From the NCBI GenBank assembly GCA_036924085.1, contig JAVGWX010000002.1:84314704-84378703 (forward strand): a DNA stretch of 64,000 bases. The letters are read 5' to 3'. This document shows positions 1 through 64,000 of the stretch, piece by piece; position 1 is the stretch's first letter, and each line of letters begins with the position of its first letter. The position numbers and the translations under genes were made by a program. The stretch comes from Ariolimax columbianus. Its lineage: Eukaryota; Mollusca; Gastropoda; Stylommatophora; Arionidae. The notes beneath the pieces were generated by a model, which ran no database searches, was not told the origin of the DNA, and worked only from the letters and a program-made list of their open reading frames with translations.

Positions 1-2
1 TC

Positions 3-170
3 AATTTTGATTTTAGAAACATTGGTTTTTCTTGTCAGTAAAATTACTTGAAAGTCAGTGGAAATGCTTTTAACATATCCACATAATTAGTACGTTAAAA
101 TTGCAATACATTTCAAAGTGCTGAAAATTGTTCAAACTTATAATATGCAATTTTTTTTCAAATCGCCTTT
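3..170 (+). repeat. Monomer class A (representative, 168 bp)
   Basis: Diagnostic bases: cttgtcag at about 29-36, aacatatcc at 70-78 (A where other classes have T), tagtacgtta at 86-95, and a 3' half beginning gtgctgaaaattgtt and carrying ttataatatgc. When followed by class B it lacks 5 bp at the end (cgccttt joined straight to aatttt), giving 168 bp; when followed by C2 it is 173 bp. A later subtype (from about 4.3 kb) has atatcc for atatgc, often with gtttaaac for gttcaaac. Another subtype has attgaatt near position 19. Class A starts most HOR modules, so it is a convenient phase marker. Confidence 0.85.
124..154 (+). other. Potential hairpin in the class A 3' half
   Basis: Arms aaaattg (124-130) and caatttt (148-154) are perfect 7-bp inverted repeats around a 17-nt loop. 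The same pairing exists in class E and in the atatcc subtype of A, where the second arm is preceded by c instead of g. Classes whose 3' half carries gctattttt lack the second arm. Whether it forms in vivo is unknown. Confidence 0.45.
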
Positions 171-344
171 AATTTTGATTTTAGAAACATTGGTTTTTCT
201 TGTAAGTAAATCTACTTGAAAGTGAGAGGAAATGCTTTTAACTTATCCACATAATTAGTGCGTTACAATTGCAATACATTTCAAAGTGCTGAACATTGTC
301 TTAGTTTATGATCGGCAATTTTTTTTCAAATCGCCTTATTACTC
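171..344 (+). repeat. Monomer class B (representative, 174 bp)
   Basis: The 5' half is marked by cttgtaagtaaa and gtgagaggaaatgc, found in no other class. This version has aaatctac and the W-specific 3' half with ctgaacattgtcttag, gatcggc and cgccttattactc, giving 174 bp. Elsewhere class B has aaaactac and takes 3' halves from several other classes (gtctgaac, gaataaac with atcttcaa, or the short aaactttgatc form), which marks it as a frequent exchange partner. Confidence 0.85.
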
Positions 345-416
345 AATTTTGATTTTAGAAACATTGGTTTTTCTTGTTAGAAAAATTACTTGAAAGTCAG
401 TGGAAATGCTTTTAAC

Positions 417-425
417 TTATCCACA
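417..425 (+). other. ttatccaca box in the reference monomer
   Basis: The nonamer ttatccaca at monomer positions 73-81 recurs in most monomers. Class A has atatccaca and Dg has ttatccaga. It lies in a well-kept stretch of the monomer. It equals the bacterial DnaA-box consensus TTATNCACA, but in a eukaryotic satellite this is most simply chance. A binding site for a host satellite-binding protein is possible but not shown. Confidence 0.4.
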
Positions 426-439
426 TAATTAGTGCGTTA

Positions 440-449
440 CAATTGCAAT
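440..449 (+). other. Overlapping palindromes caattg and attgcaat
   Basis: At monomer positions 96-105, caattg overlaps attgcaat; both are perfect palindromes. They start a stretch (about 98-116, ending caaag) that hardly varies among all monomers. Exceptions I saw are the tgtc subtype of E, acatttgc in some class B copies and caatgtg at 3453 and 30854. Monomers with acaattgc carry an MfeI site; those with aaaattgc do not. Confidence 0.55.
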
Positions 450-492
450 ACATTTCAAAGTTCTGAAAATTGAATAAACTTATGATCTGCTA

Positions 493-500
493 TTTTTTTT
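493..500 (+). other. T-tract in the reference monomer
   Basis: Eight consecutive T at monomer positions 149-156. Every monomer I read has a T7 to T9 tract here, sometimes followed by ac. With the shorter T runs at monomer positions 3-6, 9-12 and 24-28 this gives recurring A/T tracts of the kind linked to DNA bending and nucleosome positioning; that role is inferred. Confidence 0.5.
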
Positions 501-517
501 CAAATCGCTTTCTACTC

Positions 518-690
518 AATTTTGATTTTAGAAACATTGGATTTTCTGGTCAGTAAAATTACTTGAAAGTCAGTGGAAATGCTTTTAACTTATCCACATA
601 ATTAGTGCGTTACAATTGCAATACATTTCAAAGTGCTGAAAATTGTCTGAACTTATGATATGCTATTTTTTTACAAATCGCTTTCTACTC
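518..690 (+). repeat. Monomer class D (representative, 173 bp)
   Basis: Marked by ggattttctggtcag at about 22-36 and ccacataattagtgcg. This copy ends with gtgctgaaaattgtctgaac, gatatgc and a T7 tract followed by ac. Other D copies (6719, 13613, 22402, 33260 and others) end with gaataaactcatgatc. Sub-classes Da (cacaaa), Dg (cagata) and Dk (acttaaaag) are listed separately. Confidence 0.8.
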
Positions 691-863
691 AATTTTGATT
701 TTAGAAACATTGGTTTTTCTTGTCAGTAAAATTACTTGAAAGTCAGTGGAAATGCTTTCAACTTATCCACATAATTAGTACGTTAAAATGTCAATACATT
801 TCAAAGTGCTGAAAATTGTTCAAACTTATAATATGCAATTTTTTTTCAAATCGCCTTCTACTC
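691..863 (+). repeat. Monomer class E, tgtc subtype (representative, 173 bp)
   Basis: Marked by cttgtcag plus gctttcaac (C at position 69 instead of T) and tagtacgtta. This W-module subtype has aaaatgtcaatac, which breaks the attgcaat palindrome found in other monomers. The ordinary E subtype (first at 1383) has aaaattgcaatac. The 3' half is the class A type with ttcaaac and atatgc, ending cgccttctactc, and class C or F nearly always follows. Confidence 0.82.
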
Positions 864-1036
864 AGATTTGATTTTAGAAACATTTGTTTTTCTTGTTAGA
901 AAAATTACTTGAAAGTCAGTGGAAATGCTTTTAACTTATCCACATAATTAGTGCGTTACAATTGCAATACATTTCAAAGTTCTGAAAATTGAATAAACTT
1001 ATGATCTGCTATTTTTTTTCAAATCGCTTTCTACTC
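864..1036 (+). repeat. Monomer class F (class C variant with acatttgtttt)
   Basis: Starts agatttg and has acatttgtttt where other monomers have acattggtttt; otherwise it is class C. It occurs only after the tgtc subtype of E (864, 2762, 11376, 18789, 20165, 27578) and so marks the W module, which is confined to the left half of the window. The W copy at 29988-30680 lacks it and goes straight to C2. Confidence 0.8.
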
Positions 1037-1209
1037 AATTTTGAATTTAGAAACATTGGATTTTCTGGTCAGTAAAATTACTTGAAAGTCAGTGGAAATG
1101 CTTTTAACTTATCCACATAATTAGTGCGTTACAATTGCAATACATTTCAAAGTTCTGAAAATTGAATAAACTCATGATCTGCTATTTTTTTTCAAATCGC
1201 TTTCTACTC
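1037..1209 (+). repeat. Monomer class G (representative, 173 bp)
   Basis: Marked by aattttgaatttag (A instead of T at position 8) with the D-type ggattttctggtcag. This copy ends gaataaactcatgatc. Copies at 3794, 31195, 41528 and 62881 are G/E hybrids: G at the 5' end, then gctttcaac, tagtacg and the ttcaaac 3' half of class E. Confidence 0.8.
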
Positions 1210-1382
1210 AATTTTGATTTTAGAAACATTGGTTTTTCTTGTTAGTAAAATTACTTGAAAGTCAGTGGAAATGCTTTTAACTTATCCACACAATTAGTGC
1301 GTTACAATTGCAATACATTTCAAAGTGCTGAAAATTGTCTGAACTTATGATATGCTATTTTTTTACAAATCGCTTTCTACTC
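1210..1382 (+). repeat. Monomer class H (representative, 173 bp)
   Basis: Marked by cttgttagtaaaatt with ccacacaattagtgcg and a 3' half gtctgaac plus gatatgc. A subtype starts aatttttatttt (9304, 15852, 24641, 35845, 38084, 49103, 55819, 59091) and has aatcac for aatcgc near its end. The related Hk has ccacata in place of ccacaca. Confidence 0.82.
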
Positions 1383-1728
1383 AATTTTGATTTTAGAAAC
1401 ATTGGTTTTTCTTGTCAGTAAAATTACTTGAAAGTCAGTGGAAATGCTTTCAACTTATCCACATAATTAGTACGTTAAAATTGCAATACATTTCAAAGTG
1501 CTGAAAATTGTTCAAACTTATAATATGCAATTTTTTTTCAAATCGCCTTCTACTCAGATTTGATTTTAGAAACATTGGTTTTTCTTGTTAGAAAAATTAC
1601 TTGAAAGTCAGTGGAAATGCTTTTAACTTATCCACATAATTAGTGCGTTACAATTGCAATACATTTCAAAGTTCTGAAAATTGAATAAACCTATGATCTG
1701 CTATTTTTTTTAAAATCGCTTTCTACTC

Positions 1729-1900
1729 AATTTTGATTTTAGAAACATTGGTTTTTCTGGTCAGTAAAATTACTTAAAAGTCAGTGGAAATGCTTTTAAC
1801 TTATCCACAAAGTTAGTGCGTTACAATTGCAATACATTTCAAAGTTCTGAAAATTGAATAAACTTTGATCTGCTATTTTTTTACAAATTGCTTTCTACTC
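1729..1900 (+). repeat. Monomer class I (representative, 172 bp)
   Basis: Marked by ggtttttctggtcag with ccacaaa and, here, aagttag. The 3' half lacks one base (aaactttgatctgc instead of aaacttatgatctgc), giving 172 bp. This copy also has acttaaaag and ends caaattgc, a change of the usual CpG. Class I copies inside the 11-, 13- and 14-mers are 173 bp with gacctgc. Ic (4140, 31541, 41874, 63227) has ccacaca. Confidence 0.8.
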
Positions 1901-3106
1901 AATTTTGATTTTAGAAACATTGGTTTTTCTTGTCAGTAAAATTACTTGAAAGTCAGTGGAAATGCTTTTAACATATCCACATAATTAGTACGTTAAAATT
2001 GCAATACATTTCAAAGTGCTGAAAATTGTTCAAACTTATAATATGCAATTTTTTTTCAAATCGCCTTTAATTTTGATTTTAGAAACATTGGTTTTTCTTG
2101 TAAGTAAATCTACTTGAAAGTGAGAGGAAATGCTTTTAACTTATCCACATAATTAGTGCGTTACAATTGCAATACATTTCAAAGTGCTGAACATTGTCTT
2201 AGTTTATGATCGGCAATTTTTTTTCAAATCGCCTTATTACTCAATTTTGATTTTAGAAACATTGGTTTTTCTTGTTAGAAAAATTACTTGAAAGTCAGTG
2301 GAAATGCTTTTAACTTATCCACATAATTAGTGCGTTACAATTGCAATACATTTCAAAGTTCTGAAAATTGAATAAACTTATGATCTGCTATTTTTTTTCA
2401 AATCGCTTTCTACTCAATTTTGATTTTAGAAACATTGGATTTTCTGGTCAGTAAAATTACTTGAAAGTCAGTGGAAATGCTTTTAACTTATCCACATAAT
2501 TAGTGCGTTACAATTGCAATACATTTCAAAGTGCTGAAAATTGTCTGAACTTATGATATGCTATTTTTTTACAAATCGCTTTCTACTCAATTTTGATTTT
2601 AGAAACATTGGTTTTTCTTGTCAGTAAAATTACTTGAAAGTCAGTGGAAATGCTTTCAACTTATCCACATAATTAGTACGTTAAAATGTCAATACATTTC
2701 AAAGTGCTGAAAATTGTTCAAACTTATAATATGCAATTTTTTTTCAAATCGCCTTCTACTCAGATTTGATTTTAGAAACATTTGTTTTTCTTGTTAGAAA
2801 AATTACTTGAAAGTCAGTGGAAATGCTTTTAACTTATCCACATAATTAGTGCGTTACAATTGCAATACATTTCAAAGTTCTGAAAATTGAATAAACTTAT
2901 GATCTGCTATTTTTTTTCAAATCGCTTTCTACTCAATTTTGATTTTAGAAACATTGGTTTTTCTGGTCAGTAAAATTACTTGAAAGTCAGTGGAAATGCT
3001 TTTAACTTATCCACAAAATTAGTGCGTTACAATTGCAATACATTTCAAAGTTCTGAAAATTGAATAAACTTTGATCTGCTATTTTTTTACAAATCGCTTT
3101 CTACTC
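1901..3106 (+). repeat. Shortened HOR copy, 7 monomers: A B C D E F I
   Basis: Repeats the order at 3-1036 at an offset of 1,898 bp up to class F (2762), then jumps to class I (2935). The four monomers G H E C are missing relative to the first copy, which fits an in-register deletion by unequal exchange. Confidence 0.82.
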
Positions 3107-4311
3107 AATTTTGATTTTAGAAACATTGGTTTTTCTTGTCAGTAAAATTACTTGAAAGTCAGTGGAAATGCTTTTAACATATCCAAATAATTAGTACGTT
3201 AAAATTGCAATACATTTCAAAGTGCTGAAAATTGTTCAAACTTATAATATGCAATTTTTTTTCAAATCGCCTTCTACTCAGATTTGATTTTATAAACATT
3301 GGTTTTTTTTGTTAGAAAAATTACTTGAAAGTCAGTGGAAATGCTTTTAACTTATCCACATAATTAGTGCGTTACAATTGCAATACATTTCAAAGTTCTG
3401 AAAATTGAATAAACTTATGATCTGCTATTTTTTTTCAAATCGCTTTCTACTCAATTTTGATTTTAGAAACATTGAATTTTCTTGTCAGTAAAATTACTTG
3501 AAAGTCAGTGGAAATGCTTTTAACATATCCACATAATTAGTACGTTAAAATTGCAATACATTTCAATGTGCTGAAAATTGTTCAAACTTATAATATGCAA
3601 TTTTTTTTCAAATCGCCTTTAATTTTGATTTTAGAAACATTGGTTTTTCTTGTAAGTAAATCTACTTGAAAGTGAGAGGAAATGCTTTTAACTTATCCAC
3701 ATAATTAGTGCGTTACATTTGCAATACATTTCAAAGTTCTGAAAATTGAATAAACTTATGATCTGCTATTTTTTTTCAAATCGCTTTCTACTCAATTTTG
3801 AATTTAGAAACATTGGATTTTCTGGTCAGTAAAATTACTTGAAAGTCAGTGGAAATGCTTTCAACTTATCCTCATAATTAGTACGTTAAAATTGCAATAC
3901 ATTTCAAAGTGCTGAAAATTGTTCAAACTTATAATATGCAATTTTTTTTCAAATCGCCTTCTACTCAGATTTGATTTTAGAAACATTGGTTTTTCTTGTT
4001 AGAAAAATTACTTGAAAGTCAGTGGAAATGCTTTTAACTTATCCACATAATTAGTGCGTTACAATTGCAATACATTTCAAAGTTCTGAAAATTGAATAAA
4101 CTTATGATCTGCTATTTTTTTTCAAATCGCTTTCTACTCAATTTTGATTTTAGAAACATTGGTTTTTCTGGTCAGTAAAATTACTTGAAAGTCAGTGGAA
4201 ATGCTTTTAACTTATCCACACAATTAGTGCGTTACAATTGCAATACATTTCAAAGTTCTGAAAATTGAATAAACTTTGATCTGCTATTTTTTTACAAATC
4301 GCTTTCTACTC
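3107..4311 (+). repeat. X module, copy 1: A C2 A B G/E C Ic
   Basis: Starts 3107, 3280, 3453, 3621, 3794, 3967, 4140. From 3280 on it recurs at 30681 (offset 27,401). Shared rare variants include caatgtg in A at 3453, acatttgc in B at 3621 and atcctcata in G/E at 3794. The A at 3107 has a private change: C to A at 3186. Confidence 0.82.
3280..3452 (+). repeat. Monomer class C2 (class C variant with tataaac)
   Basis: Starts agatttgattttataaac (T instead of G at position 13) and here has a run of eight T followed by gttag; otherwise it is class C. Found at 3280, 11894, 19307, 20683, 28096, 29647, 30681, 41014, 52379 and 62367. It nearly always lies between two class A monomers, the second with attgaatt, and this A-C2-A-B order defines the X module. 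Confidence 0.8.
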
Positions 4312-4479
4312 AATTTTGATTTTAGAAACATTGGTTTTTCTTGTCAGTAAAATTACTTGAAAGTCAGTGGAAATGCTTTTAACATATCCACATAATTAGT
4401 ACGTTAAAATTGCAATACATTTCAAAGTGCTGAAAATTGTTCAAACTTATAATATCCAATTTTTTTTCAAATCGCCTTT

Positions 4480-5339
4480 AATTTTGATTTTAGAAACATT
4501 GGTTTTTCTTGTAAGTAAAACTACTTGAAAGTGAGAGGAAATGCTTTTAACTTATCCACATAATTAGTGCGTTACAATTGCAATACATTTCAAAGTGCTG
4601 AAAATTATCTGAACTTATGATATGCTATTTTTTTACAAATCGCATTCTACTCAATTTTGATTTTAGAAACATTGGTTTTTCTTGTCAGTAAAATTACTTG
4701 AAAGTCAGTGGAAATGCTTTCAACTTATCCACATAATTAGTACGTTAAAATTGCAATACATTTCAAAGTGCTGAAAATTGTTTAAACTTATAATATGCAA
4801 TTTTTTTTCAAATCGCCTTCTACTAAGATTTGATTTTAGAAACATTGGTTTTTCTTGTTAGAAAAATTACTTGAAAGTCAGTGGAAATGCTTTTAACTTA
4901 TCCACATAATTAGTGCGTTACAATTGCAATACATTTCAAAGTTCTGAAAATTGAATAAACTTATGACCTGCTATTTTTTTTTAAATCGCTTTCTACTCAA
5001 TTTTGATTTTAGAAACATTGGATTTTCTGGTCAGTAAAATTACTTAAAAGTCAGTGGAAATGCTTTTAACTTATCCACATAATTAGTGCGTTACAATTGC
5101 AATACATTTCAAAGTTCTGAAAATTGAATAAACTTATGATCTTCAATTTTTTTTCAAGTCGCTTTCTACTCAATTTTGATTTTAGAAACATTGGTTTTTC
5201 TTGTTAGTAAAATTACTTGAAAGTCAGTGGAAATGCTTTTAACTTATCCACATAATTAGTGCGTTACAATTGCAATACATTTCAAAGTGCTGAAAATTGT
5301 TCAAACTTATAATATCCAATTTTTTTTCAAATCGCCTTT
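4480..5339 (+). repeat. 860-bp duplication, copy 1: B E C Dk Hk-hybrid
   Basis: Five monomers from 4480, with rare marks gaaaattatctg, cgcattctac and tactaagattt. The last monomer (5172) starts as Hk but ends as class A (gttcaaac, atatcc, 168 bp), which recreates the A-to-B join and marks the exchange that made the duplication. The related array at 31881-32572 holds a single copy of this block. Confidence 0.85.
4999..5171 (+). repeat. Monomer class Dk (representative, 173 bp)
   Basis: D-type 5' end with acttaaaagtcag (A for G at position 48) and ccacata. The 3' half is gaataaac, ttatgatcttcaa, T8 and caagtcgc, a form otherwise seen only in class B hybrids. Dk is nearly always followed by Hk. 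Confidence 0.8.
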
Positions 5340-6199
5340 AATTTTGATTTTAGAAACATTGGTTTTTCTTGTAAGTAAAACTACTTGAAAGTGAGAGGAA
5401 ATGCTTTTAACTTATCCACATAATTAGTGCGTTACAATTGCAATACATTTCAAAGTGCTGAAAATTATCTGAACTTATGATATGCTATTTTTTTACAAAT
5501 CGCATTCTACTCAATTTTGATTTTAGAAACATTGGTTTTTCTTGTCAGTAAAATTACTTGAAAGTCAGTGGAAATGCTTTCAACTTATCCACATAATTAG
5601 TACGTTAAAATTGCAATACATTTCAAAGTGCTGAAAATTGTTTAAACTTATAATATGCAATTTTTTTTCAAATCGCCTTCTACTAAGATTTGATTTTAGA
5701 AACATTGGTTTTTCTTGTTAGAAAAATTACTTGAAAGTCAGTGGAAATGCTTTTAACTTATCCACATAATTAGTGCGTTACAATTGCAATACATTTCAAA
5801 GTTCTGAAAATTGAATAAACTTATGACCTGCTATTTTTTTTTAAATCGCTTTCTACTCAATTTTGATTTTAGAAACATTGGATTTTCTGGTCAGTAAAAT
5901 TACTTAAAAGTCAGTGGAAATGCTTTTAACTTATCCACATAATTAGTGCGTTACAATTGCAATACATTTCAAAGTTCTGAAAATTGAATAAACTTATGAT
6001 CTTCAATTTTTTTTCAAGTCGCTTTCTACTCAATTTTGATTTTAGAAACATTGGTTTTTCTTGTTAGTAAAATTACTTGAAAGTCAGTGGAAATGCTTTT
6101 AACTTATCCACATAATTAGTGCGTTACAATTGCAATACATTTCAAAGTTCTGAAAATTGAATAAACTTATGATCTGCTATTTTTTTTCAAATCGCTTTC
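5340..6199 (+). repeat. 860-bp duplication, copy 2
   Basis: Matches the preceding 860 bp, including gaaaattatctg, cgcattctac, tactaagattt and gacctgc. Its last monomer (6032) is an ordinary Hk and continues into Dg at 6205, so the copies separate at the 3' half of the fifth monomer. The offset to the 30-kb copy drops from 27,401 to 26,541 across this block, exactly 860 bp. Confidence 0.85.
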
Positions 6200-6204
6200 T
6201 ACTC
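6032..6204 (+). repeat. Monomer class Hk (representative, 173 bp)
   Basis: Combines the H-type cttgttagtaaaatt with ccacataattagtgcg and the class C 3' half (gaataaac, ttatgatctgc, T8). It follows Dk or a class B hybrid ending caagtcgc and is followed by Dg or by the D/A hybrid. Confidence 0.8.
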
Positions 6205-6377
6205 AATTTTGATTTTAGAAACATTGGATTTTCTGGTCAGTAAAATTACTTGAAAGTCAGTGGAAATGCTTTTAACTTATCCAGATAATTAGTGCGTTAC
6301 AATTGCAATACATTTCAAAGTTCTGAAAATTGAATAAACTTATGATATGCTATTTTTTTACAAATCGCTTTCTACTC
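6205..6377 (+). repeat. Monomer class Dg (representative, 173 bp)
   Basis: D-type 5' end with ccagataattag (G for C at position 80), so the ttatccaca box is changed to ttatccaga. The 3' half is gaataaac plus ttatgatatgc, T7, ac. Some copies have gtgctgaaaattgaataaac, others gttctgaaaattg. Class A always follows. Confidence 0.8.
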
Positions 6378-8275
6378 AATTTTGATTTTAGAAACATTGG
6401 TTTTTCTTGTCAGTAAAATTACTTGAAAGTCAGTGGAAATGCTTTTAACATATCCACATAATTAGTACGTTAAAATTGCAATACATTTCAAAGTGCTGAA
6501 AATTGTTTAAACTTATAATATCCAATTTTTTTTCAAATCGCCTTTAATTTTGATTTTAGAAACATTGGTTTTTCTTGTAAGTAAAACTACTTGAAAGTGA
6601 GAGGAAATGCTTTTAACTTATCCACATAATTAGTGCGTTACAATTGCAATACATTTCAAAGTGCTGAAAATTGTCTGAACTTATGATATGCTATTTTTTT
6701 ACAAATCGCTTTCTACTCAATTTTGATTTTAGAAACATTGGATTTTCTGGTCAGTAAAATTACTTGAAAGTCAGTGGAAATGCTTTTAACTTATCCACAT
6801 AATTAGTGCGTTACAATTGCAATACATTTCAAAGTTCTGAAAATTGAATAAACTCATGATCTGCTATTTTTTTTCAAATCGCTTTCTACTCAATTTTGAT
6901 TTTAGAAACATTGGTTTTTCTTGTTAGTAAAATTACTTGAAAGTCAGTGGAAATGCTTTTAACTTATCCACACAATTAGTGCGTTACAATTGCAATACAT
7001 TTCAAAGTGCTGAAATTTGTCTGAACTTATGATATGCTATTTTTTTACAAATCGCTTTCTACTCAATTTTGATTTTAGAAACATTGGTTTTTCTTGTCAG
7101 TAAAATTACTTGAAAGTCAGTGGAAATGCTTTCAACTTATCCACATAATTAGTACGTTAAAATTGCAATACATTTCAAAGTGCTGAAAATTGTTCAAACT
7201 TATAATATGCAATTTTTTTTCAAATCGCTTTCTACTCAGATTTGATTTTAGAAACATTGGTTTTTCTTGTTAGAAAAATTACTTGAAAGTCAGTGGAAAT
7301 GCTTTTAACTTATCCACATAATTAGTGCGTTACAATTGCAATACATTTCAAAGTTCTGAAAATTGAATAAACTTATGATCTGCTGTTTTTTTTCAAATCG
7401 CTTTCTACTCAATTTTGATTTTAGAAACATTGGTTTTTCTTGTCAGTAAAATTACTTGAAAGTCAGTGGAAATGCTTTTAACTTATCCACAAAATTAGTG
7501 CGTTACAATTGCAATACATTTCAAAGTTCTGAAAATTGAATAAACTTATGACCTGCTATTTTTTTTAAAATCGCTTTCTACTCAATTTTGATTTTAGAAA
7601 CATTGGATTTTCTGGTCAGTAAAATTACTTGAAAGTCAGAGGAAATGCTTTTAACTTATCCACAAAATTAGTGCGTTACAATTGCAATACATTTCAAAGT
7701 TCTGAAAATTGAATAAACTTATGACCTGCTATTTTTTTTTAAATCGCTTTCTACTCAATTTTGATTTTAGAAACATTGGATTTTCTGGTCAGTAAAATTA
7801 CTTAAAAGTCAGTGGAAATGCTTTTAACTTATCCACATAATTAGTGCGTTACAATTGCAATACATTTCAAAGTTCTGAAAATTGAATAAACTTATGATCT
7901 TCAATTTTTTTTCAAGTCGCTTTCTACTCAATTTTGATTTTAGAAACATTGGTTTTTCTTGTTAGTAAAATTACTTGAAAGTCAGTGGAAATGCTTTTAA
8001 CTTATCCACATAATTAGTGCGTTACAATTGCAATACATTTCAAAGTTCTGAAAATTGAATAAACTTATGATCTGCTATTTTTTTTCAAATCGCTTTCTAC
8101 TCAATTTTGATTTTAGAAACATTGGATTTTCTGGTCAGTAAAATTACTTGAAAGTCAGTGGAAATGCTTTTAACTTATCCAGATAATTAGTGCGTTACAA
8201 TTGCAATACATTTCAAAGTGCTGAAAATTGAATAAACTTATGATATGCTATTTTTTTACAAATCACTTTCTACTC
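6378..8275 (+). repeat. Y module (11-mer, 1,898 bp): A B D H E C I Da Dk Hk Dg
   Basis: Starts 6378, 6546, 6719, 6892, 7065, 7238, 7411, 7584, 7757, 7930, 8103. The same order and length recur at 32919, 46177 and 52893, and at 56165 with a hybrid first monomer. The class I position (7411) has cttgtcag instead of ctggtcag. Da has a private gtcagagg. Confidence 0.85.
7584..7756 (+). repeat. Monomer class Da (representative, 173 bp)
   Basis: D-type 5' end with ccacaaaattagtgcg and a 3' half with ttatgacctgc followed by a long T tract and aaatcgc (T8 or T9 before the A run, varying between copies). This copy has a private gtcagagg. Da lies between class I and Dk in every 11-, 13- and 14-mer. Confidence 0.8.
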
Positions 8276-10514
8276 AATTTTGATTTTAGAAACATTGGTT
8301 TTTCTTGTCAGTAAAATTACTTGAAAGTCAGTGGAAATGCTTTTAACATATCCACATAATTAGTACGTTAAAATTGCAATACATTTCAAAGTGCTGAAAA
8401 TTGTTTAAACTTATAATATCCAATTTTTTTTCAAATCGCCTTTAATTGTGATTTTAGAAACATTGGTTTTTCTTGTAAGTAAAACTACTTGAAAGTGAGA
8501 GGAAATGCTTTTAACTTATCCACATAATTAGTGCGTTACAATTGCAATACATTTCAAAGTTCTGAAAATTGAATAAACTTATGATCTTCAATTTTTTTTC
8601 AAGTCGCTTTCTACTCAATTTTGATTTTAGAAACATTGGTTTTTCTTGTTAGTAAAATTACTTGAAAGTCAGTGGAAATGCTTTTAACTTATCCACATAA
8701 TTAGTGCGTTACAATTGCAATACATTTCAAAGTTCTGAAAATTGAATAAACTTATGATCTGCTATTTTTTTTCAAATCGCTTTCTACTCAATTTTGATTT
8801 TAGAAACATTGGATTTTCTGGTCAGTAAAATTACTTGAAAGTCAGTGGAAATGCTTTTAACTTATCCAGATAATTAGTGCGTTACAATTGCAATACATTT
8901 CAAAGTTCTGAAAATTGAATAAACTTATGATATGCTATTTTTTTACAAATCGCTTTCTACTCAATTTTGATTTTAGAAACATTGGTTTTTCTTGTCAGTA
9001 AAATTACTTGAAAGTCAGTGGAAATGCTTTTAACATATCCACATAATTAGTACGTTAAAATTGCAATACATTTCAAAGTGCTGAAAATTGTTTAAACTTA
9101 TAATATCCAATTTTTTTTCAAATCGCCTTTAATTTTGATTTTAGAAACATTGGTTTTTCTTGTAAGTAAAACTACTTGAAAGTGAGAGGAAATGATTTTA
9201 ACTTATCCACATAATTAGTGCGTTACAATTGCAATACATTTCAAAGTGCTGAAAATTGTCTGAACTTATGATCTGCTATTTTTTTTCAAATCGCTTTCTA
9301 CTCAATTTTTATTTTAGAAACATTGGTTTTTCTTGTTAGTAAAATTACTTGAAAGTCAGTGGAAATGCTTTTAACTTATCCACACAATTAGTGCGTTACA
9401 ATTGCAATACATTTCAAAGTGCTGAAAATTGTCTGAACTTATGATATGCTATTTTTTTACAAATCACTTTCTACTCAATTTTGATTTTAGAAACATTGGT
9501 TTTTCTTGTCAGTAAAATTACTTGAAAGTCAGTGGAAATGCTTTCAACTTATCCACATAATTAGTACGTTACAATTGCAATACATTTCAAAGTGCTGAAA
9601 ATTGTTCAAACTTATAATATGCAATTTTTTTTCAAATCGCCTTCTACTCAGATTTGATTTTAGAAACATTGGTTTTTCTTGTTAGAAAAATTACTTGAAA
9701 GTCAGTGGAAATGCTTTTAACTTATCCACATAATTAGTGCGTTACAATTGCAATACATTTCAAAGTTCTGAAAATTGAATAAACTTATGATCTGCTGTTT
9801 TTTTTCAAATCGCTTTCTACTCAATTTTGATTTTAGAAACATTGGTTTTTCTGGTCAGTAAAATTACTTGAAAGTCAGTGGAAATGCTTTTAACTTATCC
9901 ACAAAATTAGTGCGTTACAATTGCAATACATTTCAAAGTTCTGAAAATTGAATAAACTTATGACCTGCTATTTTTTTTAAAATCGCTTTCTACTCAATTT
10001 TGATTTTAGAAACATTGGATTTTCTGGTCAGTAAAATTACTTGAAAGTCAGTGGAAATGCTTTTAACTTATCCACAAAATTAGTGCGTTACAATTGCAAT
10101 ACATTTCAAAGTTCTGAAAATTGAATAAACTTATGACCTGCTATTTTTTTTAAAATCGCTTTCTACTCAATTTTGATTTTAGAAACATTGGATTTTCTGG
10201 TCAGTAAAATTACTTAAAAGTCAGTGGAAATGCTTTTAACTTATCCACATAATTAGTGCGTTACAATTGCAATACATTTCAAAGTTCTGAAAATTGAATA
10301 AACTTATGATCTTCAATTTTTTTTCAAGTCGCTTTCTACTCAATTTTGATTTTAGAAACATTGGTTTTTCTTGTTAGTAAAATTACTTGAAAGTCAGTGG
10401 AAATGCTTTTAACTTATCCACATAATTAGTGCGTTACAATTGCAATACATTTCAAAGTTCTGAAAATTGAATAAACTTATGATCTGCTATTTTTTTTCAA
10501 ATCGCTTTCTACTC
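8276..10514 (+). repeat. Z module (13-mer, 2,239 bp): A B Hk Dg A B H E C I Da Dk Hk
   Basis: Starts 8276, 8444, 8617, 8790, 8963, 9131, 9304, 9477, 9650, 9823, 9996, 10169, 10342. Marks: aattgtgatttt in the first B, aaatgatttt in the second B (9194), aatttttatttt in H, acgttacaattg in E. Recurs at 14824 and 23613, and at 34817 with the last monomer Dg. The first B takes a Dk-type 3' half (atcttcaa, caagtcgc), so it is a B/Dk hybrid. Confidence 0.85.
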
Positions 10515-11720
10515 AATTTTGATTTTAGAAACATTGGATTTTCTGGTCAGTAAAATTACTTGAAAGTCACTGGAAATGCTTTTAACATATCCACATAATT
10601 AGTACGTTAAAATTGCAATACATTTCAAAGTGCTGAAAATTGTTCAAACTTATAATATGCAATTTTTTTTCAAATCGCCTTTAATTTTGATTTTAGAAAC
10701 ATTGGTTTTTCTTGTAAGTAAATCTACTTGAAAGTGAGAGGAAATGCTTTTAACTTATCCACATAATTAGTGCGTTACAATTGCAATACATTTCAAAGTG
10801 CTGAACATTGTCTTAGTTTATGATCGGCAATTTTTTTTCAAATCGCCTTATTACTCAATTTTGATTTTAGAAACATTGGTTTTTCTTGTTAGAAAAATTA
10901 CTTGAAAGTCAGTGGAAATGCTTTTAACTTATCCACATAATTAGTGCGTTACAATTGCAATACATTTCAAAGTTCTGAAAATTGAATAAACTTATGATCT
11001 GCTATTTTTTTTCAAATCGCTTTCTACTCAATTTTGATTTTAGAAACATTGGATTTTCTGGTCAGTAAAATTACTTGAAAGTCAGTGGAAATGCTTTTAA
11101 CTTATCCACATAATTAGTGCGTTACAATTGCAATACATTTCAAAGTGCTGAAAATTGTCTGAACTTATGATATGCTATTTTTTTACAAATCGCTTTCTAC
11201 TCAATTTTGATTTTAGAAACATTGGTTTTTCTTGTCAGTAAAATTACTTGAAAGTCAGTGGAAATGCTTTCAACTTATCCACATAATTAGTACGTTAAAA
11301 TGTCAATACATTTCAAAGTGCTGAAAATTGTTCAAACTTATAATATGCAATTTTTTTTCAAATCGCCTTCTACTCAGATTTGATTTTAGAAACATTTGTT
11401 TTTCTTGTTAGAAAAATTACTTGAAAGTCAGTGGAAATGCTTTTAACTTATCCACATAATTAGTGCGTTACAATTGCAATACATTTCAAAGTTCTGAAAA
11501 TTGAATAAACTTATGATCTGCTATTTTTTTTCAAATCGCTTTCTACTCAATTTTGATTTTAGAAACATTGGTTTTTCTGGTCAGTAAAATTACTTGAAAG
11601 TCAGTGGAAATGCTTTTAACTTATCCACAAAATTAGTGCGTTACAATTGCAATACATTTCAAAGTTCTGAAAATTGAATAAACTTTGATCTGCTATTTTT
11701 TTACAAATCGCTTTCTACTC
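10515..11720 (+). repeat. D/A hybrid plus W module: D/A B C D E F I
   Basis: The hybrid at 10515 begins as D (ggattttctggtcag), carries a private gtcactgg and continues as class A (aacatatcc, 168 bp). It is followed by the W run B (174 bp, gatcggc), C, D, tgtc-E, F and I at 10683, 10857, 11030, 11203, 11376 and 11549. The W run matches 2069-3106 at an offset of 8,614 bp. Confidence 0.82.
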
Positions 11721-13271
11721 AATTTTGATTTTAGAAACATTGGTTTTTCTTGTCAGTAAAATTACTTGAAAGTCAGTGGAAATGCTTTTAACATATCCAC
11801 ATAATTAGTACGTTAAAATTGCAATACATTTCAAAGTGCTGAAAATTGTTCAAACTTATAATATGCAATTTTTTTTCAAATCGCCTTCTACTCAGATTTG
11901 ATTTTATAAACATTGGTTTTTCTTGTTAGAAAAATTACTTGAAAGTCAGTGGAAATGCTTTTAACTTATCCACATAATTAGTACGTTACAATTGCAATAC
12001 ATTTCAAAGTTCTGAAACTTGAATAAACTTATGATCTGCTATTTTTTTTCAAATCGCTTTCTACTCAATTTTGATTTTAGAAACATTGAATTTTCTTGTC
12101 AGTAAAATTACTTGAAAGTCAGTGGAAATGCTTTTAACATATCCACATAATTAGTACGTTAAAATTGCAATACATTTCAAAGTGCTGAAAATTGTTCAAA
12201 CTTATAATATGCAATTTTTTTTCAAATCGCCTTTAATTTTGATTTTAGAAACATTGGTTTTTCTTGTAAGTAAATCTACTTGAAAGTGAGAGGAAATGCT
12301 TTTAACTTATCCACATAATTAGTGCGTTACAATTGCAATACATTTCAAAGTTCTGAAAATTGAATAAACTTATGATCTGCTATTTTTTTTCAAATCGCTT
12401 TCTACTCAATTTTGAATTTAGAAACATTGGATTTTCTGGTCAGTAAAATTACTTGAAAGTCAGTGGAAATGCTTTTAACTTATCCACATAATTAGTGCGT
12501 TACAATTGCAATACATTTCAAAGTTCTGAAAATTGAATAAACTCATGATCTGCTATTTTTTTTCAAATCGCTTTCTACTCAATTTTGATTTTAGAAACAT
12601 TGGTTTTTCTTGTTAGTAAAATTACTTGAAAGTCAGTGGAAATGCTTTTAACTTATCCACACAATTAGTGCGTTACAATTGCAATACATTTCAAAGTGCT
12701 GAAAATTGTCTGAACTTATGATATGCTATTTTTTTACAAATCGCTTTCTACTCAATTTTGATTTTAGAAACATTGGTTTTTCTTGTCAGTAAAATTACTT
12801 GAAAGTCAGTGGAAATGCTTTCAACTTATCCACATAATTAGTACGTTAAAATTGCAATACATTTCAAAGTGCTGAAAATTGTTCAAACTTATAATATGCA
12901 ATTTTTTTTCAAATCGCCTTCTACTCAGATTTGATTTTAGAAACATTGGTTTTTCTTGTTAGAAAAATTACTTGAAAGTCAGTGGAAATGCTTTTAACTT
13001 ATCCACATAATTAGTGCGTTACAATTGCAATACATTTCAAAGTTCTGAAAATTGAATAAACCTATGATCTGCTATTTTTTTTAAAATCGCTTTCTACTCA
13101 ATTTTGATTTTAGAAACATTGGTTTTTCTGGTCAGTAAAATTACTTGAAAGTCAGTGGAAATGCTTTTAACTTATCCACAAAGTTAGTGCGTTACAATTG
13201 CAATACATTTCAAAGTTCTGAAAATTGAATAAACTTTGATCTGCTATTTTTTTACAAATTGCTTTCTACTC
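11721..13271 (+). repeat. X module with G H E C I: A C2 A B G H E C I (1,551 bp)
   Basis: Starts 11721, 11894, 12067, 12235, 12408, 12581, 12754, 12927, 13100. The second half (12408 on) matches 1037-1900 at an offset of 11,371 bp, including cctatg, aagttag and caaattgc; the first half matches 3107-3793. It is therefore a join of two arrangements that are separate in the first 4 kb. C2 here has gaaacttgaa. Confidence 0.8.
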
Positions 13272-14823
13272 AATTTTGATTTTAGAAACATTGGTTTTTC
13301 TTGTCAGTAAAATTACTTGAAAGTCAGTGGAAATGCTTTTAACATATCCACATAATTAGTACGTTAAAATTGCAATACATTTCAAAGTGCTGAAAATTGT
13401 TCAAACTTATAATATCCAATTTTTTTTCAAATCGCCTTTAATTTTGATTTTAGAAACATTGGTTTTTCTTGTAAGTAAAACTACTTGAAAGTGAGAGGAA
13501 ATGCTTTTAACTTATCCACATAATTAGTGCGTTACAATTGCAATACATTTCAAAGTGCTGAAAATTGTCTGAACTTATGATATGCTATTTTTTTACAAAT
13601 CGCTTTCTACTCAATTTTGATTTTAGAAACATTGGATTTTCTGGTCAGTAAAATTACTTGAAAGTCAGTGGAAATGCTTTTAACTTATCCACATAATTAG
13701 TGCGTTACAATTGCAATACATTTCAAAGTTCTGAAAATTGAATAAACTCATGATCTGCTATTTTTTTTCAAATCGCTTTCTACTCAATTTTGATTTTAGA
13801 AACATTGGTTTTTCTTGTTAGTAAAATTACTTGAAAGTCAGTGGAAATGCTTTTAACTTATCCACACAATTAGTGCGTTACAATTGCAATACATTTCAAA
13901 GTGCTGAAAATTGTCTGAACTTATGATATGCTATTTTTTTACAAATCGCTTTCTACTCAATTTTGATTTTAGAAACATTGGTTTTTCTTGTCAGTAAAAT
14001 TACTTGAAAGTCAGTGGAAATGCTTTTAACTTATCCACAAAATTAGTGCGTTACAATTGCAATACATTTCAAAGTTCTGAAAATTGAATAAACTTATGAC
14101 CTGCTATTTTTTTTAAAATCGCTTTCTACTCAATTTTGATTTTAGAAACATTGGATTTTCTGGTCAGTAAAATTACTTGAAAGTCAGTGGAAATGCTTTT
14201 AACTTATCCACAAAATTAGTGCGTTACAATTGCAATACATTTCAAAGTTCTGAAAATTGAATAAACTTATGACCTGCTATTTTTTTTTAAATCGCTTTCT
14301 ACTCAATTTTGATTTTAGAAACATTGGATTTTCTGGTCAGTAAAATTACTTAAAAGTCAGTGGAAATGCTTTTAACTTATCCACATAATTAGTGCGTTAC
14401 AATTGCAATACATTTCAAAGTTCTGAAAATTGAATAAACTTATGATCTTCAATTTTTTTTCAAGTCGCTTTCTACTCAATTTTGATTTTAGAAACATTGG
14501 TTTTTCTTGTTAGTAAAATTACTTGAAAGTCAGTGGAAATGCTTTTAACTTATCCACATAATTAGTGCGTTACAATTGCAATACATTTCAAAGTTCTGAA
14601 AATTGAATAAACTTATGATCTGCTATTTTTTTTCAAATCGCTTTCTACTCAATTTTGATTTTAGAAACATTGGATTTTCTGGTCAGTAAAATTACTTGAA
14701 AGTCAGTGGAAATGCTTTTAACTTATCCAGATAATTAGTGCGTTACAATTGCAATACATTTCAAAGTGCTGAAAATTGAATAAACTTATGATATGCTATT
14801 TTTTTACAAATCACTTTCTACTC
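13272..14823 (+). repeat. Nine-monomer Y variant: A B D H I Da Dk Hk Dg (1,552 bp)
   Basis: Starts 13272, 13440, 13613, 13786, 13959, 14132, 14305, 14478, 14651. Compared with the 11-mer it lacks E and C. The monomer at 13959 has cttgtcag with ccacaaa and gacctgc, like the one at 7411, which fits an exchange joining an E-type 5' end to class I. Confidence 0.8.
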
Positions 14824-17062
14824 AATTTTGATTTTAGAAACATTGGTTTTTCTTGTCAGTAAAATTACTTGAAAGTCAGTGGAAATGCTTTTAACATATC
14901 CACATAATTAGTACGTTAAAATTGCAATACATTTCAAAGTGCTGAAAATTGTTTAAACTTATAATATCCAATTTTTTTTCAAATCGCCTTTAATTGTGAT
15001 TTTAGAAACATTGGTTTTTCTTGTAAGTAAAACTACTTGAAAGTGAGAGGAAATGCTTTTAACTTATCCACATAATTAGTGCGTTACAATTGCAATACAT
15101 TTCAAAGTTCTGAAAATTGAATAAACTTATGATCTTCAATTTTTTTTCAAGTCGCTTTCTACTCAATTTTGATTTTAGAAACATTGGTTTTTCTTGTTAG
15201 TAAAATTACTTGAAAGTCAGTGGAAATGCTTTTAACTTATCCACATAATTAGTGCGTTACAATTGCAATACATTTCAAAGTTCTGAAAATTGAATAAACT
15301 TATGATCTGCTATTTTTTTTCAAATCGCTTTCTACTCAATTTTGATTTTAGAAACATTGGATTTTCTGGTCAGTAAAATTACTTGAAAGTCAGTGGAAAT
15401 GCTTTTAACTTATCCAGATAATTAGTGCGTTACAATTGCAATACATTTCAAAGTTCTGAAAATTGAATAAACTTATGATATGCTATTTTTTTACAAATCG
15501 CTTTCTACTCAATTTTGATTTTAGAAACATTGGTTTTTCTTGTCAGTAAAATTACTTGAAAGTCAGTGGAAATGCTTTTAACATATCCACATAATTAGTA
15601 CGTTAAAATTGCAATACATTTCAAAGTGCTGAAAATTGTTTAAACTTATAATATCCAATTTTTTTTCAAATCGCCTTTAATTTTGATTTTAGAAACATTG
15701 GTTTTTCTTGTAAGTAAAACTACTTGAAAGTGAGAGGAAATGATTTTAACTTATCCACATAATTAGTGCGTTACAATTGCAATACATTTCAAAGTGCTGA
15801 AAATTGTCTGAACTTATGATCTGCTATTTTTTTTCAAATCGCTTTCTACTCAATTTTTATTTTAGAAACATTGGTTTTTCTTGTTAGTAAAATTACTTGA
15901 AAGTCAGTGGAAATGCTTTTAACTTATCCACACAATTAGTGCGTTACAATTGCAATACATTTCAAAGTGCTGAAAATTGTCTGAACTTATGATATGCTAT
16001 TTTTTTACAAATCACTTTCTACTCAATTTTGATTTTAGAAACATTGGTTTTTCTTGTCAGTAAAATTACTTGAAAGTCAGTGGAAATGCTTTCAACTTAT
16101 CCACATAATTAGTACGTTACAATTGCAATACATTTCAAAGTGCTGAAAATTGTTCAAACTTATAATATGCAATTTTTTTTCAAATCGCCTTCTACTCAGA
16201 TTTGATTTTAGAAACATTGGTTTTTCTTGTTAGAAAAATTACTTGAAAGTCAGTGGAAATGCTTTTAACTTATCCACATAATTAGTGCGTTACAATTGCA
16301 ATACATTTCAAAGTTCTGAAAATTGAATAAACTTATGATCTGCTGTTTTTTTTCAAATCGCTTTCTACTCAATTTTGATTTTAGAAACATTGGTTTTTCT
16401 GGTCAGTAAAATTACTTGAAAGTCAGTGGAAATGCTTTTAACTTATCCACAAAATTAGTGCGTTACAATTGCAATACATTTCAAAGTTCTGAAAATTGAA
16501 TAAACTTATGACCTGCTATTTTTTTTAAAATCGCTTTCTACTCAATTTTGATTTTAGAAACATTGGATTTTCTGGTCAGTAAAATTACTTGAAAGTCAGT
16601 GGAAATGCTTTTAACTTATCCACAAAATTAGTGCGTTACAATTGCAATACATTTCAAAGTTCTGAAAATTGAATAAACTTATGACCTGCTATTTTTTTTA
16701 AAATCGCTTTCTACTCAATTTTGATTTTAGAAACATTGGATTTTCTGGTCAGTAAAATTACTTAAAAGTCAGTGGAAATGCTTTTAACTTATCCACATAA
16801 TTAGTGCGTTACAATTGCAATACATTTCAAAGTTCTGAAAATTGAATAAACTTATGATCTTCAATTTTTTTTCAAGTCGCTTTCTACTCAATTTTGATTT
16901 TAGAAACATTGGTTTTTCTTGTTAGTAAAATTACTTGAAAGTCAGTGGAAATGCTTTTAACTTATCCACATAATTAGTGCGTTACAATTGCAATACATTT
17001 CAAAGTTCTGAAAATTGAATAAACTTATGATCTGCTATTTTTTTTCAAATCGCTTTCTACTC
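14824..17062 (+). repeat. Z module (13-mer, 2,239 bp), copy 2
   Basis: Same order as 8276-10514 at an offset of 6,548 bp. Shared marks: aattgtgatttt, aaatgatttt (15742), aatttttatttt, acgttacaattg in E, ctgctgtttt in C. Confidence 0.85.
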
Positions 17063-18268
17063 AATTTTGATTTTAGAAACATTGGATTTTCTGGTCAGTA
17101 AAATTACTTGAAAGTCACTGGAAATGCTTTTAACATATCCACATAATTAGTACGTTAAAATTGCAATACATTTCAAAGTGCTGAAAATTGTTCAAACTTA
17201 TAATATGCAATTTTTTTTCAAATCGCCTTCTACTCAGATTTGATTTTAGAAACATTGGTTTTTCTTGTTAGAAAAATTACTTGAAAGTCAGTGGAAATGC
17301 TTTTAACTTATCCACATAATTAGTGCGTTACAATTGCAATACATTTCAAAGTTCTGAAAATTGAATAAACTTATGATCTGCTGTTTTTTTTCAAATCGCT
17401 TTCTACTCAATTTTGATTTTAGAAACATTGGTTTTTCTGGTCAGTAAAATTACTTGAAAGTCAGTGGAAATGCTTTTAACTTATCCACAAAATTAGTGCG
17501 TTACAATTGCAATACATTTCAAAGTTCTGAAAATTGAATAAACTTATGACCTGCTATTTTTTTTAAAATCGCTTTCTACTCAATTTTGATTTTAGAAACA
17601 TTGGATTTTCTGGTCAGTAAAATTACTTGAAAGTCAGTGGAAATGCTTTTAACTTATCCACAAAATTAGTGCGTTACAATTGCAATACATTTCAAAGTTC
17701 TGAAAATTGAATAAACTTATGACCTGCTATTTTTTTTTAAATCGCTTTCTACTCAATTTTGATTTTAGAAACATTGGATTTTCTGGTCAGTAAAATTACT
17801 TAAAAGTCAGTGGAAATGCTTTTAACTTATCCACATAATTAGTGCGTTACAATTGCAATACATTTCAAAGTTCTGAAAATTGAATAAACTTATGATCTTC
17901 AATTTTTTTTCAAGTCGCTTTCTACTCAATTTTGATTTTAGAAACATTGGTTTTTCTTGTTAGTAAAATTACTTGAAAGTCAGTGGAAATGCTTTTAACT
18001 TATCCACATAATTAGTGCGTTACAATTGCAATACATTTCAAAGTTCTGAAAATTGAATAAACTTATGATCTGCTATTTTTTTTCAAATCGCTTTCTACTC
18101 AATTTTGATTTTAGAAACATTGGATTTTCTGGTCAGTAAAATTACTTGAAAGTCACTGGAAATGCTTTTAACATATCCACATAATTAGTACGTTAAAATT
18201 GCAATACATTTCAAAGTGCTGAAAATTGTTCAAACTTATAATATGCAATTTTTTTTCAAATCGCCTTT
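16198..18268 (+). repeat. Six-monomer tandem duplication: (C I Da Dk Hk D/A) x2
   Basis: Starts 16198, 16371, 16544, 16717, 16890, 17063, then 17236, 17409, 17582, 17755, 17928, 18101: an offset of 1,038 bp. The first D/A hybrid is 173 bp and leads into class C; the second is 168 bp and leads into class B. Both carry gtcactgg. Confidence 0.85.
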
Positions 18269-19133
18269 AATTTTGATTTTAGAAACATTGGTTTTTCTTG
18301 TAAGTAAATCTACTTGAAAGTGAGAGGAAATGCTTTTAACTTATCCACATAATTAGTGCGTTACAATTGCAATACATTTCAAAGTGCTGAACATTGTCTT
18401 AGTTTATGATCGGCAATTTTTTTTCAAATCGCCTTATTACTCAATTTTGATTTTAGAAACATTGGTTTTTCTTGTTAGAAAAATTACTTGAAAGTCAGTG
18501 GAAATGCTTTTAACTTATCCACATAATTAGTGCGTTACAATTGCAATACATTTCAAAGTGCTGAAAATTGTCTGAACTTATGATATGCTATTTTTTTACA
18601 AATCGCTTTCTACTCAATTTTGATTTTAGAAACATTGGTTTTTCTTGTCAGTAAAATTACTTGAAAGTCAGTGGAAATGCTTTCAACTTATCCACATAAT
18701 TAGTACGTTAAAATGTCAATACATTTCAAAGTGCTGAAAATTGTTCAAACTTATAATATGCAATTTTTTTTCAAATCGCCTTCTACTCAGATTTGATTTT
18801 AGAAACATTTGTTTTTCTTGTTAGAAAAATTACTTGAAAGTCAGTGGAAATGCTTTTAACTTATCCACATAATTAGTGCGTTACAATTGCAATACATTTC
18901 AAAGTTCTGAAAATTGAATAAACTTATGATCTGCTATTTTTTTTCAAATCGCTTTCTACTCAATTTTGATTTTAGAAACATTGGTTTTTCTGGTCAGTAA
19001 AATTACTTGAAAGTCAGTGGAAATGCTTTTAACTTATCCACAAAATTAGTGCGTTACAATTGCAATACATTTCAAAGTTCTGAAAATTGAATAAACTTTG
19101 ATCTGCTATTTTTTTACAAATCGCTTTCTACTC
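18269..19133 (+). repeat. Shortened W module: B C/D E F I
   Basis: The monomer at 18443 begins as C (cttgttagaaaaatt) and ends as D (gtctgaac, gatatgc, T7 ac), replacing the separate C and D at 10857 and 11030 with one hybrid. The same hybrid recurs at 27232. Then tgtc-E 18616, F 18789, I 18962. Confidence 0.83.
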
Positions 19134-19991
19134 AATTTTGATTTTAGAAACATTGGTTTTTCTTGTCAGTAAAATTACTTGAAAGTCAGTGGAAATGCTT
19201 TTAACATATCCACATAATTAGTACGTTAAAATTGCAATACATTTCAAAGTGCTGAAAATTGTTCAAACTTATAATATGCAATTTTTTTTCAAATCGCCTT
19301 CTACTCAGATTTGATTTTATAAACATTGGTTTTTCTTGTTAGAAAAATTACTTGAAAGTCAGTGGAAATGCTTTTAACTTATCCACATAATTAGTACGTT
19401 ACAATTGCAATACATTTCAAAGTTCTGAAACTTGAATAAACTTATGATCTGCTATTTTTTTTCAAATCGCTTTCTACTCAATTTTGATTTTAGAAACATT
19501 GAATTTTCTTGTCAGTAAAATTACTTGAAAGTCAGTGGAAATGCTTTTAACATATCCACATAATTAGTACGTTAAAATTGCAATACATTTCAAAGTGCTG
19601 AAAATTGTTCAAACTTATAATATGCAATTTTTTTTCAAATCGCCTTCAATTTTGATTTTATAAACATTGGTTTTTCTTGTAAGTAAAAATACTTGAAAGT
19701 GAGCGGAAATGCTTTTAACTTATCCACATAATTAGTGCGTTACAATTGCAATACATTTCAAAGTGCTGAACATTGTCTTAGTTTATGATTGGCAATTTTT
19801 TTTCAAATCGCCTTCTACTCAATTTTGATTTTAGAAACATTGGTTTTTCTTGTTAGTAAAATTACTTGAAAGTCAGTGGAAATGCTTTTACCTTATCCAC
19901 ATAATTAGTGCGTTAAAATTGCAATACATTTCAAAGTGCTGAAAATTGTCTGAACATGATATGCTATTATTTTACAAATCGCTTTCTACTC
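18616..19991 (+). repeat. Partial unit of 1,376 bp between the two super-repeat copies
   Basis: Eight monomers: E F I A C2 A and two divergent monomers. The first six repeat 11203-12234 and are repeated again at 19992. This extra partial unit makes the spacing between copies 8,789 bp instead of 7,413 bp. It is absent between the second and third copies. Confidence 0.8.
19648..19991 (+). repeat. Most divergent monomer pair in the window (173 + 171 bp)
   Basis: The B-like monomer at 19648 has tataaac, gtaaaaatac, gtgagcgg and gattggc with cgccttctactc, a combination seen nowhere else. The next one (19821) has cttgttagtaaaatt, ttaccttatcc, gcgttaaaattg, gtctgaacatgatatgc (two bases shorter than usual) and ctattattttac. 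Each differs from its nearest class at several places, while other monomers usually differ from their class by none or one. Confidence 0.85.
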
Positions 19992-22900
19992 AATTTTGAT
20001 TTTAGAAACATTGGTTTTTCTTGTCAGTAAAATTACTTGAAAGTCAGTGGAAATGCTTTCAACTTATCCACATAATTAGTACGTTAAAATGTCAATACAT
20101 TTCAAAGTGCTGAAAATTGTTCAAACTTATAATATGCAATTTTTTTTCAAATCGCCTTCTACTCAGATTTGATTTTAGAAACATTTGTTTTTCTTGTTAG
20201 AAAAATTACTTGAAAGTCAGTGGAAATGCTTTTAACTTATCCACATAATTAGTGCGTTACAATTGCAATACATTTCAAAGTTCTGAAAATTGAATAAAGT
20301 TATGATCTGCTATTTTTTTTCAAATCGCTTTCTACTCAATTTTGATTTTAGAAACATTGGTTTTTCTGGTCAGTAAAATTACTTGAAAGTCAGTGGAAAT
20401 GCTTTTAACTTATCCACAAAATTAGTGCGTTACAATTGCAATACATTTCAAAGTTCTGAAAATTGAATAAACTTTGATCTGCTATTTTTTTACAAATCGC
20501 TTTCTACTCAATTTTGATTTTAGAAACATTGGTTTTTCTTGTCAGTAAAATTACTTGAAAGTCAGTGGAAATGCTTTTAACATATCCACATAATTAGTAC
20601 GTTAAAATTGCAATACATTTCAAAGTGCTGAAAATTGTTCAAACTTATAATATGCAATTTTTTTTCAAATCGCCTTCTACTCAGATTTGATTTTATAAAC
20701 ATTGGTTTTTCTTGTTAGAAAAATTACTTGAAAGTCAGTGGAAATGCTTTTAACTTATCCACATAATTAGTACGTTACAATTGCAATACATTTCAAAGTT
20801 CTGAAACTTGAATAAACTTATGATCTGCTATTTTTTTTCAAATCGCTTTCTACTCAATTTTGATTTTAGAAACATTGAATTTTCTTGTCAGTAAAATTAC
20901 TTGAAAGTCAGTGGAAATGCTTTTAACATATCCACATAATTAGTACGTTAAAATTGCAATACATTTCAAAGTGCTGAAAATTGTTCAAACTTATAATATG
21001 CAATTTTTTTTCAAATCGCCTTTAATTTTGATTTTAGAAACATTGGTTTTTCTTGTAAGTAAATCTACTTGAAAGTGAGAGGAAATGCTTTTAACTTATC
21101 CACATAATTAGTGCGTTACAATTGCAATACATTTCAAAGTTCTGAAAATTGAATAAACTTATGATCTGCTATTTTTTTTCAAATCGCTTTCTACTCAATT
21201 TTGAATTTAGAAACATTGGATTTTCTGGTCAGTAAAATTACTTGAAAGTCAGTGGAAATGCTTTTAACTTATCCACATAATTAGTGCGTTACAATTGCAA
21301 TACATTTCAAAGTTCTGAAAATTGAATAAACTCATGATCTGCTATTTTTTTTCAAATCGCTTTCTACTCAATTTTGATTTTAGAAACATTGGTTTTTCTT
21401 GTTAGTAAAATTACTTGAAAGTCAGTGGAAATGCTTTTAACTTATCCACACAATTAGTGCGTTACAATTGCAATACATTTCAAAGTGCTGAAAATTGTCT
21501 GAACTTATGATATGCTATTTTTTTACAAATCGCTTTCTACTCAATTTTGATTTTAGAAACATTGGTTTTTCTTGTCAGTAAAATTACTTGAAAGTCAGTG
21601 GAAATGCTTTCAACTTATCCACATAATTAGTACGTTAAAATTGCAATACATTTCAAAGTGCTGAAAATTGTTCAAACTTATAATATGCAATTTTTTTTCA
21701 AATCGCCTTCTACTCAGATTTGATTTTAGAAACATTGGTTTTTCTTGTTAGAAAAATTACTTGAAAGTCAGTGGAAATGCTTTTAACTTATCCACATAAT
21801 TAGTGCGTTACAATTGCAATACATTTCAAAGTTCTGAAAATTGAATAAACCTATGATCTGCTATTTTTTTTAAAATCGCTTTCTACTCAATTTTGATTTT
21901 AGAAACATTGGTTTTTCTGGTCAGTAAAATTACTTGAAAGTCAGTGGAAATGCTTTTAACTTATCCACAAAGTTAGTGCGTTACAATTGCAATACATTTC
22001 AAAGTTCTGAAAATTGAATAAACTTTGATCTGCTATTTTTTTACAAATTGCTTTCTACTCAATTTTGATTTTAGAAACATTGGTTTTTCTTGTCAGTAAA
22101 ATTACTTGAAAGTCAGTGGAAATGCTTTTAACATATCCACATAATTAGTACGTTAAAATTGCAATACATTTCAAAGTGCTGAAAATTGTTCAAACTTATA
22201 ATATCCAATTTTTTTTCAAATCGCCTTTAATTTTGATTTTAGAAACATTGGTTTTTCTTGTAAGTAAAACTACTTGAAAGTGAGAGGAAATGCTTTTAAC
22301 TTATCCACATAATTAGTGCGTTACAATTGCAATACATTTCAAAGTGCTGAAAATTGTCTGAACTTATGATATGCTATTTTTTTACAAATCGCTTTCTACT
22401 CAATTTTGATTTTAGAAACATTGGATTTTCTGGTCAGTAAAATTACTTGAAAGTCAGTGGAAATGCTTTTAACTTATCCACATAATTAGTGCGTTACAAT
22501 TGCAATACATTTCAAAGTTCTGAAAATTGAATAAACTCATGATCTGCTATTTTTTTTCAAATCGCTTTCTACTCAATTTTGATTTTAGAAACATTGGTTT
22601 TTCTTGTTAGTAAAATTACTTGACAGTCAGTGGAAATGCTTTTAACTTATCCACACAATTAGTGCGTTACAATTGCAATACATTTCAAAGTGCTGAAAAT
22701 TGTCTGAACTTATGATATGCTATTTTTTTACAAATCGCTTTCTACTCAATTTTGATTTTAGAAACATTGGTTTTTCTTGTCAGTAAAATTACTTGAAAGT
22801 CAGTGGAAATGCTTTTAACTTATCCACAAAATTAGTGCGTTACAATTGCAATACATTTCAAAGTTCTGAAAATTGAATAAACTTATGACCTGCTATTTTT

Positions 22901-25900
22901 TTTAAAATCGCTTTCTACTCAATTTTGATTTTAGAAACATTGGATTTTCTGGTCAGTAAAATTACTTGAAAGTCAGTGGAAATGCTTTTAACTTATCCAC
23001 AAAATTAGTGCGTTACAATTGCAATACATTTCAAAGTTCTGAAAATTGAATAAACTTATGACCTGCTATTTTTTTTTAAATCGCTTTCTACTCAATTTTG
23101 ATTTTAGAAACATTGGATTTTCTGGTCAGTAAAATTACTTAAAAGTCAGTGGAAATGCTTTTAACTTATCCACATAATTAGTGCGTTACAATTGCAATAC
23201 ATTTCAAAGTTCTGAAAATTGAATAAACTTATGATCTTCAATTTTTTTTCAAGTCGCTTTCTACTCAATTTTGATTTTAGAAACATTGGTTTTTCTTGTT
23301 AGTAAAATTACTTGAAAGTCAGTGGAAATGCTTTTAACTTATCCACATAATTAGTGCGTTACAATTGCAATACATTTCAAAGTTCTGAAAATTGAATAAA
23401 CTTATGATCTGCTATTTTTTTTCAAATCGCTTTCTACTCAATTTTGATTTTAGAAACATTGGATTTTCTGGTCAGTAAAATTACTTGAAAGTCAGTGGAA
23501 ATGCTTTTAACTTATCCAGATAATTAGTGCGTTACAATTGCAATACATTTCAAAGTGCTGAAAATTGAATAAACTTATGATATGCTATTTTTTTACAAAT
23601 CACTTTCTACTCAATTTTGATTTTAGAAACATTGGTTTTTCTTGTCAGTAAAATTACTTGAAAGTCAGTGGAAATGCTTTTAACATATCCACATAATTAG
23701 TACGTTAAAATTGCAATACATTTCAAAGTGCTGAAAATTGTTTAAACTTATAATATCCAATTTTTTTTCAAATCGCCTTTAATTGTGATTTTAGAAACAT
23801 TGGTTTTTCTTGTAAGTAAAACTACTTGAAAGTGAGAGGAAATGCTTTTAACTTATCCACATAATTAGTGCGTTACAATTGCAATACATTTCAAAGTTCT
23901 GAAAATTGAATAAACTTATGATCTTCAATTTTTTTTCAAGTCGCTTTCTACTCAATTTTGATTTTAGAAACATTGGTTTTTCTTGTTAGTAAAATTACTT
24001 GAAAGTCAGTGGAAATGCTTTTAACTTATCCACATAATTAGTGCGTTACAATTGCAATACATTTCAAAGTTCTGAAAATTGAATAAACTTATGATCTGCT
24101 ATTTTTTTTCAAATCGCTTTCTACTCAATTTTGATTTTAGAAACATTGGATTTTCTGGTCAGTAAAATTACTTGAAAGTCAGTGGAAATGCTTTTAACTT
24201 ATCCAGATAATTAGTGCGTTACAATTGCAATACATTTCAAAGTTCTGAAAATTGAATAAACTTATGATATGCTATTTTTTTACAAATCGCTTTCTACTCA
24301 ATTTTGATTTTAGAAACATTGGTTTTTCTTGTCAGTAAAATTACTTGAAAGTCAGTGGAAATGCTTTTAACATATCCACATAATTAGTACGTTAAAATTG
24401 CAATACATTTCAAAGTGCTGAAAATTGTTTAAACTTATAATATCCAATTTTTTTTCAAATCGCCTTTAATTTTGATTTTAGAAACATTGGTTTTTCTTGT
24501 AAGTAAAACTACTTGAAAGTGAGAGGAAATGATTTTAACTTATCCACATAATTAGTGCGTTACAATTGCAATACATTTCAAAGTGCTGAAAATTGTCTGA
24601 ACTTATGATCTGCTATTTTTTTTCAAATCGCTTTCTACTCAATTTTTATTTTAGAAACATTGGTTTTTCTTGTTAGTAAAATTACTTGAAAGTCAGTGGA
24701 AATGCTTTTAACTTATCCACACAATTAGTGCGTTACAATTGCAATACATTTCAAAGTGCTGAAAATTGTCTGAACTTATGATATGCTATTTTTTTACAAA
24801 TCACTTTCTACTCAATTTTGATTTTAGAAACATTGGTTTTTCTTGTCAGTAAAATTACTTGAAAGTCAGTGGAAATGCTTTCAACTTATCCACATAATTA
24901 GTACGTTACAATTGCAATACATTTCAAAGTGCTGAAAATTGTTCAAACTTATAATATGCAATTTTTTTTCAAATCGCCTTCTACTCAGATTTGATTTTAG
25001 AAACATTGGTTTTTCTTGTTAGAAAAATTACTTGAAAGTCAGTGGAAATGCTTTTAACTTATCCACATAATTAGTGCGTTACAATTGCAATACATTTCAA
25101 AGTTCTGAAAATTGAATAAACTTATGATCTGCTGTTTTTTTTCAAATCGCTTTCTACTCAATTTTGATTTTAGAAACATTGGTTTTTCTGGTCAGTAAAA
25201 TTACTTGAAAGTCAGTGGAAATGCTTTTAACTTATCCACAAAATTAGTGCGTTACAATTGCAATACATTTCAAAGTTCTGAAAATTGAATAAACTTATGA
25301 CCTGCTATTTTTTTTAAAATCGCTTTCTACTCAATTTTGATTTTAGAAACATTGGATTTTCTGGTCAGTAAAATTACTTGAAAGTCAGTGGAAATGCTTT
25401 TAACTTATCCACAAAATTAGTGCGTTACAATTGCAATACATTTCAAAGTTCTGAAAATTGAATAAACTTATGACCTGCTATTTTTTTTAAAATCGCTTTC
25501 TACTCAATTTTGATTTTAGAAACATTGGATTTTCTGGTCAGTAAAATTACTTAAAAGTCAGTGGAAATGCTTTTAACTTATCCACATAATTAGTGCGTTA
25601 CAATTGCAATACATTTCAAAGTTCTGAAAATTGAATAAACTTATGATCTTCAATTTTTTTTCAAGTCGCTTTCTACTCAATTTTGATTTTAGAAACATTG
25701 GTTTTTCTTGTTAGTAAAATTACTTGAAAGTCAGTGGAAATGCTTTTAACTTATCCACATAATTAGTGCGTTACAATTGCAATACATTTCAAAGTTCTGA
25801 AAATTGAATAAACTTATGATCTGCTATTTTTTTTCAAATCGCTTTCTACTCAATTTTGATTTTAGAAACATTGGATTTTCTGGTCAGTAAAATTACTTGA

Positions 25901-27404
25901 AAGTCACTGGAAATGCTTTTAACATATCCACATAATTAGTACGTTAAAATTGCAATACATTTCAAAGTGCTGAAAATTGTTCAAACTTATAATATGCAAT
26001 TTTTTTTCAAATCGCCTTCTACTCAGATTTGATTTTAGAAACATTGGTTTTTCTTGTTAGAAAAATTACTTGAAAGTCAGTGGAAATGCTTTTAACTTAT
26101 CCACATAATTAGTGCGTTACAATTGCAATACATTTCAAAGTTCTGAAAATTGAATAAACTTATGATCTGCTGTTTTTTTTCAAATCGCTTTCTACTCAAT
26201 TTTGATTTTAGAAACATTGGTTTTTCTGGTCAGTAAAATTACTTGAAAGTCAGTGGAAATGCTTTTAACTTATCCACAAAATTAGTGCGTTACAATTGCA
26301 ATACATTTCAAAGTTCTGAAAATTGAATAAACTTATGACCTGCTATTTTTTTTAAAATCGCTTTCTACTCAATTTTGATTTTAGAAACATTGGATTTTCT
26401 GGTCAGTAAAATTACTTGAAAGTCAGTGGAAATGCTTTTAACTTATCCACAAAATTAGTGCGTTACAATTGCAATACATTTCAAAGTTCTGAAAATTGAA
26501 TAAACTTATGACCTGCTATTTTTTTTAAAATCGCTTTCTACTCAATTTTGATTTTAGAAACATTGGATTTTCTGGTCAGTAAAATTACTTAAAAGTCAGT
26601 GGAAATGCTTTTAACTTATCCACATAATTAGTGCGTTACAATTGCAATACATTTCAAAGTTCTGAAAATTGAATAAACTTATGATCTTCAATTTTTTTTC
26701 AAGTCGCTTTCTACTCAATTTTGATTTTAGAAACATTGGTTTTTCTTGTTAGTAAAATTACTTGAAAGTCAGTGGAAATGCTTTTAACTTATCCACATAA
26801 TTAGTGCGTTACAATTGCAATACATTTCAAAGTTCTGAAAATTGAATAAACTTATGATCTGCTATTTTTTTTCAAATCGCTTTCTACTCAATTTTGATTT
26901 TAGAAACATTGGATTTTCTGGTCAGTAAAATTACTTGAAAGTCACTGGAAATGCTTTTAACATATCCACATAATTAGTACGTTAAAATTGCAATACATTT
27001 CAAAGTGCTGAAAATTGTTCAAACTTATAATATGCAATTTTTTTTCAAATCGCCTTTAATTTTGATTTTAGAAACATTGGTTTTTCTTGTAAGTAAATCT
27101 ACTTGAAAGTGAGAGGAAATGCTTTTAACTTATCCACATAATTAGTGCGTTACAATTGCAATACATTTCAAAGTGCTGAACATTGTCTTAGTTTATGATC
27201 GGCAATTTTTTTTCAAATCGCCTTATTACTCAATTTTGATTTTAGAAACATTGGTTTTTCTTGTTAGAAAAATTACTTGAAAGTCAGTGGAAATGCTTTT
27301 AACTTATCCACATAATTAGTGCGTTACAATTGCAATACATTTCAAAGTGCTGAAAATTGTCTGAACTTATGATATGCTATTTTTTTACAAATCGCTTTCT
27401 ACTC
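19992..27404 (+). repeat. 43-monomer super-repeat, copy 2 (7,413 bp)
   Basis: Matches 11203-18615 at an offset of 8,789 bp throughout: X at 20510, Y variant at 22061, Z at 23613, duplicated six-monomer block from 24987, W at 27058. Differences I noticed are few: gaataaagtt in F (20165), gacagtc in H (C at 22624) and small differences in T-tract length. Confidence 0.85.
24987..27057 (+). repeat. Six-monomer tandem duplication, second occurrence
   Basis: C I Da Dk Hk D/A from 24987 and again from 26025 (offset 1,038 bp), as at 16198-18268. The duplication therefore predates the 7.4-kb super-repeat duplication. Confidence 0.83.
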
Positions 27405-29473
27405 AATTTTGATTTTAGAAACATTGGTTTTTCTTGTCAGTAAAATTACTTGAAAGTCAGTGGAAATGCTTTCAACTTATCCACATAATTAGTACGTTAA
27501 AATGTCAATACATTTCAAAGTGCTGAAAATTGTTCAAACTTATAATATGCAATTTTTTTTCAAATCGCCTTCTACTCAGATTTGATTTTAGAAACATTTG
27601 TTTTTCTTGTTAGAAAAATTACTTGAAAGTCAGTGGAAATGCTTTTAACTTATCCACATAATTAGTGCGTTACAATTGCAATACATTTCAAAGTTCTGAA
27701 AATTGAATAAACTTATGATCTGCTATTTTTTTTCAAATCGCTTTCTACTCAATTTTGATTTTAGAAACATTGGTTTTTCTGGTCAGTAAAATTACTTGAA
27801 AGTCAGTGGAAATGCTTTTAACTTATCCACAAAATTAGTGCGTTACAATTGCAATACATTTCAAAGTTCTGAAAATTGAATAAACTTTGATCTGCTATTT
27901 TTTTACAAATCGCTTTCTACTCAATTTTGATTTTAGAAACATTGGTTTTTCTTGTCAGTAAAATTACTTGAAAGTCAGTGGAAATGCTTTTAACATATCC
28001 ACATAATTAGTACGTTAAAATTGCAATACATTTCAAAGTGCTGAAAATTGTTCAAACTTATAATATGCAATTTTTTTTCAAATCGCCTTCTACTCAGATT
28101 TGATTTTATAAACATTGGTTTTTCTTGTTAGAAAAATTACTTGAAAGTCAGTGGAAATGCTTTTAACTTATCCACATAATTAGTACGTTACAATTGCAAT
28201 ACATTTCAAAGTTCTGAAACTTGAATAAACTTATGATCTGCTATTTTTTTTCAAATCGCTTTCTACTCAATTTTGATTTTAGAAACATTGAATTTTCTTG
28301 TCAGTAAAATTACTTGAAAGTCAGTGGAAATGCTTTTAACATATCCACATAATTAGTACGTTAAAATTGCAATACATTTCAAAGTGCTGAAAATTGTTCA
28401 AACTTATAATATGCAATTTTTTTTCAAATCGCCTTTAATTTTGATTTTAGAAACATTGGTTTTTCTTGTAAGTAAATCTACTTGAAAGTGAGAGGAAATG
28501 CTTTTAACTTATCCACATAATTAGTGCGTTACAATTGCAATACATTTCAAAGTTCTGAAAATTGAATAAACTTATGATCTGCTATTTTTTTTCAAATCGC
28601 TTTCTACTCAATTTTGAATTTAGAAACATTGGATTTTCTGGTCAGTAAAATTACTTGAAAGTCAGTGGAAATGCTTTTAACTTATCCACATAATTAGTGC
28701 GTTACAATTGCAATACATTTCAAAGTTCTGAAAATTGAATAAACTCATGATCTGCTATTTTTTTTAAAATCGCTTTCTACTCAATTTTGATTTTAGAAAC
28801 ATTGGTTTTTCTTGTTAGTAAAATTACTTGAAAGTCAGTGGAAATGCTTTTAACTTATCCACACAATTAGTGCGTTACAATTGCAATACATTTCAAAGTG
28901 CTGAAAATTGTCTGAACTTATGATATGCTATTTTTTTACAAATCGCTTTCTACTCAATTTTGATTTTAGAAACATTGGTTTTTCTTGTCAGTAAAATTAC
29001 TTGAAAGTCAGTGGAAATGCTTTCAACTTATCCACATAATTAGTACGTTAAAATTGCAATACATTTCAAAGTGCTGAAAATTGTTCAAACTTATAATATG
29101 CAATTTTTTTTCAAATCGCCTTCTACTCAGATTTGATTTTAGAAACATTGGTTTTTCTTGTTAGAAAAATTACTTGAAAGTCAGTGGAAATGCTTTTAAC
29201 TTATCCACATAATTAGTGCGTTACAATTGCAATACATTTCAAAGTTCTGAAAATTGAATAAACCTATGATCTGCTATTTTTTTTAAAATCGCTTTCTACT
29301 CAATTTTGATTTTAGAAACATTGGTTTTTCTGGTCAGTAAAATTACTTGAAAGTCAGTGGAAATGCTTTTAACTTATCCACAAAGTTAGTGCGTTACAAT
29401 TGCAATACATTTCAAAGTTCTGAAAATTGAATAAACTTTGATCTGCTATTTTTTTACAAATTGCTTTCTACTC
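27058..29473 (+). repeat. Shortened W plus X, start of super-repeat copy 3
   Basis: B C/D E F I from 27058, then A C2 A B G H E C I at 27923, 28096, 28269, 28437, 28610, 28783, 28956, 29129, 29302. Matches 19992-22060 at an offset of 7,413 bp from 27405 on. The copy leaves the pattern at 29474, where A is followed by C2 instead of class B. Confidence 0.82.
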
Positions 29474-30680
29474 AATTTTGATTTTAGAAACATTGGTTTT
29501 TCTTGTCAGTAAAATTACTTGAAAGTCAGTGGAAATGCTTTTAACATATCCACATAATTAGTACGTTAAAATTGCAATACATTTCAAAGTGCTGAAAATT
29601 GTTCAAACTTATAATATGCAATTTTTTTTCAAATCGCCTTCTACTCAGATTTGATTTTATAAACATTGGTTTTTCTTGTTAGAAAAATTACTTGAAAGTC
29701 AGTGGAAATGCTTTTAACTTATCCACATAATTAGTGCGTTACAATTGCAATACATTTCAAAGTTCTGAAAATTGAATAAACTTATGATCTGCTATTTTTT
29801 TTCAAATCGCTTTCTACTCAATTTTGATTTTAGAAACATTGGATTTTCTGGTCAGTAAAATTACTTGAAAGTCACTGGAAATGCTTTTAACATATCCACA
29901 TAATTAGTACGTTAAAATTGCAATACATTTCAAAGTGCTGAAAATTGTTCAAACTTATAATATGCAATTTTTTTTCAAATCGCCTTTAATTTTGATTTTA
30001 GAAACATTGGTTTTTCTTGTAAGTAAATCTACTTGAAAGTGAGAGGAAATGCTTTTAACTTATCCACATAATTAGTGCGTTACAATTGCAATACATTTCA
30101 AAGTGCTGAACATTGTCTTAGTTTATGATCGGCAATTTTTTTTCAAATCGCCTTATTACTCAATTTTGATTTTAGAAACATTGGTTTTTCTTGTTAGAAA
30201 AATTACTTGAAAGTCAGTGGAAATGCTTTTAACTTATCCACATAATTAGTGCGTTACAATTGCAATACATTTCAAAGTTCTGAAAATTGAATAAACTTAT
30301 GATCTGCTATTTTTTTTCAAATCGCTTTCTACTCAATTTTGATTTTAGAAACATTGGATTTTCTGGTCAGTAAAATTACTTGAAAGTCAGTGGAAATGCT
30401 TTTAACTTATCCACATAATTAGTGCGTTACAATTGCAATACATTTCAAAGTGCTGAAAATTGTCTGAACTTATGATATGCTATTTTTTTACAAATCGCTT
30501 TCTACTCAATTTTGATTTTAGAAACATTGGTTTTTCTTGTCAGTAAAATTACTTGAAAGTCAGTGGAAATGCTTTCAACTTATCCACATAATTAGTACGT
30601 TAAAATGTCAATACATTTCAAAGTGCTGAAAATTGTTCAAACTTATAATATGCAATTTTTTTTCAAATCGCCTTCTACTC
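29474..30680 (+). repeat. Junction block: A C2 D/A B C D E
   Basis: Starts 29474, 29647, 29820, 29988, 30162, 30335, 30508. Contains the last gtcactgg D/A hybrid, the last 174-bp B with gatcggc and the last tgtc-E in the window. Here C and D are separate, as in the first 11 kb, unlike the hybrids at 18443 and 27232. tgtc-E leads directly into C2, so F, I and A are missing. Confidence 0.82.
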
Positions 30681-32918
30681 AGATTTGATTTTATAAACAT
30701 TGGTTTTTTTTGTTAGAAAAATTACTTGAAAGTCAGTGGAAATGCTTTTAACTTATCCACATAATTAGTGCGTTACAATTGCAATACATTTCAAAGTTCT
30801 GAAAATTGAATAAACTTATGATCTGCTATTTTTTTTCAAATCGCTTTCTACTCAATTTTGATTTTAGAAACATTGAATTTTCTTGTCAGTAAAATTACTT
30901 GAAAGTCAGTGGAAATGCTTTTAACATATCCACATAATTAGTACGTTAAAATTGCAATACATTTCAATGTGCTGAAAATTGTTCAAACTTATAATATGCA
31001 ATTTTTTTTCAAATCGCCTTTAATTTTGATTTTAGAAACATTGGTTTTTCTTGTAAGTAAATCTACTTGAAAGTGAGAGGAAATGCTTTTAACTTATCCA
31101 CATAATTAGTGCGTTACATTTGCAATACATTTCAAAGTTCTGAAAATTGAATAAACTTATGATCTGCTATTTTTTTTCAAATCGCTTTCTACTCAATTTT
31201 GAATTTAGAAACATTGGATTTTCTGGTCAGTAAAATTACTTGAAAGTCAGTGGAAATGCTTTCAACTTATCCTCATAATTAGTACGTTAAAATTGCAATA
31301 CATTTCAAAGTGCTGAAAATTGTTCAAACTTATAATATGCAATTTTTTTTCAAATCGCCTTCTACTCAGATTTGATTTTAGAAACATTGGTTTTTCTTGT
31401 TAGAAAAATTACTTGAAAGTCAGTGGAAATGCTTTTAACTTATCCACATAATTAGTGCGTTACAATTGCAATACATTTCAAAGTTCTGAAAATTGAATAA
31501 ACTTATGATCTGCTATTTTTTTTCAAATCGCTTTCTACTCAATTTTGATTTTAGAAACATTGGTTTTTCTGGTCAGTAAAATTACTTGAAAGTCAGTGGA
31601 AATGCTTTTAACTTATCCACACAATTAGTGCGTTACAATTGCAATACATTTCAAAGTTCTGAAAATTGAATAAACTTTGATCTGCTATTTTTTTACAAAT
31701 CGCTTTCTACTCAATTTTGATTTTAGAAACATTGGTTTTTCTTGTCAGTAAAATTACTTGAAAGTCAGTGGAAATGCTTTTAACATATCCACATAATTAG
31801 TACGTTAAAATTGCAATACATTTCAAAGTGCTGAAAATTGTTCAAACTTATAATATCCAATTTTTTTTCAAATCGCCTTTAATTTTGATTTTAGAAACAT
31901 TGGTTTTTCTTGTAAGTAAAACTACTTGAAAGTGAGAGGAAATGCTTTTAACTTATCCACATAATTAGTGCGTTACAATTGCAATACATTTCAAAGTGCT
32001 GAAAATTATCTGAACTTATGATATGCTATTTTTTTACAAATCGCATTCTACTCAATTTTGATTTTAGAAACATTGGTTTTTCTTGTCAGTAAAATTACTT
32101 GAAAGTCAGTGGAAATGCTTTCAACTTATCCACATAATTAGTACGTTAAAATTGCAATACATTTCAAAGTGCTGAAAATTGTTTAAACTTATAATATGCA
32201 ATTTTTTTTCAAATCGCCTTCTACTAAGATTTGATTTTAGAAACATTGGTTTTTCTTGTTAGAAAAATTACTTGAAAGTCAGTGGAAATGCTTTTAACTT
32301 ATCCACATAATTAGTGCGTTACAATTGCAATACATTTCAAAGTTCTGAAAATTGAATAAACTTATGACCTGCTATTTTTTTTTAAATCGCTTTCTACTCA
32401 ATTTTGATTTTAGAAACATTGGATTTTCTGGTCAGTAAAATTACTTAAAAGTCAGTGGAAATGCTTTTAACTTATCCACATAATTAGTGCGTTACAATTG
32501 CAATACATTTCAAAGTTCTGAAAATTGAATAAACTTATGATCTTCAATTTTTTTTCAAGTCGCTTTCTACTCAATTTTGATTTTAGAAACATTGGTTTTT
32601 CTTGTTAGTAAAATTACTTGAAAGTCAGTGGAAATGCTTTTAACTTATCCACATAATTAGTGCGTTACAATTGCAATACATTTCAAAGTTCTGAAAATTG
32701 AATAAACTTATGATCTGCTATTTTTTTTCAAATCGCTTTCTACTCAATTTTGATTTTAGAAACATTGGATTTTCTGGTCAGTAAAATTACTTGAAAGTCA
32801 GTGGAAATGCTTTTAACTTATCCAGATAATTAGTGCGTTACAATTGCAATACATTTCAAAGTTCTGAAAATTGAATAAACTTATGATATGCTATTTTTTT
32901 ACAAATCGCTTTCTACTC
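30681..32918 (+). repeat. X module and B E C Dk Hk Dg block, second copy
   Basis: C2 A B G/E C Ic A B E C Dk Hk Dg at 30681, 30854, 31022, 31195, 31368, 31541, 31713, 31881, 32054, 32227, 32400, 32573, 32746. Matches 3280 onward at an offset of 27,401 bp, with all the rare marks caatgtg, acatttgc, atcctcata, gaaaattatctg, cgcattctac and tactaagattt, but without the 860-bp duplication. Confidence 0.85.
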
Positions 32919-34816
32919 AATTTTGATTTTAGAAACATTGGTTTTTCTTGTCAGTAAAATTACTTGAAAGTCAGTGGAAATGCTTTTAACATATCCACAT
33001 AATTAGTACGTTAAAATTGCAATACATTTCAAAGTGCTGAAAATTGTTTAAACTTATAATATCCAATTTTTTTTCAAATCGCCTTTAATTTTGATTTTAG
33101 AAACATTGGTTTTTCTTGTAAGTAAAACTACTTGAAAGTGAGAGGAAATGCTTTTAACTTATCCACATAATTAGTGCGTTACAATTGCAATACATTTCAA
33201 AGTGCTGAAAATTGTCTGAACTTATGATATGCTATTTTTTTACAAATCGCTTTCTACTCAATTTTGATTTTAGAAACATTGGATTTTCTGGTCAGTAAAA
33301 TTACTTGAAAGTCAGTGGAAATGCTTTTAACTTATCCACATAATTAGTGCGTTACAATTGCAATACATTTCAAAGTTCTGAAAATTGAATAAACTCATGA
33401 TCTGCTATTTTTTTTCAAATCGCTTTCTACTCAATTTTGATTTTAGAAACATTGGTTTTTCTTGTTAGTAAAATTACTTGAAAGTCAGTGGAAATGCTTT
33501 TAACTTATCCACACAATTAGTGCGTTACAATTGCAATACATTTCAAAGTGCTGAAAATTGTCTGAACTTATGATATGCTATTTTTTTACAAATCGCTTTC
33601 TACTCAATTTTGATTTTAGAAACATTGGTTTTTCTTGTCAGTAAAATTACTTGAAAGTCAGTGGAAATGCTTTCAACTTATCCACATAATTAGTACGTTA
33701 AAATTGCAATACATTTCAAAGTGCTGAAAATTGTTCAAACTTATAATATGCAATTTTTTTTCAAATCGCCTTCTACTCAGATTTGATTTTAGAAACATTG
33801 GTTTTTCTTGTTAGAAAAATTACTTGAAAGTCAGTGGAAATGCTTTTAACTTATCCACATAATTAGTGCGTTACAATTGCAATACATTTCAAAGTTCTGA
33901 AAATTGAATAAACTTATGATCTGCTGTTTTTTTTCAAATCGCTTTCTACTCAATTTTGATTTTAGAAACATTGGTTTTTCTGGTCAGTAAAATTACTTGA
34001 AAGTCAGTGGAAATGCTTTTAACTTATCCACAAAATTAGTGCGTTACAATTGCAATACATTTCAAAGTTCTGAAAATTGAATAAACTTATGACCTGCTAT
34101 TTTTTTTTAAATCGCTTTCTACTCAATTTTGATTTTAGAAACATTGGATTTTCTGGTCAGTAAAATTACTTGAAAGTCAGTGGAAATGCTTTTAACTTAT
34201 CCACAAAATTAGTGCGTTACAATTGCAATACATTTCAAAGTTCTGAAAATTGAATAAACTTATGACCTGCTATTTTTTTTTAAATCGCTTTCTACTCAAT
34301 TTTGATTTTAGAAACATTGGATTTTCTGGTCAGTAAAATTACTTAAAAGTCAGTGGAAATGCTTTTAACTTATCCACATAATTAGTGCGTTACAATTGCA
34401 ATACATTTCAAAGTTCTGAAAATTGAATAAACTTATGATCTTCAATTTTTTTTCAAGTCGCTTTCTACTCAATTTTGATTTTAGAAACATTGGTTTTTCT
34501 TGTTAGTAAAATTACTTGAAAGTCAGTGGAAATGCTTTTAACTTATCCACATAATTAGTGCGTTACAATTGCAATACATTTCAAAGTTCTGAAAATTGAA
34601 TAAACTTATGATCTGCTATTTTTTTTCAAATCGCTTTCTACTCAATTTTGATTTTAGAAACATTGGATTTTCTGGTCAGTAAAATTACTTGAAAGTCAGT
34701 GGAAATGCTTTTAACTTATCCAGATAATTAGTGCGTTACAATTGCAATACATTTCAAAGTGCTGAAAATTGAATAAACTTATGATATGCTATTTTTTTAC
34801 AAATCACTTTCTACTC
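32919..34816 (+). repeat. Y module (11-mer, 1,898 bp), copy 2
   Basis: Same order as 6378-8275 at an offset of 26,541 bp. Differences seen: ctggtcag in I (33952) where the first copy has cttgtcag, gtcagtgg in Da where the first has gtcagagg, and gaaaattgtc in H where the first has gaaatttgtc. Confidence 0.85.
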
Positions 34817-37055
34817 AATTTTGATTTTAGAAACATTGGTTTTTCTTGTCAGTAAAATTACTTGAAAGTCAGTGGAAATGCTTTTAACATATCCACATAA
34901 TTAGTACGTTAAAATTGCAATACATTTCAAAGTGCTGAAAATTGTTTAAACTTATAATATCCAGTTTTTTTTCAAATCGCCTTTAATTGTGATTTTAGAA
35001 ACATTGGTTTTTCTTGTAAGTAAAACTACTTGAAAGTGAGAGGAAATGCTTTTAACTTATCCACATAATTAGTGCGTTACAATTGCAATACATTTCAAAG
35101 TTCTGAAAATTGAATAAACTTATGATCTTCAATTTTTTTTCAAGTCGCTTTCTACTCAATTTTGATTTTAGAAACATTGGTTTTTCTTGTTAGTAAAATT
35201 ACTTGAAAGTCAGTGGAAATGCTTTTAACTTATCCACATAATTAGTGCGTTACAATTGCAATACATTTCAAAGTTCTGAAAATTGAATAAACTTATGATC
35301 TGCTATTTTTTTTCAAATCGCTTTCTACTCAATTTTGATTTTAGAAACATTGGATTTTCTGGTCAGTAAAATTACTTGAAAGTCAGTGGAAATGCTTTTA
35401 ACTTATCCAGATAATTAGTGCGTTACAATTGCAATACATTTCAAAGTTCTGAAAATTGAATAAACTTATGATATGCTATTTTTTTACAAATCGCTTTCTA
35501 CTCAATTTTGATTTTAGAAACATTGGTTTTTCTTGTCAGTAAAATTACTTGAAAGTCAGTGGAAATGCTTTTAACATATCCACATAATTAGTACGTTAAA
35601 ATTGCAATACATTTCAAAGTGCTGAAAATTGTTTAAACTTATAATATCCAATTTTTTTTCAAATCGCCTTTAATTTTGATTTTAGAAACATTGGTTTTTC
35701 TTGTAAGTAAAACTACTTGAAAGTGAGAGGAAATGATTTTAACTTATCCACATAATTAGTGCGTTACAATTGCAATACATTTCAAAGTGCTGAAAATTGT
35801 CTGAACTTATGATCTGCTATTTTTTTTCAAATCGCTTTCTACTCAATTTTTATTTTAGAAACATTGGTTTTTCTTGTTAGTAAAATTACTTGAAAGTCAG
35901 TGGAAATGCTTTTAACTTATCCACACAATTAGTGCGTTACAATTGCAATACATTTCAAAGTGCTGAAAATTGTCTGAACTTATGATATGCTATTTTTTTA
36001 CAAATCACTTTCTACTCAATTTTGATTTTAGAAACATTGGTTTTTCTTGTCAGTAAAATTACTTGAAAGTCAGTGGAAATGCTTTCAACTTATCCACATA
36101 ATTAGTACGTTACAATTGCAATACATTTCAAAGTGCTGAAAATTGTTCAAACTTATAATATGCAATTTTTTTTCAAATCGCCTTCTACTCAGATTTGATT
36201 TTAGAAACATTGGTTTTTCTTGTTAGAAAAATTACTTGAAAGTCAGTGGAAATGCTTTTAACTTATCCACATAATTAGTGCGTTACAATTGCAATACATT
36301 TCAAAGTTCTGAAAATTGAATAAACTTATGATCTGCTGTTTTTTTTCAAATCGCTTTCTACTCAATTTTGATTTTAGAAACATTGGTTTTTCTGGTCAGT
36401 AAAATTACTTGAAAGTCAGTGGAAATGCTTTTAACTTATCCACAAAATTAGTGCGTTACAATTGCAATACATTTCAAAGTTCTGAAAATTGAATAAACTT
36501 ATGACCTGCTATTTTTTTTAAAATCGCTTTCTACTCAATTTTGATTTTAGAAACATTGGATTTTCTGGTCAGTAAAATTACTTGAAAGTCAGTGGAAATG
36601 CTTTTAACTTATCCACAAAATTAGTGCGTTACAATTGCAATACATTTCAAAGTTCTGAAAATTGAATAAACTTATGACCTGCTATTTTTTTTAAAATCGC
36701 TTTCTACTCAATTTTGATTTTAGAAACATTGGATTTTCTGGTCAGTAAAATTACTTAAAAGTCAGTGGAAATGCTTTTAACTTATCCACATAATTAGTGC
36801 GTTACAATTGCAATACATTTCAAAGTTCTGAAAATTGAATAAACTTATGATCTGCTATTTTTTTTCAAATCGCTTTCTACTCAATTTTGATTTTAGAAAC
36901 ATTGGATTTTCTGGTCAGTAAAATTACTTGAAAGTCAGTGGAAATGCTTTTAACTTATCCAGATAATTAGTGCGTTACAATTGCAATACATTTCAAAGTG
37001 CTGAAAATTGAATAAACTTATGATATGCTATTTTTTTACAAATCGCTTTCTACTC
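34817..37055 (+). repeat. Z module (13 monomers, 2,239 bp), last monomer Dg
   Basis: Matches 8276-10341 at an offset of 26,541 bp, with aattgtgatttt, aaatgatttt (35735) and aatttttatttt. The first A has ccagtttt instead of ccaatttt. Dk at 36710 takes a class C 3' half and Dg follows at 36883 with no Hk between, which fits a Dk/Hk exchange that removed one monomer. Confidence 0.82.
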
Positions 37056-39121
37056 AATTTTGATTTTAGAAACATTGGTTTTTCTTGTCAGTAAAATTAC
37101 TTGAAAGTCAGTGGAAATGCTTTTAACATATCCACATAATTAGTACGTTAAAATTGCAATACATTTCAAAGTGCTGAAAATTGTTTAAACTTATAATATC
37201 CAATTTTTTTTCAAATCGCCTTTAATTTTGATTTTAGAAACATTGGTTTTTCTTGTAAGTAAAACTACTTGAAAGTGAGAGGAAATGCTTTTAACTTATC
37301 CACATAATTAGTGCGTTACAATTGCAATACATTTCAAAGTTCTGAAAATTGAATAAACTTATGATCTTCAATTTTTTTTCAAGTCGCTTTCTACTCAATT
37401 TTGATTTTAGAAACATTGGTTTTTCTTGTTAGTAAAATTACTTGAAAGTCAGTGGAAATGCTTTTAACTTATCCACATAATTAGTGCGTTACAATTGCAA
37501 TACATTTCAAAGTTCTGAAAATTGAATAAACTTATGATCTGCTATTTTTTTTCAAATCGCTTTCTACTCAATTTTGATTTTAGAAACATTGGATTTTCTG
37601 GTCAGTAAAATTACTTGAAAGTCAGTGGAAATGCTTTTAACTTATCCAGATAATTAGTGCGTTACAATTGCAATACATTTCAAAGTTCTGAAAATTGAAT
37701 AAACTTATGATATGCTATTTTTTTACAAATCGCTTTCTACTCAATTTTGATTTTAGAAACATTGGTTTTTCTTGTCAGTAAAATTACTTGAAAGTCAGTG
37801 GAAATGCTTTTAACATATCCACATAATTAGTACGTTAAAATTGCAATACATTTCAAAGTGCTGAAAATTGTTTAAACTTATAATATCCAATTTTTTTTCA
37901 AATCGCCTTTAATTTTGATTTTAGAAACATTGGTTTTTCTTGTAAGTAAAACTACTTGAAAGTGAGAGGAAATGATTTTAACTTATCCACATAATTAGTG
38001 CGTTACAATTGCAATACATTTCAAAGTGCTGAAAATTGTCTGAACTTATGATCTGCTATTTTTTTTCAAATCGCTTTCTACTCAATTTTTATTTTAGAAA
38101 CATTGGTTTTTCTTGTTAGTAAAATTACTTGAAAGTCAGTGGAAATGCTTTTAACTTATCCACACAATTAGTGCGTTACAATTGCAATACATTTCAAAGT
38201 GCTGAAAATTGTCTGAACTTATGATATGCTATTTTTTTACAAATCACTTTCTACTCAATTTTGATTTTAGAAACATTGGTTTTTCTTGTCAGTAAAATTA
38301 CTTGAAAGTCAGTGGAAATGCTTTCAACTTATCCACATAATTAGTACGTTACAATTGCAATACATTTCAAAGTGCTGAAAATTGTTCAAACTTATAATAT
38401 GCAATTTTTTTTCAAATCGCCTTCTACTCAGATTTGATTTTAGAAACATTGGTTTTTCTTGTTAGAAAAATTACTTGAAAGTCAGTGGAAATGCTTTTAA
38501 CTTATCCACATAATTAGTGCGTTACAATTGCAATACATTTCAAAGTTCTGAAAATTGAATAAACTTATGATCTGCTGTTTTTTTTCAAATCGCTTTCTAC
38601 TCAATTTTGATTTTAGAAACATTGGTTTTTCTGGTCAGTAAAATTACTTGAAAGTCAGTGGAAATGCTTTTAACTTATCCACAAAATTAGTGCGTTACAA
38701 TTGCAATACATTTCAAAGTTCTGAAAATTGAATAAACTTATGACCTGCTATTTTTTTTAAAATCGCTTTCTACTCAATTTTGATTTTAGAAACATTGGAT
38801 TTTCTGGTCAGTAAAATTACTTGAAAGTCAGTGGAAATGCTTTTAACTTATCCACAAAATTAGTGCGTTACAATTGCAATACATTTCAAAGTTCTGAAAA
38901 TTGAATAAACTTATGACCTGCTATTTTTTTTTAAATCGCTTTCTACTCAATTTTGATTTTAGAAACATTGGATTTTCTGGTCAGTAAAATTACTTAAAAG
39001 TCAGTGGAAATGCTTTTAACTTATCCAGATAATTAGTGCGTTACAATTGCAATACATTTCAAAGTGCTGAAAATTGAATAAACTTATGATATGCTATTTT
39101 TTTACAAATCGCTTTCTACTC
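37056..39121 (+). repeat. 12-monomer Z variant: A B Hk Dg A B H E C I Da Dk/Dg
   Basis: Starts 37056, 37224, 37397, 37570, 37743, 37911, 38084, 38257, 38430, 38603, 38776, 38949. Matches the preceding Z module at an offset of 2,239 bp, including aaatgatttt (37974) and aatttttatttt; the first B here has aattttgatttt. The last monomer begins as Dk (acttaaaag) and continues as Dg (cagata, gatatgc). Confidence 0.83.
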
Positions 39122-40840
39122 AATTTTGATTTTAGAAACATTGGTTTTTCTTGTCAGTAAAATTACTTGAAAGTCAGTGGAAATGCTTTTAACATATCCA
39201 CATAATTAGTACGTTAAAATTGCAATACATTTCAAAGTGCTGAAAATTGTTTAAACTTATAATATCCAATTTTTTTTCAAATCGCCTTTAATTTTGATTT
39301 TAGAAACATTGGTTTTTCTTGTAAGTAAAACTACTTGAAAGTGAGAGGAAATGCTTTTAACTTATCCACATAATTAGTGCGTTACAATTGCAATACATTT
39401 CAAAGTTCTGAAAATTGAATAAACTTATGATCTTCAATTTTTTTTCAAGTCGCTTTCTACTCAATTTTGATTTTAGAAACATTGGTTTTTCTTGTTAGTA
39501 AAATTACTTGAAAGTCAGTGGAAATGCTTTTAACTTATCCACATAATTAGTGCGTTACAATTGCAATACATTTCAAAGTTCTGAAAATTGAATAAACTTA
39601 TGATCTGCTATTTTTTTTCAAATCGCTTTCTACTCAATTTTGATTTTAGAAACATTGGATTTTCTGGTCAGTAAAATTACTTGAAAGTCAGTGGAAATGC
39701 TTTTAACTTATCCAGATAATTAGTGCGTTACAATTGCAATACATTTCAAAGTTCTGAAAATTGAATAAACTTATGATATGCTATTTTTTTACAAATCGCT
39801 TTCTACTCAATTTTGATTTTAGAAACATTGGTTTTTCTTGTCAGTAAAATTACTTGAAAGTCAGTGGAAATGCTTTTAACATATCCACATAATTAGTACG
39901 TTAAAATTGCAATACATTTCAAAGTGCTGAAAATTGTTTAAACTTATAATATCCAATTTTTTTTCAAATCGCCTTTAATTTTGATTTTAGAAACATTGGT
40001 TTTTCTTGTAAGTAAAACTACTTGAAAGTGAGAGGAAATGCTTTTAACTTATCCACATAATTAGTGCGTTACAATTGCAATACATTTCAAAGTGCTGAAA
40101 ATTGTCTGAACTTATGATCTGCTATTTTTTTTCAAATCGCTTTCTACTCAATTTTGATTTTAGAAACATTGGTTTTTCTTGTTAGTAAAATTACTTGAAA
40201 GTCAGTGGAAATGCTTTTAACTTATCCACACAATTAGTGCGTTACAATTGCAATACATTTCAAAGTGCTGAAAATTGTCTGAACTTATGATATGCTATTT
40301 TTTTACAAATCGCTTTCTACTCAATTTTGATTTTAGAAACATTGGTTTTTCTTGTCAGTAAAATTACTTGAAAGTCAGTGGAAATGCTTTCAACTTATCC
40401 ACATAATTAGTACGTTAAAATTGCAATACATTTCAAAGTGCTGAAAATTGTTCAAACTTATAATATGCAATTTTTTTTCAAATCGCCTTCTACTCAGATT
40501 TGATTTTAGAAACATTGGTTTTTCTTGTTAGAAAAATTACTTGAAAGTCAGTGGAAATGCTTTTAACTTATCCACATAATTAGTGCGTTACAATTGCAAT
40601 ACATTTCAAAGTTCTGAAAATTGAATAAACTTATGATCTGCTGTTTTTTTTCAAATCGCTTTCTACTCAATTTTGATTTTAGAAACATTGGTTTTTCTGG
40701 TCAGTAAAATTACTTGAAAGTCAGTGGAAATGCTTTTAACTTATCCACAAAATTAGTGCGTTACAATTGCAATACATTTCAAAGTTCTGAAAATTGAATA
40801 AACTTTGATCTGCTATTTTTTTACAAATCGCTTTCTACTC
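39122..40840 (+). repeat. 10-mer module (1,719 bp): A B Hk Dg A B H E C I
   Basis: Starts 39122, 39290, 39463, 39636, 39809, 39977, 40150, 40323, 40496, 40669. It ends with a 172-bp class I (aaactttgatc) and leads into the X module. The identical layout and length recur at 50487 and 60475, each time just before an X module. Confidence 0.85.
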
Positions 40841-42045
40841 AATTTTGATTTTAGAAACATTGGTTTTTCTTGTCAGTAAAATTACTTGAAAGTCAGTGGA
40901 AATGCTTTTAACATATCCACATAATTAGTACGTAAATATTGCAATACATTTCAAAGTGCTGAAAATTGTTCAAACTTATAATATGCAATTTTTTTTCAAA
41001 TCGCCTTCTACTCAGATTGGATTTTATAAACATTGGTTTTTTTTGTTAGAAAAATTACTTGAAAGTCAGTGGAAATGCTTTTAACTTATCCACATAATTA
41101 GTGCGTTACAATTGCAATACATTTCAAAGTTCTGAAAATTGAATAAACTTATGATCTGCTATTTTTTTTCAAATCGCTTTCTACTCAATTTTGATTTTAG
41201 AAACATTGAATTTTCTTGTCAGTAAAATTACTTGAAAGTCAGTGGAAATGCTTTTAACATATCCACATAATTAGTACGTTAAAATTGCAATACATTTCAA
41301 AGTGCTGAAAATTGTTCAAACTTATAATATGCAATTTTTTTTCAAATCGCCTTTAATTTTGATTTTAGAAACATTGGTTTTTCTTGTAAGTAAATCTACT
41401 TGAAAGTGAGAGGAAATGCTTTTAACTTATCCACATAATTAGTGCGTTACATTTGCAATACATTTCAAAGTTCTGAAAATTGAATAAACTTATGATCTGC
41501 TATTTTTTTTCAAATCGCTTTCTACTCAATTTTGAATTTAGAAACATTGGATTTTCTGGTCAGTAAAATTACTTGAAAGTCAGTGGAAATGCTTTCAACT
41601 TATCCACATAATTAGTACGTTAAAATTGCAATACATTTCAAAGTGCTGAAAATTGTTCAAACTTATAATATGCAATTTTTTTTCAAATCGCCTTCTACTC
41701 AGATTTGATTTTAGAAACATTGGTTTTTCTTGTTAGAAAAATTACTTGAAAGTCAGTGGAAATGCTTTTAACTTATCCACATAATTAGTGCGTTACAATT
41801 GCAATACATTTCAAAGTTCTGAAAATTGAATAAACTTATGATCTGCTATTTTTTTTCAAATCGCTTTCTACTCAATTTTGATTTTAGAAACATTGGTTTT
41901 TCTGGTCAGTAAAATTACTTGAAAGTCAGTGGAAATGCTTTTAACTTATCCACACAATTAGTGCGTTACAATTGCAATACATTTCAAAGTTCTGAAAATT
42001 GAATAAACTTTGATCTGCTATTTTTTTACAAATCGCTTTCTACTC
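40841..42045 (+). repeat. X module: A C2 A B G/E C Ic
   Basis: Starts 40841, 41014, 41187, 41355, 41528, 41701, 41874. The first A carries acgtaaatatt at 40930-40940, a mark seen again only at 52206 and 62194. C2 here starts agattgg. B has acatttgc. G/E has atccacata, unlike the atcctcata of the 3.8-kb and 31.2-kb copies. Confidence 0.84.
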
Positions 42046-43591
42046 AATTTTGATTTTAGAAACATTGGTTTTTCTTGTCAGTAAAATTACTTGAAAGTCA
42101 GTGGAAATGCTTTTAACATATCCACATAATTAGTACGTTAAAATTGCAATACATTTCAAAGTGCTGAAAATTGTTCAAACTTATAATATCCAATTTTTTT
42201 TCAAATCGCCTTTAATTTTGATTTTAGAAACATTGGTTTTTCTTGTAAGTAAAACTACTTGAAAGTGAGAGGAAATGCTTTTAACTTATCCACATAATTA
42301 GTGCGTTACAATTGCAATACATTTCAAAGTTCTGAAAATTGAATAAACTTTGATCTGCTATTTTTTTACAAATCGCATTCTACTCAATTTTGATTTTAGA
42401 AACATTGGTTTTTCTTGTCAGTAAAATTACTTGAAAGTCAGTGGAAATGCTTTCAACTTATCCACATAATTAGTACGTTAAAATTGCAATACATTTCAAA
42501 GTGCTGAAAATTGTTCAAACTTATAATATCCAATTTTTTTTCAAATCGCCTTTAATTTTGATTTTAGAAACATTGGTTTTTCTTGTAAGTAAAACTACTT
42601 GAAAGTGAGAGGAAATGCTTTTAACTTATCCACATAATTAGTGCGTTACAATTGCAATACATTTCAAAGTGCTGAAAATTATCTGAACTTATGATATGCT
42701 ATTTTTTTACAAATCGCATTCTACTCAATTTTGATTTTAGAAACATTGGTTTTTCTTGTCAGTAAAATTACTTGAAAGTCAGTGGAAATGCTTTCAACTT
42801 ATCCACATAATTAGTACGTTAAAATTGCAATACATTTCAAAGTGCTGAAAATTGTTTAAACTTATAATATGCAATTTTTTTTCAAATCGCCTTCTACTAA
42901 GATTTGATTTTAGAAACATTGGTTTTTCTTGTTAGAAAAATTACTTGAAAGTCAGTGGAAATGCTTTTAACTTATCCACATATATAGTGCGTTACAATTG
43001 CAATACATTTCAAAGTTCTGAAAATTGAATAAACTTATGATCTGCTATTTTTTTTTAAATCGCTTTCTACTCAATTTTGATTTTAGAAACATTGGATTTT
43101 CTGGTCAGTAAAATTACTTAAAAGTCAGTGGAAATGCTTTTAACTTATCCACATAATTAGTGCGTTACAATTGCAATACATTTCAAAGTTCTGAAAATTG
43201 AATAAACTTATGATCTTCAATTTTTTTTCAAGTCGCTTTCTACTCAATTTTGATTTTAGAAACATTGGTTTTTCTTGTTAGTAAAATTACTTGAAAGTCA
43301 GTGGAAATGCTTTTAACTTATCCACATAATTAGTGCGTTACAATTGCAATACATTTCAAAGTTCTGAAAATTGAATAAACTTATGATCTGCTATTTTTTT
43401 TCAAATCGCTTTCTACTCAATTTTGATTTTAGAAACATTGGATTTTCTGGTCAGTAAAATTACTTGAAAGTCAGTGGAAATGCTTTTAACTTATCCAGAT
43501 AATTAGTGCGTTACAATTGCAATACATTTCAAAGTTCTGAAAATTGAATAAACTTATGATATGCTATTTTTTTACAAATCGCTTTCTACTC
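42046..43591 (+). repeat. A B E B E C Dk Hk Dg block with a two-monomer duplication
   Basis: Starts 42046, 42214, 42386, 42554, 42727, 42900, 43073, 43246, 43419. Relative to 31713-32918 it has two extra monomers (B at 42214 with a class I 3' half, 172 bp; E at 42386 with an atatcc class A 3' half, 168 bp), together 340 bp. C at 42900 has a private double change at 42983-42984, giving catatatagtg. Confidence 0.83.
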
Positions 43592-44970
43592 AATTTTGAT
43601 TTTAGAAACATTGGTTTTTCTTGTCAGTAAAATTACTTGAAAGTCAGTGGAAATGCTTTTAACATATCCACATAATTAGTACGTTAAAATTGCAATACAT
43701 TTCAAAGTGCTGAAAATTGTTTAAACTTATAATATCCAATTTTTTTTCAAATCGCCTTTAATTTTGATTTTAGAAACATTGGTTTTTCTTGTAAGTAAAA
43801 CTACTTGAAAGTGAGAGGAAATGCTTTTAACTTATCCACATAATTAGTGCGTTACAATTGCAATACATTTCAAAGTGCTGAAAATTGTCTGAACTTATGA
43901 TATGCTATTTTTTTACAAATCGCTTTCTACTCAATTTTGATTTTAGAAACATTGGATTTTCTGGTCAGTAAAATTACTTGAAAGTCAGTGGAAATGCTTT
44001 TAACTTATCCACATAATTAGTGCGTTACAATTGCAATACATTTCAAAGTTCTGAAAATTGAATAAACTCATGATCTGCTATTTTTTTTCAAATCGCTTTC
44101 TACTCAATTTTGATTTTAGAAACATTGGTTTTTCTTGTTAGTAAAATTACTTGAAAGTCAGTGGAAATGCTTTTAACTTATCCACACAATTAGTGCGTTA
44201 CAATTGCAATACATTTCAAAGTGCTGAAAATTGTCTGAACTTATGATATGCTATTTTTTTACAAATCGCTTTCTACTCAATTTTGATTTTAGAAACATTG
44301 GTTTTTCTTGTCAGTAAAATTACTTGAAAGTCAGTGGAAATGCTTTCAACTTATCCACATAATTAGTACGTTAAAATTGCAATACATTTCAAAGTGCTGA
44401 AAATTGTTCAAACTTATAATATGCAATTTTTTTTCAAATCGCCTTCTACTCAGATTTGATTTTAGAAACATTGGTTTTTCTTGTTAGAAAAATTACTTGA
44501 AAGTCAGTGGAAATGCTTTTAACTTATCCACATAATTAGTGCGTTACAATTGCAATACATTTCAAAGTTCTGAAAATTGAATAAACTTATGATCTGCTGT
44601 TTTTTTTCAAATCGCTTTCTACTCAATTTTGATTTTAGAAACATTGGTTTTTCTGGTCAGTAAAATTACTTGAAAGTCAGTGGAAATGCTTTTAACTTAT
44701 CCACAAAATTAGTGCGTTACAATTGCAATACATTTCAAAGTTCTGAAAATTGAATAAACTTATGACCTGCTATTTTTTTTTAAATCGCTTTCTACTCAAT
44801 TTTGATTTTAGAAACATTGGATTTTCTGGTCAGTAAAATTACTTGAAAGTCAGTGGAAATGCTTTTAACTTATCCAGATAATTAGTGCGTTACAATTGCA
44901 ATACATTTCAAAGTTCTGAAAATTGAATAAACTTATGATATGCTATTTTTTTACAAATCGCTTTCTACTC
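43592..44970 (+). repeat. 8-monomer Y variant: A B D H E C I Dg (1,379 bp)
   Basis: Starts 43592, 43760, 43933, 44106, 44279, 44452, 44625, 44798. Compared with the 11-mer, Da Dk Hk are missing, so I joins Dg. Confidence 0.83.
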
Positions 44971-46176
44971 AATTTTGATTTTAGAAACATTGGTTTTTCT
45001 TGTCAGTAAAATTACTTGAAAGTCAGTGGAAATGCTTTTAACATATCCACATAATTAGTACGTTAAAATTGCAATACATTTCAAAGTGCTGAAAATTGTT
45101 TAAACTTATAATATCCAATTTTTTTTCAAATCGCCTTTAATTTTGATTTTAGAAACATTGGTTTTTCTTGTAAGTAAAACTACTTGAAAGTGAGAGGAAA
45201 TGCTTTTAACTTATCCACATAATTAGTGCGTTACAATTGCAATACATTTCAAAGTGCTGAAAATTGTCTGAACTTATGATATGCTATTTTTTTACAAATC
45301 GCTTTCTACTCAATTTTGATTTTAGAAACATTGGATTTTCTGGTCAGTAAAATTACTTGAAAGTCAGTGGAAATGCTTTTAACTTATCCACATAATTAGT
45401 GCGTTACAATTGCAATACATTTCAAAGTTCTGAAAATTGAATAAACTCATGATCTGCTATTTTTTTTCAAATCGCTTTCTACTCAATTTTGATTTTAGAA
45501 ACATTGGTTTTTCTTGTTAGTAAAATTACTTGAAAGTCAGTGGAAATGCTTTTAACTTATCCACACAATTAGTGCGTTACAATTGCAATACATTTCAAAG
45601 TGCTGAAAATTGTCTGAACTTATGATATGCTATTTTTTTACAAATCGCTTTCTACTCAATTTTGATTTTAGAAACATTGGTTTTTCTTGTCAGTAAAATT
45701 ACTTGAAAGTCAGTGGAAATGCTTTCAACTTATCCACATAATTAGTACGTTAAAATTGCAATACATTTCAAAGTGCTGAAAATTGTTCAAACTTATAATA
45801 TGCAATTTTTTTTCAAATCGCCTTCTACTCAGATTTGATTTTAGAAACATTGGTTTTTCTTGTTAGAAAAATTACTTGAAAGTCAGTGGAAATGCTTTTA
45901 ACTTATCCACATAATTAGTGCGTTACAATTGCAATACATTTCAAAGTTCTGAAAATTGAATAAACTTATGATCTGCTATTTTTTTTCAAATCGCTTTCTA
46001 CTCAATTTTGATTTTAGAAACATTGGATTTTCTGGTCAGTAAAATTACTTGAAAGTCAGTGGAAATGCTTTTAACTTATCCAGATAATTAGTGCGTTACA
46101 ATTGCAATACATTTCAAAGTTCTGAAAATTGAATAAACTTATGATATGCTATTTTTTTACAAATCGCTTTCTACTC
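44971..46176 (+). repeat. 7-monomer Y variant: A B D H E C Dg (1,206 bp)
   Basis: Starts 44971, 45139, 45312, 45485, 45658, 45831, 46004. Compared with the 11-mer, I Da Dk Hk are missing. With the 8-monomer block before and the full 11-mer after, the three consecutive Y modules have graded internal deletions ending at the same Dg. Confidence 0.83.
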
Positions 46177-48074
46177 AATTTTGATTTTAGAAACATTGGT
46201 TTTTCTTGTCAGTAAAATTACTTGAAAGTCAGTGGAAATGCTTTTAACATATCCACATAATTAGTACGTTAAAATTGCAATACATTTCAAAGTGCTGAAA
46301 ATTGTTTAAACTTATAATATCCAATTTTTTTTCAAATCGCCTTTAATTTTGATTTTAGAAACATTGGTTTTTCTTGTAAGTAAAACTACTTGAAAGTGAG
46401 AGGAAATGCTTTTAACTTATCCACATAATTAGTGCGTTACAATTGCAATACATTTCAAAGTGCTGAAAATTGTCTGAACTTATGATATGCTATTTTTTTA
46501 CAAATCGCTTTCTACTCAATTTTGATTTTAGAAACATTGGATTTTCTGGTCAGTAAAATTACTTGAAAGTCAGTGGAAATGCTTTTAACTTATCCACATA
46601 ATTAGTGCGTTACAATTGCAATACATTTCAAAGTTCTGAAAATTGAATAAACTCATGATCTGCTATTTTTTTTCAAATCGCTTTCTACTCAATTTTGATT
46701 TTAGAAACATTGGTTTTTCTTGTTAGTAAAATTACTTGAAAGTCAGTGGAAATGCTTTTAACTTATCCACACAATTAGTGCGTTACAATTGCAATACATT
46801 TCAAAGTGCTGAAAATTGTCTGAACTTATGATATGCTATTTTTTTACAAATCGCTTTCTACTCAATTTTGATTTTAGAAACATTGGTTTTTCTTGTCAGT
46901 AAAATTACTTGAAAGTCAGTGGAAATGCTTTCAACTTATCCACATAATTAGTACGTTAAAATTGCAATACATTTCAAAGTGCTGAAAATTGTTCAAACTT
47001 ATAATATGCAATTTTTTTTCAAATCGCCTTCTACTCAGATTTGATTTTAGAAACATTGGTTTTTCTTGTTAGAAAAATTACTTGAAAGTCAGTGGAAATG
47101 CTTTTAACTTATCCACATAATTAGTGCGTTACAATTGCAATACATTTCAAAGTTCTGAAAATTGAATAAACTTATGATCTGCTGTTTTTTTTCAAATCGC
47201 TTTCTACTCAATTTTGATTTTAGAAACATTGGTTTTTCTGGTCAGTAAAATTACTTGAAAGTCAGTGGAAATGCTTTTAACTTATCCACAAAATTAGTGC
47301 GTTACAATTGCAATACATTTCAAAGTTCTGAAAATTGAATAAACTTATGACCTGCTATTTTTTTTAAAATCGCTTTCTACTCAATTTTGATTTTAGAAAC
47401 ATTGGATTTTCTGGTCAGTAAAATTACTTGAAAGTCAGTGGAAATGCTTTTAACTTATCCACAAAATTAGTGCGTTACAATTGCAATACATTTCAAAGTT
47501 CTGAAAATTGAATAAACTTATGACCTGCTATTTTTTTTTAAATCGCTTTCTACTCAATTTTGATTTTAGAAACATTGGATTTTCTGGTCAGTAAAATTAC
47601 TTAAAAGTCAGTGGAAATGCTTTTAACTTATCCACATAATTAGTGCGTTACAATTGCAATACATTTCAAAGTTCTGAAAATTGAATAAACTTATGATCTT
47701 CAATTTTTTTTCAAGTCGCTTTCTACTCAATTTTGATTTTAGAAACATTGGTTTTTCTTGTTAGTAAAATTACTTGAAAGTCAGTGGAAATGCTTTTAAC
47801 TTATCCACATAATTAGTGCGTTACAATTGCAATACATTTCAAAGTTCTGAAAATTGAATAAACTTATGATCTGCTATTTTTTTTCAAATCGCTTTCTACT
47901 CAATTTTGATTTTAGAAACATTGGATTTTCTGGTCAGTAAAATTACTTGAAAGTCAGTGGAAATGCTTTTAACTTATCCAGATAATTAGTGCGTTACAAT
48001 TGCAATACATTTCAAAGTGCTGAAAATTGAATAAACTTATGATATGCTATTTTTTTACAAATCGCTTTCTACTC
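46177..48074 (+). repeat. Y module (11-mer, 1,898 bp), copy 3
   Basis: A B D H E C I Da Dk Hk Dg at 46177, 46345, 46518, 46691, 46864, 47037, 47210, 47383, 47556, 47729, 47902; same order as at 6378 and 32919. Confidence 0.85.
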
Positions 48075-50486
48075 AATTTTGATTTTAGAAACATTGGTTT
48101 TTCTTGTCAGTAAAATTACTTGAAAGTCAGTGGAAATGCTTTTAACATATCCACATAATTAGTACGTTAAAATTGCAATACATTTCAAAGTGCTGAAAAT
48201 TGTTTAAACTTATAATATCCAATTTTTTTTCAAATCGCCTTTAATTGTGATTTTAGAAACATTGGTTTTTCTTGTAAGTAAAACTACTTGAAAGTGAGAG
48301 GAAATGCTTTTAACTTATCCACATAATTAGTGCGTTACAATTGCAATACATTTCAAAGTTCTGAAAATTGAATAAACTTATGATCTTCAATTTTTTTTCA
48401 AGTCGCTTTCTACTCAATTTTGATTTTAGAAACATTGGTTTTTCTTGTTAGTAAAATTACTTGAAAGTCAGTGGAAATGCTTTTAACTTATCCACATAAT
48501 TAGTGCGTTACAATTGCAATACATTTCAAAGTTCTGAAAATTGAATAAACTTATGATCTGCTATTTTTTTTCAAATCGCTTTCTACTCAATTTTGATTTT
48601 AGAAACATTGGATTTTCTGGTCAGTAAAATTACTTGAAAGTCAGTGGAAATGCTTTTAACTTATACAGATAATTAGTGCGTTACAATTGCAATACATTTC
48701 AAAGTTCTGAAAATTGAATAAACTTATGATATGCTATTTTTTTACAAATCGCTTTCTACTCAATTTTGATTTTAGAAACATTGGTTTTTCTTGTCAGTAA
48801 AATTACTTGAAAGTCAGTGGAAATGCTTTTAACATATCCACATAATTAGTACGTTAAAATTGCAATACATTTCAAAGTGCTGAAAATTGTTTAAACTTAT
48901 AATATCCAATTTTTTTTCAAATCGCCTTTAATTTTGATTTTAGAAACATTGGTTTTTCTTGTAAGTAAAACTACTTGAAAGTGAGAGGAAATGCTTTTAA
49001 CTTATCCACATAATTAGTGCGTTACAATTGCAATACATTTCAAAGTGCTGAAAATTGTCTGAACTTATGATCTGCTATTTTTTTTCAAATCGCTTTCTAC
49101 TCAATTTTTATTTTAGAAACATTGGTTTTTCTTGTTAGTAAAATTACTTGAAAGTCAGTGGAAATGCTTTTAACTTATCCACACAATTAGTGCGTTACAA
49201 TTGCAATACATTTCAAAGTGCTGAAAATTGTCTGAACTTATGATATGCTATTTTTTTACAAATCACTTTCTACTCAATTTTGATTTTAGAAACATTGGTT
49301 TTTCTTGTCAGTAAAATTACTTGAAAGTCAGTGGAAATGCTTTCAACTTATCCACATAATTAGTACGTTACAATTGCAATACATTTCAAAGTGCTGAAAA
49401 TTGTTCAAACTTATAATATGCAATTTTTTTTCAAATCGCCTTCTACTCAGATTTGATTTTAGAAACATTGGTTTTTCTTGTTAGAAAAATTACTTGAAAG
49501 TCAGTGGAAATGCTTTTAACTTATCCACATAATTAGTGCGTTACAATTGCAATACATTTCAAAGTTCTGAAAATTGAATAAACTTATGATCTGCTGTTTT
49601 TTTTCAAATCGCTTTCTACTCAATTTTGATTTTAGAAACATTGGTTTTTCTGGTCAGTAAAATTACTTGAAAGTCAGTGGAAATGCTTTTAACTTATCCA
49701 CAAAATTAGTGCGTTACAATTGCAATACATTTCAAAGTTCTGAAAATTGAATAAACTTATGACCTGCTATTTTTTTTTAAATCGCTTTCTACTCAATTTT
49801 GATTTTAGAAACATTGGATTTTCTGGTCAGTAAAATTACTTGAAAGTCAGTGGAAATGCTTTTAACTTATCCACAAAATTAGTGCGTTACAATTGCAATA
49901 CATTTCAAAGTTCTGAAAATTGAATAAACTTATGACCTGCTATTTTTTTTAAAATCGCTTTCTACTCAATTTTGATTTTAGAAACATTGGATTTTCTGGT
50001 CAGTAAAATTACTTAAAAGTCAGTGGAAATGCTTTTAACTTATCCACATAATTAGTGCGTTACAATTGCAATACATTTCAAAGTTCTGAAAATTGAATAA
50101 ACTTATGATCTTCAATTTTTTTTCAAGTCGCTTTCTACTCAATTTTGATTTTAGAAACATTGGTTTTTCTTGTTAGTAAAATTACTTGAAAGTCAGTGGA
50201 AATGCTTTTAACTTATCCACATAATTAGTGCGTTACAATTGCAATACATTTCAAAGTTCTGAAAATTGAATAAACTTATGATCTGCTATTTTTTTTCAAA
50301 TCGCTTTCTACTCAATTTTGATTTTAGAAACATTGGATTTTCTGGTCAGTAAAATTACTTGAAAGTCAGTGGAAATGCTTTTAACTTATCCAGATAATTA
50401 GTGCGTTACAATTGCAATACATTTCAAAGTGCTGAAAATTGAATAAACTTATGATATGCTATTTTTTTACAAATCGCTTTCTACTC
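48075..50486 (+). repeat. Z module, 14-mer form (2,412 bp)
   Basis: A B Hk Dg A B H E C I Da Dk Hk Dg at 48075, 48243, 48416, 48589, 48762, 48930, 49103, 49276, 49449, 49622, 49795, 49968, 50141, 50314. It adds Dg to the 13-mer. The Dg at 48589 has a private change at 48665 (ttatacagat). The second B has aaatgctttt, not the aaatgatttt of the left-half Z modules. Confidence 0.85.
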
Positions 50487-52205
50487 AATTTTGATTTTAG
50501 AAACATTGGTTTTTCTTGTCAGTAAAATTACTTGAAAGTCAGTGGAAATGCTTTTAACATATCCACATAATTAGTACGTTAAAATTGCAATACATTTCAA
50601 AGTGCTGAAAATTGTTTAAACTTATAATATCCAATTTTTTTTCAAATCGCCTTTAATTTTGATTTTAGAAACATTGGTTTTTCTTGTAAGTAAAACTACT
50701 TGAAAGTGAGAGGAAATGCTTTTAACTTATCCACATAATTAGTGCGTTACAATTGCAATACATTTCAAAGTTCTGAAAATTGAATAAACTTATGATCTTC
50801 AATTTTTTTTCAAGTCGCTTTCTACTCAATTTTGATTTTAGAAACATTGGTTTTTCTTGTTAGTAAAATTACTTGAAAGTCAGTGGAAATGCTTTTAACT
50901 TATCCACATAATTAGTGCGTTACAATTGCAATACATTTCAAAGTTCTGAAAATTGAATAAACTTATGATCTGCTATTTTTTTTCAAATCGCTTTCTACTC
51001 AATTTTGATTTTAGAAACATTGGATTTTCTGGTCAGTAAAATTACTTGAAAGTCAGTGGAAATGCTTTTAACTTATCCAGATAATTAGTGCGTTACAATT
51101 GCAATACATTTCAAAGTTCTGAAAATTGAATAAACTTATGATATGCTATTTTTTTACAAATCGCTTTCTACTCAATTTTGATTTTAGAAACATTGGTTTT
51201 TCTTGTCAGTAAAATTACTTGAAAGTCAGTGGAAATGCTTTTAACATATCCACATAATTAGTACGTTAAAATTGCAATACATTTCAAAGTGCTGAAAATT
51301 GTTTAAACTTATAATATCCAATTTTTTTTCAAATCGCCTTTAATTTTGATTTTAGAAACATTGGTTTTTCTTGTAAGTAAAACTACTTGAAAGTGAGAGG
51401 AAATGCTTTTAACTTATCCACATAATTAGTGCGTTACAATTGCAATACATTTCAAAGTGCTGAAAATTGTCTGAACTTATGATCTGCTATTTTTTTTCAA
51501 ATCGCTTTCTACTCAATTTTGATTTTAGAAACATTGGTTTTTCTTGTTAGTAAAATTACTTGAAAGTCAGTGGAAATGCTTTTAACTTATCCACACAATT
51601 AGTGCGTTACAATTGCAATACATTTCAAAGTGCTGAAAATTGTCTGAACTTATGATATGCTATTTTTTTACAAATCGCTTTCTACTCAATTTTGATTTTA
51701 GAAACATTGGTTTTTCTTGTCAGTAAAATTACTTGAAAGTCAGTGGAAATGCTTTCAACTTATCCACATAATTAGTACGTTAAAATTGCAATACATTTCA
51801 AAGTGCTGAAAATTGTTCAAACTTATAATATGCAATTTTTTTTCAAATCGCCTTCTACTCAGATTTGATTTTAGAAACATTGGTTTTTCTTGTTAGAAAA
51901 ATTACTTGAAAGTCAGTGGAAATGCTTTTAACTTATCCACATAATTAGTGCGTTACAATTGCAATACATTTCAAAGTTCTGAAAATTGAATAAACTTATG
52001 ATCTGCTGTTTTTTTTCAAATCGCTTTCTACTCAATTTTGATTTTAGAAACATTGGTTTTTCTGGTCAGTAAAATTACTTGAAAGTCAGTGGAAATGCTT
52101 TTAACTTATCCACAAAATTAGTGCGTTACAATTGCAATACATTTCAAAGTTCTGAAAATTGAATAAACTTTGATCTGCTATTTTTTTACAAATCGCTTTC
52201 TACTC
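50487..52205 (+). repeat. 10-mer module (1,719 bp), copy 2
   Basis: A B Hk Dg A B H E C I at 50487, 50655, 50828, 51001, 51174, 51342, 51515, 51688, 51861, 52034; same layout as 39122-40840 at an offset of 11,365 bp. Ends with the 172-bp form of class I. Confidence 0.85.
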
Positions 52206-52892
52206 AATTTTGATTTTAGAAACATTGGTTTTTCTTGTCAGTAAAATTACTTGAAAGTCAGTGGAAATGCTTTTAACATATCCACATAATTAGTACGTAA
52301 ATATTGCAATACATTTCAAAGTGCTGAAAATTGTTCAAACTTATAATATGCAATTTTTTTTCAAATCGCCTTCTACTCAGATTTGATTTTATAAACATTG
52401 GTTTTTTTTGTTAGAAAAATTACTTGAAAGTCAGTGGAAATGCTTTTAACTTATCCACATAATTAGTGCGTTACAATTGCAATACATTTCAAAGTTCTGA
52501 AAATTGAATAAACTTATGATCTGCTATTTTTTTTCAAATCGCTTTCTACTCAATTTTGATTTTAGAAACATTGAATTTTCTTGTCAGTAAAATTACTTGA
52601 AAGTCAGTGGAAATGCTTTTAACATATCCACATAATTAGTACGTTAAAATTGCAATACATTTCAAAGTGCTGAAAATTGTTCAAACTTATAATATGCAAT
52701 TTTTTTTCAAATCGCCTTTAATTTTGATTTTAGAAACATTGGTTTTTCTTGTAAGTAAATCTACTTGAAAGTGAGAGGAAATGCTTTTAACTTATCCACA
52801 TAATTAGTGCGTTACATTTGCAATACATTTCAAAGTTCTGAAAATTGAATAAACTTATGATCTGCTATTTTTTTTCAAATCGCTTTCTACTC
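52206..52892 (+). repeat. Truncated X module: A C2 A B
   Basis: Starts 52206, 52379, 52552, 52720. A has acgtaaatatt, B has acatttgc. The module stops after B, where class A of the next Y module (52893) follows; in the other right-half copies G/E C Ic come next. Class B with its class C 3' half joins directly to A. Confidence 0.84.
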
Positions 52893-54790
52893 AATTTTGA
52901 TTTTAGAAACATTGGTTTTTCTTGTCAGTAAAATTACTTGAAAGTCAGTGGAAATGCTTTTAACATATCCACATAATTAGTACGTTAAAATTGCAATACA
53001 TTTCAAAGTGCTGAAAATTGTTTAAACTTATAATATCCAATTTTTTTTCAAATCGCCTTTAATTTTGATTTTAGAAACATTGGTTTTTCTTGTAAGTAAA
53101 ACTACTTGAAAGTGAGAGGAAATGCTTTTAACTTATCCACATAATTAGTGCGTTACAATTGCAATACATTTCAAAGTGCTGAAAATTGTCTGAACTTATG
53201 ATATGCTATTTTTTTACAAATCGCTTTCTACTCAATTTTGATTTTAGAAACATTGGATTTTCTGGTCAGTAAAATTACTTGAAAGTCAGTGGAAATGCTT
53301 TTAACTTATCCACATAATTAGTGCGTTACAATTGCAATACATTTCAAAGTTCTGAAAATTGAATAAACTCATGATCTGCTATTTTTTTTCAAATCGCTTT
53401 CTACTCAATTTTGATTTTAGAAACATTGGTTTTTCTTGTTAGTAAAATTACTTGAAAGTCAGTGGAAATGCTTTTAACTTATCCACACAATTAGTGCGTT
53501 ACAATTGCAATACATTTCAAAGTGCTGAAAATTGTCTGAACTTATGATATGCTATTTTTTTACAAATCGCTTTCTACTCAATTTTGATTTTAGAAACATT
53601 GGTTTTTCTTGTCAGTAAAATTACTTGAAAGTCAGTGGAAATGCTTTCAACTTATCCACATAATTAGTACGTTAAAATTGCAATACATTTCAAAGTGCTG
53701 AAAATTGTTCAAACTTATAATATGCAATTTTTTTTCAAATCGCCTTCTACTCAGATTTGATTTTAGAAACATTGGTTTTTCTTGTTAGAAAAATTACTTG
53801 AAAGTCAGTGGAAATGCTTTTAACTTATCCACATAATTAGTGCGTTACAATTGCAATACATTTCAAAGTTCTGAAAATTGAATAAACTTATGATCTGCTG
53901 TTTTTTTTCAAATCGCTTTCTACTCAATTTTGATTTTAGAAACATTGGTTTTTCTGGTCAGTAAAATTACTTGAAAGTCAGTGGAAATGCTTTTAACTTA
54001 TCCACAAAATTAGTGCGTTACAATTGCAATACATTTCAAAGTTCTGAAAATTGAATAAACTTATGACCTGCTATTTTTTTTTAAATCGCTTTCTACTCAA
54101 TTTTGATTTTAGAAACATTGGATTTTCTGGTCAGTAAAATTACTTGAAAGTCAGTGGAAATGCTTTTAACTTATCCACAAAATTAGTGCGTTACAATTGC
54201 AATACATTTCAAAGTTCTGAAAATTGAATAAACTTATGACCTGCTATTTTTTTTTAAATCGCTTTCTACTCAATTTTGATTTTAGAAACATTGGATTTTC
54301 TGGTCAGTAAAATTACTTAAAAGTCAGTGGAAATGCTTTTAACTTATCCACATAATTAGTGCGTTACAATTGCAATACATTTCAAAGTTCTGAAAATTGA
54401 ATAAACTTATGATCTTCAATTTTTTTTCAAGTCGCTTTCTACTCAATTTTGATTTTAGAAACATTGGTTTTTCTTGTTAGTAAAATTACTTGAAAGTCAG
54501 TGGAAATGCTTTTAACTTATCCACATAATTAGTGCGTTACAATTGCAATACATTTCAAAGTTCTGAAAATTGAATAAACTTATGATCTGCTATTTTTTTT
54601 CAAATCGCTTTCTACTCAATTTTGATTTTAGAAACATTGGATTTTCTGGTCAGTAAAATTACTTGAAAGTCAGTGGAAATGCTTTTAACTTATCCAGATA
54701 ATTAGTGCGTTACAATTGCAATACATTTCAAAGTGCTGAAAATTGAATAAACTTATGATATGCTATTTTTTTACAAATCGCTTTCTACTC
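52893..54790 (+). repeat. Y module (11-mer, 1,898 bp), copy 4
   Basis: A B D H E C I Da Dk Hk Dg at 52893, 53061, 53234, 53407, 53580, 53753, 53926, 54099, 54272, 54445, 54618. Same order as at 46177. Confidence 0.85.
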
Positions 54791-56280
54791 AATTTTGATT
54801 TTAGAGACATTGGTTTTTCTTGTCAGTAAAATTACTTGAAAGTCAGTGGAAATGCTTTTAACATATCCACATAATTAGTACGTTAAAATTGCAATACATT
54901 TCAAAGTGCTGAAAATTGTTTAAACTTATAATATCCAATTTTTTTTCAAATCGCCTTTAATTGTGATTTTAGAAACATTGGTTTTTCTTGTAAGTAAAAC
55001 TACTTGAAAGTGAGAGGAAATGCTTTTAACTTATCCACATAATTAGTGCGTTACAATTGCAATACATTTCAAAGTTCTGAAAATTGAATAAACTTATGAT
55101 CTTCAATTTTTTTTCAAGTCGCTTTCTACTCAATTTTGATTTTAGAAACATTGGTTTTTCTTGTTAGTAAAATTACTTGAAAGTCAGTGGAAATGCTTTT
55201 AACTTATCCACATAATTAGTGCGTTACAATTGCAATACATTTCAAAGTTCTGAAAATTGAATAAACTTATGATCTGCTATTTTTTTTCAAATCGCTTTCT
55301 ACTCAATTTTGATTTTAGAAACATTGGATTTTCTGGTCAGTAAAATTACTTGAAAGTCAGTGGAAATGCTTTTAACTTATCCAGATAATTAGTGCGTTAC
55401 AATTGCAATACATTTCAAAGTTATGAAAATTGAATAAACTTATGATATGCTATTTTTTTACAAATCGCTTTCTACTCAATTTTGATTTTAGAAACATTGG
55501 TTTTTCTTGTCAGTAAAATTACTTGAAAGTCAGTGGAAATGCTTTTAACATATCCACATAATTAGTACGTTAAAATTGCAATACATTTCAAAGTGCTGAA
55601 AATTGTTTAAACTTATAATATCCAATTTTTTTTCAAATCGCCTTTAATTTTGATTTTAGAAACATTGGTTTTTCTTGTAAGTAAAACTACTTGAAAGTGA
55701 GAGGAAATGCTTTTAACTTATCCACATAATTAGTGCGTTACAATTGCAATACATTTCAAAGTGCTGAAAATTGTCTGAACTTATGATCTGCTATTTTTTT
55801 TCAAATCGCTTTCTACTCAATTTTTATTTTAGAAACATTGGTTTTTCTTGTTAGTAAAATTACTTGAAAGTCAGTGGAAATGCTTTTAACTTATCCACAC
55901 AATTAGTGCGTTACAATTGCAATACATTTCAAAGTGCTGAAAATTGTCTGAACTTATGATATGCTATTTTTTTACAAATCACTTTCTACTCAATTTTGAT
56001 TTTAGAAACATTGGTTTTTCTTGTCAGTAAAATTACTTGAAAGTCAGTGGAAATGCTTTCAACTTATCCACATAATTAGTACGTTACAATTGCAATACAT
56101 TTCAAAGTGCTGAAAATTGTTCAAACTTATAATATGCAATTTTTTTTCAAATCGCCTTCTACTCAGATTTGATTTTAGAAACATTGGTTTTTCTTGTTAG
56201 AAAAATTACTTGAAAGTCAGTGGAAATGCTTTTAACTTATCCACATAATTAGTGCGTTACAATTGCAATACATTTCAAAG
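53009..56280 (+). repeat. 3,272-bp tandem duplication, copy 1 (19 monomers)
   Basis: Begins inside class A at 52893 and ends inside class C at 56165. Contains two marks otherwise unseen in the window: ttagagacat (agagac at 54803) in A at 54791 and gttatgaaaattg (ttatg at 55421) in Dg at 55305. Both recur exactly 3,272 bp downstream. The ends lie in a stretch shared by all monomers, so the edges are accurate only to some tens of bases. Confidence 0.88.
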
Positions 56281-59200
56281 TGCTGAAAATTGTTTAAACT
56301 TATAATATCCAATTTTTTTTCAAATCGCCTTTAATTTTGATTTTAGAAACATTGGTTTTTCTTGTAAGTAAAACTACTTGAAAGTGAGAGGAAATGCTTT
56401 TAACTTATCCACATAATTAGTGCGTTACAATTGCAATACATTTCAAAGTGCTGAAAATTGTCTGAACTTATGATATGCTATTTTTTTACAAATCGCTTTC
56501 TACTCAATTTTGATTTTAGAAACATTGGATTTTCTGGTCAGTAAAATTACTTGAAAGTCAGTGGAAATGCTTTTAACTTATCCACATAATTAGTGCGTTA
56601 CAATTGCAATACATTTCAAAGTTCTGAAAATTGAATAAACTCATGATCTGCTATTTTTTTTCAAATCGCTTTCTACTCAATTTTGATTTTAGAAACATTG
56701 GTTTTTCTTGTTAGTAAAATTACTTGAAAGTCAGTGGAAATGCTTTTAACTTATCCACACAATTAGTGCGTTACAATTGCAATACATTTCAAAGTGCTGA
56801 AAATTGTCTGAACTTATGATATGCTATTTTTTTACAAATCGCTTTCTACTCAATTTTGATTTTAGAAACATTGGTTTTTCTTGTCAGTAAAATTACTTGA
56901 AAGTCAGTGGAAATGCTTTCAACTTATCCACATAATTAGTACGTTAAAATTGCAATACATTTCAAAGTGCTGAAAATTGTTCAAACTTATAATATGCAAT
57001 TTTTTTTCAAATCGCCTTCTACTCAGATTTGATTTTAGAAACATTGGTTTTTCTTGTTAGAAAAATTACTTGAAAGTCAGTGGAAATGCTTTTAACTTAT
57101 CCACATAATTAGTGCGTTACAATTGCAATACATTTCAAAGTTCTGAAAATTGAATAAACTTATGATCTGCTGTTTTTTTTCAAATCGCTTTCTACTCAAT
57201 TTTGATTTTAGAAACATTGGTTTTTCTGGTCAGTAAAATTACTTGAAAGTCAGTGGAAATGCTTTTAACTTATCCACAAAATTAGTGCGTTACAATTGCA
57301 ATACATTTCAAAGTTCTGAAAATTGAATAAACTTATGACCTGCTATTTTTTTTTAAATCGCTTTCTACTCAATTTTGATTTTAGAAACATTGGATTTTCT
57401 GGTCAGTAAAATTACTTGAAAGTCAGTGGAAATGCTTTTAACTTATCCACAAAATTAGTGCGTTACAATTGCAATACATTTCAAAGTTCTGAAAATTGAA
57501 TAAACTTATGACCTGCTATTTTTTTTAAAATCGCTTTCTACTCAATTTTGATTTTAGAAACATTGGATTTTCTGGTCAGTAAAATTACTTAAAAGTCAGT
57601 GGAAATGCTTTTAACTTATCCACATAATTAGTGCGTTACAATTGCAATACATTTCAAAGTTCTGAAAATTGAATAAACTTATGATCTTCAATTTTTTTTC
57701 AAGTCGCTTTCTACTCAATTTTGATTTTAGAAACATTGGTTTTTCTTGTTAGTAAAATTACTTGAAAGTCAGTGGAAATGCTTTTAACTTATCCACATAA
57801 TTAGTGCGTTACAATTGCAATACATTTCAAAGTTCTGAAAATTGAATAAACTTATGATCTGCTATTTTTTTTCAAATCGCTTTCTACTCAATTTTGATTT
57901 TAGAAACATTGGATTTTCTGGTCAGTAAAATTACTTGAAAGTCAGTGGAAATGCTTTTAACTTATCCAGATAATTAGTGCGTTACAATTGCAATACATTT
58001 CAAAGTGCTGAAAATTGAATAAACTTATGATATGCTATTTTTTTACAAATCGCTTTCTACTCAATTTTGATTTTAGAGACATTGGTTTTTCTTGTCAGTA
58101 AAATTACTTGAAAGTCAGTGGAAATGCTTTTAACATATCCACATAATTAGTACGTTAAAATTGCAATACATTTCAAAGTGCTGAAAATTGTTTAAACTTA
58201 TAATATCCAATTTTTTTTCAAATCGCCTTTAATTGTGATTTTAGAAACATTGGTTTTTCTTGTAAGTAAAACTACTTGAAAGTGAGAGGAAATGCTTTTA
58301 ACTTATCCACATAATTAGTGCGTTACAATTGCAATACATTTCAAAGTTCTGAAAATTGAATAAACTTATGATCTTCAATTTTTTTTCAAGTCGCTTTCTA
58401 CTCAATTTTGATTTTAGAAACATTGGTTTTTCTTGTTAGTAAAATTACTTGAAAGTCAGTGGAAATGCTTTTAACTTATCCACATAATTAGTGCGTTACA
58501 ATTGCAATACATTTCAAAGTTCTGAAAATTGAATAAACTTATGATCTGCTATTTTTTTTCAAATCGCTTTCTACTCAATTTTGATTTTAGAAACATTGGA
58601 TTTTCTGGTCAGTAAAATTACTTGAAAGTCAGTGGAAATGCTTTTAACTTATCCAGATAATTAGTGCGTTACAATTGCAATACATTTCAAAGTTATGAAA
58701 ATTGAATAAACTTATGATATGCTATTTTTTTACAAATCGCTTTCTACTCAATTTTGATTTTAGAAACATTGGTTTTTCTTGTCAGTAAAATTACTTGAAA
58801 GTCAGTGGAAATGCTTTTAACATATCCACATAATTAGTACGTTAAAATTGCAATACATTTCAAAGTGCTGAAAATTGTTTAAACTTATAATATCCAATTT
58901 TTTTTCAAATCGCCTTTAATTTTGATTTTAGAAACATTGGTTTTTCTTGTAAGTAAAACTACTTGAAAGTGAGAGGAAATGCTTTTAACTTATCCACATA
59001 ATTAGTGCGTTACAATTGCAATACATTTCAAAGTGCTGAAAATTGTCTGAACTTATGATCTGCTATTTTTTTTCAAATCGCTTTCTACTCAATTTTTATT
59101 TTAGAAACATTGGTTTTTCTTGTTAGTAAAATTACTTGAAAGTCAGTGGAAATGCTTTTAACTTATCCACACAATTAGTGCGTTACAATTGCAATACATT

Positions 59201-59552
59201 TCAAAGTGCTGAAAATTGTCTGAACTTATGATATGCTATTTTTTTACAAATCACTTTCTACTCAATTTTGATTTTAGAAACATTGGTTTTTCTTGTCAGT
59301 AAAATTACTTGAAAGTCAGTGGAAATGCTTTCAACTTATCCACATAATTAGTACGTTACAATTGCAATACATTTCAAAGTGCTGAAAATTGTTCAAACTT
59401 ATAATATGCAATTTTTTTTCAAATCGCCTTCTACTCAGATTTGATTTTAGAAACATTGGTTTTTCTTGTTAGAAAAATTACTTGAAAGTCAGTGGAAATG
59501 CTTTTAACTTATCCACATAATTAGTGCGTTACAATTGCAATACATTTCAAAG
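56281..59552 (+). repeat. 3,272-bp tandem duplication, copy 2
   Basis: Repeats copy 1, with agagac at 58075 and ttatg at 58693. The junction lies in the monomer at 56165, which starts as C (cttgttagaaaaatt) and ends as A (gtttaaac, atatcc, 168 bp). At 59437 the corresponding C keeps its ordinary 3' half (ctgctgtttt), which places the end of the copy near 59552. Confidence 0.88.
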
Positions 59553-60474
59553 TTCTGAAAATTGAATAAACTTATGATCTGCTGTTTTTTTTCAAATCGC
59601 TTTCTACTCAATTTTGATTTTAGAAACATTGGTTTTTCTGGTCAGTAAAATTACTTGAAAGTCAGTGGAAATGCTTTTAACTTATCCACAAAATTAGTGC
59701 GTTACAATTGCAATACATTTCAAAGTTCTGAAAATTGAATAAACTTATGACCTGCTATTTTTTTTTAAATCGCTTTCTACTCAATTTTGATTTTAGAAAC
59801 ATTGGATTTTCTGGTCAGTAAAATTACTTGAAAGTCAGTGGAAATGCTTTTAACTTATCCACAAAATTAGTGCGTTACAATTGCAATACATTTCAAAGTT
59901 CTGAAAATTGAATAAACTTATGACCTGCTATTTTTTTTAAAATCGCTTTCTACTCAATTTTGATTTTAGAAACATTGGATTTTCTGGTCAGTAAAATTAC
60001 TTAAAAGTCAGTGGAAATGCTTTTAACTTATCCACATAATTAGTGCGTTACAATTGCAATACATTTCAAAGTTCTGAAAATTGAATAAACTTATGATCTT
60101 CAATTTTTTTTCAAGTCGCTTTCTACTCAATTTTGATTTTAGAAACATTGGTTTTTCTTGTTAGTAAAATTACTTGAAAGTCAGTGGAAATGCTTTTAAC
60201 TTATCCACATAATTAGTGCGTTACAATTGCAATACATTTCAAAGTTCTGAAAATTGAATAAACTTATGATCTGCTATTTTTTTTCAAATCGCTTTCTACT
60301 CAATTTTGATTTTAGAAACATTGGATTTTCTGGTCAGTAAAATTACTTGAAAGTCAGTGGAAATGCTTTTAACTTATCCAGATAATTAGTGCGTTACAAT
60401 TGCAATACATTTCAAAGTGCTGAAAATTGAATAAACTTATGATATGCTATTTTTTTACAAATCGCTTTCTACTC
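58063..60474 (+). repeat. Z module, 14-mer form (2,412 bp), copy 2
   Basis: A B Hk Dg A B H E C I Da Dk Hk Dg from 58063; same layout as 48075-50486. It overlaps the end of the 3,272-bp duplication and is the complete version of the nine-monomer fragment at 54791-56332. Confidence 0.84.
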
Positions 60475-62193
60475 AATTTTGATTTTAGAAACATTGGTTT
60501 TTCTTGTCAGTAAAATTACTTGAAAGTCAGTGGAAATGCTTTTAACATATCCACATAATTAGTACGTTAAAATTGCAATACATTTCAAAGTGCTGAAAAT
60601 TGTTTAAACTTATAATATCCAATTTTTTTTCAAATCGCCTTTAATTTTGATTTTAGAAACATTGGTTTTTCTTGTAAGTAAAACTACTTGAAAGTGAGAG
60701 GAAATGCTTTTAACTTATCCACATAATTAGTGCGTTACAATTGCAATACATTTCAAAGTTCTGAAAATTGAATAAACTTATGATCTTCAATTTTTTTTCA
60801 AGTCGCTTTCTACTCAATTTTGATTTTAGAAACATTGGTTTTTCTTGTTAGTAAAATTACTTGAAAGTCAGTGGAAATGCTTTTAACTTATCCACATAAT
60901 TAGTGCGTTACAATTGCAATACATTTCAAAGTTCTGAAAATTGAATAAACTTATGATCTGCTATTTTTTTTCAAATCGCTTTCTACTCAATTTTGATTTT
61001 AGAAACATTGGATTTTCTGGTCAGTAAAATTACTTGAAAGTCAGTGGAAATGCTTTTAACTTATCCAGATAATTAGTGCGTTACAATTGCAATACATTTC
61101 AAAGTTCTGAAAATTGAATAAACTTATGATATGCTATTTTTTTACAAATCGCTTTCTACTCAATTTTGATTTTAGAAACATTGGTTTTTCTTGTCAGTAA
61201 AATTACTTGAAAGTCAGTGGAAATGCTTTTAACATATCCACATAATTAGTACGTTAAAATTGCAATACATTTCAAAGTGCTGAAAATTGTTTAAACTTAT
61301 AATATCCAATTTTTTTTCAAATCGCCTTTAATTTTGATTTTAGAAACATTGGTTTTTCTTGTAAGTAAAACTACTTGAAAGTGAGAGGAAATGCTTTTAA
61401 CTTATCCACATAATTAGTGCGTTACAATTGCAATACATTTCAAAGTGCTGAAAATTGTCTGAACTTATGATCTGCTATTTTTTTTCAAATCGCTTTCTAC
61501 TCAATTTTGATTTTAGAAACATTGGTTTTTCTTGTTAGTAAAATTACTTGAAAGTCAGTGGAAATGCTTTTAACTTATCCACACAATTAGTGCGTTACAA
61601 TTGCAATACATTTCAAAGTGCTGAAAATTGTCTGAACTTATGATATGCTATTTTTTTACAAATCGCTTTCTACTCAATTTTGATTTTAGAAACATTGGTT
61701 TTTCTTGTCAGTAAAATTACTTGAAAGTCAGTGGAAATGCTTTCAACTTATCCACATAATTAGTACGTTAAAATTGCAATACATTTCAAAGTGCTGAAAA
61801 TTGTTCAAACTTATAATATGCAATTTTTTTTCAAATCGCCTTCTACTCAGATTTGATTTTAGAAACATTGGTTTTTCTTGTTAGAAAAATTACTTGAAAG
61901 TCAGTGGAAATGCTTTTAACTTATCCACATAATTAGTGCGTTACAATTGCAATACATTTCAAAGTTCTGAAAATTGAATAAACTTATGATCTGCTGTTTT
62001 TTTTCAAATCGCTTTCTACTCAATTTTGATTTTAGAAACATTGGTTTTTCTGGTCAGTAAAATTACTTGAAAGTCAGTGGAAATGCTTTTAACTTATCCA
62101 CAAAATTAGTGCGTTACAATTGCAATACATTTCAAAGTTCTGAAAATTGAATAAACTTTGATCTGCTATTTTTTTACAAATCGCTTTCTACTC
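60475..62193 (+). repeat. 10-mer module (1,719 bp), copy 3
   Basis: A B Hk Dg A B H E C I at 60475, 60643, 60816, 60989, 61162, 61330, 61503, 61676, 61849, 62022; offset 9,988 bp from copy 2. Again ends with the 172-bp class I and leads into the X module. Confidence 0.85.
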
Positions 62194-64000
62194 AATTTTG
62201 ATTTTAGAAACATTGGTTTTTCTTGTCAGTAAAATTACTTGAAAGTCAGTGGAAATGCTTTTAACATATCCACATAATTAGTACGTAAATATTGCAATAC
62301 ATTTCAAAGTGCTGAAAATTGTTCAAACTTATAATATGCAATTTTTTTTCAAATCGCCTTCTACTCAGATTTGATTTTATAAACATTGGTTTTTTTTGTT
62401 AGAAAAATTACTTGAAAGTCAGTGGAAATGCTTTTAACTTATCCACATAATTAGTGCGTTACAATTGCAATACATTTCAAAGTTCTGAAAATTGAATAAA
62501 CTTATGATCTGCTATTTTTTTTCAAATCGCTTTCTACTCAATTTTGATTTTAGAAACATTGAATTTTCTTGTCAGTAAAATTACTTGAAAGTCAGTGGAA
62601 ATGCTTTTAACATATCCACATAATTAGTACGTTAAAATTGCAATACATTTCAAAGTGCTGAAAATTGTTCAAACTTATAATATGCAATTTTTTTTCAAAT
62701 CGCCTTTAATTTTGATTTTAGAAACATTGGTTTTTCTTGTAAGTAAATCTACTTGAAAGTGAGAGGAAATGCTTTTAACTTATCCACATAATTAGTGCGT
62801 TACATTTGCAATACATTTCAAAGTTCTGAAAATTGAATAAACTTATGATCTGCTATTTTTTTTCAAATCGCTTTCTACTCAATTTTGAATTTAGAAACAT
62901 TGGATTTTCTGGTCAGTAAAATTACTTGAAAGTCAGTGGAAATGCTTTCAACTTATCCACATAATTAGTACGTTAAAATTGCAATACATTTCAAAGTGCT
63001 GAAAATTGTTCAAACTTATAATATGCAATTTTTTTTCAAATCGCCTTCTACTCAGATTTGATTTTAGAAACATTGGTTTTTCTTGTTAGAAAAATTACTT
63101 GAAAGTCAGTGGAAATGCTTTTAACTTATCCACATAATTAGTGCGTTACAATTGCAATACATTTCAAAGTTCTGAAAATTGAATAAACTTATGATCTGCT
63201 ATTTTTTTTCAAATCGCTTTCTACTCAATTTTGATTTTAGAAACATTGGTTTTTCTGGTCAGTAAAATTACTTGAAAGTCAGTGGAAATGCTTTTAACTT
63301 ATCCACACAATTAGTGCGTTACAATTGCAATACATTTCAAAGTTCTGAAAATTGAATAAACTTTGATCTGCTATTTTTTTACAAATCGCTTTCTACTCAA
63401 TTTTGATTTTAGAAACATTGGTTTTTCTTGTCAGTAAAATTACTTGAAAGTCAGTGGAAATGCTTTTAACATATCCACATAATTAGTACGTTAAAATTGC
63501 AATACATTTCAAAGTGCTGAAAATTGTTCAAACTTATAATATCCAATTTTTTTTCAAATCGCCTTTAATTTTGATTTTAGAAACATTGGTTTTTCTTGTA
63601 AGTAAAACTACTTGAAAGTGAGAGGAAATGCTTTTAACTTATCCACATAATTAGTGCGTTACAATTGCAATACATTTCAAAGTGCTGAAAATTATCTGAA
63701 CTTATGATCTGCTATTTTTTTACAAATCGCATTCTACTCAATTTTGATTTTAGAAACATTGGTTTTTCTTGTCAGTAAAATTACTTGAAAGTCAGTGGAA
63801 ATGCTTTCAACTTATCCACATAATTAGTACGTTAAAATTGCAATACATTTCAAAGTGCTGAAAATTGTTTAAACTTATAATATGCAATTTTTTTTCAAAT
63901 CGCCTTCTACTCAGATTTGATTTTAGAAACATTGGTTTTTCTTGTTAGAAAAATTACTTGAAAGTCAGTGGAAATGCTTTTAACTTATCCACATAATTAG
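62194..64000 (+). repeat. X module and following B E C, cut by the window end
   Basis: A C2 A B G/E C Ic A B E C at 62194, 62367, 62540, 62708, 62881, 63054, 63227, 63399, 63567, 63740, 63913 (last one partial). Matches 40841 on at an offset of 21,353 bp through 63566, including acgtaaatatt and acatttgc. The B at 63567 combines gaaaattatctg with gatctgc, a mix not seen elsewhere. Confidence 0.83.

Follow-up and report, generated by a model that had tools for sequence, protein, structure and literature searches.

A continuous ~173-bp satellite array with strongly ordered monomers and an irregular, nested higher-order structure

Introduction

The systems closest to the DNA studied here are presented from extracts of the cited papers. 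The orangutan alpha satellite contains cascading higher-order repeats (HORs), with a 58mer on the Y (PMC12428378) and a 59mer on chromosome 13 (PMC11276891), and the 58mer array comprises 67 copies, 46 of which are canonical (PMC12428378). The satellite DNAs of Meloidogyne occur both as simple and as higher-order arrays (PMC3694981, PMC9673304), and CENP-B box-like and Box 2 junctions have been proposed to act in their rearrangement (PMC3694981). How unequal exchange and break-induced replication contribute to the evolution of satellites has been reviewed (PMC8122249).

Here we analysed a stretch of 64,000 nt, called the window throughout, that a preliminary description had presented as a three-tier HOR built from modules of exact length. 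Set beside the systems above, the array is most likely ordinary in kind, being a real and strongly ordered satellite with an irregular nested higher-order structure. Its very large top tier had been considered unusual, an opinion weakened by the 58mer and 59mer alpha-satellite units described in these extracts (PMC12428378, PMC11276891), since they show that a top tier of ~10 kb is large yet has precedent.

Results

TRF detected a period of 173 bp over positions 1-64000, with 371.5 copies and 92% matches. Segmentation by wrap-around alignment to a 173-bp consensus yielded 372 pieces, that is 371 complete monomers and one piece cut to 90 bp at the window end. The corresponding feature is:

1 to 64000, + strand: continuous array of ~173-bp satellite monomers (TRF and wrap-around alignment segmentation).

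All monomers are on the + strand and not a single insertion was found across the 64,000 nt. The window therefore has what defines a satellite DNA array, a long head-to-tail succession of one monomer family (371 full monomers, no insertion), and the ~173-bp tier of the preliminary description is confirmed. The array is AT-rich, with a G+C content of 27% (17,395 of 64,000 bases). The length of the complete monomers was 173 bp in 295 cases, 168 bp in 52, 172 bp in 17, 174 bp in six and 171 bp in one. As all 371 fall between 168 and 174 bp, gains and losses have involved whole monomers, apart from indels of 1-5 bases inside monomers. Pairwise identity over all pairs ranged from 84 to 100% with a median of 92.5%, and 75 distinct sequences were counted among the 371 monomers. 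Variation along the monomer was uneven, and the longest stretch without any change across the 371 monomers covered the 13 bases at columns 104-116.

Scans of the window gave no Rfam hit at the gathering score, no tRNA and no open reading frame of at least 70 aa (table 11). A 10-bp nucleosome-like phasing of AA/TT/TA was not seen, the strongest periods of the consensus being 21.6, 3.3 and 28.8 bp, and dyads of 8-10 bp were present in bases 1-346, the only stretch scanned for them. Two core patterns, one of 31 bases and one of 30, had no exact match in prokaryotic genome contigs, nor had the 31-base pattern in viral contigs; bases 1-1900 (1,900 of 64,000) had no match in plasmid and phage collections. 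Because these collections cover prokaryotes, viruses and plasmids, the lack of matches says little about eukaryotic relatives. Seven monomer words of 16-20 bases were absent from the literature text searched.

Average-linkage clustering with a cut-off of 4 differences sorted the monomers into 22 classes, a number that varies with the cut-off (38 classes at 2 differences, 12 at 6). The longest class word found more than once was 49 monomers long. In 200 shuffles this length never exceeded 6, and in Markov simulations of order 1, 2 and 3 (200 each) the maxima were 30, 39 and 44, respectively. The monomer order is thus far from random, and the earlier claim that monomer classes recur in fixed orders holds. 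Exact repeats of at least 1,038 bp covered 89.7% of the window, and 179 near-identical pairs with a length of 1 kb or more were detected by a diagonal scan. Among the 70 longest pairs listed, the longest were those at offsets of 8,789 bp (99.91% identity), 9,988 bp (99.75%) and 26,541 bp (99.54%), located by diagonal scan and mismatch list, together with the class string for the second:

11181 to 28553, + strand: tandem doubling at 8,789 bp, 11181-19764 against 19970-28553.
46180 to 63047, + strand: pair at an offset of 9,988 bp, 46180-53059 against 56168-63047.
5159 to 10799, + strand: block with a second copy 26,541 bp away.
31700 to 37340, + strand: second copy of the block 5159-10799.

The two halves of the 8,789-bp doubling differ by 8 mismatches in 8,584 bp, five of which are found at 19647-19704. 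The 9,988-bp pair carries 17 mismatches in 6,880 bp and aligns 38 consecutive monomers of the same class, with a period of 58 monomers. In the 26,541-bp pair, 16 of the 26 mismatches in 5,641 bp are grouped at 10313-10723. These data support a recently duplicated, nested organisation, and no insertion in the window contradicts the nesting without foreign DNA noted earlier.

Exact class-word matching, applied to periods of at least 2 monomers, retrieved five head-to-tail runs with at least two full copies:

46689 to 52031, + strand: 14-monomer word of 2,412 bp, 2.21 tandem copies.
56677 to 62019, + strand: the same 14-monomer word of 2,412 bp at a second place, 2.21 tandem copies.
44796 to 47207, + strand: 7-monomer word of 1,206 bp, 2.0 tandem copies.
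16196 to 18266, + strand: 6-monomer word of 1,038 bp, 2.0 tandem copies.
24985 to 27055, + strand: the 6-monomer word of 1,038 bp at its other place, inside the right-hand copy of the 8,789-bp doubling, 2.0 tandem copies.

Nine more runs were nearly tandem, with 1.64-1.96 copies. By exact class matching within this window, no class word of at least 2 monomers exceeded 2.21 tandem copies, and the proposed middle-tier modules were consequently not borne out as a tandem tier.

Repeat distances were evaluated by two tests. In the first, exact 173-base matches were counted at each offset, and the maximum at any offset in 100 whole-monomer shuffles was 1,033. For the proposed module lengths, 155 matches were obtained at 1,719 bp, 1,782 at 1,898 bp, 1,727 at 2,239 bp and 4,497 at 2,412 bp; for the longer distances, the counts were 2,736 at 7,413 bp, 7,775 at 8,789 bp (the best offset), 5,722 at 9,988 bp and 2,194 at 11,365 bp. 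All named offsets except 1,719 bp thus surpassed the shuffle maximum. As many as 66 offsets did so, including one of 687 bp (four monomers; 2,881 matches) that is absent from the preliminary description, and the named offsets therefore do not form a closed set of tiers. The second test, coarser and harsher, counted same-class monomer pairs at exact spacing, for which the maximum in 100 shuffles was 19 at any offset above 1,000 bp. Values above the shuffles were obtained at 2,239 bp (24/359), 2,412 bp (58/358), 7,413 bp (21/329), 8,789 bp (49/321) and 9,988 bp (38/314); those at 1,719 bp (2/362), 1,898 bp (17/361), 1,206 bp (15/365) and 11,365 bp (15/306) were not above them.

The diagonals anticipated at 1,898, 2,239, 7,413 and 8,789 bp were all found. 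At 1,898 bp, the contiguous block 1-1172 is repeated with 3 mismatches in 1,172 bp; at 11,365 bp, the block 38810-41694 is repeated with 12 mismatches. The 2,239-bp diagonal spans 2,436 bp with 10 mismatches, and those at 7,413 bp span 2,258 bp with 3 mismatches and 1,285 bp with 5. The window accordingly shows favoured offsets that exceed 100 shuffles, instead of equal diagonals at every multiple of ~173 bp. Among the four module lengths, the last three thus stand as offsets (exact matches above 1,033), while 1,719 bp fails in both tests. Modules of 1,719 bp may nevertheless exist without recurring at that distance.

The largest level of organization was followed with a landmark word, picked after the class string had been inspected:

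2587 to 62705, + strand: nine landmark words EFIEFJ, starting at 2587, 11201, 18614, 19990, 27403, 28954, 40321, 51686 and 61674.

The successive spacings are 8614, 7413, 1376, 7413, 1551, 11367, 11365 and 9988 bp. Two of these eight intervals are short (1.4-1.6 kb), and the other six are long cycles that comprise 43-66 monomers. Outside whole-monomer gaps, pairs of long cycles are 99.2-99.97% identical over 35-57 aligned monomers, these identities leaning upward because the alignment rewards similar monomers. The three cycles of the right half are 99.6-99.8% identical pairwise over 50-57 monomers. Compared with 300 first-order Markov pairs, 13 of the 15 cycle pairs exceeded the 95th percentile and 6 the maximum, the remaining two lying just inside the 95th percentile (33.0 versus 33.2); these 15 pairs are not independent, because two of the cycles are copies of each other. 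A loose top tier of 7.4-11.4 kb therefore exists, and its unit length is not fixed. As in HORs, copies are more alike than the monomers within a copy (cycles at 99.2-99.97%, leaning high, versus a monomer median of 92.5%), but a fixed-length multimer repeated many times head to tail is not observed, the maximum in this window being 2.21 copies. The recurring order of the landmarks, a point against a mosaic, could mean a more regular unit. The internal whole-monomer gaps by which the long cycles differ were counted for block turnover.

Two earlier proposals concerning this tier are thus modified. The 7,413-bp super-repeat of the left half is above the shuffles as an offset, but it is no independent unit, since two successive landmark intervals within the doubling add up to its period (7413 + 1376 = 8789); the clean repeat is the 8,789-bp doubling itself. 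In the right half, modules had been placed at 40841, 52206 and 62194. Their spacings, 11,365 and 9,988 bp, hold exactly, and these modules make up the right-hand portion of longer blocks starting from 38810. From 40841 and 52206 the sequences are collinear for ~850 bp, with 8 mismatches to that point, after which a whole-monomer length difference breaks the register, because one of the cycles carries extra monomers; from 40841 and 62194 they are collinear for ~1,490 bp with one mismatch. With cycle lengths that differ by whole monomers and tandem copy numbers this low, the regular three-tier hierarchy of fixed modules was not supported.

Finally, a neutral process was simulated, in which monomer blocks are randomly duplicated or deleted and new variants rarely arise (1,500 events, six settings, 12 runs each). 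With a mean block of 30 monomers and 0.1 new variants per event, the 12 runs bracketed the three values found in the window: the longest word was 26-86 monomers (observed 49), the number of classes 10-23 (observed 22) and the tandem copies 2.0-5.25 (observed 2.21). Each of the other five settings missed at least one observed value in all 12 runs. With a mean block of 15 and 0.1 variants per event, the number of classes fitted and the longest word did not exceed 47; 0.5 new variants per event gave too many classes at every block length; and with a mean block of 5 the longest word did not exceed 30 in 24 runs. As one of six settings brackets the data and the three statistics were compared singly, not jointly per run, the simulations speak for the sufficiency of such a process, not for its occurrence.

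Discussion

It is quite probable that the window is a mosaic of overlapping recent duplications in a young, fast-turning array, generated by homologous exchange in register, and not a clean three-level repeat. Such an array would turn over through unequal sister-chromatid exchange, or through repair inside the array, either break-induced or synthesis-dependent. Blocks ranging from about one monomer to some tens would be repeatedly duplicated and deleted, and newer duplications copying older ones would produce nested, imperfect HORs. We infer that the array is young and by what mechanism it exchanges, whereas the array itself, its ordered classes, its near-identical blocks and its length changes are observed. 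The large length changes correspond to whole numbers of monomers, as homologous exchange in register gives. From the sequence of the window, unequal sister exchange, break-induced replication and gene conversion are indistinguishable. The mosaic reading does not rest on the offsets of 1,898 and 7,413 bp.

A different view would be that the window is a stretch rich in variant copies of a regular large HOR of a centromeric satellite, with a unit of ~58-66 monomers (10-11 kb). The four landmarks of the right half, spaced by 11,367, 11,365 and 9,988 bp, and the close pairwise identity of the three cycles that they delimit agree with this view, but cycle length and content vary, no word of at least 2 monomers rises above 2.21 tandem copies, and the left half contains cycles of 7.4-8.6 kb along with two intervals of just 1.4-1.6 kb. 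We therefore regard a regular HOR as unlikely. It is still less probable that a long-read assembly duplicated or mis-ordered near-identical blocks. The 8,789-bp doubling would be the foremost candidate for such an artefact, being 99.91% identical over 8,584 bp with five of its eight mismatches in a 58-bp stretch near the junction, but two single-occurrence monomers with private changes lie at that junction, and numerous further blocks, found at various offsets, have scattered differences of their own, so that the general pattern is independent of any one join. Finally, it is very improbable that a conserved protein-binding motif drives the rearrangement here, as the extract on Meloidogyne satellites proposes (PMC3694981), since, in spite of the uneven monomer variation, the 13-base invariant run at columns 104-116 and a slightly lower number of distinct units when monomers are cut inside columns 60-118 (68 minimum, 79 maximum over phases), the best match to the 17-bp CENP-B box in the consensus, the only sequence scanned for it, is 10/17, a shuffle-level score that 219 of 300 shuffled consensus sequences reach or exceed, and the 16 distinct branch points (13 contexts) do not clearly depart from uniformity, a number small enough for a moderate bias to hide. 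A search for a junction hotspot among these branch points found none, and recombination focused on the conserved monomer region was likewise considered a weak candidate, with 68-79 distinct units according to the cutting phase.

On the mosaic reading, the window is a clear case of nested block turnover free of insertions. It could serve to calibrate HOR callers and models of exchange, and illustrates that overlapping duplications can yield convincing 'tiers'. By itself, the array offers no direct handle on centromere function and is of moderate use as an example. The window could represent a putative centromere of a non-model organism whose satellite forms irregular cascading super-repeats of 43-66 monomers, a type that the extracts describe for orangutan alpha satellite and that would then have arisen independently in unrelated satellites, but we hold this to be doubtful.

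The comparison with known systems again relies on extracts of the cited papers. The window resembles arrays shaped by Smith-type unequal exchange (theory cited in PMC8122249) in its nested order and low tandem copy numbers, which match one of the six simulation settings, and among the few features tested none departed from that model. Like the Meloidogyne satellites, it is a non-primate satellite with a mosaic or higher-order arrangement, the MEL 172 family being close in length (compared by description); but Meloidogyne HORs join highly divergent monomers at conserved boxes, whereas the monomers here are all alike and their consensus contains no CENP-B-like box above chance. With the orangutan cascading HORs it shares, at the level of organisation, a monomer near 171-173 bp, a unit of tens of monomers, near-identical copies and the recurrence of some monomer types inside the unit. 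In contrast with the orangutan 58mer, its six long cycles range between 43 and 66 monomers in length, and its monomers are alike at 84-100%.

Possibly exchanged monomer halves and block boundaries

Monomers of 168 bp, which make up classes A, J and P, were found throughout the window. A 5-base shortening close to the monomer end, aligned as two gaps, is common to the three classes. Because their 3' parts are similar whereas their 5' parts differ, the monomer halves look as if they had been swapped. The following monomers each represent a class of their own:

42212-42383, + strand: single class V monomer, flanked on both sides by class-A monomers
19646-19818, + strand: class T monomer, single occurrence, at the junction of the 8,789-bp blocks
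19819-19989, + strand: class U monomer, single occurrence, at the same junction

The class V monomer is M-like in its 5' half and I-like in its 3' half; it is likely to be an exchange hybrid. Classes T and U, with one monomer each in the window, together lie astride the junction between the two block copies (19646-19989). Each of the two has private changes, one of which, in U, is a 2-base gap.

Regarding the 26,541-bp pair, 16 of the 26 mismatches sit in the final stretch (10313-10723 versus 36854-37264), and the near-identical block therefore probably stops near 10,300.
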